From: Agaricus subrufescens
Taxonomy: Eukaryota > Basidiomycota > Agaricomycetes > Agaricales > Agaricaceae
Assembly: GCA_029945375.1 (NCBI GenBank)
Contig: CM057060.1
Coordinates: 2,914,001 to 2,978,000 of the forward strand
Reading direction: 5' to 3'
Length of the DNA stretch: 64,000 bases
Shown here: one piece after another, positions 1 to 64,000 of the stretch
How positions within the stretch are numbered: position 1 is the first letter of the stretch
Layout of the letters: the number at the start of each line of letters is the position of its first letter
Notes under the pieces: model-generated
Told to the model about the DNA's origin: nothing
Databases searched by the model: none
The model's input: only the letters and a program-made list of their open reading frames with translations
Position numbers and translations under genes: made by a program

Positions 1-23
1 TTTGGTCTGTGCGTGCGTGAGGC

Positions 24-57
24 AAGTCTAAGTATATATTGAACAAGCGCCGTGACA
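24..57 (+). promoter_or_regulatory. Core promoter block of NACHT copy 1
   Basis: A block reading AAGTCTAAGTATATATTG followed by AACAAGCGCCGTGACA contains a TATA-like core about 80 bases before the ATG at 117. Nearly the same block precedes copies 2, 3, 4, 6 and 7 at similar distance, while ordinary intergenic DNA around it is less conserved. I infer a shared core promoter and 5' leader. Confidence 0.6.
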
Positions 58-116
58 AAGTACAAGATACAACGAGGCCAGGCGGTCACGGCTTTAGGAA
101 GTCTCCTCTTGCCACG

Positions 117-2445
117 ATGCTTCTTGACCGCTTCTCGCGTTTCTTTCACAAGTCGAAAAAATATCGAAAGGATGATACGTCGCCTAACATTGCGGTCAAG
201 GATCAAGCTGCAGGTGAGCGGACCAGTTATTGATAGCCATCGAAAGTACCTCACTCTGTTTCAAGGGACGGGCTGTGGGATGTTCACCAATGCTACTGAT
301 GTCACAGTAAATGGTGGTACCCTGGTTAATGGCCCCACGACTTATAACACATTCAATTCGGGAGCAGGAGGTATGTGATCAGACCTCTATAACCGCTCAT
401 CATTGCCTCACTATTCCTGATCGATGCGCTTCATCAGTCTTGCAATTTATGCTCCCTCACATATGTACTGATGCTACCACCGATGCACTTGTACGAAGCC
501 CACCTCCTAGATGTCTTCCTGGAACTCGCGAGCGAATCCTGAAGATTTTGAACGAGTGGCTAATCAATTATCTTTGGATGATTGTTTGGCTCAGCGGTCC
601 TGCTGGTGCTGGAAAGTCGGCTGTTGCGCAGACCTTTGCTGAAGAGTGCGCTAAGCGAAATCGTCTTGGAGCGGCATATTTTTTCATTCGATCATCGCAG
701 AGCCATCATCCTCGAACTCTCATTCCAACCCTCGCATATCAACTCGCGGTCAATGTTCCTGGATATAAGAATATCCTTGGGCATGCAATCTTCGAGGACC
801 CTTCTATCTTCGACAAAGCGCTTCAAGTACAAATGCAGAGACTCATCGTCGAGCCCTTCACAACTTTACAGGTGCAGAAGCCCGAAATAGCTGAAAAACC
901 TTTCTTTATTATCATAGACGGACTGGATGAATGCAAAGGCGAGGAAGCACAATGCGAGATCGTCGAGATGATTGGAGAAGTAGTTCGACTGAAAAAGGAC
1001 CTTCCTCTTCGCTGGTTGATCATCAGTCGCCCCGAGTTCCACCTACAGTACACGTTCTCTCAACCAGACCTTGCCATCGACTATCATAAAGAAGTATTAC
1101 TGATCGATGCGGACACGATAAGAGATGTCAACCTCTACCTCCGATATACTCTAGAGAACATTCGGATCAAATCCTTGATTAAGGCCCCTTGGCCTCCCGA
1201 GTTGGATATGCGGAGGCTGGAGGGCATTGCCTCGGGACTGTTTATTCTTGCGGCCACTATTGTTCGCTATGTCTCCGACGTCAAATATAGAAACCCCCAG
1301 CGACGCCTTCAAGATTTCTTTGCATTCATGGATCATGAAGATCGTGCTACTACGACAAACCCTCTTGAGACTCTTGACCAGCTCTATTCTCAAATTCTAT
1401 CTGAAATACCCGCCGATGTTTATCCAATAACGAAGCGCATACTGGCTTTTCAGGCTCGTAACACCATCAACACACGCAATGTGTCCGTTCTCTGCACTCT
1501 ACTTCGCCTAGATCAAGATGTGTTTCATGATGCTGTTAAAAGTCTCCATTCGCTTTTTGATATACCTCCACGCAGTGTGAATCGTCCCATGCGGCCGCAT
1601 CATGCATCATTTAGGGATTACCTTAGGTCACAAACTCGATCTGGCGAGTTTCATCTTGGCTTTCACGATCGCGGCAAATCCTGTGCCAACGAGTTTTTGT
1701 TCTGGTACAAGACCATGCTTGAAGAACCTTGTTGGATTTCGGATGGTATATCCCTGAGGTTGCTGTGGCTTTGATTTCCGCTTACCTGACGGCTAGATTC
1801 ATTCAGTTCGATTCTAGGGTCAGTTAGGAACACCGTATTGCCTGGTGTGGTGTGGGATAGTGTACCGACATCTTATATAGTGCGAGGAGTTGTGAGTCTC
1901 TCGCTCTGGTATGGCCTTGCTGCAATGGGTGCCGACCTCAACGCGGAGCTTCTTGCCGGACTCGAGCATTTTGATTTCAGGTACATGTTGGTGAACACCA
2001 CGTATAGACACGATTTCGCCGTGTTCATATCCAATTGGGTGAGCTCTGGCTATTATTCTGTGTTGTGCCATCTAACTTATCCTTTGTAGCGCCGTCATAC
2101 TACACTCTTGCACACAGAACCGCAGGATCAACTGGAGCGGACATTGTTAGATAAGGCTGTCAGTGAAGTGAGCCGGCCTATGGAGCCTGCCATGTTTCCC
2201 ATCGGCAAGATGGACGTGAGTTTTTGATTGTTGTGTGCCTCTCATTCACTAATCGACTCACAAAGGATACTGACTCTCCGTACCGGTATGTGTTCATTGG
2301 TCATGGCATAAGATGTTGCCTGTTTTGGTTTGATGAGAAGTGTTGGTTAGGTGGGCGGTGTCGGCTTAGTTGTAAGGTGGCACCCAAAGAGATGTATGCT
2401 GTTTCCGACTGCGTTATTCACCTCCCGGAAAGGCTTTACAGATAA
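117..2445 (+). CDS. NACHT-domain STAND NTPase, paralog 1
   Basis: Predicted intracellular NLR-like NTPase of about 685 residues, complete. Exons joined by GT-AG introns: 117-213, 266-370, 438-1745, 1797-2038, 2090-2215, 2266-2445. ATG 117 is chosen because the equivalent ATG opens all seven paralogs with a 97-nt first exon. The first exon encodes a short Lys/Arg-rich head; the second a Gly/Asn/Thr-rich segment of about 35 residues. The third holds the NACHT core: Walker A GPAGAGKS near residue 121, Walker B IIIDGLDEC near 228, a SRPE sensor-like motif, and HASFRDYL after the predicted winged-helix region. No WD40, ankyrin or TPR repeats follow. Instead there is a conserved tail with FDFRYMLV, then CLFWF, GRCRL and SDCVIH near the end. 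STAND proteins switch by nucleotide-driven oligomerisation; a role in fungal non-self recognition is inference. The family call is secure, the function is not. Confidence 0.87.
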
Positions 2446-3180
2446 TTCAATTCTTTACTGCTTCATTTATTGGTGGCTTGTTTTATCTAGTAGTCTCAAT
2501 GATGATTCGGCGAAAAATAGAATACGACGCAATACAAGAATACTTGGACTTCTTGTTGCCTTGGCCAGTAGTGTTTTAGCCACCTTTAATTTGTTGTTTT
2601 GTACCAGCCTATTCAATACCTAAAGGCCGCTTATTCGTTGTGCTTGAACTGTCATCGAGGATCGCATTTGTAACTAGATGACGGGCAAGGGTGAATATTA
2701 TTATTGAGGAGTTTGCTTCATTCTACAGAGGCAATTGATAGATTGGGATGACGCTTAATTTGTAGACACCGCATCAGAGAGCTTGGCTTTGATGAACTGC
2801 ACAGACGCTTGCCAAATCGGCTTAATTAGTACGACTTGTTGGTTGATAAGCGTCGGATGTTACTTTGTGAGATGCTAATTCATGTGCTTGCAGTCCTGTT
2901 GGAAGAGAGGATATCGCATATTGAATCATGAAAATTGCGTGACGGCAGGTAGACAGATAATGCGAGCCACTGGGGCCGCAGGGGTGCTTAATGGGGCAGT
3001 CAGATGCACTATGAGAGCATGTACATGCCATGGCATTGCGCTGTAGAGACCTGTACATTCTCGGCAGTAACACAGAATGGGAACGCTCAGAGTTCAACGC
3101 ATAGATTACTATTGGACAAACAGGTGCATGCTGCATGTGACCAGGTGGCTGGAGTCAATGGCAGAGGCGTTGCCAAAGTG
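2446..3180. other. 3' flank of NACHT copy 1, no gene seen
   Basis: This is the downstream part of the duplicated unit. It is AT-rich and carries no open frame with recognisable features. Its counterpart after copy 2 is collinear with small differences, so it behaves as passive flank. Confidence 0.6.
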
Positions 3181-3836
3181 ATCCAGATCGTTCAAACCAC
3201 ACCAGGTCCAACTGCACAACCGAGGCAGCAACCATTCGGGCCACCGCAGGTGCAAGGATTCTCTGGCGCAATGCCCCTTCAAGTTACCTTCTATGGAGGA
3301 GGAACACCGTACAGTCAACCATTCATCCCTCCACAGCCTTAGTCAACATCCATGGGTGGACAGACATCACTACCGCCTCTAGGAATTGGCAGATTAGCTG
3401 CTGATTATACCCGCCTTCTGGCACATATACCCCCCTCACCAATGGGTCAAACACTGTAATTCCCCCCTCCGGATCCAGGGGTCTGGCCTGGCAGAGCGTC
3501 GTGCATAGGACATGCAGTGTGACGCTACCAGGATATGTTGTTCTGAGATGCATCAAGGAGAGGACACCATTGGAGCAGATGAACGAGCAGAAACAACGGG
3601 CACAGGAACTGCACGACGCAGAACAAACGTTGGCGAGGGAGAGACTTGAAGTTCAGAGGGCGGAGGAGAGATCAAAGGCTTCGAGTGCGAGGAGCAGTAC
3701 AAGGGGGAGCGTCTTGAGGAGTAGTCGGAGGAGTCAAACGACTTCTACTGTGTCTGGGAGCTATTCGGGAAGTGATATTGGGATTGAGGTGGAAGATGCG
3801 AGCGATGATGAATCAAGTTCGGGTCATCGATAGAAG
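3180..3836 (+). pseudogene. Degenerate gene relic between NACHT copies 1 and 2
   Basis: Open stretches interrupted by stops read like the end of a former gene. First comes a Pro/Gln-rich piece (about 3180-3342), then a short piece to about 3461. Last is a charged, probably coiled-coil piece that becomes Ser/Arg-rich and acidic and stops at 3831-3833. Part of it (about 3297-3400, around CCATTCATCCCTCCACAG) recurs in reverse orientation at about 38,040-38,140 beside NACHT copy 7. I do not recognise the parent gene. It could also be a non-coding piece of flank carried by the duplications. Confidence 0.4.
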
Positions 3837-4032
3837 CCAGGAGGATTGGAGTTACAATCTATTGTATGTACCACTTATGGATCCGTTATGCTATGTGTAT
3901 ATGTTTATTCAAGATGCCTCTGGTGCGTACATTGCAGCGACGAGGAGCAGGGGACACGATGATGATGACTGGCCGACCAGGTCACCAGTTCATTAATGGA
4001 TCCTCTTTGTTTGGTCTGTGCGTGCATGAGGC

Positions 4033-4066
4033 AAGTCTAAGTATATATTGAACAAGTGCCGTGACA
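4033..4066 (+). promoter_or_regulatory. Core promoter block of NACHT copy 2
   Basis: Same TATA-containing block as upstream of copy 1 (AAGTCTAAGTATATATTG then AACAAGTGCCGTGACA), about 90 bases before ATG 4127. Upstream, a GGCCGACCAGGTCACC stretch at about 3971-3986 has recognisable counterparts upstream of copies 3 and 7. Confidence 0.6.
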
Positions 4067-4126
4067 GAAGTACAAGATACAACGAGGCCATGCTGTCACG
4101 ACTTCAGGAAGTCTCCTCTTACCACC

Positions 4127-6460
4127 ATGCTTCTCGACCGGTTCCTGCGTTTCCGTCACAAGTCGAAAAAACATCGAAAGGATGATACGTTGTCTAACCT
4201 TGTGGTCAAGGATCAAGCTGCGGGTGAGCAGACAGTCACTGATAGCCACCGAGAGTACCTCATGCCGTTTCAAGAGATGAGCCCTGGGATCCTCACCGGT
4301 GCTAGTGATTTCACAATAAATGGTGGCCAGTTCATTAATCACCCCAAGACTTATAACATAATCAATTCGGGAGAAGGAGGTATGTAATCAGACCTCGATC
4401 ACCACTCATCGTTATTTTACTATCCCTGACTGATGCGCTTCATCAGTCTTGCAATTTATGATCCCTCGTATATGTGGTGATGCTACCACCGATGCACTTG
4501 TGCGAAGCCCACCTCCTCGATGTCTTCCTGGAACTCGCGAGCGAATCTTGGACATTTTAAACAAGTGGCTGATCAACTATCTTTGGATGATTGTTTGGCT
4601 CAGTGGCCCTGCTGGCGCTGGAAAGTCGGCTGTCGCGCAGACCTTTGCTGAGGAGTGCGCTAAGCGAAAGCGTCTTGGAGCAGCATATTTTTTCATTCGA
4701 TCATCGAAGAGCCACCATCCTCGAACTCTCATTCCAACCCTCGCATATCAACTCGCGATTAATGTTCCCGGATATAAGGAAATCCTTGGTAATGCGATCC
4801 ACGATGACCCTTCCATCTTCGATAAAGCGCTTCAAGTACAAATGCAGAAACTCATCGTTGAGCCTTTCACGGCCTTACAGACGCAGAAGCCCAAAATAGC
4901 TCAAAATCCTTTCTTCATTATCATAGACGGGCTGGATGAATGCGAAGGCGAGGAAGTACAATGCGACATTGTCGAGATAATTGGAGAGGTGGTTCGACTG
5001 AAAAAGGACCTTCCTCTTCGCTGGTTCATCGCCAGTCGCCCCGAGTTCCACCTGCAGTACACGTTCTCTCAACCAGACCTTGCTATCGACTATCATAAAG
5101 AAGTGTTACTGATCGATGCGGACACGATAAAAGATGTCAACCTCTACCTCCGACATACTCTAGAGAACATTCGAATCAAGTCCTTGATTAAGGCATCTTG
5201 GCCTCCCGAGTTGGATATGCGGAGGCTGGAGGACATTGCCTCGGGTCTGTTTATTCTTGCGGCCACTATTGTTCGCTATGTCTCCGACGTCAAATATAGA
5301 AACCCCCAGCGGCGCCTTCGGGATTTTTTTGCATTCATGAATCGCGAAGACCGTGCTACTACGACAAACCCTCTCGATACTCTTGATCAGCTGTATTCGC
5401 AAATTCTATCTGAAATACCCAAGGATGTGTTTCCAATAACAATGCGCATATTGGCCCTTCATACCGTCGGGTTCATTGCTTCATACGATGTGTCAGTTAC
5501 TTGCACTCTACTTCGTATAGATCAAGATGAGTTTCATGACGCTGTTGAAAGGCTCCATTCACTTTTTGATATACCTCCACGCGATGTGAATCGTCCCGTG
5601 CAGCCGTATCATGCATCATTTGGAGATCACCTTAGGTTACAACACCGATCTCGCGAGTTTCATGTTAGCAATCACGATTTTGGAAAATCCTGTGCCAAAG
5701 AGTTTTTGTTCTGGTACAAGACCGTGCTCGAAGATCCTTGTTGGATTTCAGATGGTATGTCCCTGGGGTTTCTGTGGCTTTGATTTCCACTTACCGCACA
5801 CCTAGATTCATTCAGTTCAATTCTAAAGTCAGTTGGAAACACCGTATTGCCTGGTGTGGTGTGGGATAGTGTAAAGACTTCTAATATAGTGCGAAGAGTT
5901 GTAAGTTTCCTGTTCTGGAATGTCCTTGGTCAATTGGGTCTCCCCCTCAACACGGAGCTTCTTGTCGGATTCAAGGATTTCGATTTCAGGTACATCTTGG
6001 TGAGTGCCAGGGATAAACAAGCGTTCGCTCTCTTTATAAACGATTGGGTGAGCTCTGGCTACTATTTCATGTTCTGAGATCTAACTTCTACTTTGTAGCA
6101 CCGTCATACTACACTCGTGCACGTCAAACCGCAGGATCAACTGGAGGAGGCATTGTTAGGCAAGGTTCTCAGTGATGTAAGCCGGCCTATGGAGCGTGCC
6201 ATGCTTCCCATCGACTACTTGGAGACAGACGTGAGTTTTTATTTGGCGTGTGTCTCTCATCTACTAATCAACTCACAAAGCATCCTGAGCCTCCATACCA
6301 ATATGTGTTTATTGGTTGCGGCATGAGATCTTGCTTGTTTTGGTTTGATGAGAACTGTTCGTTGGCTGGGCGGTGTCGACTTCGTTGTAAGGTGGCACCC
6401 AAAAAGAGGTATCTTATTTCCGACTGCGTTATTCACTTCCCAGAAAAAATTCGTATATAA
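4127..6460 (+). CDS. NACHT-domain STAND NTPase, paralog 2
   Basis: Closest relative of paralog 1; about 687 residues, complete. Exons: 4127-4223, 4275-4379, 4447-5754, 5806-6047, 6099-6230, 6281-6460. The ATG lies in a good ACCACCATG context. Exon 3 is 1308 nt as in five other copies and contains GPAGAGKS, IIIDGLDEC and SRPE; HASFGDHL replaces the usual HASFxDYL. Exon 5 is two codons longer than in paralog 1. The tail keeps CLFWF, GRCRL and SDCVIH. Intron 1 is 51 nt without a stop, so a transcript retaining it would stay in frame and add 17 residues. No disabling change seen. Confidence 0.87.
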
Positions 6461-7423
6461 TTCAAATGTTTGTACTGCTTCATTTGTTGGCGGCCCGCTT
6501 TATCTAGTAGTCTCAATGATGGTTCGGCGAAAAATAGAATACGACGCAATATAAGAACACTTGGACTTCTTGTTGGCTCGGCCAGTAGTGTTTTAGCCAC
6601 CTTTAATTTGTTGTTTTGTACCAGCCTATTCAATACCTAAAGGCCGCTTATTTGTTGTGCTTGAACCGTCATTGAGCATTGCTATCGTATGTAGATACGG
6701 ACAAGGGGAGTATTACTAGTGAAGCGTTTGCTTCATTCTACAAAGAGAATTAATAGACTTATTTTGTAGACATGGCATCAGAGAGGTTGCCTTTCATGAA
6801 CTGCACAGACACGGCAATCTTGTCAAATCAGCCTGATTAATATAACCTGTTGGATGATAAGCATTGGATATTGCTTGGTCTATTTCATGTGCTTGCGGTC
6901 CTGTTGGAAGAGAAGATATCATATATTGAATTATGCAGATTGGGCCACAGCAGGTAGATAATTAATGCAAGCCATTGAAGGTGCGGGGTGGGCAGTCAGA
7001 GGCACTATGAGAGCAGGTATACGCCATGGCATTTGCACTGTAGTGACCTGCACATTCTCGGCAATAGCACACAGTGAGAACGCTCAGAGTGAGAGAACGC
7101 GTCGATTTCGATTGGGCAAACAGGTGCACGCTGCATGTGACCGCGTGGCTGGAGTCAATGGAAGGAGGCGTACCCCGGATTGGCTCGATTCAACAGGCCA
7201 CCTGGTGAAATGCATTTCAGTACATAAACTGTTGCTGTTCTTATCCCACGTTCTCTTCGTCTTGATCTACGTGCACGGAGGTCTCTCTCTCAAATCGCCA
7301 AGCGTCAATGTACAGCAGGAGCTATGTGCCGCTAGCGCGTACATTGACCGGGTGTCAAAACAGTCACCCAATCAGATCACCAGTTCTTTATCATCTCCCT
7401 TCTGGGCCAATGGTTGCGTGAGG
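6461..7423. other. Intergenic flank between NACHT copies 2 and 3
   Basis: The first 700 bases are the 3' flank of duplication unit B. From about 7168 the sequence is unlike unit A. An open frame of 155 codons (6965-7432) crosses the duplication boundary and has no recognisable domain, so I do not call it a gene. Confidence 0.6.
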
Positions 7424-7450
7424 CAGTTCTAAGTATATATTGAACAAGCA
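7424..7450 (+). promoter_or_regulatory. Core promoter block of NACHT copy 3
   Basis: GTTCTAAGTATATATTGAAC followed by AAGCA matches the TATA-containing block of copies 1 and 2, and ends about 62 bases before ATG 7513. The later GCCGTGACA part is less well kept here. Confidence 0.55.
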
Positions 7451-7512
7451 CCAGTCAAGCAAACAACACAACAAATCCGATCAGGCACGGTTTTGTAGTC
7501 TCCCCCACCACC

Positions 7513-9876
7513 ATGCTTCTTGACCGGCTCTTGCGTTTCCTTCACAAGCCAAAAAAGCATGAAGAAAATGCCATACAACCCGGTGCCGCGCCTGAGGCTC
7601 CAACTATGTGTGGGTTAATCAACCCTCAATGGCTACTCAAGGGAGCTTACATACTTTCAAGATGCCGGCCATGGAATTTTTGCCAATGCTACCAATTTCA
7701 CTTTAAACAATCCCGTTATGATTGATCAGTCACAAGTGAACTATATGAGCATCCAGACAATTTACAACACAATTGTTACTGGCACAGCAGGTAGGTGAAA
7801 AATCATGAATCATAGATGATCACTCTCATCCCTTTTTCTTGACTAATCGGCCTCAATAGTTTTGGATCGTTTGCTTCCCTACACATGTCCCGATGCCGCT
7901 ACCGATGCGCTCGTACGAAGCCCCCCTCCTCGATGTCTTCCTGGCACTCGTGAGCGAACCTTGGGGATCTTGAGCAACTGGTTGATCAGTCATCTTTGGA
8001 TGATCTTTTGGATCACTGGCCCTGCTGGCGCTGGAAAGTCAGCTGTCGCGCAGAGTTTTGCTGAAAAGTGCTTTGAGCAAGGACGTCTTGGTGCGGCATA
8101 CTTCTTCATTCGATCATCACCCAGCCATCATCCGCGAACTCTCATACCAAGTCTTGCCTATCAACTTGCAGTTAATGTTCCTGGTTTCCAAAACATTCTT
8201 GGTCATGCTATTCTTCATGACCCTTCCATCTTTCACAAAGCGCTTCAGGTGCAAATACAGAAACTCATAGTGGAACCCTTCACAATTTTACAGGCCCGGA
8301 AGCCCGAGATAGCTCAAAATCCTTTTTTTATCATAATAGATGGGCTTGATGAATGCCAAGGTGTCAAAGCACAGTGCGAGATTGTCGAGATGATTGGAGA
8401 GGTAGTTCGGCTGAAAAAGGACCTTCCTCTTCGGTGGTTGATCGCAAGTCGTCCCGAGCTCCACCTCCAGTACACGTTCTCCCAACCTGATTTCGCTATC
8501 AACTATCACAGAGAATTGTTATTGATCGATGCGGATACCAAACAAGATGTCAAACTCTTCCTCTGTCACGACTTCGAAAATGTTCGCATCAAGTCCTCGA
8601 TTAAGGCGCCTTGGCCTTCCGAGGTGGACTTGCGGAGGCTGGAGGATATCGCCTCAGGTCTCTTTATTTTCGCAGCCACTATTGTTTGCTATGTCTCCGA
8701 CGTCGAATACGGAAATCCTCAGCGGCGCCTTCAGGATTTGTTTGCATTCATAGATAATGAGGACCGCACTACTACGACAAATCCTCTGGAGACCCTTGAC
8801 CAGCTCTATTCCCAGATTCTATCTGAGATACCGGAAGACGTGTATCCAATAACGAAAAGGATAATAAGCCTTCATGTTTTTGGCATGATTGCAGGCCACG
8901 CTGTGCGAACTTGCAGTTGTTTACTTCGCATAGATCCAGATGTGTTCTGTGATGCCGTTAAAAAACTCCCATCAATTTTTGCGGTCTCCACACATGATAT
9001 CGATCGCCTCATACACCCACATCATGCATCATTTCGCGAGTATATTAGGTCCCGACCTCGATCTGGCAAATTCTATATTAGTGATAACGATATCGGCAAA
9101 AGCTTATCCAAGGACTTTTTGTTCTGGTACAAGACCATGATGAAGGACCCTCGATGGATTTCAGATGGTAAGTCCGTGGTTTGCTGTGGTTTGACTTTCC
9201 CCTCACCGGACACCTAGATTCATACAACTCAATTCTAGAGTCAGCTAGAAATACCGTATTGCCTGGTGTGATAGGGGATAACATACTGACGTCTCATGTC
9301 ATTCGAAGAGCTGTAAGCGACTTGCTCTGGACTTCCCTTGCTGCAATGCACTCCGAACTCAGCGCAGGCCTTTTTGATGGACTCGAAGATTTCGATTTCA
9401 GGTATATGTTGGTGAGCAAGCTGGGCATGCAAAGCTTCTCCGTCATCGCACAATGTTGGGTTAGTTCTAACCATCATTTAATATCGCTAAATCTGATTTC
9501 CAATTTGTAGAGCCCTCATACTGACCTTGTACACACCACACCGCACGATAAACTGGAGGAGACTTTGTTGGATAAGGCTGTCAGTGAGGTGGGCCGGCCT
9601 ATGGAACCTGCCGTATTCCCTATTGCCACGATGGGCGTGAGTGATTTACTTGTCATATATTTTTCAATCACTAATCGATCTACAAAGAATTCCAATTGTC
9701 CGTACCGGTATATCTTCATTGGTCACGGTATCCGATGTTGCCTGTTTTGGTTTGATGAAAAATGTGAGTTGAGTGGACGATGTCGACTGAGCTGTAAGGT
9801 GCCACCCAAAGAGATGTATGTTGTTTCCGACTGTGTCATTCACCTCCCGGAGTTAGTTACCGTTGGTTTTGTGTAA
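7513..9876 (+). CDS. NACHT-domain STAND NTPase, paralog 3
   Basis: About 696 residues, complete. Exons: 7513-7609, 7662-7790, 7860-9167, 9218-9459, 9511-9636, 9688-9876. ATG 7513 lies in CCACCATG. The apparent frame break after codon 32 is resolved by a 52-nt intron. The exon-2 segment is longer than in copies 1 and 2 and resembles copies 4 and 6 (NATNFTLNN, then an IYNTI stretch). NACHT motifs GPAGAGKS, IIIDGLDEC and SRPE are present. The tail keeps CLFWF, GRCRL and SDCVIH and ends with a short hydrophobic extension (VTVGFV). No defect seen. Confidence 0.86.
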
Positions 9877-10384
9877 ACATATTTCATCTCATGAGTTGGG
9901 ACATTCGTATGTTGGTGGACTGATTTATCAACTTGACCAGTATTATTTCTATCACCTTCAAAATTTTTCTTCGCACCAAAAAGTCGAAGATCTGAAGTTC
10001 AATCTTGTTTTTTTTTGGTTGATGTATCTGTCACGTCAGGACCAATATCAAACACCGTATTTGATTGTAGGATATCGAGGGAGTCGGTTCTCTTGGTGAA
10101 ATTGATCGGTGGGCTCAAATGGCGCTCTGTTCATCTTCCAAGTTAATGCCGAGAAGCATTGACTGTGATGATTTCTTGCTGCATGATACCTACTTGTGTT
10201 TAATGAGACTCTTGAGCCCCCCTTAACACCAGGTGTACATAAAAAGATTTCTCAACCGGTTTGCCACACCATCTGTATCATCCTGTAATGAAAGTCTAAG
10301 TATACAACACACAAGCGCCGTGACAGAAGCCAAGACTCAATGAGGCCTGACAGTCACGGTTTGTCGAAGCCTCCTCATATCACC
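9877..10384. other. Intergenic between NACHT copies 3 and 4
   Basis: About 500 bases without a credible gene. Short open frames overlap the end of copy 3 and lack homology to anything I recognise. The last 100 bases contain the copy 4 promoter and leader. Confidence 0.6.
10292..10325 (+). promoter_or_regulatory. Core promoter block of NACHT copy 4
   Basis: AAGTCTAAGTATACAACACA followed by CAAGCGCCGTGACA is the same block as in copies 1 and 2, but the TATA core is altered (GTATACAAC rather than GTATATATT). It lies about 60 bases before ATG 10385. Confidence 0.5.
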
Positions 10385-12757
10385 ATGATCCTCGAGCGGA
10401 TCTCGCGTATCTTCCATAGATCGAAAAAACAACAACAGGATGATACACCATCCAACAGTGTATTGGAGGCTCGAACTGCAGGTGGGCGAAGCTATCATCA
10501 ATGACCGCCCACGGGAGCTTACTCGGTTTGGAGATGCTGGTCATGGAATGTTCGCTAATGCTAGTAATTGCACACTAAACAATGCTATTATGATTGATCA
10601 ACCACAAATGAGCATCCAGACGATTTACAACACGATAATCACTGGAGTCGCAGGTGTGTGATCATTGCTCGATCATCGCATCAGTCCTCGCTTTATTACC
10701 GTTCCATCAGCTAACAAATATCGCCAGTTTTGGATCGTTTATTCCCTCATACATGTCCTGATGCCTCTGCCGATTCGAGCGTACGAAGTCCTCCTCCTCG
10801 ATGTCTTCCTGGCACTCGTGAACGAATCTTGGAGATTTTGAATAACTGGTTAATCGATCATCTTTGGAGGATGTTCTGGCTTACCGGCCCGGCTGGTGCC
10901 GGAAAGTCGGCTGTTGCGCAGACTTTTTCTGAGATTTGTGCCGAAAAAGGTCGCCTTGGGGCGGCATACTTCTTCATTCGATCATCACCCAGCCACAATC
11001 CTCGGACTCTCATACCAAGTCTTGCGTATCAACTCGCGGTTAATATACCTGATTTTCAAAATGTCCTTGGACACGCGATTCTTCAGGACCCTTCCATCTT
11101 TCATAAATCTCTTCGCGTACAACTGCAGAAACTCATTGTCGAACCCTTCACCATTTTGCTACAGCGAAGGCCCGAGATATGCCAGAACCCTCTTTTCATC
11201 ATAATCGACGGACTAGATGAATGCCAAGGCATGGTAGTACAGTGCGAGATTGTTGAGGTTGTCGCAGAAGTGATTCGACTGAAGAAGAACCTTCCTCTTT
11301 GTTGGTTGATCGCGAGTCGCCCCGAGCTTCACCTACAGTATATCTTCTCTCAGCCCGACTTTGCTGTCGACTGTTACAAGGAAGTACTACCCATTGATGC
11401 AGACACCAGAAAGGACGTCAATCTCTACCTCCGGCACGCTTTTGAAAACATGCGAACCAAATCCTCAATCAAAACACCTTGGCCTTCAGAGGGAGATTTG
11501 CGGAGGTTGGAGAACATTGCCTCAGGCCTCTTTATCCTCGCAGCCACCATTGTTCGCTACGTCTCTGACATTGAATATAGTGATCCCCAGCGGCGGCTTA
11601 CAGATTTCTTTGCATTCCTGGCTAATGAGGACCGTGCCACTACGACAAACCCTCTCGAAACTCTCGATCAGCTCTATTCCCAAATTCTATCTGAAATACC
11701 CGTGGACGTGTATCCAATAACGAAGCGCATACTGGCTCTTCATACCCTTGGCCTGATCGCTGAATACGATGTGCCAGTTTGCTGCAATTTACTTCGCATA
11801 GACGTAGATGTGTTTTATGACGCTGTAAGAAAGCTCCATTCGCTTTTTGATATACCTCCACGCAATGTCAATCAGCCCATGCATCCACATCATGCATCGT
11901 TTGGTGATTATCTACAGTCCCGACCTCGATCTGGCAAATTTCATATCAGCACTCACTATGCTTGTACGAGCATGTCTAAGGAATTTCTTTTCTGGTACAA
12001 GACCATGCTCGAGGACTCTCACTGGGTTTCGGATGGTACGTGTACAAGAACGTATATCGTGGCTTTAATTTACGCTTACCTGACAACTAGATTCATTCAA
12101 GGCAATTGCCAAGGCCACTAGCAAAATTGCATTGCCTGGTGTGGTGTGTTGCGGCGTACAGGCATCTCTGATAATTCGCGTGTCTGTATCCGTCATATTC
12201 TGGGATATCGTTGCTGAATTGTATGGCCAATTCAGCCCGGAGCTTCTGCGTGAACTCGAGGATTTTGATTTCAGGTACATGTTAGTGAGTGAGAGGGACG
12301 ACGGAGGTTTCTCCCGCTTTGCGAGCTCTTAGGTTCGTTCTTGTTATTCTTTGTTCAAGTCGTTAGATCTAATTTCGAACTCGTAGGCCCCCCATACTGC
12401 TCTTGTGCACACAAAACCACAAGATCAATCAGAAAAGACATTGTTAGATAAGGTTTTTAGTGAGATGGACCGGCCTATGGAACCTGCCATATTTCCAATG
12501 GTCAACATGGACGTAAGTGGTTTACTAGTCTCAGTGTTTCTCTCATTTTGTCAGCTTCTCTATAGGATTCCAAATCTCCCTATCGGTATATCTTCATTGG
12601 CCACAGCATCCGATCTTGTCTGTTTTGGTTCAATGAGGACTGTTATCTAAGTGGGCGGTGTCGACTCAGCTGCAAGGTGCCAGACAAAGAGGCATATGTT
12701 ACTTCCGAATGTGTCATTCACCTCCCGGAGAGAATTTACCTTGCTAAGCTTTTGTAG
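10385..12757 (+). pseudogene. NACHT STAND NTPase, paralog 4, nonsense in exon 4
   Basis: Same six-exon plan: 10385-10481, 10534-10653, 10728-12035, 12091-12332, 12387-12512, 12566-12757. Exons 1-3 are intact, with GPAGAGKS, IIIDGLDEC, SRPE and HASFGDYL. The last codon of exon 4, TGG in the other six copies, is TAG here (12330-12332), directly before the splice donor. Everything after it, including both introns and the CLFWF, GRCRL and SECVIH tail, is still open and well conserved, so the change is probably recent. As written the product stops at about 588 residues and lacks the Cys-containing tail. It could be a young pseudogene, a functional truncation, or a sequencing error. Confidence 0.8.
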
Positions 12758-13310
12758 AAGTAACGATATCTGCTGCTGCTAGAGTTGAATATGTATCAAT
12801 CCGCCAAATGATGATTCGCTAGTACCGGGTCTCCATGTCGAGCTTGGGAGTAACATGTGATCGTTTCTTGCGGTGTCCGTCGGACCGACTCAACCTACCT
12901 CGACTTGCACCGAAAAACACAGCAAAGTGGCCTCTGATTAGCCTTGAACTACAAAGTATATCCAAAGCGCTCCTTGAAGCTCAATCGGAAGCTAGAAGAT
13001 AGTGGCCTTAGTAAATCAGAGGCATACATCTGACGCGATTCGATTCTTCTCTACAGTTATCCCTCCCGAGATTCAACTCTTCTCATCGTATTTCGATTTA
13101 TAGGTTCCAATCCAACTAAATCTTTCCTCTCTGCTTGCTCACGACGATCTAGTGAGCGGTACACAGTGTATTGCATGATGGTCGACCAATCAGAAGTTGC
13201 CTCTTCCCTGAGACTGATCTCTCTGCTCCTCTCCTGGTCAATGCGTGTGTAATACAGGGTTAAAGAAGTGCCGTAACAAAACACACGTGTAACGGGTTCC
13301 TTCCACCAAC
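12758..13310. other. Intergenic between NACHT copies 4 and 5
   Basis: No gene recognised. A short frame on the - strand (13057-13374) overlaps the start of copy 5 and looks accidental. The conserved TATA block seen before other copies is not clear here; only a GTGCCGTAACAAAAC piece at about 13267-13281 resembles it. Confidence 0.55.
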
Positions 13311-15670
13311 ATGATACTTGAATGGTTTTTACGCTTCCTCCCCAATGAGTCCAAGCTGAAAGATGGACATACACGATCCCCTACAGTCTCTGAAATTCAA
13401 CCTACAGGTGGGAAGATCACTTTTGTAGCCACCAGGGGAGCTCATGCTTGGAAAGATGCCAATGGATTTTTTAACCAAGCCAATAATTTCACCATAAATG
13501 GCGCTAATATGTTCGATCGTCCTCAAATCTTCCAAACGATCCATAACACAATAACCGCTGGAACGGCAGGTGTGTGATTAATCATCCTTCGTTCCTTTGA
13601 TTCTTTCCAATGTTTGAGATTAATACGCTTCGGTAGCTTTAGATCGTTTGTTTCCCTATACATGTCCTGATGCCGCTGTCGATTCAAGTGCACGACATCC
13701 TCCCCCTCGGTGTCATCCTGGCACTCGTCAACGGATCTTGAATACTTTGGAGGACTGGCTCATAAATCATCTCTGGAAACTGATTTGGCTTAGTGGACCA
13801 GCTGGCACCGGAAAGTCGGCCGTCGCACAAACCTTTGCTGAGATATGCGCTGAACAAGGTCATCTTGGAGCCGCATACTTTTTCTTTCGATCATCGAGTC
13901 GCGATGATCCTCGAACACTCATACCGAGTCTCGCGTATCAACTCGCGGTCAATGTTCCCGATTATGGCAACCTCCTTGGGCATGCCATCGCTCGTGACCC
14001 TGCTATCTTCCAGAAAACTCTTCGTGTACAAATGCGGAGACTTATCGTCGAACCCTTTACGATTTTGCAGGCCCAGAGGCACGGGATAACTCAAGATTCT
14101 TTTCTGATCATACTGGACGGACTAGACGAGTGCCAAGGCATCGAAGCTCAGTGCGAGGTCGTCGAGATGATTGGAGAAATAGTTCGTTTGCAAAAAGACC
14201 TTCCTCTCCTCTGGCTTATCGCAAGTCGCCCTGAACCTCACTTACGATACATCTTCTCTCGAGCAGATTTTTCTATTGATTGCAGAAAGGAGGTGCTTTT
14301 AATTGATGCGGGCACAAGAGATGATGTCAATCGCTACTTGCGGGACAATTTTGCTGACATCCGAACAAGATTCCCGCTTGTGACTGACGTCACTTGGCCC
14401 CCTGAAGTGCATTTGCAGAATGTAGAAGAAATTGCTTCAGGTCTATTTGCCCTTGCAGCTACCATTATTCACTACGTCTCGGACGCCGCATATGGGGACC
14501 CTGTTGGACGCTTGGCAGAGTTTTTTGCATTCACAGGAAACATCATTCACGTTACAACGACAAACCCCCTTCAAACTCTCGATCTACTATATTCCCGAAT
14601 CTTGTCTGAAATCCCGGAAAACGTTTACTTAGTGACGAAACGAATTCTAGCATTTTACTTTGTCATGTTCAACGGCCATTTATCCGTACAACTCGGTTGC
14701 AACCTCCTTCGTATTGACAAACATGAGTTTTATAATGCTCTAAGCAAGCTTCATTCGCTCTTTGATATACCTACACCCGAGGCCGCTGCAAAGTCAAAAT
14801 TGACTATGCACCATGCGTCTTTTGGTGACTATCTTCGGTCCCCTTTTCGATCTGGTCGGTTCCATATCCGCGGCAGCGATTATCTGATCGACTGCCTTGA
14901 AACGTTTCTCTATTGGTATAAAAATATTCTTGAAGATCCTCATTATGTTTCTGATGGTGTGTACATATGCCAACGTTCGGAACTGATGCTGATCAGTCAG
15001 TCAGATTCATTCCGGATGATCCATCAATCAACCGTGTTGCCTGGACTAAAGTGGACTTCAAATGACCATGATAATGACCTAGCAATATCTCAAGCCATCA
15101 TAACAATCACATCCGATATGATTTGGTCGACATTTCTCGTATTATCCTATGACCACGCAGAAGGAATTCTTAGTCAGCTTGAGAGTTTCGATTTCAGATA
15201 CATGTTAGTGAGCAAGGATGATGAAGGGAGGTTTGCCAGATTCGTCGAATGGGTATTCTCTTGGGTTAGTTTTGGTTCTTCTTTACTGAGACAGTATCCC
15301 TGTTCTTATCTCAATGTTGCAGGGAACCCGTAATATACTGGTACGTACCGAAGCACAGGATAATATAGACAAGACGTTGTTAGATAAGGCTATGCAAGAG
15401 GTGGCCTGGCAGATGCAACCAGCAGTCTTTCCTCTTATGATGATCGTGAGTACTTTATTTCAGCGCGATGTGCACACCGAGTAATCAGCCCTTGAGAGCT
15501 CTGAATCACCATACCGGTATCTCTTTCTTGGTCATGTTGGCAGTATGCGAACGTGTTTATTCTGGTTCAACGAGGCATGCGACTTGGTCGGTCGATGTAG
15601 ACTTAGCTGTAGAGCGTTATTAAAAGAGGAGTATGATGTTTCCGACTGTATCATCCACCACCCCGAATAA
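13311..15670 (+). CDS. NACHT-domain STAND NTPase, paralog 5 (divergent)
   Basis: The most divergent copy, about 695 residues, complete. Exons: 13311-13407, 13456-13569, 13637-14956, 15005-15264, 15323-15445, 15497-15670. Walker A is GPAGTGKS, Walker B IILDGLDEC, followed by SRPE and HASFGDYL. Exon 3 is 12 nt longer and exon 4 is 18 nt longer than in most paralogs. Introns 1 and 3 are both 48 nt with no stop, so the frame can be read through them. The tail is kept as CLFWF, GRCRL and SDCIIH, so the four cysteines and the histidine are ancient within the family. Its promoter block is not recognisably shared. It is the natural outgroup for the array. Confidence 0.85.
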
Positions 15671-15805
15671 TCATAATAAATAATGATTCCCGATTCTAAC
15701 ATACATATTACACGAATGGAAAGACTAGACTACTGGCAATTGCTGACGCCCTGGTATATATATCTGAATACTTCATCTTGGTGGCAGTGTAGTGTAAGGT
15801 ACTTT

Positions 15806-18800
15806 TTACAAGCAGTCACCGGGGGGCTTGAACTTCTTGTTAGCGTAGCCAGTATTATTCCGACCAACACCGAGACGCCTCTTCAGACCAACATTCGCAG
15901 AATATAATGATTTGCTTAGCACCTCAGCCCCATCGGTCGTACCGGAGTTAGCATCGACTGCGATGGACACAGTTTTGGAGACGTTGAACGGAGACGGATA
16001 TTGCCGTGGAAGGGGTTCACCCACCCCTACCCGAGCATTCATTGCCACAGATGGTGTTTGCAAAGACAACGCTCTATTCCTTAATGGTGCTGTAGACGCA
16101 GGGCATACGGGCCCGACCTGAGCAGGTTGAGGACCGCTGTACCTCTCGAACTCGGGGCGTCGCCAATGTTGCGAGCTGCTGCTTGCTTGAGGCTGGATGA
16201 AAGCTTGGCTTGAGGAAATGAACCCCAGGGTGCTGTTGGGACTCTGATTCTGAACTTGATCACTATAACTTGAGGTAATCGCTGACATTGTATGCTGTTC
16301 CTCCGGAAAACGTTGACGACTGTATCAGGGCTCCATCAGTGTCATTGAAATGAGTGTGCGTATTCCCCAATCTTACTATTCTTTGATACCCTTTTCAATT
16401 TGTTCCTGGTCTGGCTCAGGACGAGCCAACATATTCGATATCGTGTGAATTTGGGAAGCATCAAGCCCGGGAGATATGTCCGTAAACGGGGCCTACAAGA
16501 ATCATATGAACTTCAACTGGGAAGACACTAAGAGATAGGCATACGGGAGTTTGCTTCTGGACGACCGAAACAAAAGGGGAAATATGTTTGTTCTTCATCA
16601 CTGCAGCTACTTTTCTCTGCATGGCGCGTGTAAGATAGAGAAGGCACTGGGCACGTGTGCATGCTACATAGAGCAGTCGCCTGGTCTCGTAAATATTGTC
16701 GCTCCACCTTCGGGTTGTGACATAACTCACCTCTCTTCTTCTACATCGTCTGTCCTATAAAACGGAAAGGTTCCATCATCGACTAATGAGCATTAGAGAG
16801 GATTGACGGATAGCAAATCGGACACCTACCAGAAGGGATAAAGACTACTGGCCATTCCAAACCTTTAGCCGCATGACAAGTGACCAACGTAACTTTCTAC
16901 TGAGCATTCACATCATCATCGATATTGGAACATAAGAAAATAGTGCACCTCTTTCTGGTCTTTCTTGTCGTCGTCCCCTTCTGATGACAACATTGAAGCT
17001 TGTAGAAATAGTCGTAATTGGGTGGGACTGAGTCTTATGAGATTGGAAATCACAACGTTGGAATAACTCACCGTTCTATTGCTTCTTCTTCTAGGGGACC
17101 GTCGGTGTTAACTTCACTTGCAAAAGTTATCAGTTCTTTCACATTCTCCCAACGTGTTTCCCAATCATTTTGGGATTTCTTTAGATGGTTTTCATACTCT
17201 ATCAGCTCGAGTAGCCGACTGAGAAGGTCGGACGGTGGCGTGCCCTAGAACAATTGGTTAGGGACACGACGTCGTATCGGGGACGAGAGTCTACTTCGGA
17301 GGCGAGCTTCTTCAGCTTCTGAACTACTTTGACAAAATTGCCTAGCTTGCGTTTGATAGGAGGTTTGATGTCCGGAGTGCGATTATCACAGATCTTTTCA
17401 ACAAGTGAGAGTATTGACAAATCTTGTTTCTCCGCCGTGGAGGAGAGTTCGATGAGGGTCTCGGAGAAAGATAAGCGAGGAAAAAAGATGACCCTCATCA
17501 GAATCAGTGTACTCACCTTGTCTCCGATTCCACGGCTCGGGACATTTACCGCGCGGATGAACGCCGGGTTATATTCTGAGTTATCTATTAATTGGAGATA
17601 CGCGAGTAAATCTTTGACCTGGAAACGTTTATATATGTTCGCGATTTTTATGAAACACACAAACCTCCAAACGTTCAAAAAATTTGTGGCCACCTAGAAT
17701 GCGACTGGGAATACCGTGTTTCTGAAGGGCATTCTCCAAAGTGCGAGACAAAGCTGTGAACCTCACTAGTGACTCACCATTAGTCCTGTTGACTAGAGGC
17801 AGATAAAGATAAACTCACGGAGGATCGCAAAATCTCCGTATTTGAGTAGACCGCCCGTATACGCAACAGTCCGTTTGATTTCGGAAGCTATATACGCGGC
17901 TTCGTCATATTCATTCTGCAAAACACGCAGAACTGGTATACTCCCGTTCGGATGTGACGTGAATAGTGATTTCTGGACACGTTTTTTGTCTACGAAAGAT
18001 AAACATATGCATGTATAGGTAACAGTTAGGTAATACACACCTTGCGCAACAATTGCCAAACTTGCGCTTAGTATTGAGCCAGTTGACCGATAATTCTCCT
18101 CAAGAAAAATCTGGTGTGTTTTTGGATAATCTGGCAATTTTAACAAATCAGGTATCACGACGGCATAATGTCCTATTTCGTACCTTTTTGCATCCGGGAC
18201 AAATTTCCGACTTCTGCGGATCGCCAACCATAAACTAGTCACGGCTAAATCAAGATTTTTAGAGTATAGAAAGAACACTCACTAGACTGGTCTGGATCCC
18301 CCACAACCGTTATACATTTGGTAACGGCTAGTTCAGTCATTAACTGGTATTGGATAACATTGGTGTCCTGACTGAAAAATAATCATCACAATTATTGCAG
18401 AGCAAAATTGTGGCCGGGACATACAACTCGTCAATTAGGACATGACTACACCACTCGACGGCTTTTGAATGATTTCTGAACAGTTTCACCCCGAAGAGTA
18501 GGAGATCATCAAAATCCAATGAATTCGATCGTTTCAATGCCTTCTCGTAGTTCTCATATATGTCTGACACGATGGAATTGATTTGGTCATTTGTTGACGG
18601 TAAAGCGGAACGAGCCGCGTTGCATACTTCACGTAAGGTGGCAGCATCAAACCCCTTTGCTTTTGCGTTGGAAATCTTCTCTAATATAGTGGTTTCTTTG
18701 AGAGCGATCTCGGTGTGCGTAAGTTCTTGCTTGTAAGGTTTGAAAATTTCTGTTATGAGCTTCTTACTTCAGATAAGTGAGTATATGCATATATAGACAC

Positions 18801-19310
18801 GATGGCGTAGATGTACTTACCTCTCTTCCGCATCGCACACAGTAAAATTTTGCTCTAGGCCAATGGCATTGCCATATCTTCGCAGAAACTTGGCACATAA
18901 AGCGTGAAATGTCCCCATTTTAATTTGACTTGTAGTTTTTTCACCGAGAAGCTTCGTTAGACGATGACGCATTTCGTTTGCAGCCTTGTTGGTGAAGGTG
19001 ACAGCACATATTGAGGAGGGATCTGCAGCGTGTTGGAGAATAAGGTGAGCGACTCGAGATGTAAGAACCTATGGGACAAGATCAGAGACACTATGTAGCT
19101 CATGTATATACGAACTTTGGTCTTTCCACTTCCAGGACCTGCCAGGATTTGCAACGGTATAGAAGGAGGATGCTGGACGGCTACCAGTCGACTTAGGGAC
19201 GCGAACTCCCAAAGAAACATCAAGAACATACCTTGAAGTTGTGCAGAATTCAAGGATATCAGAATATCAGAAACCACGAGCCCAGCATCGATATTGACAG
19301 CTGGGAGCAT
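15806..19310 (-). CDS. srs2: Srs2-like UvrD-family DNA helicase
   Basis: ATP-dependent superfamily 1A helicase of the UvrD/Srs2 type, a nuclear enzyme that unwinds DNA and removes Rad51 filaments in known fungal members. Many small exons; the helicase motifs occur in order after removing introns: I (GPGSGKT), Ia (TFTNKAANEMRHR), II (LIDEFQDT, split by an intron at 18,360-18,420), III (VVGDPDQS), IV (LEENYRSTGS), V (CHAAKGLEWPVVFIPS near 16,850-16,900) and VI (LLYVACTRAQ near 16,660). The start at 19310 gives LNSAQLQ before motif I, as expected. A Ser/Gln-rich C-terminal tail begins after the intron near 16,320-16,370 and ends at 15806. I saw no disabling change, but not every small exon was fixed. 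The DIRS-like element begins about 146 bases upstream. Confidence 0.82.
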
Positions 19311-19350
19311 GACGGGAAGTAGGAACCCGCTGAGTAGAATGCTTAATTAG

Positions 19351-19375
19351 GCGACGCGTTACGCTAACGCGACGC
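19351..19375. promoter_or_regulatory. Inverted repeat with ACGCGT box in srs2 promoter
   Basis: GCGACGCGTTA, a CGC spacer, then TAACGCGACGC form an 11+3+11 inverted repeat with one mismatch, about 40-65 bases upstream of the helicase ATG. It contains ACGCGT, the MluI cell-cycle box known from fungal G1/S promoters. Regulatory use is inference. It is trapped between the ATG and the retroelement. Confidence 0.5.
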
Positions 19376-19455
19376 ACCTGCACACTTCACGTGACCAGAT
19401 TGGGTTGATGCAATCAAATTATCAAAGGTGGCCACTGGGTGGGCTATGTGGTGGG

Positions 19456-19738
19456 TCAGCGAATAAAAAATGGTTGAGGGGGAGAACGAGAAAAACGATT
19501 GCCGTTCTCTCCCTTCATTCCTACAGTTAATAGTCAGGTCATTGACCATGTTTCACTTGAATCCGTTGTCCTAGGATTCATTCTACCATCGGATTCATTC
19601 CTTGCTCTCGATCGGGTATGGATAGTCTCCCAATCGAGTCGGTGCCAAATGGATTAAGATTTCCTTTTCTAGCCGTGGTATCCTATCTCGACCCACCTCA
19701 CAATCATTGGCCTCACGTAAACGGTTTTTAAGTCCAAC
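19456..19738 (-). repeat. Direct repeat, downstream copy (A2) of DIRS element
   Basis: Identical to 24267-24549 except for one base (CCCTTCATTCC here, CCCTTCGTTCC there). It contains a possible stem: GGGAGAACG in one arm and CGTTCTCTCCC in the other, separated by about 16 bases (near 19,480-19,515). Outer borders are TCAGCGAATAAAAAATGG and TTTTTAAGTCCAAC. Confidence 0.9.
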
Positions 19739-20084
19739 CAATGATCGCGAGGCTTGTTGGGTCTCAGTTCCCCGGCTTAAGTTATAGCATCTGACAGGCG
19801 CGCGTCCGCTGCCTGTCCATTTATTTGTTAGAAGATCGCTAGTACATTCTAGACGAGATTCTAATACCATAGAGAGAATACATGAGTCGCGCGTATCGGT
19901 CTCGACTCACTGCCATGTGAGTGCTGAGTGTCGCGCATTGAAAAGAAAAAGAGAGATAGAGGAGATTGTGGACCGGAACAAATCGTGTTCTGGGCCGCAT
20001 GTGGGCTATAAGGCTAAACGTAAAAAAGAAGAAAAGAAGAAAAGAGAAAACAGGGAAGGCCCGCAAAAGGGTGTATTCCTGCCG

Positions 20085-21104
20085 TCAATTTGGGGGATGG
20101 GTTTGTTCGAGTGCCCCTCCATCCCTCTCCCCCTGGTCAGACGAGACCTTGGGGTTGAGCAAAGCTGGATGCGTTCTGATATATATGTGGAATGCCTCGG
20201 AGGACCACCGCCCCAAAGCTTGGATCACGTCGAATGATACCCCATTCCTTGCCAACAGCGTAGCGCCTCCCGCCCGCATGGAATGTCCACCAAACTGGGA
20301 ATCGAAATGCAAGTAGAAACGGGTCAGGAACCAGTTCCTCGTCGGCGGTTTCCCTGAACTTGTCACCCACAACCATGGTACATTTTCGAAACGTGTGTCC
20401 CGCAACTGTATATATGATCGTAAGGCGGTATAAGGGCTGTTAGGACAATTGTTGTCCCTTAGCAAAACCTGGTTACCAGCAAAGAAACGGTCCGTTTTGC
20501 TAGCTGGCAAGATAAAGGACACTTTGCAGTTCTCGAATCGAAGCGAGTCCCGTCGGATGGTTTTGCGGTGGTTGATGAGTCTCGTGTCGTTCGGGTCCGC
20601 CATCTCGCCTAGCCTCAGTAGTCCAAAAAATCCTACTATGATCATGGCACGGAAAAGAAAATTGTCGTATGACGGAAATTTGTTGTAGTGTTTCGCGATG
20701 GTATCGAGTTGTTTGAAAGAGATGGGTTCTTTTCTATGTATCAGCTTGCCGTGCAGTCTCTTCATTGACTTCACCAGGTCTTTGATGCATGAACTGTTCC
20801 TTATTCCGATGACCTCCGGGTATAGAGGTCTCAGCTTAAAGCACACACCGGACAAGTAGGAATCGAGTGAGTTTGGTGATATATGGTGACACATGAACGC
20901 GATGTATCGTTCAAAGGTCAAGATGGTTGGAGTTATTGGGACGTGATGGGTCTCGCAAAAAGCGAGGTAACTTGTGTATTGTGATTCGTATGATTGTCGA
21001 GTCGACTTATCTATTGTGTGCGCCAGCGCTTCCGCCACCTCTGCATCGAGCTGGTCTAGGCTAATCGGTGGCCTATTCCAGCTCCTACCCGCCGTCCGAC
21101 TCAT
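20085..21104 (-). CDS. Tyrosine recombinase of DIRS-like element
   Basis: 339 residues, intact. This enzyme would integrate the circular cDNA without producing target-site duplications. The catalytic set is visible: Arg164 in LLRLGE, His274 and Arg277 in HSMRAGG, Trp300 at the second-histidine position in LGRWSS, and nucleophile candidate Tyr308 in HIYIRTHP. The N-terminal part resembles a core-binding domain (TYxSYLAFC-like helix). Its ATG overlaps the stop of the upstream RT frame (ATGA), which suggests termination-reinitiation of translation. Confidence 0.88.
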   Translation of the reverse strand: MSRTAGRSWNRPPISLDQLDAEVAEALAHTIDKSTRQSYESQYTSYLAFCETHHVPITPTILTFERYIAFMCHHISPNSLDSYLSGVCFKLRPLYPEVIGIRNSSCIKDLVKSMKRLHGKLIHRKEPISFKQLDTIAKHYNKFPSYDNFLFRAMIIVGFFGLLRLGEMADPNDTRLINHRKTIRRDSLRFENCKVSFILPASKTDRFFAGNQVLLRDNNCPNSPYTALRSYIQLRDTRFENVPWLWVTSSGKPPTRNWFLTRFYLHFDSQFGGHSMRAGGATLLARNGVSFDVIQALGRWSSEAFHIYIRTHPALLNPKVSSDQGERDGGALEQTHPPN

Positions 21105-24100
21105 TTTTCTGCCTCCCCCAGCGCATCTCGAGGGGGTGATAAGGGATTTATTATGATTCCCGGAATCAATTTACTGGCCTTCTCCAAATCTCTGCGCGAG
21201 AGCGCATCCGCTACCTGGTTTTCTGTACCTGGGACGTGTAGTACGCGGAGTTGGCATCGTGACTTTATCAATAAGTCCACTGAAAATCGGAGCATCGGAT
21301 TGTAAACTGGATGGACGGCTAGGGTATTGAATGCGTCGACGCAGTTTGAATTGTCTGTGTAAATGACGATCTGATCGTCCTCCAGCCCCCACTTCTCAAC
21401 ACAATAATGTAGAGTGGTTACTACACACCACAGCTCCCGGTAGTATATCCATTCGCTAGGAAGTTCCTCGTCGATCCGGGACCAGAAACCCAAACAGGAA
21501 TCCGGGATAAACACCCCCAATCCCGTCAGGCATGCGTCTGCATAGACCGTGATCACCGCCGGGTCATCTACTTCCCAGTCTCTCGCCGAGAGAAGCAAGA
21601 TTCCTTCCATCCTCTGTAGGTGCCCCCGTGCCCACTCTAAATCATCGCTCATCGCCCGCGTGGATCTCGTTCGTTTGACAGACCCCGTCTTTTCCCGGAT
21701 CCTTGCGTAAACGTTACACAACGCTGGTCGTAGGAGTGGGAAGACATTGAGTGCCCAATTCATCCAACCGGCCAGCTTTTGTAGTTCTCGTGTCGTGAAC
21801 CTGTTCGCCTTCTTCCCTTTCACAAAAATATATCGACCTAGCTCCTCAACCAACTCGTCCTTCTTTTCCTTGGGTAATGTGAACGTCAAATCTCTCGAAT
21901 TCACTTCTATTCCCAAAATCGTCAAGACGGTTCCATGCTGTTGCTTGTGCAGTTTATAAGGTATGCCGAGCTCGTCCCAGAGTCTCAACATTCTAGCCTG
22001 GTCCACCGGCACATCCCTGCCCAGGGGTGAATAATATACCTTCTCGGTGCCAATCTGCACCGCGAAGCAGTCGTCCACAAAACCATTTGGGCTTGGCACG
22101 TTTCTTCGATTTTGCGCGATCCACAGAACCAAACTCATGAAAGAGATGAAGATGTCCCCAGACCGTCGTCCCCCAAAGGCTACACACTGATCGATATGTC
22201 GGATGCCATCAATAGTGTTCACCTGGCGAATTTGCCACTCTGGTGACACGGGGAGCAGTCGATATGCCTCTGAGACGTCGCTCTTCCACAATAACACGTC
22301 CTGTGTGAAATTAAGGTCCCGCCGCGCCCTCAGGAGTTGATCCCCAAGCCGGGCTAAACTGTCCATCGGGAACGCTCGCTCATGTGGAGGGGTCATGGAA
22401 TTCAGAGAATGGGTTCCAAAACTCTGGTGAGTCACTAGTCGAAAAGCGTTAGGCTCTGCCTTCAGTACCGTGAAGATAGGCATGCAATACATGCCTGGTA
22501 GAAGGTCCCCACCGAAACCAGTTGAGAACCTCCCCATAGCGACTTCCTTGTCCCTCTGTTCCCTCAGAAAAGAGGCCATCTCCTCTGTTTTTGGTGGCGC
22601 CTGCGCCTGGTCATTCGTCTCTGGATACCCCGCTAGGTCAAGTGTGGCCCATGGCCAGAAACCTTTCTCCAGGCCCTCGCATACGGAATTAGCAAAGTTC
22701 GGATTGGGATGACCTCTCAGTAACGAGCGGAAAACGGATACTCGTATTGGCGTGACTATCCGGAATAAGTCAGGGCGGTCACGCAAGGTTTGATTGATCA
22801 CATGTGTCTCTCCCAACTCTGGCGGTCTCGGCAAAACCTCTGCCCTTTCCGACCACTCTACCGCGCCCGGTATGGGTCCCCCTTCCACGTCCCACCGGTT
22901 ATAGCGTAGGTACTTGGGCTTTAGGCCCCTTCCCCTCAGGCTTGTTTTTGGTGCAGTTTGACTGACCGTGATCGGTTCCTTTGCAGGCTCGGCATTTGTG
23001 TTCGTATATGCAATCGGAGAGTGGGCATCCTTTCTGCCCGTTAAACCGATTGCATAGTCCCCTTCTACCGTCGCGACTTGCGCTGGCAAACTCTGCTCCA
23101 GTGGAAGAGAGGATAACGTCGTCGAATTCGGCGTGGATCTCGGAGTCGAGGAGGGAACTGTTTTCTCCCCCTCCAACGGTTTCCCGGATGGCCTCGTCAT
23201 AGAGGATGACTTGGGGATGGTATGTGGGGTGTTTCCACTGGAACTTTCGTAACATAAAAGCTGCATATGCGGCGAGTTCGTATTCGCGGTGCGGAAAGAC
23301 AAAAGCCGTTGCTGCAGAGGCTGCCTGCCACGCGACTTGCCATTGCCCGGCGTTCTCGATTTTCTTACTTCTTTCTTTTCCGGGGAAACGGACCTCGATT
23401 CCTCCAACAGTGCCCACATTCTCTTGCACAGGCCGCGATATGAACTGCGAGGCGAGGACCTTCCCGAGGTCGACGGCTCTTCCTCTGATGACGTTGGCCC
23501 ATTCTGAATCAGGGAAATGTTTTGGACTACCATCGGCTGATCAGGCCCACTGCACGGCTGTGGTGATGTCGTCTCGCAAATATTGGAAGATGTCTCTCGT
23601 CTTCTGTTGGTCGACCATCCTCCGCTTCCGATTCTTTCTTCCAAGGTTAAACCACGGGCAGCGATCCTCCCAGAGAATGCGCCCGACTCTTCCCTCTCGC
23701 TCTCCTCGTCCTCTCTCTTCTCCCCAATCCGATCCAGCAACCTCGGCTTCTTTGCCGGCCTCTCCTCCTCAAATTCCGTTGAACCCCGCTTCGACGTTTC
23801 TTCTCCTCCGATCCGCGAGAGTAAGGGCGCCGTCGAAGTCAACGGATAGAGTATCTCGCTCGAGCTCGGATAGTTCTCCGACCCCGCTGAGGTAAGTGTC
23901 CGCTCTTCTCTTGATCCGGATACGAGAAACAATTCCTCTTTCATATTCCTCGATGGCTTCCAGCAGGGTGGGATGTAGACTAAGGCTCCGCTCGACCACC
24001 GGCGGCGACGTGTTGGCAGTTCCCGAGCGGGTCCCGAGTGTTGCCGTATCGCGTGGGGGAAGTGGTCGAGAAGGTCGTCCAACCCCTCCAACAACTGGTG

Positions 24101-24196
24101 GATTTGGAGAGGAGGATCGGGTTCTGTTTCCGGCGACTGCTCGTTCCTCTCCGAAACCAACCAAGACTCTAGTGCTCTCGACTTCTCTGGGCTCAT
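21101..24196 (-). CDS. Reverse transcriptase/RNase H frame of DIRS-like element
   Basis: One open frame of 1031 codons. The enzyme part starts at roughly residue 430. RT motifs include SDVSEAYRLLPVSPEW, an AFGGRRSG stretch typical of DIRS RTs, and FVDD as the catalytic box. RNase H follows with VYADACLTGLGV, YYRELWCVV, YTDNSNCVDAF and NQVADALSRRDL. The first 400 codons overlap the gag region. The part up to about residue 175 (RPAKKPRLLDRIG) looks like gag N-terminus in this frame; the rest of that stretch is probably only open because it overlaps. The true RT start is uncertain. Confidence 0.85.
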   Translation of the reverse strand: MSPEKSRALESWLVSERNEQSPETEPDPPLQIHQLLEGLDDLLDHFPHAIRQHSGPARELPTRRRRWSSGALVYIPPCWKPSRNMKEELFLVSGSREERTLTSAGSENYPSSSEILYPLTSTAPLLSRIGGEETSKRGSTEFEEERPAKKPRLLDRIGEKREDEESEREESGAFSGRIAARGLTLEERIGSGGWSTNRRRETSSNICETTSPQPCSGPDQPMVVQNISLIQNGPTSSEEEPSTSGRSSPRSSYRGLCKRMWALLEESRSVSPEKKEVRKSRTPGNGKSRGRQPLQQRLLSFRTANTNSPHMQLLCYESSSGNTPHTIPKSSSMTRPSGKPLEGEKTVPSSTPRSTPNSTTLSSLPLEQSLPAQVATVEGDYAIGLTGRKDAHSPIAYTNTNAEPAKEPITVSQTAPKTSLRGRGLKPKYLRYNRWDVEGGPIPGAVEWSERAEVLPRPPELGETHVINQTLRDRPDLFRIVTPIRVSVFRSLLRGHPNPNFANSVCEGLEKGFWPWATLDLAGYPETNDQAQAPPKTEEMASFLREQRDKEVAMGRFSTGFGGDLLPGMYCMPIFTVLKAEPNAFRLVTHQSFGTHSLNSMTPPHERAFPMDSLARLGDQLLRARRDLNFTQDVLLWKSDVSEAYRLLPVSPEWQIRQVNTIDGIRHIDQCVAFGGRRSGDIFISFMSLVLWIAQNRRNVPSPNGFVDDCFAVQIGTEKVYYSPLGRDVPVDQARMLRLWDELGIPYKLHKQQHGTVLTILGIEVNSRDLTFTLPKEKKDELVEELGRYIFVKGKKANRFTTRELQKLAGWMNWALNVFPLLRPALCNVYARIREKTGSVKRTRSTRAMSDDLEWARGHLQRMEGILLLSARDWEVDDPAVITVYADACLTGLGVFIPDSCLGFWSRIDEELPSEWIYYRELWCVVTTLHYCVEKWGLEDDQIVIYTDNSNCVDAFNTLAVHPVYNPMLRFSVDLLIKSRCQLRVLHVPGTENQVADALSRRDLEKASKLIPGIIINPLSPPRDALGEAEK
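22899..24196 (-). pseudogene. Broken gag-like region of DIRS-like element
   Basis: Gag-like sequence is spread over two frames. An N-terminal part ends near 23,690 in the frame of the RT. The continuation (WEDRCPWF, then TRDIFQYLRDD, HFPDSEWANVI and the C-terminal Cys/His knuckle CRACKGTDHGQSNC) is in the frame ending at 22899. That second frame has an in-frame TGA at 23541-23543, between VQWA and SADGSPK. A TGA at 23769-23771 also closes the same frame further upstream. So at least one frame change and one stop interrupt gag, while RT and recombinase stay open. Programmed frameshifting could explain the first but not the second. Confidence 0.6.
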
Positions 24197-24266
24197 TGCT
24201 CATAATAATCTGACACCTGAAAGCAAGTAAGAACGGACGTTGCGATAGCGCTAGGACGTATATAGT

Positions 24267-24549
24267 TCAGCGAATAAAAAATGGTTGAGGGGGAGAACGA
24301 GAAAAACGATTGCCGTTCTCTCCCTTCGTTCCTACAGTTAATAGTCAGGTCATTGACCATGTTTCACTTGAATCCGTTGTCCTAGGATTCATTCTACCAT
24401 CGGATTCATTCCTTGCTCTCGATCGGGTATGGATAGTCTCCCAATCGAGTCGGTGCCAAATGGATTAAGATTTCCTTTTCTAGCCGTGGTATCCTATCTC
24501 GACCCACCTCACAATCATTGGCCTCACGTAAACGGTTTTTAAGTCCAAC
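24267..24549 (-). repeat. Direct repeat, upstream copy (A1) of DIRS element
   Basis: 283 bases matching 19456-19738 with one difference. On the element's strand it begins GTTGGACTTAAAAACCG and is followed after 63 bases by the first possible ATG of the element, so it probably carries the promoter and RNA start. Confidence 0.9.
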
Positions 24550-25347
24550 ACAAGGAGAACAATTATGAGTTATCCTCGTTATTGGGGATGAAAACCTGGA
24601 ACGAGTCTGGGATCAGACATCTTAAGCGAGAAGTTGTGGTGCATTTGGATGAGACGGAACTAAGGACTAGACTCTGAACTAGAGTAGTAAATAAGGGGAG
24701 TCTTTTTTCCTGCGTCGGCTTTCAAATCAGCGACCACTTAGATGGTATACCGCGTATGCGGAGTCTGTTAACTTTCAAGGCACTGCGATATTCGACTTGA
24801 AACCAGGTTAGGAAACAGAACAATAGTGATGGAGAGATCAAAGAATGATAAACCGATGAACTAGTATACGAATCCAACCCGTTGCTGCACAGCGATATAC
24901 CCATGTTTACATCGTACAATCTGCAAGCCTCAGAGGCTCCAGTATTTTTATCACAACCATCAGATCCATTAATGCCGGCTCAGGTACACTTGCACTGCTA
25001 AATTCAGATTCAGCTCTAAGCTCTGACGCGTCGAGTCCGCTGATAAATTACGAAAATGTGCTGACTATGCAGGCCGGCCCCGCGGCGGCCGATGCCCTTA
25101 CGACAAGCCAGATACGCCCAAATCCTGTCTGATATGACATCGACTGCTGCGGCGCTATACAATGCCCTATGGTAGTAAAACACGCACTGGATTCTACACT
25201 GGCCACGACTGCCAGTAAGTAAAGTATCCGGTACCACGTGGTTGTCGGGCCTATAAATATACACTTAATCCTCACACGGCCGTTATAATATAAGTTGTAA
25301 CTGACCGAAACTGCGGCAAACCCCTCTCAAGCTTCCCCTCGACAACG
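24550..25347. other. Intergenic, P450 promoter region
   Basis: About 800 bases without a recognised gene. A CACGTG E-box-like palindrome lies at about 25,235-25,240 and TATAAATA at 25,252-25,259, some 90 bases before the P450 ATG; these are plausible promoter elements. Nothing else identified. Confidence 0.5.
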
Positions 25348-27656
25348 ATGTCGATCGCTTCACGCTCACTTCTTGGCTCGTCTGTCCAACTACTCACCCC
25401 GCTCGCGGTAACGGTCGGCGCCTACGTGTTCTTCAAGTTGGCCAGATTCGTCTGGTGGGAATATGTCTCAAATCCTCTCAATGACTTTCCGGGACCAGCT
25501 AGCCCGAGCTGGTTTTTTGGGAACATGAAACAAATCCGGGACGCAGAGAATGCGGTTTTGCATGAAGCTTGGACGAGAGAGTATGGCAAAACGATCCGAT
25601 ACAGATTCTTCTTTGGAGTTAGTAGATCTTCGTTGGATCAAGTTGTGTATTGACTAAACCCACGCAGCAATCCAGACTGTATACTACGGATTTGAAGGCT
25701 CTTAATCATGTCCTGATGAACAGTCAAATCTACCACAAACCGGAACAATCGAGGGTGTTTTTGAGTAGACTGATAGGCGATGGTATGCTCCGTTGGCGAT
25801 CCTATGTTCCATCAATCGGTTTACAGGGTACTAATAGGTGTGCTCGTTATTGAGGGGGATAAACACCGTGAACAAGTAAGTTTGACTCTACACTCTAGCT
25901 TTCAATATCTATTAACTTAAATGTCACATCATTATAGCGAAAAGTCATGGTGATCTATTTTGTTCTCCGAGCCAGTAGCCGTCCTTACCTTTTTGTCAGA
26001 ATCCTGCTTTTGGGGCGTCACAGATCCGAGAGTTGACAGAGATTTTCGTCGAAAAAGCACTTGAGGTATATTTTTCCGTGTGCCATCGAATAACAGTACT
26101 CACATTGCGATCGTAGCTCAGGGACGTTTGGACTACCGAGATCAAGGAGCAATCGAAGGGAGAATCGCATACCGGCAGGATAAACGTTCTCAAAGGGTTG
26201 AGCAAAATGACACTAGACGTCATCGGGCTTGCTGGTAAGACCTTGATAAATATTCCCTACACCAGAATGATCAATGCTCAGGCTGACGAAAGGGTTCAAT
26301 TATGATATCAACGCATTGAGAGGAGAGAAAAACGAGCTAAGCGATGCTTTCAACACGTTGTTTTCCCTCAGTCCTCGTATATCGGTCTTCATGTTTCTGA
26401 GGTTGATACTCCCAAAGTTCGCTTTTCTTGTGGTCAGTCCTCGCTCTTTCTTCGAGCATGCTTGTCCTTATCAAATATCCACGTCAGCCCGGTGAAATGG
26501 ATGGCCCCACTAATCGAGCCAGAGCCTCAATGGATCGGATTGCTAAAGAGTTATTGAAGGAAAGCAAAGAGGCTATAGCGCGCGAAGGAAAAGATGATGC
26601 GTTCAAAAGGCGGGATTTATTGTCACTGTTGGTAAAGGCCAATATGTCGACCAACGTCCCGGAGAGTCAGAGGATGAGTGATGCGGATGTTCTAGCGCGT
26701 GAGTCTGTCATTGCTTGACGGCTTAGAGCCTACCTTTTGACTTGGTGCACTACAGAGGTTCCGACGTTCCTCGTTGCTGGACACGAGACCACTAGGTAAA
26801 CGACTTGCACTTGCCTCTATCTACCGCTCACAAGCATCTTGCCTCAGTAATGCAACAACATGGGCACTCTATGCACTCTCTCTCCGTCCGGACATCCAGA
26901 GTAAACTGCGCGAAGAGTTGTTTACCGTTCAAACCGACAATCCAAGTATGGATGAACTCAATGCCTTACCATATCTTGATGCGGTACTGCGCGAAACATT
27001 GCGTGTGCATGCACCCGTACCTGGTACAGCAAGATACGCCGTCGAGGACGATATTGTGCCCCTCGCGACGCCTTTCATTGATCGCAAGGGAAGAGAGACA
27101 AATGTACTAGAGTAAGTACTCTCCTGGTGGAGGTTGTTCGCAAGTGTGACTCTGGTCTCTTTTCAGAATCAGGAAAGGACAAACCCTCTACATTCCGATA
27201 TTGGCAATCAATCGTGCGACGGAGATTTGGGGTGAAGATGCCGGGGAATTCAGGTTAAGATTTGCTTTGTACACGTAATTCGGTTTGGCTGACCTTCTGT
27301 GACTTGATTTAGACCAGAACGCTGGGAGTCGATTCCAGAAGCCGCTGCGAGTATCCCAGGGATTTGGGGTAATATGCTCACTTTCCTCGGTGGCCAGCGG
27401 GCATGTATCGGGTTCCGATTCTCCCTTGTAGAGTATGAGTTTTTCTTTCCTCCGTGTTTGTTCCTTGGCTTATGTTGCTTGTAGGACGAAGGCGCTGCTT
27501 TTTACGCTCGTGAGAGCGTTCGAGTTCCGGCTTGCGGTTCCAGCAGAAGATATCGGGAAGAAGAGTTCCATTGTGCAGAGGCCGATGTTGAAGAGCGATC
27601 CCGAAAGTCGTAGCCAACTGCCTCTGCATGTGACGCTGTACGAGCGAGCAGATTAA
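25348..27656 (+). CDS. Cytochrome P450 monooxygenase
   Basis: Microsomal class II P450, about 520 residues, apparently intact with roughly a dozen short introns. The N-terminus has a hydrophobic membrane anchor (residues about 10-30) followed by the Pro-rich hinge [13 protein letters not shown]. Further motifs: GDKHREQRKVMNPAF (C-helix, across two introns), AGHETTS (I-helix oxygen-activation site), ETLRVHAP (ExxR), PERWE, and the heme-binding loop [13 protein letters not shown] with the axial Cys. The ATG at 25348 is chosen because it gives the anchor directly. Substrate is unknown; basidiomycetes use many such enzymes in xenobiotic and secondary metabolism. Family number not assigned. Confidence 0.88.
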
Positions 27657-27789
27657 ATATTTATATATATAATTTACGTAGAGATGTATTTTAACTTTAT
27701 CAGCATCAGACCTGTCACATCACAACCCACTTCCTTTCCTTGCTCGCTTCCGCTTTCACTTCGTCCTCTTTCTTCTCTTCCGACCCACA

Positions 27790-30307
27790 ATGCCACCACC
27801 ATGCAGGCAAGACGTCGAGAGAGGGCTCGGTAGAACCACACGCGTTCCTGACGACGACGAAGGCGACGAGAGCCAGGCTTTGCTGGCGGATGCCGACCAC
27901 GACGACGTAGACCCCGTCCGCTCCTCCGCAGGAGAGAAACATCTAGATTTGCCCAGCACCGACGCGGAACCTCCACTCCAGAGAAAAGCAGTCGCCCCGT
28001 TGAAGAAGAAGTCAAGTGCCTCGCATTATGTTCAACTCCTAGGTGCATTCTTAGTTGGTGTGCTATGCACGGCCGTGATGCACGTCATTATCGTACAGCG
28101 TTGCTACAAGCCCGTCCGTGCGACGGGTGGCGACGTGAACATTGAAGCCAGCCCTCATGCTGGGTCTACCGAAGTGCATCACTTCCCGCCTGCAACACCT
28201 ACGAACAAATACCCGGAGCTCTTCCCATCTAACATCGGATATGCCGGTGCTACACCTACCGGGGCAGAACCAGCTGTAGTGGCCACTGCACCTGCATGGC
28301 CTATACATACCGGAGCTCCCCATTTGGTTGTACCCACAAAATTGATCGGCTCAGACAAGAAAGGTCATCATGAAGATGGAAAAGACAAGGGAAAGAAGGG
28401 TGCTTTCAACATGTTGGAGAAGTGGGGGAATCTTTCGCCTTGGTATTCGGTTCGCAAAGGGGCTTTCGGGTTAGATTCGGAACCTAACACTCCGGATTCC
28501 TGCCGCACTACGGGTTTGCACCTCTTACATAGGCATGGTGCAAGGTATCCAACAACATGGAGTGAGTTTAATGGTGGGTTGTCCGTTGCGTAATATGCGC
28601 GTTGACACGATTTCTTTTAGCAAAGTATGGTGGTCCCGTTAGGCTTGCAATGAAATTGCATGATTCTGCTCGGGACTGGACAGGCTCTGGGTTGATGTCA
28701 TTCTTGAATGATTGGTGCGTGCCCTCTTAGCGTGGTTCTCGTAGCTTCTTACTTAAGCTGGCGATAGGACATACAAACTTGGCGCTGAAGGTACGCTGAA
28801 TATTCAATCCTAAAGTGGTGAGGTGCCTAAACGATATGCAGTTCTCACTCCTTTCGGTCGCCAGCAATTATGTCAGTGATCCATTGTATTACCTCTCCTG
28901 TGTTGTTGACCTGGCTCTAGTTGACCTTGGTGTGACGATGCGCGTCAAATATGGCTATTTGCTCCAAAACTTCACCGAGTCAAACACTCTTCCTGTATTT
29001 AGAACGGAGTCACAGTATGTATTCCTTGTCCTTGTACTGTTTGCCCTATCTCAAACACATCAAGGGACCGTATGCTCGCTTCTGCGACGAATTTCGCTAT
29101 TGGCTTTTTTGGATGGCCCCATGAGGATCAGTATCAACAATCCATCACTATCGAAGCTGACGGCGTACGTCTTCAGGGCTATTGGTCTTCGTATAAATAC
29201 TTACACTGTTTCTTAGTTCAATAACACTCTTGCACCATACAAGACGTGTCCTAATGCGAGAGATGATTCCAAGTCTCAACGTGCCTGGTGGTACGTCTCG
29301 CGGTGGGCCGAAATCTATCTCAAAGAAGCCCACAAGCGCATTGGAAATGACTTGAAAGGGTTTGACTTGACGATTGAGGACGTGTATACCATGCAACAAA
29401 TGTGTGCCTATGAGGTAAATTATTAGTTTAAGTTTGGATTGACTTATTTTGCTGACATATGCACTTTTGAGACCGTCGCCCTCGGCTATAGCAAATTCTG
29501 CGAATTGTTTACTGAGGAAGAGTGGGAAGGGTTCAACTATGCGTAAGTATTCCCCCACTCTATTCCCGCTTGCCCGAAATGATATATCTCCTTTTAGGTT
29601 GGATCTATACTTTTGGTATGATTCTGCGTTTGGCTCTCCAATTGCTCGTGTATTGGGGATCGGTTGGATCCAGGAACTTGTAGCACGCCTCACTCACACA
29701 CCTATCGCTCTCCACAACACCTCCACCAACGGCACTCTGGATGACAATCCAATTACTTTCCCGCTTGACCAGAGCTTGTATGTTGATGCCACTCATGAAG
29801 TCGTTGTTCTCCACGGTATGTACTGCATGGTACAGTGTGGAATGATTGCTGACGTGGCATTCCTTCAGTCATCACTGCTCTAAACTTGACGAGCTTTGCT
29901 GAACAAGGTCCTTTGCCATATACCCATATTCCTAAAAACCTGAAATTCCGTACTGCGGAACTCGCACCATTCGCTACGAATATGCAAATTCAACGTACGT
30001 CACTTTTCTTTAAATTATTTCTTTTGCTAAATTGTTTGGTTTACTCTCACTTCCAGTACTCGCGTGTGCATCCCTTCCAGGCCCACAGATTCGCATCGTA
30101 ATCAACGACGGCGTTGTACCTCTGACAGGCATCAAAGGGTGCCCGGAACAAGAGGATGGAATGTGTCCTGTTGATACTTTTGTTGAAGCGATGAAGGAGA
30201 TTATTAAGGATACCGATTGGGATTGGGATTGTTATGGTGATTGGGACGTGTTGCCTGGCACCGCGTGGAACACTACGACTGGTACGCCACCGAAGAGGGA
30301 TGGTTAA
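27790..30307 (+). CDS. Membrane-anchored histidine acid phosphatase
   Basis: Branch-2 histidine phosphatase, about 630 residues over about ten exons. The N-terminal 75 residues are charged and cytosolic-like, followed by one hydrophobic span (about 78-98, LLGAFLVGVLCTAVMHVIIV), so it is probably a type II membrane protein with the catalytic part outside the cytosol. The catalytic RHGARYPTTW motif is clear near 28,530. The second motif reads DATHEVVVLH, with His-Glu where many acid phosphatases have His-Asp. Several N-glycosylation sequons (NFTES, NTSTNGT, NLTS) fit an exported domain. Phytase or general phosphatase activity cannot be told apart here. Confidence 0.8.
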
Positions 30308-30634
30308 AGTTTCATACTAGTGGAGGTGGTAGTAGAGAGAGGCTTTGCTTCGATCCTTAATTTGGGACGTTTTTTTGCTCATCACTGTTATTCTTCGTTT
30401 TGATCTGCATGCAAATACCCTTTCTTGCTCAACGATAGTATCGAATAGTATACCTAGAAAGTCTCGATTCCTATCATCACAGGTCAGCCCTAGTCGCCGA
30501 ATGATTTGTGGCCGATCATTATGCCGTTCGTAAATATAATGCGTACAAAAAGATTTCCAATGTGGTTTTTGCTTTTATCATAGTCTAAATTGACCGTGAC
30601 GAGGAGTGACAAAGCAGAGCTGTCACGCGCCGGC
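30308..30634. other. Intergenic, phosphatase to GlcNAc-PI deacetylase
   Basis: About 330 bases, no gene seen. It must hold the terminator of the phosphatase and the promoter of the next gene; no clear TATA or polyadenylation signal stands out. Confidence 0.5.
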
Positions 30635-31586
30635 ATGAGAGCAACATTCATCATCGTTGTGCTTTCCATCCTCATCCTTCTCCTATCCCCGCCATTTGAC
30701 ACTGGCAATTTTCCTGCTGGCGACGGCCACCGACATGTCTTGCTCCTGACGGCTCATCCAGACGACGAGTGTCTTTTCTTTGCACCTACTATTCTTGGAC
30801 TCAATCGTTCAGAGACCAGTCTTTATGCTCTCAGTCTTTCTATAGGCGATGCAGACGGTCTGGGTGCTGTCCGAAGGGAGGAGTACCACAAAAGCTACGA
30901 GGTTCTTGGCATTCCACCTGAGCAGCGTTGGATAATTGACCACCCGTGAGTTGATCTTCTTCTGGCTCTTGTCCCCGCTTGACGGAAGTTACAGAAAACT
31001 ACAAGATAATATAACCGCTTCTTGGGACCCGAGGGTTATCAGTACAGAAATCAATCCCTACATAGTTAATCATGAAATTGATACGGTAGGCATCTTTCTT
31101 CCTGCTCGTCTTGTAACAATCTAAGCCGCTTACCAGATCTTAACATTCGATTCTGCTGGCATATCCTCGCACCCTAACCACATCTCACTTCCTTACGGTG
31201 TTGCTCATCTGATTCAACATCTTCAGTCCCTCGATAAGCCAGTACCTCACCTGTATGTCCTCACGACAGTCCCGCTCTTCGCCAAGTACACGTCCATTCT
31301 TGCACCACTTATCGCCAAATTCGATGTAGTGCTAGCACGTGTTTTTCGCTCCCTGCTCAACATCGCAGGAAATAAATCCGCATTCTCTATCGGTCTGCCT
31401 GTGGGAGTCGACGATCCTACTTCTTCTAGAAACGCTCGAGTGTTCGTTTCTGGAATTCCCGAATATATGCGCGCGCTGCAGGCGATGCGGATGCACGAAA
31501 GTCAACTCGTATGGTTCCGATGGCTTTACGTATCATTTTCAAGGTATATGTGGGTAAATCAATGGCAAGAGGTTCGAGTACAATGA
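30635..31586 (+). CDS. gpi12: N-acetylglucosaminyl-PI de-N-acetylase
   Basis: Second enzyme of GPI-anchor synthesis: removes the acetyl group of GlcNAc-PI on the cytosolic face of the ER. Exons 30635-30945, 30995-31085 and 31137-31586 give 283 residues, as usual for PIG-L/Gpi12. Visible features: N-terminal transmembrane anchor (ATFIIVVLSILILLL), the zinc-binding AHPDDE motif about 50 residues in, SIGDADGLG, and TFDSAGISSHPNH with the second histidine ligands. ATG 30635 is the first ATG before the anchor. Complete. Confidence 0.9.
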
Positions 31587-31928
31587 TGCCTACAGCTGGT
31601 CGTTCTCCTCAGGCCGAGGTCAATCTTCCGGTGCTTCTTCAATTCTGCAGCGCCTCATTTTCTTGATACCCTATTTTCCTGTTGCTATTATTTATTAAAA
31701 TGGCTCTCATCGTAGACGCCTCACGCGTTTTCATGCCCTAATGTATCAGATGGTACTTTATACAAATATCCTTACATGTTTTGTATCGTCAGTTTTGACT
31801 GGATCTTTATTAGAGTCTACTAGAACCACCATCGAGCACCGCATTAGTTCGTAGATGATGGACAAGGATGGATAATATTATTGAAGACTTCGCAATAAAG
31901 TAAGCTATCAACAATTGAACCAGTCAAC
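31587..31928. other. Intergenic with misoriented NACHT 3' flank fragment
   Basis: Bases about 31,822-31,905 (CATCGAGCACCGCATTAG, GATGATGGACAAGG, AATATTATTGAAGACTTCGC) match the 3' flank of NACHT copies 1 and 2 (about 2655-2720 and 6670-6735), but on the + strand. NACHT copy 6 next to it is on the - strand, so this fragment does not belong to it in simple order. Confidence 0.5.
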
Positions 31929-34320
31929 TCACATAAAAGAAGATTGTTGGTAAGAAACCACAACATTATCCCCAAGACTCTCTGGTAGGTGAATGACACA
32001 ATCAGAAACAGCATAAATCTCTTTGACAGGCACCGTGCAACGAAGTCGGCATCGCCCGTTCAAAACTCGTTTTTCGTCAAACCAAAATAGGCAAGATCGG
32101 ACACCTCGACCAATGAAGGCATACAAGTACGGAGGTTTGGAATTCTTCGAAAACAATCACTAAATGAGGGATCCATGGGATGTAGAACGACTCACGACCT
32201 TCTTGACCGTAGGATATAAAGCAGGCTCCATATGCCGATCCACTTCATGGGTGACCTTATCCAACAATATCTCTTCCAGTTGACTACGTGGATTGGGATG
32301 CAAAAGAGTAGTATGAGGAGCCTACAGGGTTTAAATTAGATCCGACGACAATCATTAAAAATAACCAGAACTAACCCAGGATTTGATGAAGTGGAAAAAA
32401 TATCCTCGGTCCAAGTGGTCCACTAACATGTACCTGAAATCGAATTTCTCGAGTTCTTCAAGCAACACCGCGGAAAATGGAGACCTCAAACGATAAGCAA
32501 ACACAATCCACGACATACTGCATGCAATCAGTCGAATGCTGTGAGAGACCCATTCCCCATCATGCATAACACCTGGCAAAGGCGTATTTACCGCCGACTT
32601 TAGGATTGCAGCGAATGAATCTGATTGTCCGGTAAACAAGATTACGGTCACGATACGCATTTTCTATAGACTTACCATCAGAAACCCAACGAGAATCCTC
32701 GAGCATAATGTTGTACCAGAACAAACACTCCTTTGATAGGCAATTACCAACATAGACCTCGTCAATATGAAATTTGCCGGATCGGGATTGTGACTGAAGA
32801 TATTCACTAAATGACGCATGGTGCGCGCACATAACTCCATCTACATCTCGTGGAGGTATATCAAAAAGCTTCATTCGCTTTTTGATAGCGTTACGAAACG
32901 TGTTTTGGTCCATGCGAAGGAGATTGTAGCAAAATGACACTGTAGCGGAGTTGAATTTGACATAGGAGTGAAGAGCTAATATGCGCTTTGTTGTCGGATA
33001 GATATCCTCAGGTATTTCCGAGAGTATTTGGGCGTAAAGATGGTCGAGAGTCTGGAGAGGGTTTGTCGTAATGTCGCGCCTTTTCTGAGACATGAATGCA
33101 AAAAAGTCTGTAAGGCGCCGCTCAGGATCACCATATTCGACGTCGGAGACGTAACGAACAATAGTGGTTGCGAGGATGAAGAGACCTGAGGAGATGTTCT
33201 CCAGCTTTCGCATTTCCACCTCGGAAGGCCAAGGTGCCTTAATCGAAGACTTGAGTCGAATTTTTTCGAAGTAGTGCTGGAGGTAGAGATTAACGTCTTT
33301 TTTGGTGTCGGCGTCGATTAGTAGTATTTCTTTGTGATAGTCGATAGCAAAATCTGGTTGAGAGAAGGTATACTGCAGATAAAATTCGGGGCGACTCGCG
33401 ATCAACCAACGAAGAGGAAGGCCTTTTTTCAGTCGAACCACCTCTCCAATCATCTCTACAATTTCACACTGTGCTTCGATGCCTTCGCATTCATCCAGTC
33501 CATCTATTACGATATAAAAAGGTTTTTGAGCTATCTCGGGTGTCCGGTCTTGTAAAAGGGCGAAGGGCTCGACAATGAGTTTTTGTAGCTGTACGCGAAG
33601 CGCTTTGTGAAAGATAGAGGGGTCCTGAAACACCGCGTGTCCAAGGACATTTTGAAAATCAAGTATATTAACGGCGAGTTGATACGCAAGACTTGGTATA
33701 AGAGTTCGAGGATTGCGGCTGGGTGAAGACCGAACGAAGAAGTATGCCGCCCCAAGACACCCTTGTTCAGCACACTTCTCAGCAAAAGTCTGCCCAACGG
33801 CCGACTTTCCGGCACCAGCTGGGCCGGTGAGCCAAAATATCATCCAAAGATGATTGATTAGCCAGTTGTTCAAAATATCCAAGATTCGCTTGCGGGTGCC
33901 AGGAAGACATCGAGGAGGGGGGCTTCGTACACCCGAATCAGCGGCAGCATCAGGACATATATGAGGGAGTAAACGATCCAAAACTGTTGAAGTGCGTTAT
34001 TCGGGAAGACTGGATTGCAGCGATGGTGCATGATTGATCACTTGCCTGCCGCTCCAGTAAGTATCGTGTTGTAGATCATCTGAATACTCATGGCGTTCAC
34101 TTGTGGCTGGTCAATCATAATAGCATTGTTTAGCGTGCAATTGGTAGCATTGGCAAGAATACCATTGCTGGCATCTTGAAACGGCGTGAGCTCTCCTGGA
34201 TGGTCGATGGTCGATTCGCCCACCTACGGTTCGAGCCTCCGACACACTGTTCGACGGTACACCGTCCTTCTCATCACTTTTCAGGTTATGAAAGAAACGC
34301 GAGATCCGCTCGAGGATCAT
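31929..34320 (-). CDS. NACHT-domain STAND NTPase, paralog 6
   Basis: About 706 residues, complete, reverse strand. Exons: 34320-34224, 34174-34046, 33983-32676, 32620-32376, 32321-32196, 32144-31929. Intron 2 starts with GC (CAG|GCAAGT), a known minor donor; all other introns are GT-AG. Motifs: GPAGAGKS, VIDGLDEC, SRPE, HASFSEYL. The tail keeps CLFWF, GRCRL and SDCVIH, though a non-invariant Cys just after CLFWF is Arg here. It ends in a longer C-terminal extension (about 20 residues beyond LPE). The N-terminal segment is most like copy 4 (NATNCTLNN). Promoter block present upstream. Confidence 0.86.
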
Positions 34321-34380
34321 AGTGGTATGAGAGGACTTTGAAAGACTGTGACGGTCTGGCCTCGTTGTGTCCTGTGCTCT

Positions 34381-34415
34381 GTCACAGCGCTTGAGCGATA
34401 TATGCTTAGGCTTGC
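34381..34415 (-). promoter_or_regulatory. Core promoter block of NACHT copy 6
   Basis: On the - strand this reads GCAAGCCTAAGCATATATCG followed by CTCAAGCGCTGTGAC, the same block as in the + strand copies, about 60 bases before ATG 34320. Confidence 0.55.
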
Positions 34416-35447
34416 ATCAAGCATCCAAGGACCGAGACAGAGAAAGAGAACGGTAAGGTGGAAATCTGGTTGGTCGGCCATCATATTAACGTTTGATACA
34501 CCTCGTCACCCCAATGCACCAGCGATACCTGGGATATTGTACACAGATAAAATAAGGGAGAGGCAATCAAAATTTAACGTGATGCGTACAAAAGAATGCA
34601 ACAAATTTCCAGCCTTTTCGAGAGCTCGATTGCTCAAGTACTCCAAATCTCCGACAGAATCTGTTGCGCCGAGGGCGGAGCTGGAAGAGGAGCACCACCA
34701 GTCATTGTGAAATCTACAGCCACCTGTTGTAGGAAAAAAGTCTGAGCTTGGCCAACGGGAGAAGAACATGTGGCTTCGGTCGACAAGGGTTGTATTGCAG
34801 CGTGAATAACAGTACATATGTCGATGCGGCTAGCCCAGGGGCCAGGAGAGGATGGTGTAGCCGCGGTCACATGTAGCGTGAACTTAGAACGTGTCGCCTA
34901 ATTGAGACGGACGCGCATATTACATAAGCTCGACAGCCAAGTCTGCAACCCGGCCACGACTTTCAACAAGAAGACCAGCACCAACGACATCAATATGCTG
35001 TCTAGTCAAACTTTATTTATGACACTTGGCAATTCTATGCAGGCAGGAATCAAAATTAGGCTTGGGGCATCGCTCCCTAGAATCTTCATAACATTGACCG
35101 GCTTAAGCACAAATAATCAATGTCCGCGCTTACATCAAGTGCGGTTTTAACTTGGACAACTGATCTTGTTGATTGTCGGTGTCCCAGCTTTGTGCAAGTT
35201 GTTGGGGCTTCTTCGGAGGGACGTCGGTGACAGAAGAGAACAGTTCACTTTTTCTTGTTTCTTAAATCTATGATTCGGATTAGTCATACTTGAGTCTGCG
35301 TTGGTCAAAGTCAAACTATATGACCCTTCTTTTTTAAATAAATTCTGTTGTGACATTACTTTTTGCTGATGGTCATTAACATTAGGGCCACTAGATACAC
35401 CAGGTTATCAACAAATAAGCCTCTACGCATAGAAGATAAAATGAAAC
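34416..35447. other. Intergenic between NACHT copies 6 and 7
   Basis: About 1 kb with only weak open frames on both strands (for example a 78-codon frame 34634-34870 on -). None shows a recognisable domain or clear start context. A GGCCGACCAACCAG stretch on the - strand near 34,470 resembles an upstream element of other copies. Confidence 0.5.
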
Positions 35448-37787
35448 TCAATCATCCATGACACCAATATCTTCCGGGAAATGAATCACACAGTCGGAAA
35501 GAGCATACGTCTCTTTGGGTGCCACCTTACAACTAAGTCGACACCGCCCAAGTAACCAACGCGTCTCATCAAACCAAAACAGGCAAGATCTCATGCCATG
35601 ACCAATGAACACATATCGGTACGGAGAATCAGGATCCTTTGTGAGTTAATGAGTGAATGAGAGACATACGACAAGTAAAAACTCACGTCCGTCTCGTCGA
35701 TGGGAAACATAGCGGGCTCCATTGACCGGCTCACCTCACTGATAGCCTTACCTAACAATGTCTGCTCCAGTTGATCCCGCGGTTCGGTATGCAAGAGTGT
35801 AGTATGAGGGCGCTACAAGCAGAGGTTAAATCTCACAATATGAAATAATAGCCAGAACGCACCCAATTGGTTATAAACAGGGAGAAACGTTGTGCATCCG
35901 ACACAGCCACCAACATGTACCTGAAATCGAAAACCTCGAGTCCACCAAGAAGCTCCGTGTTGAGGTCGGTACCCATGGTAGCAAGGATAACCCAGAGCCA
36001 GCTACTTACAAGCCATCGAATGGCATGGGATGTCTCAGCACTACCCCACACCACATCACGCAATGTTGTGTTTCTAGCTGACATTAGAATTGAGCTGAAT
36101 GAATCTAGGTGTTCGGTAAGCAGAAATCGAAATCACGGCAACCCGAGGGACACACAATCTGATATCCAACAAGGATCTTCGAGCATGGTCTTGTACCAGA
36201 ATAAAAACTCGTTGGCGCAGGATTTGCAGAAATTGTGAAAGCCAACATAAAACTCGCCAGATCGAGGTTGGGACCTAAGATAATCTCTAAATGATGTATG
36301 ATGCGGCCGCATGGGACGATTCACATCGCGTGGAGGTATATCAAAAAGCGAATGGAGTCTTTTAACAGCGTCGTGAAACACATCTTGATCTATGCGAAGT
36401 AGGGTACTGCTAACTGACACATCGTGTCTGGCGACGAAGTCGACGGCATGAAGGGCCAATATGCGCTTCGTTATTGGATACATATCCTTGGGTGTTTCAG
36501 ATAGAATCTGCGAAAAGAGCTGATCAAGAGTCTCGAGAGGGTTTGTCGTAGTAGTACGATCTTCATGATCCATGAATGCAAAGAAATCTCGAAGGCGCCG
36601 CTGAGGATTTCTATATTCAACATCGGAGACGTAGCGAACGATAGTGGCCGCAAGAATAAACAGACCCGAGGCAATGTCCTCCAGCCTCCGCATATCCGCC
36701 TCGGAAGGCCAAGGCGCCTTAATTGAGGACTTGATTCGAATTTTCTGTAAAGCATGCCCGAGATAGAGGTTGACATCTTTTATCGTGTCCGCATCAATCA
36801 GTAATACTTCTTGATGATAATCAATAGCAAGGTCTGGCTGAGAGAATGTGTACTGGAGGTGGAACTCGGGGCGACTCGCAATCAACCAGCGCAGAGGGAG
36901 GTCCTTTTTCAATCGAACCACCTCTCCAATCATCTCGACAATGTCGCATTGTGCTCCGATGCCATCGCATTCATCCAGTCCGTCTATGATAATAAAGAAA
37001 GGATTCTGAGCTACCACCGACTTCTGGGTTTGTAAAGTCGTGAAGGGCTCGACAATGAGTTTCTGCATTTGTACTTGAAGTGCTTTGTGGAAGATAGAAG
37101 GGTCGTCGAAGATCGCATGCCCAAGGATATTCTTATATCCGGGAACATTGATCGCGAGTTGATATGCGAGGGTTGGAATGAGAGTTCGAGGATGGTGGCT
37201 CTTCGACGATCGAATGAAGAAATATGCCGCTCCAAGACACTGTCGCTTAGTACACTCCTCAACAAAGGTCTGTGCGACTGCCGACTTTCCAGCACCAGCT
37301 GGCCCACTGAGCCAAACAATCATCCACAGATAGTTGATCAACCACTTGTTCAAAATCTCCAAGATTTGCTCACGAGTTCCAGGAAGACATCGAGGAGGTG
37401 GGCTTCGTACAAGTGCATCAGTAGTAGCATCAGCACATATATGAGGGAGTAAGGATTGCAAGACTGTTGAAGCGCACCGGTCGGGAATAGTAAGATAACG
37501 ATGAGCGGTGATCGAGGTCTGATCACATACCTCCTGCTCCCGAAATAATTGTGTTATAAGTTGTTTGGGAGCGATCAATCATGTTGGCAGTATGGATCGT
37601 AAAATTTGAAGCACCCGTGAAACATCCATGGCTAACATCTTGAGACTGCATGAGCTCCATTGTGTCGGTATTGGGAGTTGATCCATCTACCTGTAGCTAG
37701 AGCCCCAAGTGCCGCGCCAGGCTGAATACCGTCCTTTCCAAGTTTTTTTGGCCTGTGAAGAAAACGCGAGAGCCGATCGAGAAGCAT
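35448..37787 (-). CDS. NACHT-domain STAND NTPase, paralog 7
   Basis: About 689 residues, complete, reverse strand; closest to copies 1 and 2 in the NACHT exon. Exons: 37787-37691, 37638-37531, 37463-36156, 36104-35863, 35812-35687, 35636-35448. Motifs: GPAGAGKS, IIIDGLDEC, SRPE, HTSFRDYL (Thr for the usual Ala). The exon 3/4 junction codon is T+AT (Tyr), where the other copies have G+AT (Asp). The tail keeps CLFWF, GRCRL and SDCVIH; a non-invariant Cys is Arg, as in copy 6. No defect seen. Confidence 0.86.
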
Positions 37788-38483
37788 GTTGGTATGAGGA
37801 GACTTCCAAAAATCCGTGGTTGCCTAGCCTTGTTGTATCCTGTGCTCTGTCACAGCATTTGTTCGATATATACTTAGACTTGCCTTACGCACGCACTGAC
37901 CAAAGAAGGGAGGTTCATTGATAAGCTAGTGACCTGGTAGGTCACTGACCATGATCAAGTTTCTTACTCCTCTGCAATGTACCCGCCAACGGCATCTTGA
38001 TAAACATACACATATAGCATACCCTCAGCCAATCCGCACTACACCAGTAGACGGTAGTGGTATTTTTCTACCGATGGAGGCTGAATAAGTCTGTGGAGGG
38101 ATGAATGGCCGATTGTATGGTGTTCCTCCTCCAGGACCAGTACCATTGAAGCGACCTCACGGTGGCATTACAACGGGAAAATCAGGTTCCTGCGATGGCA
38201 TTTGGCTGCTGCATCAGTTGTGCAGTTGGGCTATGCACAGGTGGAGAGCGGGAGAGGCTTTAGCAACTTCAGCTCGGACATGACGCCTGCCGTAAAAGCG
38301 ACCTCTAGGACGTACATTAAGGAGAATAAATGTGAGGAAAGAGTGTCAAATACATGTGTGCCAGAAACCATAGTTGTTGCCGTCGCATCTCGGGTCATGC
38401 GGTCACGTGCGACGCGTCGCCGAATGACGTCACTACATGCTCTGATCGGCATAGGGGGTATGGTACTGTATTCAGAACCTAAG
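37788..38483. other. Upstream region of NACHT copy 7, with inverted relic
   Basis: No gene recognised. Bases about 38,040-38,140 are the reverse complement of the relic near 3297-3400 (shared CCATTCATCCCTCCACAG), at about 70 percent by eye. An upstream element ACCAGGTCACTAGC on the - strand near 37,930 matches that of copies 2 and 3. Longer open frames here (38,202-38,669 on +) run over the end of the GMC gene and are not convincing. Confidence 0.5.
37848..37885 (-). promoter_or_regulatory. Core promoter block of NACHT copy 7
   Basis: On the - strand this reads GGCAAGTCTAAGTATATATC then GAACAAATGCTGTGAC. It is almost identical to the block in copies 1 and 2 and ends about 60 bases before ATG 37787. 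Confidence 0.6.
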
Positions 38484-40761
<2,278 letters not shown>

Positions 40762-41790
40762 TTGAGTCGGGTGGGTAAAACGACAAGAGGAGGGGTGGTA
40801 AAGAAGTTCCGTTTTATACAGGGAGACTAGTTGTCAGGACTTTGCCCAGTCTCACGTTCTGGTGAGAGATGTTAGTGGTTCTCATCAGCTGATAGGTAGA
40901 CTTATGGCGACCGTGTAAGCTGTGATATGTTTTCGGGTTATATTTTAGTCGCCAAGTATGTCAGAAAATACAAGTGGAAAGAAAGTGATGTTTCGATACC
41001 ACTATTACCTACTCGACGATTTTCAATGGTGGGCCGGTGCGTCTGTTAGTCGGTGTGAGAAGTGCTGCGTTATAAGGGATTAATTAGAGTTGGTAGATGA
41101 TCATGAGAATTGACATACAGTTTGGATTAAAATAGGACATTATATGATGTCTATTTGTTCTTGTAACCACATGTCCTGACGCTTCTTCGTATTAATAATT
41201 TCCGGAACTTTGATCTCAGCGGTGATGAGAAAAGTTCTTGGTTTTCTTATTTGCCCTGAGAACGACATCATCTCAATGTGAAGACTCGGCACAGGAATAG
41301 GGGCTATTATTTACTTTCCACATCTGTGGAAAGAATAAATAAACAAAAATAAAAGAGCGCAAAAAGAAACAACAAAGACAAGAAAATTGAACCACAGCTA
41401 CAACGTACATTATTTAACGTTCTCAATATGAGAGCAATGCGCGGGAGCAATGCATCCACAACGGTGTGTAACGTGACGGTATAAGCAGACTACCGCAAGG
41501 CCGTGCTCCACTTGCCATTGATATTCATGCAGCTCGCGAGGGGTAGGATTTGGTTACTTATGTAACCAGTACCCGATAATAGAAATTGTTCGGCTGCCTG
41601 CCCCTGTACAGTGTATGTAATATGTATATAAAACACGTACCATATTCGTAGTGAAACATTGAACCGCAACCACACAAGATTGGTACGTCTCCCAGAATTT
41701 CCCAGAATTTCTCAGAACACGAAGTTTGACTTGTACTCGAGTCGATATATATTTATCGACTATTCTGTCCTGTAGTGCTTGTTGGACGTC
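40762..41790. other. Divergent intergenic region, GMC and F-box genes
   Basis: About 1 kb between two divergently transcribed genes. It is AT-rich, with an A-rich stretch at 41,335-41,395. No gene or RNA recognised. A direct doubling of CCCAGAATTT lies near 41,690-41,710. Confidence 0.5.
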
Positions 41791-43191
41791 ATGAATAGCG
41801 CTCCCCATTTAACCAAGCTTCGAGATTACCCCTATACTTGCTCGCACCGAAAACATACCTCCATTGAAGATCTTCCCTTTGAAGTCTTGTCGTTGATATT
41901 TGAACAAACCATTCCTACCGACAAGGATCTAGACGAAGAGTATGTATACTCCCATGAGGAATCCTTTCGTCACCTCCACCAAGCTATCGTTCTCAGCTCT
42001 GTGACCCGCCGTCTTCGCCAGGCTGCATTAGGAACCTCCGAATTGTGGAAGAAGTTACCGTTGAGGATGGACAGACCACTCGATCAACTTCTCTCGTTAC
42101 TCGAACACTGCGCTTCCTATTCATTACTTCTCCACATCACCATTTCTAAAGATCAGAATCAAAGTGACGCTCACGCGCCTTCAAAGGCAGAAATCCTCTT
42201 CTCGCCGGAGATAGCCCAGAAAATCGAATTTTTGGATTTATACGAATCCGAAGCACTCGAATTTTGGATTCCGTTACTCCCTTCCTTCGCCATGCTCAAG
42301 ACCTTGATTATCAGTAACCTTAATGACTGGGAATACTCGTCTTATGATCTTGATTTGGAGTCACTCCCGAGATTAACCCAACTTTATCTCGAGATGACGA
42401 CGGTGGATTCAGTCATCTTGCCACCATCTGTCCAATTTTTATACCTGGTCAATGTTCCTCAATACATGATAACGTCTCTCCTTCCCCAATGCCCAAACTT
42501 GGTTATGTGTACCAGTCTCACCGACCGTATCTATCCCGACTTCGAAAACTCGTATCCCCAAGTCATCACTTTCGACCATCTCAAACGACTTACTTGGCAA
42601 ATTGATTCGGGTTTTACCAGCACTTCATCTGTGCGAAACATTCGCATGCCTGCCTTGGAGTACTTGACGTTGTACTCGTTTTCCTACACCACTCCAACCA
42701 TACCTGCTGCCGTGATTTTGATGTGCCACGGAGTGTCTACAACTCTTACAACGTTTCGGCTCAGTGTGACGAAAGCTGAAGACGTATGGCAATACGACGA
42801 CTTCTACCGTCTATTCACATTACCACTTCGTAACTTGACAACCCTGGGTATACAAGTTCATTCCCATACACTCGAGGCAGTCATTCGAGCATTAACACCC
42901 GGTGGAGATGGTCGCAACACGCCTGAGAACAATCATCTTCCCAACCTCAACGACTTGACTCTGGAGGCTCCCTACGAAGACGGCGGAAGGAGAGACTCGG
43001 AGTATGCGGATATTCTACCTCCTTTGCTTCTAAAGTTACTGAAGGAGTGGAGGGTTGGCGAGACGTCTCATTTCCGCCTCTTCTTGCATATAGGACCTGA
43101 TCTCACACGTAGTCAATCTTGGACACCCGATATACAAAGAGAGATGGAAGCGATTAGGCGCGATCGCCAAATAGATCTTACAATAAAGTAA
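41791..43191 (+). CDS. F-box-like protein
   Basis: Single-exon gene of 466 residues from ATG 41791. Residues about 25-65 form an F-box-type motif (IEDLPFEVLSLIFEQTIP followed by an LSSVTRRLRQAAL helix and ELWKKLPL). The rest is a run of Leu-rich strands and helices without sharp LRR consensus, typical of the large basidiomycete F-box families. By family it would bind Skp1 and recruit substrates to an SCF ubiquitin ligase; the substrate is unknown. Complete. Confidence 0.7.
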   Translation: MNSAPHLTKLRDYPYTCSHRKHTSIEDLPFEVLSLIFEQTIPTDKDLDEEYVYSHEESFRHLHQAIVLSSVTRRLRQAALGTSELWKKLPLRMDRPLDQLLSLLEHCASYSLLLHITISKDQNQSDAHAPSKAEILFSPEIAQKIEFLDLYESEALEFWIPLLPSFAMLKTLIISNLNDWEYSSYDLDLESLPRLTQLYLEMTTVDSVILPPSVQFLYLVNVPQYMITSLLPQCPNLVMCTSLTDRIYPDFENSYPQVITFDHLKRLTWQIDSGFTSTSSVRNIRMPALEYLTLYSFSYTTPTIPAAVILMCHGVSTTLTTFRLSVTKAEDVWQYDDFYRLFTLPLRNLTTLGIQVHSHTLEAVIRALTPGGDGRNTPENNHLPNLNDLTLEAPYEDGGRRDSEYADILPPLLLKLLKEWRVGETSHFRLFLHIGPDLTRSQSWTPDIQREMEAIRRDRQIDLTIK

Positions 43192-43692
43192 TGTAAGAAT
43201 TTCGTTCCAATGTATGAGAGAATATTTATTCAGGCACAATTACTAGGAACAAGTGCGATTATTCGGAAGAAGGCGGGCATTTGTATATAATGAAAAATGA
43301 AAAAGTACTGTAAACATTATGTACAGACGTTGAACGTTGAACATTCACAGACCAAGATATTGAGTCACTTGTCGATAGTTGTCGATAGGGAAATACAACA
43401 TCAAGTGATAGAAGACATATCACTTCAGTACTATATATATCATACTATCAACGGAAGGCTTTAGCGCCATCACTTGAGTTATTAGGCAACCGACATCCGC
43501 AGACAACCCCCGATCCTGATGCGACTTGACTCGATTTGCCCTGGTTTAGATCGTTGGTGCCAATAGATTGACAGATCCCGCTCCTCTAAATGGGTGGAAT
43601 GCTTCCCTCCAGCCGCAGGTTATATAGCCTTTGGATATACATGCATGAGCAAAAATTGGTAAATCTCGGTGTCGAGGGAACTCACGGCTCGA
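43192..43692. other. Convergent intergenic region
   Basis: About 500 bases between two 3' ends. A small TGTCGATAGTTGTCGATAG doubling lies near 43,373-43,391. No gene seen. Confidence 0.5.
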
Positions 43693-44812
43693 TCATATTC
43701 TTTGTTCGCGCCAACTATGATCAAGGCTGTCTTCGACCAAGAAGGAATACCAATAGTAGGCTATCGGAGCAGTAACTAAATGCCATAGCGCGTGGGCATC
43801 GATAATTAAACCCCAGGGTGGAAAATCGAAAAGTTCCAGGGTTGTCGCCGCCGTCGTCAATACCACAAAGACAGCTGCCTTTGTGACAAAAGTAGGACGG
43901 TAAGACTTCGGACGAGAGAGAAATCTCCGCACTATAGAATAAGAAGAAGGCATCGAATACAGAAGCCATAGAAAGTTGTGAAGAAAGCCAACGAAGAGGT
44001 TGAACGCCATATTATATGTATAATCAAATCTTGGAAGCAATGTCAAATATGTGATGTGGCCCAGGAAAGCGAGGGAGCACAACCAAGTTAGGGCATAGTA
44101 CCTCCAACTCTTGGAAGCCTCCGATGCTTGCAATAACTTATGAACAGGACGATAGAGGTGGAATAGGCGGATCGTCGTGTAGTATAGGGCATACATAATG
44201 GCTGCCGCTGCAGAGAAATAATCCATCTTCTCTGTGAGAGAAACATCTACGAGTTCAATGAGTAGGAGCCCCGTACAAATATATGTATCCTGACTCACCC
44301 CGTGTGTGAAAAACAGACGACCAAATCCAGGCGTTGATGCTGGTCAACGACCACGTCAGATAATACAAACGCATAGGATGCTGCTGCGGTACATGACGCA
44401 AAATCTTCTTGGCCCCCTGTACGTGTGCCCACATATTGAAAAGAGAGAATAAAACAGATGCTGGTTCTTGGATGCCACCGAGACGCCAGAATGGCCATTT
44501 CCCATAATACTGATGAATGCGGATTCCCCCGATTTGATCCTCTCGGGTGAGCTGGTGCATACAGTCATACCGACATTCGTCTAAACACGTCCAGCGCGCA
44601 AGATAAAGGGGCAATGATGCTGCTGGTCGTGTCGGATCCCCCGGACATTGGTGGAACTGGCTTTGAGATACACAGCGCGTAAATTCCGACCGCCTGTCCC
44701 CCGACGAGGCAGATATCAAGGCGGGCACAGAAAGCAGCGGGAGAACGAGGGAGAGTCTCATGGCGAGGACACCCACTCCGCCAGTCGTGACTTTGAGGGG
44801 ATTAGTCATCAT
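43693..44812 (-). CDS. per1: GPI-anchor remodelling protein Per1
   Basis: Per1/PGAP3 family, which removes the unsaturated sn-2 fatty acid from GPI-anchored proteins in the ER. Exons 44812-44299 and 44246-43693 give 355 residues. The signal sequence is MRLSLVLPLLSVPALISASS, so translation may start at the internal ATG at 44761 rather than 44812. A luminal Cys-rich part (CLDECRYDCMHQLT) is followed by the family motif QYYGKWPFWRLGGIQEPASV and then about seven membrane spans. Conserved histidines near the end (DAHALWHLVTAPIAYYWY) match the CREST-superfamily active site. Complete. Confidence 0.9.
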
Positions 44813-45125
44813 GGCTGTGCTACTCTTTTGCTTTGGTGGTCTAACTCGCCTTTGCAAAACACTCAAACAACCCCGCCGCTAAGTAGCAGCACTTTGCTCC
44901 TTTGTTGTCCGCCCGCCTGAAACTCAACTTTTGTATGTTTGTGAGTGATTAATTGCCGACATTTCCTGCATGATGATGTGTATATCCATCGTGAATAGGC
45001 ATACAAACCTGAGGCGGCCGTTATAATAGTCGAAAGAAAGTAACATTGGAAAAACTGGTTTACACCTAGTATCGTAATATCCAAATTTACAGATAGAAAG
45101 AGGACGTAACGCACTCGTATTTGTA
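44813..45125. promoter_or_regulatory. Bidirectional promoter, per1 and hos2
   Basis: About 310 bases between divergently transcribed genes, so both promoters lie here. No clear TATA box on either side, as is common for housekeeping genes. Confidence 0.5.
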
Positions 45126-47247
45126 ATGGTTCGAACTTCTCAAGCGACCACTTTGACTTTTTCTTCCTCCCCCTACTTTTATGACCGGGGACAACATGGA
45201 ACCGCTCAACCTATAACAGAGCGTATAAATGTAAGATCGCTTTCTGTACATGCCACGCTCGAGCCTACTGAACTTCCAACTTAGCCTCATTCAAGACCGA
45301 TTGTGTCTTACTATTTTCCCAAAGGGGTTGGCGCTCAACATTATGGGGTACATACACTCTTATCCATGTCGAACTGCATTAGTAACACTATTCAGGAACG
45401 ACATCCCATGAAGCCTCACCGCTTGACTCTGACAAATGCACTTGTCATGGGTTACGGTTTGGATAAACAGATCCATCACATTTACGATCCTCGGCCAGCT
45501 ACCCAAGAGGAACTCGAAATGTATCACGACCATGACTACATCGAATTTTTATCAAGGTATCATTTATATATATATTCACATGAACAGGCTTGTTAACCGA
45601 AATCCAGAGTCACCCCCCAAAGCCAAGCTCAAAATGATATGAAGCAAATGATTGATTCTTTCAATTGTATCGAAGACTGTCCCGTCTTCGCTGACATGTA
45701 CGATTTCTGTCGCTTATACGCAGGCGCGTCGTTAGCAGGAGCACGCAAACTCTGTGCAGGAACCACGGACATAGCCATTAACTGGTCCGGTGGTCTCCAT
45801 CACGCCAAACGAGGCGAAGCAAGCGGTTTTTGTTATGTAAATGATATTGTCTTAGCGATTCTCGAACTTCTCAGGTTTCGTTTATTCACACTTACGTAAC
45901 TTTATCATAACTGATTTCACAGCTTCTAGATTTCACCCGCGTGTGCTATATATCGACATTGATATTCATCATGGCGATGGCGTTGAACTTGCCTTTTATC
46001 AATCCAACCGCGTCATGACAGTCTCGTTTCACAAATACACTGGCGATTTCTTTCCGGGGACAGGCAAACTCGATGACAATGGTAGTGGCGCAGGAAAACA
46101 CTATTGCCTCAACGTCCCTTTACAAGACGGAATCGATGACGAAATGTACCTCACCATATTCAAAACCGTGATAGACGACATTGTTACCGCCTTCCGGCCT
46201 TCTGCTATCGTTCTTCAATGTGGGGCTGACTCTCTTGGCTGTGACCGTCTTGGTGCTTTCAACCTCTCCATCGCTGCCCACGGCGAGTGTGTTAATTTCG
46301 TGCGTAAGTATAACGTGCCATTGCTTGTCGTTGGTGGTGGTGGATATACTATCAAAAACGTCAGTCGATGTTGGACATATGAAACATCTGTTCTTGTTGG
46401 TGCGGAGATTCCTGACGAACTACCACGGACCGTCTACGACGCTTTCTTCGCCGACTCCCATTGGAAGCTTCATCCTCCTCTGACTGGGAAAGTCGATAAT
46501 CAAAATACTCCCGCTTCCTTAAAACGCATTACAATGAGTATACGTAATAAACTTCGTTATCTACAAAGCGCTCCTAGCGTCGCCATGCAAGAGATTCCAC
46601 CTGATCTTCAAGGTTTGCTTGCGGAGGAAGGAAGGAGTGCAGAGGAAAAGGATGAAGAAAGGGGCACAGGGCGCGCAGGCGGTTCGAGAAGTGACAGACA
46701 TGCCGGTAGGGGAGAATTCTTTGATGGGGATGACGATAATGACATGGAAGAACCGACTACAATTTCTCGTACTGGGAGCCGGAGAGGAAAACCGCGTGGA
46801 AGGGGACGTGGTAGAGGACGAGGGAGAGGAAGAGGAGCTACGCCTGTCGTTGCCGCTACCGCCCCAGAAATAGATGGAAACAGCGTCCCTTCAACGCCCA
46901 GTGGCGAAGTTGGTGACGAGACTAATGCTAATGTTGCCCCTACTCCCACCAGGGCGAGGGGGAGGGGCAGAGGCAGGGGGCGAGGTAGAGGGCGAGGTAG
47001 AGGTAGAGGGCGTGGCACATCCATAGCGGCTGCTGCTGCTGCCGCAGCGTTGAGGGAAAGTGTAACGACACAAGACACTGTTGATGCATCAATGTCTGCC
47101 ACACCAGTCGAAACTCCAACACCTGTCGAAGAATCTACGACTCCGGTCCCATTTGATAACGTCGGTTTAGGTTCATCCAAAGATACTGGCACTGAGAAGA
47201 CAGGTATGGATATTGATTCTGATGGAGCGATGGATATGGAAGACTAG
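45126..47247 (+). CDS. hos2: Class I histone deacetylase, Hos2/HDAC3 type
   Basis: Zn-dependent lysine deacetylase. Exon 1 (45126-45230) starts [16 protein letters not shown] and ends ERIN; a 54-nt intron leads to [16 protein letters not shown], and later exons read through to 47247. Catalytic features: [31 protein letters not shown] and [36 protein letters not shown] places it with Hos2/HDAC3 rather than Rpd3. The known role is in the Set3-type complex on active genes. Unusual is the roughly 210-residue C-terminal extension: acidic, then two blocks of Arg-Gly repeats (about 46,790-46,840 and 46,955-47,015), an Ala run, and an acidic end. Mutations in an RG tract are easy, so its length may vary between strains. 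Confidence 0.92.
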
Positions 47248-47350
47248 CCAAACGGTTAAAACGGGCGTGAATGTATCATTATTGTACTGTATATGTAGAC
47301 AATTGCAAGTTCGTCTTTAATCGGGATCCCAATCTATGCCACACATCTAG

Positions 47351-50300
47351 TTACTGGCTCACTTGTTCCTCGATTTGGGTCTTTAAACTCGAGGATTGCT
47401 GTCTCCGCTGCCTATTTGCAAGGATAAGTTTAGCAGCATCAACATATGTGTTCCTTCTCGTTGGCAATTCGTCCTTTGCACTCTCGAATGCCTCAATAAT
47501 TGATATGCGCTCAGCATCTGTACTGTCTATATAGGCTTTCACTCCTTCTTCCACTCGTCCTTTACGGCGCTGCTCTTCGACCTTTGGTAGAGACTGAGCT
47601 CCGAGTCCGTATACTAATATGATGCTGAATAGTTGCGTCGGTTGTACAAGGTTATTGTGACCTACGTTGTCGAGGGCATCCTCCACAATTCTTCTTCTTC
47701 TTTCCCTTATTATGGAAAGGATTGCCATTCTTTATGGGAGAGAGTGAGGATCGGCGCCTTTCTTGCCTTTCTTTCCCCTTCGACGATTCATGATCTCGGT
47801 GAAATAAACCAAGAGAAAAACGCTAAAGATATCGTAAATCAAAGATAAACGTGATAAGGATCCAAAAAGTTTTACCTTTGTCCTACTTTTCCGCGTTTTC
47901 GATTCCTCTTTTTTACTCGGACTAGCTGCCTTCGATGCATCTCCGGTCCCTGAAGAGGGTTCATCCGAAGAGGACATCATGCTCAGAATTCCTTCCAAAA
48001 GAGTTAAGCAGTTTATGTTATACCGATCAGACAGTGTTACCTCGAGGTACTGAAGGAGTTTTAAACACACTTTTGACAGGGGAGCTATTAATATTCTTAG
48101 AAAGGGTGTGATATACGTTGATCTGAATTCGGACATACAACAGCTTTTCGGCCGCAGTAGACACAGAATCAAAGATAGATCCAACCTCTTCTGTTAAAGA
48201 AAATCCGTGATCTACATCGTATTCTTTTGTCCCTATCATCCAAGTCCATGAAATGAGAAGAATTAAATCCCAGGAAAATGCGTACTCACGGTGGAGCTGT
48301 AACTCGCGCATATCAATGAGATCCGCCCTATTTAAAGTCTGTGCAGCTAATGCGCTTAATTTCAGGCACTAAATGCAGTCGTCGTTAGCTTTACAAAAAG
48401 TAATACTCGTTGAAATCGCTCACATGTCTAGTAGACCACCAAACAGCAAGACGTGTCGGACAAAGATCACAGCGCATGCTCGAAAGTGGGAGATGCTTAT
48501 AAAAGCTTTGCACGCCTTTTTCAACACCATTCTGAACGAGTATAATGGGGTTTTAAGCTCAAGATTTTTAAGTCAGGAAAATAGACCTACATCATCGTGA
48601 ATCTGACGTGCTATTCTTCGCGCGGCCTCTTTCGCAGTAGGACTGAGAGCATATTTGATCGCTTCGCATAATCTGATTACCGTCAACTTTTTGTACTTAA
48701 TGGGCTTAGGTCCAGCGCCCGTTTGACGAACCATCCTACCTGTCGGGATGTGATTTCGTGAGTAGTCCCGGTCATCAATCAAAGATAGTGCACCGTACCC
48801 CAAAATCCCTGGTCACCAAAGAAGGGCACAATCACTGTAGGACGCCCTTTCGCCAAGCCAATGGCTGTAGTTCCTGCACCGCCATGATGCACTACCGCAG
48901 AAACGCGTTCCTCGTCAAAAATCCAGTCATGTGGTGTATCATCAAGAATGAATATATGTGGAGGAATATCGATGTCTCCGAGTCCGCCCTACCAATTAAA
49001 CTCAGTGCATTTACGTAAGTGATGACAGAATCAGATTGTCATACCCATCCTGCAGAAATAAGCGCTCTTACTCCCGCTTTTGCTGTTGCCTCAAAGATGA
49101 GTTCTATCCAGAGACAGATCAATGATTCGCTCTGGGCATGTGGAAAATAAATTTACTTGTCAGAGCTTGAGGATTGTCGACGACTATAGAGCCAAATCTA
49201 TCAAAATTTTCAGCAGTACTACAATGGAATGCCTGTAAACAAATACCCAATATAGATCGGAGTATCTCCGGCGTTCAGAAATGCAACGAGGTCAGAGGGT
49301 GGTTGATATCTGGTGGCGAGGTCGAGAAAATAGAAGCCAGCCACATCTGATTTAGCTTTAGCTGTACCTAAGAATTCTAAGAGCATGCTGATCATTACCG
49401 ATGTGATTTTGCCAGTCTGTCGGACTTGGAACCAATGCTGAGCTCACACAGTACGTCCACGGTATTTCGAGATTATCTAGAATACCAGCTCCCGTACAGA
49501 GAGCGAGGGTCTGCAAATTCAGAACGCGTTTCCTGAGTTTGTTGATATGGTTTCCAATCCTAACGACAATTTATTAGAAGCTTGACCCTTCTGCAGACGA
49601 GGTAAGCGCACCCTTTCCAGGTCAATAAATCAACCATGTAATAGGTCAGATAATTTGTAAGCCCAGGTTTGGCGTTGCTATTCGTAATATTGACTAGTGG
49701 GTGTGGAAATGCGGTTGTTGGAGACCTGCAGGTTACTCAACAAACAGATTGAGTAGGAAGAGAGGGTGCACGAACCATGGCATGGCTAGTAGGAAGAATT
49801 TGGATGGATGTGAACCTTTATCTTAAGGTGTACAAAGGTCCTTACTAAAGCTCATTTGGAGGGGAATCCCAAGTGCTTCTGCACAATGGATGTGCGCAAA
49901 ACTTGGAGGATTCGAAATGATGGCATCAGCGATAAAAGTGTCTTTCTTTCCCGGAGCGGGTTCGTAGCACGATTTCCAACATCCGTTGATTATCTGCATC
50001 TCAAAATATTAATGGTATCGACGGAAAAGAAAGCATTGAGTGTACCTCATTCAACATGGTTATCTTTTTCTTCAGGTCGCCACTAGTTAATGAACCCATT
50101 CCTGGTATTAGTCCAGGATCTTGAATCTCGCATATGAGACCTGTATACAATTCATACTCAGATTGTCGCTCACTCTTAACCATATAACTCATTAGATCGA
50201 TGGGATTGCCTCCGATACTGAAGAACTCAAGATCCTGTTCCGTTACGAGTTGACGGAATGTTTCGTGCGTTGCAATACGGACGCGATGGCCATCTTGCTT

Positions 50301-50705
50301 CAATCGTTTTCCTAATGCAACAAACGGTTGTATGTCACCTACACAATCCGTTAGCCTTATATTATGCTTCCAGCAAAGCTGGGAATTTGCCTCGACTGCC
50401 AACAATCATTATGACAACGCTCATGCGAGGAAATTTTTTCCAACTCAGATCAGATGCAAATTCGTCAACCTGTATAGCATGATCATTCGAGAGGTCTGGG
50501 AGGTTACGTTTCAAGGCAAGCGAAACATCTATACGGCCATCGGAATGAAGTTGAGCATTCGTTGGCAGAGTGTTTATTTCCGTGTGCGCTTGATATGAAA
50601 TCAGAATTCATGACTATCTCGAGTTACAAGGTACAAACGCAGGGTTAACTCGGGATGGTTTCCGACTGAGGTGGAGACCCGGTTTCCTTGGTCTTGATGT
50701 GCCAT
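47351..50705 (-). CDS. Sterol-glucosyltransferase-like UGT, copy A
   Basis: UDP-sugar-dependent glycosyltransferase resembling the catalytic part of sterol 3-beta-glucosyltransferases (Atg26/UGT80 type) without PH or GRAM domains. Start [15 protein letters not shown] at 50705. The first domain carries [13 protein letters not shown] then [23 protein letters not shown], split by an intron. The donor-binding domain has [44 protein letters not shown] and [12 protein letters not shown]-terminal region of about 250 residues, with a Lys/Arg-rich segment and a [15 protein letters not shown] helix, is shared only with copy B as far as I can see. More than ten short introns. Many exons traced, not all. 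Confidence 0.78.
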
Positions 50706-51786
50706 GGTTTTTACGGCTGAGCACTATCACTTGAGTTACGTCTAAGAACGTTATGATTGTGATATTTAGCCAGTAGATGATTTAGGATAGGAGGATAAGA
50801 GATAAAGAGAATTCTTGTGGTACACAAAGGTCTGAGAAGTAAAATGGCTTTCTTCCATGTTCTCGTGGAGCAGTGTTGAAATTAGCCACTCGTTCCGTCA
50901 GTGATGTAAGTGACGTTTACTGACCGTCATCCGACTGGCAACCGTGATGGATTGATGGCTTGATGCATCACCCCGGGTTCAGCCGTGGAGCTATATCGAG
51001 TTATCAACGGAGAGTCGTCACAGCTCTGGTGGGGTGAGAGTCGCTGATACCGTGTGTCCTTCGACCGTCCTTAACCAAATAGAGTGTACAGCGTCTTGGT
51101 TGGTATGTGAGTCACCATGAGTCTGAGTTCAGAACTTAAAAGGCTTAGTATCTGGAATGATGGGTCAAATTTTAGACCATCTGAAAATTCGGGGAGACAA
51201 TTCATACTATGCAAGCGTCGAGCAGGGTCAAAAACTTATCGCAGTTGATATGTTACTTGAAAGTGATGAGATATGAGGGCCCAACCTTGACAGAAGGAGT
51301 ACAAAAGAGGCCAGTCAAAGGGTGGGTTCATGTTCTAAGAGTAGTTGGGGCGATCCATTGAGATACAGCCCGGCCCGGGGCACTGGTGTGAAGAGCGTAA
51401 TAGAGCGAAGTATATTTGTAGTGCTCAACTCGGACGTCCTCGAGTTGACACTTGAAGTGAGCTTTACGGATGTTCGTACTCACTGAGTTATTAGTAGATC
51501 CCATGAGGAAAACGATGAATGGGAAGGTGAACGGGACATGCGGGCAATCCGATAATGCTAGCATCAGGTGGCTGATCCGACCTCACATCTGGCATTGACA
51601 TTGAAAAGCCACCCCCCGACGGATATGGACACTTATTCTGATAGAGCAACGAATATGGAATACAAGCTAGACGGTGAACTACTGACACAATTTTTACAGG
51701 CATTACAATTTCAGTATTCCACAGTACATATAGACAATCATAAAATCATAGGTACATTAGGTTCTAGAAAGTCGTCAATCGCTATG
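50706..51786. other. Intergenic between glucosyltransferase copies
   Basis: About 1.1 kb. Small open frames on both strands (51,328-51,942) show no recognisable domain and partly run antisense into copy B. It holds the promoter of copy A and the 3' end region of copy B. Confidence 0.5.
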
Positions 51787-54700
51787 TCAAAGTACAATCG
51801 CCCTCCTCCTCTCCACCCTTCTCCCCACTGCTGCAGTCCCCCGGTGTTGAGTTTCTATCCACAAAGACTGTTGTCTCCTCTGCTGCCTACCCGCAAGGAC
51901 AATTTTTGCAGCATCAACGTAAGTATTTCTTCTCGCTGGTAATTCACCCTTCAAGCGTTGGAATGACTCGACAATAGATTTGCGATCCGCTTCCGTACAA
52001 CTAATGTACGCTCTTATTCCTTCATTAACACGCTCTTTGCGTCGTTGCTCTTCTACCTTTGACAAAGGCCTGACTCCGAATCCATACACTACGAACGTGA
52101 ATAATTGTATCGGGTGCACAAAACTGCTGCAACCTACATTGGCGAGGTCTCCCCCCAATATTGATTTTCTTTCCTTCAGTATAGAACGGATTCACGCTCT
52201 TCAAAAGAGGGAAAGAAAATCGACGCTTCTCTTCCTTCACTTCATGTGGCAATTCGTTATCTCGATTGAATAAACCTAGAGACAAACGCTGAAGGCATCG
52301 TCAAACAAGGCTAAAAGGGTGATGATAACCACCAAAGGGAAACCATACCTTTGTCCAGCTATTCCGAGTCTTCGATACTTCCTTCTTCTCATGTTCCTCC
52401 TGTCTTGACGATTGGGTGACCTCTGAAGTTGGCGATGCCGGGAAAGACGATGTCATATTTAAAATACCTGAGGAGCGAGTTATTCATCTGGAGCTAATGG
52501 CAAACTTGAAATTACCTCGGGGAACAGACGTTGTCTCGAAAACACTCCTCACCGGAGACCTAATGAAACGTCAACGAAGGGAAATGCCATTTGGTAACAA
52601 AAATAATACGTACAACAGTTTTTCTGCCACCGCGGACACGGATTCAAAGACGGATTCAACTCCCTCCGTTATCGAGAACCCGTGATCCACTTCATATTCT
52701 TTCGTCCCTATTGTACGAGTCAAAGAGATGAGAACGTCTCATTTTCATAAAGAAAGAACACTAACGGTGAAGCTCAAGTTCATGCATATCAATCAAGCCG
52801 GCTCTATCCAAAACTTGCGCAGCCAATGCACTTAATTTAAGGCACTAAATATGGCTATGATCAGCTTTATAGGCGTAGTGGATTTTTGAGCCTTACATGC
52901 TTAGTAGACCACCAAACCGCAAGACGCGCCGGGCAAAGATCACAACGCATATTCAGAAGCGGGAGATGCTGATAGAAGCTTTGCACGCCCTTCTCAACAC
53001 CATCCTAGTAAAACGAGATATCAGTGCCTAGTACAAATATTTCGGCCTCTGAGAAATTTCATACATCGTCATGAATTTGACGCGCTATACTTTGCGCAGC
53101 TTCTTTCGCCGTAGGACTCAGGGCATACTCGATGGCAGCGCTTAATTTAGCTACTGTCAACTTTTTATGGGGAATAGGTTTAGGGCCGGCCCCAGTTTGG
53201 TGAATCATTCTGCCTATCAATGGAGTTGATTGGTCAGTATTCACTAGGCATAAAAAATTGGACTTACCCCAAAATCCTTGATCACCAAAGAAGGGTACAA
53301 CGACCGTAGGACGCCCCTTCGCCAAACCAATGGCGGTAGTCCCTGCACCGCCATGATGCACCACCGCCGAAACGCGTTCGTTGTCAAAAAGCCAGTCATG
53401 TGGTATATTGCCAAGAATGAAAATATGTGGAGGGATATCCATGCTGCCTAGTCCACCCTATTACTTCCGATCAGTACATGTGCGTTGATAATGGAATGTG
53501 GCTGCCCTACCCATCCTGCAGAAACAAGAGCTCGTACTCCTGCTTTCTCCGTTGCTTCAAATATAAGTTCTACCCGATGTCAAGTTAATTACAAGTTTGA
53601 GAATGCAGAGAAATGAATTTACTCGTCAGAGCTTGAGGATCGTCGACAACGATAGAGCCAAAACTATCGTTTATAAGGCGTCAGGTTAATATATTTATAG
53701 AATGACAATATATAAATACCCAATATAGATCGGAGTATCTCCCGCATTCAGAAATGAAACAAGTTCTGATGTTGGTTCATACTTGGTGGCGAGATCGAGA
53801 AAATAGAATCCGACCACATCTAAAAGCGGGGTTAGATGCGCTTTATTCAATGAAAAAGCGCTGGTTGTTACCAATGTGTTGCTTCCAGTCCTCAGGGCTT
53901 GGCACTAAAGCGGGGCTCACACAATACGTCCACGGTATCTTCAGGTCATCTAGTATACCAGGTCCTGTACGGACATCGAGAACTTCCAAATTGAGAATGC
54001 GTTTTCTGAGTTTGTTTATATGGTGTCCGAGCCTACCGGCACTTCATCAAAAATGGACTTATCGAGCGGGTGAGGCAAACGCACCCTTCCCAGGTCAATA
54101 GATCGGCCATATAGTAAGTCAAATAATTGGTAAGCCCGGGCTTGGCATCACTATTTGTGATATTGACCAGTGGATGCGGAAACGCTGTCGTTGGAGACCT
54201 GAGAGTTCTGAACAACGGGATTCAACAAAAAGCAGGATGACACACTGACCACGGCATGGCTAACGAATTATATGTCAACGTGAAATTCTAGTTTTAGGAT
54301 ATAAGAAAAATTCTCACTAAAGCTCATTTGAAGAGGGATACCAAGCGCTTCTGCACAGTGGACATGCGCAAACCCTGGAGGATTGGAAATAATTGCATCA
54401 ACGACGAAGGCATCTTTCGTGCCTCGGAGAGTCTCATAACATGACTTCCAACATCCATAGATCATCTACACGTTCAAAGTTAGCGTATTGAATATAAAAC
54501 ACTCGAATTCAACATACCTCTTTCAACATTGCCTTCTTTTTCCGTAGGTCCCCACTAGTTAGTGAGGCCATTCCTGGTATCAAGCCGGGATCTGAACACT
54601 TGGATAAGACCGGCACACGAGCAGCACTCAAAAACATCACTTACTCTTGACCATGTAACTCATTAAATCAACAGGATTCCCCCCTATATTGAAGAATTCT

Positions 54701-55198
54701 AGCCCCTGCTCAGTGACGAATTGCCGAAATGTCCCATGTGTCGCGATACGAATGCGATGCCCATCTTGCTTCAAGCGTTTCCCTAATGCAACGTATGGTT
54801 GTACGTCACCTAGAAATTGATTCAGTACAGCATATCTGGTAAAGACCTGGAAGGCTCGCCTCGGCTCCCGACAATCATTATAACAATGTTCATACAAGGA
54901 CAATCCCTCCAATTCAGATCAGTAGCGAATTCATCGACCTGCAGGGCATGATTTTTCGGGAGCTCGGGAAGCCCACGTTTCAAGGCGAGCGAAACATTGA
55001 TACGGCCATCGGAGTGAAGTTGAATACTAGTGGGTAGATTACTTGCTTCCGTGTGTTCTTAAATGAAGCATACCACCAAAGTTAGATTGCCACATGACTA
55101 TCCTAAGTAGTAAATTGTCAACACAAACCTATCCCGAGATGATTTTCGGCTGTGGGTGAGCTACCGGGGGCCTCGTGGCCCTGATCTTGATAAGCCAT
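51787..55198 (-). CDS. Sterol-glucosyltransferase-like UGT, copy B
   Basis: Tandem paralog of the gene at 47351-50705, same strand and same intron plan as far as traced. Start [20 protein letters not shown] at 55198. Shared motifs: [34 protein letters not shown] box, [34 protein letters not shown] and [10 protein letters not shown]. The intron between the last two is 54 nt without a stop, so it can be read through. The C-terminus differs from copy A after [13 protein letters not shown]. No disabling change seen, but small exons around 53,450-54,900 were not all fixed. Confidence 0.76.
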
Positions 55199-55798
55199 GG
55201 TGTGTATCCCGTGGACACTACAGCTCAACCTTCGTCGCGAGAAAAGTTATGCCTGCGGTGGTTGACGCGAAGGCGGAACACTGCGGCGGCCCAGGATGAA
55301 GGAGATGGGAGTATGAGAAGGAGGTTCTGGGAGGGCATCACAATGCACCTGCAGTAGGCGCTAAAATAAGCGTTCTTCATCCCCGGAAGTAGCGGTGGCT
55401 GTGCACAACGTGCCCGACTTTGCAGTCTCCCCAGACCTCGTCAATTCGGGCTTCCTGAGGGGGGAAGAGAGCCGCGCGTCTGACACAGATGGACCCATAT
55501 AATAAAGCCTCAGGGGGCGAGCATATACGTACAGGTATTTTTACGAGCCTGTTGTGCTAGGCCCGATGGAGAAATTGGGCGCATCTCCTTTCCGCCCCGT
55601 TTGCAAATACTGATATAAGGGGAATGTCCAATAGTCGGAGTCGAATCAGCTAATCAACAATCGCGCATCGCGATGATTGAAGAGAAAGAAGCCTCGGAAT
55701 TGACAAGTCGGATTAGAATCAGGATCTACGTGACATCTACTAATTTCAGTATACAAAAAGGGTATCTTTTTATCCAAGGAAAAAAGGAAGAGGCCACT
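55199..55798. other. Intergenic, nothing recognised
   Basis: About 600 bases between the 5' end of a glucosyltransferase and the 3' end of the Mg2+ transporter. A 60-codon frame at 55,175-55,357 overlaps the glucosyltransferase start and is not convincing. Confidence 0.5.
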
Positions 55799-57604
55799 TT
55801 ATGTAGCTCTTGTAGTCACCTTCCCTCCTAAAACCGAAACAATTTCAAAGCACAGAACAAGTAGAAGTTGTGCAGCAAGATCAATAAATGCGGAGTGAAT
55901 GGGCAATGCATACATATCCGGGTCCCTCTTTTGGGACCAAAGCCAATTGGTTAGCCAACGAGCTACAAGCAATGAGATCATGACCTGTTAAACCAAGTTC
56001 AGGTACGAACGCAGCCAAGCAGAGTAACAGACCCTTACAACAACGCAGAAAAACAATATTAAAAACGCAATGAACAGGGATGGGACTTTTAACCAACCGA
56101 TACCTCGGAGAGTTGTTAAGAAGATGATTTCGATTGGAAGTGTGATTGCGAGTAGGGTTATTGATACTACTTTTGGAGTGGGTGATTGCGTTTTTGATGA
56201 ATGAGCAGATTTGGAAATATCAGCCGCGTGAAGAGCTGTTGATAGACGAGAGACGAATATCGATCCAGCAGCACCTGGTAAACCTGTATGACATCATCAT
56301 ATTAGATAAGTAGTCCGCGGCTTGAGCAATTTTCGGACCCACCAGCGATTACGAGGGAGATTATTGCATAGCCTATATACTTAGCAACGAATAGATCTAA
56401 TATAATGCCGGCCCCAGTGCTGAGGATCATGGCACCGAATAATGGCACCCAACCCTGGCTGAGAAGAGGGCGAGCGTATTTGTTTCGAAGAGTGTAGATC
56501 AGGGAGGCGAGGGACGTGAGTACGACTACGATGGCGATGATGAAAGGGAATGGGGTATGTAGGAAAGGAATGAGAAGTGAAGTGACGAGTCCAATAAGAC
56601 TAAGTGTTACGAGGTCACCAAGACAAGAAGCGATTGCGGGTGCGATATTGTCTGCAAAGAGTAAGTAACAGTCTGTAAAGTGGTCGCAAGGCATACCGGG
56701 ATCCCGATTGAACTTTCGACAGAGGACAATTAGCGCACACATGAAAGAACCAAGCAGAAGGCCTGATAAACATGCTGCTGTCATGGTTGACGAAGCGACC
56801 ATAACAAATCTGGTTGGTTGAACGGGTAGGTGAAATAGTCACGGAATAGGCATACGAATACGACGTACGTGGCCAAGTCTGTTTTATGTTTTGCTTCTGG
56901 GTGCGGGTGAGGAATCGGCCTTCTCGTTAACAAATCTCTCATGAGAAGCGACGGGGTAGTTGCGTTGTTGAACGCTTGGGCAGCAATAGAGTCCTCCGGT
57001 TGACGGTAGATAAATAGTCCCATAAACATCGCGAAGCAAGCTGCGACAAAGGACACGACCATAGCCTGTACCTGTAACAAGGCTAGGTTACCTAAGATCA
57101 TACTTCGGCGTTGCTTTGGTTCGTCGAGGTGTCCAACATTGGCAGCAGTGCCAAGGCGGGCAGAGAGATTCATCTCAAGGTTTCCTTTGAGGTTGAGGAC
57201 GACAGGTATGATGACAATGAGTTGGTCGATCTCCCGCATGGCCCGCCAATGCTATGACGGGATAGGGTGAGAGTCCACAAGGCTGCAATTGAATGCGGTG
57301 CTCACTGAAACCCGGTCCAAAAGGATGCCCGTAAAGAGTAGGCTCAACGTCGTGAGTGCCAGCGTAGGTGCACTCTACTAGGATTGCGTGTGAGAGGTGT
57401 TGAGGCGGGGACGTATGAGCAGCGTACCTCTATGACAATACCCTGGATCTGTGACCACGGCCCCTTCGGGTGCGACGGGGGTTGTGGCAGGGGGTGGCCG
57501 AGGAGAATATCCTCTGGGCCGTTGAGGTGTTCATCCTCGTCGTCGTCGTCGCGGCCGTCCTTGTCGAGAATGTCGGTCATCTCCACATCCTCGCCGGGCT
57601 GCAT
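55799..57604 (-). CDS. SLC41/MgtE-type magnesium transporter
   Basis: Multi-pass membrane protein of the SLC41 family, which moves Mg2+ across membranes. Start MQPGEDVEMTDILDKDG at 57604 with an acidic cytosolic head. The family signature IIPVVLNLKGNLEMNLSARLGTAANVG is in the exon at about 57,100-57,240. Two MgtE-type half-domains follow, with membrane spans such as LALLQVQAMVVSFVAACFAMF and LSLIGLVTSLLIPFL. The end at 55799 gives a last membrane helix before GGKVTTRAT. Which membrane (plasma membrane or vacuole) cannot be told. Confidence 0.8.
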
Positions 57605-57734
57605 GATGACGGGAGAGGGTAATTAGGCGTGGGAAAAGTGCTGTCAACGGTCTTCTGCTTTCTCCGCCACCGTCCTCGTCGTTCCCCGCGTCCTCCACAC
57701 CCCGCTGGACGAACCCGGTGTGCTCAGCCCGGCC
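57605..57734. promoter_or_regulatory. Short bidirectional promoter, Mg2+ transporter and ada3
   Basis: Only 130 bases separate the two divergent ATGs, so the genes share a promoter or have overlapping leaders. Confidence 0.55.
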
Positions 57735-59981
57735 ATGCCGTCTAAGCTAGCCCCATATCCTATGCCCGACTCATATCCTGCGGCGCTGCTCAAAAATACA
57801 CCGGATATATTGCCATCCGTAGACGACCTCGAGCACATCCGCAAGGAACTCAGGTCGCTCAAGCAACGCGCCATCGACAGGGCCAAGAAGGCTGGCGAGG
57901 ACCTTCGAACTATTGAAGAGTCCATGCGCCGTCTGAAGGAGAAGGAAAAGGGCAAGCTCAAGGCAGTCGATAAGATCAAGCGCGAACGTGATTGTGCGTC
58001 AGTTCCCTCCTCCGAACCAGTCTGCTTCTAAAGCTCTACCTTTCTTGCGCCTTTCCATCTCTTCTGACCGTCGCGTTTACTTGTTTGCGACCAGTCACAC
58101 CCTTACCCGATGGCGATGAACCCAGGCTGTCCGGGGCTCATTCATCCAAATCCAGAAACAACTCACTTCCTTCTGCTGCAAACACACCAGGTTCACGGTC
58201 TTCGTTCGACCCACGCAGCCGCAGGTCAGCCTCCCGACTTCTATGCCCTACATATGAAGCTCACTCGTCTGTCAGTCTGCTCGACGACGCCAAGAGAAAG
58301 AAGAAAAAGCGGAAGCGAGAAGATGACAGTGATCTAGAACACGGTGCGTGTGACCAGGCTCCAGTATCCCCTTTGCCTCAACCTCAGCAGATGCACGTCC
58401 TCGCAAGTCTACACCTCCGTCGAGCCACACTCCTACCTTTATTCCTCCGCCACCAAAAGTTCCGAAACCCTCTGCTCAAACGCCTCAACCACATACCAAA
58501 GTAATTCAAGCCAGCTTGCTCTTTGTCGAAGCTGACAATACTGATCTTCTTTACAGTCCCTTGTGGGTCCCGATTTCACTGTACCATCATCTCAACCACT
58601 GCTCTCTCCCCGACCTCCCATCATGCCACCTCCAACACCCGGGCCTAGTAAGCCGTCCGAGGTAACAGAAGATTTCAGCAAGGCGAAACAGCCCTCCCAG
58701 GTGTCCATCCAATCATTTTACAATAGTATTGAACATTGGACACGAGCCATTCGCGAAGAAGATGTGGGTTACCTGGAAATCACTGGCGATGAAGTTGAAC
58801 CCTTTATTATGCCCAAACTTGGTCGACATTATACAGAAGTCTGGGAAGATCAAGATGCAGGTTTATTTCCTCCGCACGCCATCCTCGCCAACCAAGAGGC
58901 ACCACCGACATATTTCACACCTCCGGAACCAAAATGGGATCCATCAACGCTTGGAGATACGGATTTGTTAACGGAAGAAAAGGGTCATGGGCCGCTGACG
59001 GAAAGAGTCATCAGTGCATTATTGCCGTTGCAAGATCCAGCGGGCTGGAAAGGTGTCAAGGCGGCGGAGGATGCCATGGAGGGTAGGCCGGGTGGAAGTG
59101 GAGCTGCTGCTGCGCGCAAAGAGCGGTTGAATGTTACGGATTTGGAGGCCAGAATAAGGGATAACCTTCGGTCGCACGGATTACTTGACGTGCCTGTAAG
59201 CTTTTATCGGGAACTCAACTTATCTATAGCTAATCCTTTTTACGCGCCATAGCCAGATTTCACAGAAAAAGTGGATGATCCTATTGCGACAGCACTACGT
59301 CATGCACAAACGGAACTACGCCGTATCGTAGCTACGAATAAAGCAAGAAAAGCGAGATTGATTTCGATTGCCAGAGATCGACTAGGCTACGAGGAATATC
59401 TCGAATGCCGAAAGTCCATCGACAGGAATATCAATGCGCTATTTACGAAACTTCAGAAAAAAGACATGCCGAAGTATACTAAAAAGAAGAAGAAATCAGA
59501 TGGGAATGGAGGAGAGTCTGGTAATGCCATCAACGGAACGACGGGTACTGGGGGTGGAGGGGCAGCAAATCTACTTAGCAATCTCGCGCCAAGTCCAGCA
59601 GCACTGGGTTTCATCCAAGATGATGACCAACGTATTCATCTGAACGACCAACTCAAACACCTGATGGAAACAAGAAGAGATTGGGTAGATGATATCGGTT
59701 CTATCTTCGAACAGAAGGAAAGAGAACAACCTGGAAGGATATATGGATTACCAAAGGAGAGTATTTATAAGGGGATAGAGGAGGAGATTGAAAAGTTATT
59801 GGTTGACCCTGGACCGATTGTCATTGTTCAGGACGATGATATTCTGAGGAATGGGAGAGGAGGCAGTGGGGGTATTGGCGGAACCAGCGGCGTGGTTCCT
59901 GGGAGGGCGAAGGTGAAGGGGAAGGAGAGAGCCGGTACGCATAGTCTTGGTGGAGATGAGGTAATGATGGATTTAACTTGA
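57735..59981 (+). CDS. ada3: SAGA/ADA complex subunit Ada3 (Ngg1)
   Basis: Subunit of the Gcn5 histone acetyltransferase module. Start MPSKLAPYPMPDSYP, then a coiled coil (DDLEHIRKELRSLKQRA) and a low-complexity Pro/Ser and Lys-rich middle over three exons (introns near 57,990, 58,345 and 58,505). The conserved Ada3 C-terminal domain follows: SIQSFYNSIEHWTRAIREED, DLEARIRDNLRSHGLLD, ATALRHAQTELRRIVATNKA and the NALFTKLQKKDMPK helix. A Gly-rich loop and an acidic end at 59981 complete it. Intact. Confidence 0.88.
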
Positions 59982-60373
59982 TTTTCAAGCCTCTGATGCG
60001 AGCGGCTCCTGAGAAGGATCGAGTGAGGAGAGGGATATGACAACATCTCTTTTCTCTACTGCCTTTGTCTCGTGGTCTCGGTCCTCGACCACTCGATCGC
60101 ACTTGTTCTTTCCTCCACTCCTTTCCTCGTCCCCTGATAATACATTTTTCTTCATTACTGGATTCTCTTTCCACCTTGACATTTCTTAAGTTACCTTTAG
60201 TTTCTGTCTGGTGCATATTTGCTATTGTTAAGTTATCTCTTTGCTTTGGTTCTGGTCACCATTTTGGCACGACCGGACATAATAATATTAGGACCTGTGA
60301 ATTTCTATGTTGGCCAATGTGGAGTGTGTGTATAAATGAGAATTGTATAGGATATTGGATTTTAGAAAGCATG
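59982..60373. other. Convergent 3' intergenic region
   Basis: About 390 bases between two convergent genes; T-rich, no gene seen. Confidence 0.5.
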
Positions 60374-61533
60374 CTACGCGGAAGCCGTTTTTGCTTTTTT
60401 CGCTTTTTTGGGTGAAGCATCTTCCTCGCCTTTACGTTTCTTACCACTGCTTTTCTTCTCCTTCTTTTCCTTTCGCTTCTCTTTCCCTTCCGTATCACCT
60501 ACCTCTACCTCCTCTTCTCTCTCCACTTTCTTATCTTTCTTTTTCTTACTGCCACCACCTTTTTTAACGGGTTCCTCCTTCTCGACAACTTCGGATTGAA
60601 CGTTACTGTTCGCATCGGCCATAATAGCATCGTTGTCCGCCTGTAACACGTCTGCTATGATATTCTCTTCCTCCTCAGCATCATCCCCGGTAGAGGTTTT
60701 GGCGAGTGACCCATAAGGCATGAATCGATGAGTGAGTAGCTCAGGGGGGTACTTCTCTCTTGGTGGATTTGTGATGATAGTCTCGGTCGGAGCGGGCTCA
60801 ATAGTCGTGGAGGGTTGGGGTGGTTGCGCGGAGATGATGATATGTCTCGCTATAGGTTTCGGCGCTACAAGCAAAGAAAAAGGGCCGTGTTGAAGGAGGT
60901 AATTCTTGAGGGAAGATAGGCACCCACCAGCGTATAGTTTACCCTTTTTGCTTTTCCTTGGTAAGAGACATGAAAGTGATTTCATTTCGTCACCACCTAT
61001 TAGACTCATCGGTCCAGTGATTTCAGTGTTCTGATTCTCGTCGTGGTCGTCACCAAGTGACCAGATATCGTAGGAATTATGTTTTCGCTTGAGTGAACCT
61101 ACAAGTGCAGTTTTGCGTTTCTGTTTCTTAGAAGAATATGCGGTGGAAGTATGCTCGTCGAGATCAAACGACAGGCCCTCAAGATATTTCGGTTTAATCT
61201 ACACACAACACCCAAAAAAAATAACAATCAGAAATGGCAGCCGAAGTGATAAGCAAAACAAAACCAGCGCACACTTTCAGGAACTCTCATAACCCAAAGT
61301 TCAACATCATCATCTTCATTGACAGCATCCCAATCAAACTCTCCATACTCCTCGTCTGACAAATCGAGTGGTTCAGCCCCAGGTGGTGGTTGGTACTCCC
61401 AACTTATGTCTCTGCCCTCGTTTCTCCCCGAAGAACTTGAAGAACCTTCTCCTCTTGCTGTTGTTGCGCGTTTTTGCTGTGATTTGCTGCTTTTGGATTT
61501 TTTAGTTTTGGAACTGGACGCGATGGTAGACAT
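60374..61533 (-). CDS. rpa34: Likely RNA polymerase I subunit Rpa34
   Basis: Three exons: 61533-61273, 61198 to about 60,930, and about 60,866-60,374. The middle intron of about 63 nt can also be read through. The protein has a Ser/Lys-rich start, DISWEYQPPPGAEPL with LWVMRVPESIKPKYLEGLSF (the Trp-x-x-Arg-x-Pro type motif of A34-like subunits), and a beta-rich middle. It ends in a long Lys/Glu tail (SPKKAKKAKTASA). By family it would pair with Rpa49 in Pol I. Sequence conservation of this family is low, so the call rests on motif order and the basic tail; a general nucleolar Lys-rich protein is the alternative. Confidence 0.58.
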
Positions 61534-64000
61534 AATACCGTGCTAGGAGTGAAGGGAAAAGTTATGTGCAAGCTAATGTCTTGAGAACATAATAGATACA
61601 AATAATGTTATCACATTTGAAATTAACGTCATCTACATTCCTCCTGTGGAATAGCATTTGATACCTTGATCTCAGTGTTGTATAAGGTTATTTGACGGAA
61701 ACAACCCACTGCATAGTACGGAGTGTCTAACTAACGCCTGCGTCCATACGGAGTATTCAATCAAGGCCTGCGTCTAACCGAACCTGCGACTCCGACCCAC
61801 GAGGCTTTGAAACGGTATGTACATTTTGCAGGACTCTACTTATCACCACGATTACCTTTGAAAGCTGACCAAGACACTCAAACAATGTTTTCCGAATTGT
61901 TTCTCTGAAAGAAAAATTTCACTGTTTTGCGTGAGGTTTATCATCGACCAACAAACCCTCGTCGTCAGAAGGGTTTTTGCCCCGCAACTTGGGCCGATCA
62001 TCTCCTTTCGTCCAACAATGGGCTAAGCTGGTATAGGGCTACAGCTCTCCCCAATTCCGAGTGTCACCGTCGGCAATGACCATACCGCGAATTTCTCACC
62101 GATTTTCATTGTCTCTCATTCGTCGTTGAATTTCTATTGTTAGGTCAATTCATACGGGGTTGTAAAACAAATGAAAACAGAGTTAGCTCGCGCCATCCAT
62201 CAGACTTTTCTGCGCACTATACAGCCCAACTTTTTGTTGTTTTTTATGTACCCCCGAGGAATTTGAGCCGACATGTGCTTCAAATTGGGTAGCGAACATG
62301 GCTACTTTGAACAATGGACACACTTATCAAACTTCCAAAAATAGAAGAGTAGATTGGTCTTTGAATTCATAACTTTGTTACGCTTAGTAGGTAGGGCCAT
62401 TTCAGGAGCCAACAGTGTTCCGCTGAGAGTTCCGAATAAGTGATAACAATAACAACGCTCCTTTCCGGGTCCCTGAGGTGTAGAATAGCTTAAAACAGGC
62501 CTGCAAATTTTCATTCCCTACTACTTCCGCTATTCAGTGAGTGCGTAATTCTCCTAGCCGATTAATTTTATCATCTTCTTCTCTCTAGGCGCGCCTCTCT
62601 TCTGTTCTCTCCTTTTGGCCGTTCAGTCGTTCTCGCATTCATTTGTTTGAGGAATCCTGATGACCAGAAATGTTCGCACATCGCCTTGATATGTGAATCA
62701 GAGTTCATCCGAGCCATTTCAGTTGTTCTCGCATTAATTTGTTCGAGGAATCCTGGTGACCGGGCGGTAAAACTCTCCCTCATTTCAAAACGGTGGCATG
62801 GCCACTTCAGTCGTTCTTGTATTAATTTGTTCAAGGGATCTTGGGAGGCTACAAATCATCCTCCCTGTTTCAATTATACTCACATGCTTATTGCAGTGGC
62901 TCGCCGCTTCCCAGTCACCGCCTCAGTCATCTACTCTAACCACTATTTTTGGTTGAGCTGTGACTGTCCGGTTGAAGAAACGGAAATGACATAGGCTAGA
63001 GCCCCATCTGCTTCTTTCATATACGAAGTGCTACAGCCGTTCTCTCATATAAAAGAGAACACTCGCTGGCATTGGGAATGATCGAGGCAGGTGGACCTGG
63101 GGAAGGTTGCTTTAGTACCTCGTGCACCCTTGGCGTGGGCCTCAGGCTTAGATCATGTTTCCGTCTTTGGAACCTGGTTGACCAATGCACGCAAAACCTT
63201 TGTCCTCTTTGACTACATGTAATTGTCGATACTCCGTTAGGTATAGATTCGCTGTCATTTTGAGCGCTTCAACTCGGATTAGATACCTGTAGATTTATTC
63301 ATCGCCTTTTGCAATCTATCAAACCGCTCTTGCCAGATATGCTCGCCGACCTAGCTCCATGAGATTCTGATCCACTTTTCTATTTGATATATATTCATCT
63401 GGCAGGTCAGCTATTTTGAAATTCACCTGTATTGGCAGACCCGGACAAAATATCCGTTTATCGTCCTGCGATCAGAAACGCCTCAGTAGAACGGAGGATA
63501 GGGCAAGAAAAGCAGCGAAGGCAGGTAACGGGGCTTTTTTGCAAGTCACATCTGCATGTACTAGTTTGTGGAAGACCGTCACGGTTACAGTGTGATTCTG
63601 TCTCGTGGGAAGATATTGGTGCCCCTTACCTCACATCAATATATATCTGTGACCCTGTCCAGTCCATGTAACCCCCCGATTGAGATTCCTCCTTTACGAC
63701 AACAATTTACGACAACTATTGTGTGATTAATGTTCGTGCATTTGGAATGACCCTCTCACACTGCCATTTTTACCCATTGGCGGCCTGGACGATAACGGCT
63801 TTCTGCTATCTATCAACATATCATCCCGGACCTGACTATGGAGTTTCTACTAATCCTCTCGCTCACAGTGAAAAGTTTGCTTCTAATTGAAGCAATGAAA
63901 TGGCCTTATTATCTCCGGGAGTATCTTTTATTTCCTGACATCTTCCTTGTAAACAACGACCTCGGAAGTAACCTATTATGGACGTCAACAGATTCGTAAA
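61534..64000. other. 2.4 kb without a recognised gene
   Basis: Open frames are short and lack start context or domains on both strands. An imperfect tandem repeat lies at 62,621-62,850 (listed separately). The rest may be a long intergenic region or the flank of a gene beyond the window. Confidence 0.5.
62621..62850. repeat. Imperfect tandem repeat, three units of about 90 bases
   Basis: Units begin at about 62,622, 62,718 and 62,806 with TTCAGTCGTTCTCGCATT, TTCAGTTGTTCTCGCATT and TTCAGTCGTTCTTGTATT. Each continues with AATTTGTTCGAGGAATCCTG or a close variant. The second halves are less alike. Function unknown. Confidence 0.65.

Follow-up and report, generated by a model that had tools for sequence, protein, structure and literature searches.

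The question raised by this locus is whether a cluster of NACHT genes whose products carry no C-terminal repeats represents a new arrangement of receptor parts and, if so, where the novelty lies. Basidiomycete NLRs are numerous and, in the sections of PMC9815663 and PMC4986451 cited here, the roles of their N- and C-terminal regions are mostly unannotated. The array described below is an ordinary fungal NLR expansion; the novel part is its linkage to DUF6699, and the analysis suggests that DUF6699 is a previously undescribed partner or sensor of fungal immune receptors.

Gene organization

The window (the whole 64 kb stretch of DNA that was analysed) contains seven NACHT paralogs, five on the + strand and two on the − strand. 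Models rebuilt from the DNA confirm this count, and with it the fixed six-exon plan and the six intact frames reported in the first-pass annotation. The predicted + strand genes are g1 (117..2445; exons 117-213, 266-370, 438-1745, 1797-2038, 2090-2215 and 2266-2445; 685 aa), g2 (4127..6460; exons 4127-4223, 4275-4379, 4447-5754, 5806-6047, 6099-6230 and 6281-6460; 687 aa), g3 (7513..9876; exons 7513-7609, 7662-7790, 7860-9167, 9218-9459, 9511-9636 and 9688-9876; 696 aa), g4 (10385..12757; exons 10385-10481, 10534-10653, 10728-12035, 12091-12332, 12387-12512 and 12566-12757) and g5 (13311..15670; exons 13311-13407, 13456-13569, 13637-14956, 15005-15264, 15323-15445 and 15497-15670; 695 aa). Those on the − strand, with exons in sense order, are g6 (31929..34320; exons 34320-34224, 34174-34046, 33983-32676, 32620-32376, 32321-32196 and 32144-31929; 706 aa) and g7 (35448..37787; exons 37787-37691, 37638-37531, 37463-36156, 36104-35863, 35812-35687 and 35636-35448; 689 aa).

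In these models exon 1 is 97 nt long and the intron phases are 1,1,1,0,0 in every copy. Exon 3 measures 1308 nt in six copies and 1320 nt in copy 5, and exon 4 measures 242 nt in five copies, 260 nt in copy 5 and 245 nt in copy 6. GT-AG borders are found at 34 of the 35 predicted introns, the sole GC-AG intron being intron 2 of copy 6. The last codon of exon 4 in copy 4 is an in-frame TAG (12330-12332), and intact frames are therefore present in six of the seven. The description of a seven-member family is a window effect, since the plan recurs in an eighth copy (n8; ATG at C4:2909164, last exon from 2911317) just upstream of the window, a ninth lies 73 kb away (ATG at C4:2841132) and a tenth relative (n10) is located on C10/C2. 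A NACHT search of the 44.65 Mb genome gave at least 88 matches, all over the cut-off, this being a lower bound as 88 of 712 first-look candidates were scored.

Domain structure of the predicted proteins

By domain content the window proteins are NACHT STAND/NLR proteins, with ligand-triggered oligomerization and signalling as predicted properties. Pfam families PF05729 and PF24883 score above cut-off in all seven (with g4, as in the repeat search below, taken up to its stop), the P-loop GPAG[AT]GKSAV and a Walker B-like acidic DGLDEC stretch occur in each, and helical and winged-helix parts follow the nucleotide-binding domain. Ahead of exon 3 lie some 70-80 residues, comprising in all seven a short N-terminal peptide with the conserved motif [FL]..A.[ND].T[ILV][NH]. 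The pattern is found in 41 of 87 usable homologs, versus eight matches in the 65,930 residues that follow the P-loop.

The C-terminal region is compact and repeat-free (~180-220 aa). No WD40, ANK or TPR repeats were found in the window proteins, and no Pfam repeat family was detected at E ≤ 0.1 in any of the seven; a comparison of the g7 tail with itself found no internal repeat. The absence of repeats thus stands as first noted, but it is not unusual: Pfam annotation C-terminal to the NOD is present in only 52% of fungal NLRs in the part of PMC4986451 used here. The predicted structure of P0022, the A. bisporus relative (pLDDT 87, pTM 0.84), shows the tail as a non-repeat, mostly helical domain, and its residues 105-479 match AAA+/STAND ATPases, with archaeal Cdc6/Orc1 as the best match (Z 15.4) and plant resistosomes at or below 14.0.

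The tail is common to paralogs from A. bisporus, Macrolepiota and Leucocoprinus. The Agaricaceae NACHT paralogs P0003, P0013, P0017, P0022 and P0028 have the same order of parts at 34-52% identity to g7, and in P0017, P0022 and P0028 the tail ends in [FIL][IL]GHG.K, as in the array NLRs. The models of P0003, P0004, P0013 and P0015 end before the last exon, which is probably an annotation effect. The proposal of a different sensor arrangement therefore holds in so far as a conserved repeat-free C-terminus exists, but this tail is not private to the clan. Its compactness and conservation make it a definable candidate sensor domain.

Sequence divergence between the copies

The array had also been proposed to be actively diversifying, and one explanation of the locus would retain that proposal alone: a recognition array with a private sensor, to which DUF6699 is irrelevant. 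The copies are both tandem and inverted, as this would predict. Exon 4, the first part of the tail, is the least constrained segment (ω of 0.67, 95% interval 0.50-0.87, versus 0.20 for the nucleotide-binding part), followed by the N-terminus (0.43) and exon 5 (0.44), which tie, and dN exceeds dS in six of 36 pairs for exon 4 alone. However, the per-domain analysis gave a pooled ω above 1 in no segment. Divergence is purifying overall (pooled ω of 0.33), dN exceeds dS in none of the 36 pairs over the whole gene, and the youngest pairs are already at a dS of ~0.21-0.22; these values do not support active diversification. The low constraint on exon 4 fits a recognition surface but is also compatible with relaxed constraint. 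As the tail is shared beyond the clan and all five members of its youngest clade have DUF6699 traces, we consider this explanation unlikely.

A DUF6699 gene next to the NLRs

A DUF6699 gene or remnant lies directly upstream of each of the five youngest-clade NLRs, mostly outside the window; no trace was found at g3-g6, four of the seven window NLRs. The best copies are outside the window and were hence invisible to the first-pass annotation. The broken copy belonging to g1 (approximately C4:2912274-2913825) stops about 290 bp ahead of the g1 ATG, so that only its 3′ flank (1..116, + strand) falls within the window. Between g1 and g2 there is a + strand remnant (3193..3833) with a P/G-rich exon piece (3193-3486) and a C-terminal piece (3492-3833), 71% and 96% identical, respectively, to the undamaged gene that precedes n8; the domain core is missing. 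The weakest of the five traces is a short − strand fragment of the P/G-rich exon upstream of g7 (38026..38198; E = 2.8e-16 for a 108-bp DNA match at 77% identity, and E = 6.6e-5 for a protein match at 52%). All DUF6699 loci at least 46% identical to that of n10 are situated at NLRs of the clan (17 candidates scored), and no NACHT was found near eight other DUF6699 loci (none of six regions).

These traces could be those of a mere passenger, a conserved gene that stood beside the founding NLR, was duplicated in tandem with it and decayed. DUF6699 has an existence of its own in Agaricomycetes, because Pfam assigns PF20415 and nothing else to all 15 database matches, of which 14 show no NLR piece in alignment A5, and the intact copy before n8 resembles a stand-alone ortholog (69% identity to A. 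bisporus P0143). That copy is the only intact one of the five; the other four are broken or reduced, as a passenger would be expected to be, which counts against a DUF6699-NLR partnership. The divergence of the n8 and g1 copies does not match between the genes (dS of 0.09 for DUF6699 and 0.22 for the NLRs). The DUF6699 structure model is weak (pLDDT 67) and gave no significant match in the PDB. A full-text search of 5.39 million open papers found no mention of DUF6699 or PF20415.

A predicted DUF6699-NACHT fusion

In the predicted gene model of n10, which is a sister member to the youngest clade, DUF6699 is in frame with NACHT. Pfam detects DUF6699 (E = 4.2e-27), NPHP3_N and NACHT in the joined model, in which exon 1, together with half of exon 2, is replaced by DUF6699 and one open frame runs towards NACHT. 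One branch of the receptor family thus appears, from its predicted genes, to be fused to a domain that is otherwise encoded next door. No full-length fused protein was found among database proteins of ~263-836 aa; the n10 product would be longer.

On the passenger reading, a deletion would have created the fusion by chance, and it would play no particular part. Against this, the fused DUF6699 is intact whereas most unfused duplicates have decayed, and the fused and the intact separate domains (n10 and n8) differ with a dN/dS of 0.10, albeit at a dS of 1.45, near saturation (the corresponding NLRs are at 1.14). The same junction is also open in P0142, a diverged relative from a JGI source (78% identity). 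We regard the passenger explanation as less likely than not. Plant NLRs with integrated domains exist, and a conserved host gene (alignment A5) that is fused to an NLR and kept linked may resemble them: DUF6699 would be a host protein hit by intruders or rival nuclei, with the fused copy as bait and the separate gene as the guarded protein. However, the fusion occupies the N-terminal slot, usually the signalling side in fungal NLRs, and the fused gene lacks exon 1 as well as half of the N-terminal motif, making such a decoy unlikely. Fused and separate forms together make DUF6699 a concrete candidate NLR partner in mushrooms.

A model for the receptor

The reading that we prefer, at a probability of roughly one half, is that Agaricaceae-type NACHT (STAND/NLR) receptors form a birth-and-death cluster in this array and that DUF6699 is a novel N-terminal module, for signalling or as bait, which acts in cis when fused and in trans as a separate neighbouring gene. 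The tail would hold the receptor off and bind ligand, NACHT would oligomerize on ATP and the clustered N-termini would signal; for this, ordinary members would use an amyloid-like motif, and the fused branch DUF6699 itself. The link between DUF6699 and the NLRs may be ancient. More tentatively, DUF6699 and the NACHT receptor may form an ancient two-gene cassette, in trans or in cis, that signals or baits without a common amyloid motif and has a lineage-specific repeat-free sensor domain.

Comparison with other fungal NLRs

The array shares its NACHT core and paralog expansion with the ANK, WD40 and TPR NLRs in the cited part of PMC4986451, but differs in its compact repeat-free tail, in which it is like the approximately half of fungal NLRs there without an annotated C-terminus. 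Likened by description rather than by motif letters, it also resembles the agaricomycete NACHT NLRs with the amyloid-like motifs NLR05, NLR08, NLR22, NLR29 and NLR44, which in the sections of PMC9815663 used here likewise have a short N-terminus with a conserved motif and many paralogs per genome. Those five motifs have no genomic-neighbour matches there, and similarly no motif in common with the neighbouring DUF6699 gene was found for the array NLRs. DUF676 is the only DUF named in the main text of that paper, and a DUF6699 link or fusion is therefore not described there by that name.

A further comparison is with the HET-S/NWD2-type STAND/effector pairs, in which, in the part of PMC3321046 cited, the NLR and its partner are encoded side by side and the partner's domain also occurs fused to a NOD. 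Unlike in those pairs, no amyloid-like motif common to DUF6699 and the NLRs was found; nine N-termini and four DUF6699 sequences had no convincing stretch in common (best short-word E of 0.15), and templating of the HET-S/NWD2 kind is therefore not indicated. Like those pairs, a DUF6699 gene or remnant adjoins the NLR throughout the youngest clade (five of five, one intact, versus none of four for g3-g6), and the domain also appears fused to the NOD, in the predicted n10 model and at the P0142 junction.

Gene models and extent of the array

The genome assembly comprises 44.65 Mb in 44 contigs, and the window corresponds to C4:2914001-2978000. The seven NACHT genes proposed by the first-pass annotation are all present where it had placed them, and splice-site models agree with the fixed plan that it described: exon 1 is 97 nt with intron phases 1,1,1,0,0 in all seven copies (g1-g7), and exon 3 is 1308 nt in six and 1320 nt in copy 5. 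The introns are GT-AG in 34 of 35 cases and GC-AG in one, and in copy 4 a TAG closing exon 4 breaks the reading frame. Among named organisms, the closest relatives of these NACHT proteins occur in Agaricus, Leucocoprinus and Macrolepiota, which points to an Agaricaceae mushroom. Two further paralogs outside the window, n8 (ATG at C4:2909164, + strand) and n9 (ATG at C4:2841132, - strand), retain the same six exons in order and a 97-nt exon 1, although n9 has an exon 3 of 1278 nt; the array therefore extends beyond the left window edge. To its right, ordinary genes (PER1, histone deacetylase, Ada3 and RPA34) begin at ~43.7 kb.

On the - strand, g7 and g6 (31929-37787) repeat the succession of gene types shown by g2 and g3 on the + strand, a pattern that an inverted duplication of a pair of genes would leave; the g6-g3 pairing is not firm in the tree. 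The gap in the array holds two ORFs with UvrD_C helicase similarity (17202-18278, - strand). Between g5 and g6 lies a mobile-element-like unit (20085-24199, - strand) with a 361-aa ORF that weakly matches Phage_integrase (tyrosine recombinase; E = 0.0016, below the cut-off) and has near-identical copies on C12 and C6 (99% and 96%); the adjoining 1032-aa ORF gave no Pfam match. The public gene models of four related proteins (P0003, P0004, P0013 and P0015) stop at the last intron, and the final exon seems to have been missed by annotation.

Exon 2 of all seven window copies encodes [FL]..A.[ND].T[ILV][NH], a motif that is likely to be the same as motifs reported in PMC9815663. A looser pattern, derived from the window copies and their relatives, precedes the P-loop in 41 of 87 usable homologs and has eight matches among the 65,930 residues following it.

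DUF6699 genes beside the NLRs

All five members of the youngest clade (g1, g2, g7, n8 and n9) have a DUF6699 (PF20415) gene or remnant upstream, as a separate gene on the same strand; none was found upstream of g3-g6. The copy before n8, with its stop ~290 bp 5' of the ATG, is intact in the parts read. Those before g1 and n9 are broken, that before g2 (window 3193-3833) has lost its core and that before g7 (window 38026-38198) is a short fragment. A genome-wide family search gave 23 matches, and those with at least 46% identity to the DUF6699 of n10, a relative on C10, are all at clan NLRs. NACHT was not found in six regions carrying eight of the 18 other matches and was seen in all three clan regions. 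Five matches cluster at C9:2270085-2294284, with no NACHT gene in the regions of four of them. Two matches each occur at C5:2966704-2968759 and C8:748235-750290, a locus pair of identical score that is perhaps a duplication of the kind described below for C2 and C10.

A predicted DUF6699-NACHT fusion

In n10 (C10:2254071-2257650) exon 1 and the first half of exon 2 were not found, and an open DUF6699 domain stands in their place. Its frame continues through the remainder of exon 2 to the donor site. Splicing to exon 3 in the manner of the other paralogs gives one predicted protein with DUF6699 (E = 4.2e-27), NPHP3_N and NACHT. A P/G-rich exon precedes the domain, and a candidate intron between them (GTGAGT donor, AG acceptor) would yield GQHYGPVL, resembling GPHYGPVL in A. 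bisporus P0143. A database search restricted to proteins of ~263-836 aa returned no full-length fused protein.

An inverted copy of n10 on C2 is 99.8% identical. Across C2 ~3652800-3814300 and C10 ~2200000-2362300, 19.8 kb align at 99.8% in inverted order, a probe at C10:2200000 has a 100% match on C2 and a third collinear pair lies ~160 kb further on. Either a large segment was duplicated recently or the assembly retains a second nuclear haplotype; in the latter case n10 on C10 and its copy on C2 may be a single gene, assembled once per haplotype.

The C-terminal end of the JGI-source, probably metagenomic, DUF6699 protein P0142 (TTIHNTIINHEVAGM) has the same junction as n10 (TTIHNTIISHEVAG) and continues into an apparent intron donor. 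Its longest contig is 6609 bases, and P0006, which is 88% related to the n10 NACHT, has a longest contig of equal size; judging by length alone, both may lie on one contig. The shared junction suggests that the fusion is older than a species split, which it probably survived.

Between the fused DUF6699 and its intact separate counterpart dN is 0.14 and dS 1.45, giving an omega of 0.10 that is pairwise, not assignable to a branch, and taken with dS near saturation. Had the fused domain drifted freely for half of the divergence time, omega should be above 0.10. The NLR dS between n10 and n8 is 1.14, which fits copying of DUF6699 and NLR as a unit; between n8 and g1 the two values disagree (dS 0.09 for DUF6699 and 0.22 for NLR exon 3), and this pair may have undergone conversion or had separate histories. 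Several points speak against a partnership: four of the five NLR-adjacent copies are broken, elsewhere DUF6699 is a conserved gene, and no motif shared between DUF6699 and the NLRs was found. The separate copies are accounted for equally well if DUF6699 was a passenger at origin and was then fused in a single event. That history is a poorer account of the fused domain remaining intact.

Selection and age

For nine genes (36 pairs) taken together, omega is 0.20 for the nucleotide-binding part of exon 3, 0.33 for the remainder of exon 3, 0.43 for exons 1-2, 0.67 for exon 4 (95% interval 0.50-0.87), 0.44 for exon 5 and 0.29 for exon 6. In all 2000 resamplings exon 4 had a higher omega than the nucleotide-binding part, and in 1999 of them a higher one than the remainder of exon 3. 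Within exon 4, dN is greater than dS in six of the 36 pairs. The first-pass annotation had proposed an actively diversifying locus, to be examined by dN/dS per domain; exon 4 does stand highest, but its raised omega may reflect relaxed constraint or diversifying selection alike. The spread of dS among copies (0.21 to 1.49) indicates that the array holds copies of different ages and is not the product of one fresh amplification.

In the exon-3 tree n10 groups with P0006 (support 100/100). This pair branches closest to a set made up of g3, g4 and g6, two proteins of JGI source and the youngest clade (100/99); these 12 rows together have support of 100/100. Copy g5 pairs with P0010 (99/98) and, less surely, groups with three A. 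bisporus proteins (86/98).

Comparison with known NLR arrays

The observation of seven repeat-free NACHT paralogs in the window is borne out, and its interpretation proved half right. The array is an NLR expansion of a known kind. What is new here is the DUF6699 linkage and the predicted fusion; neither DUF6699 nor PF20415 was found by name in the open full-text papers searched. For scale, PMC12258605 reports for Sordariales (ascomycetes) that 16 of 272 NLR clusters are made up of paralogous copies, with at most five genes in a cluster.
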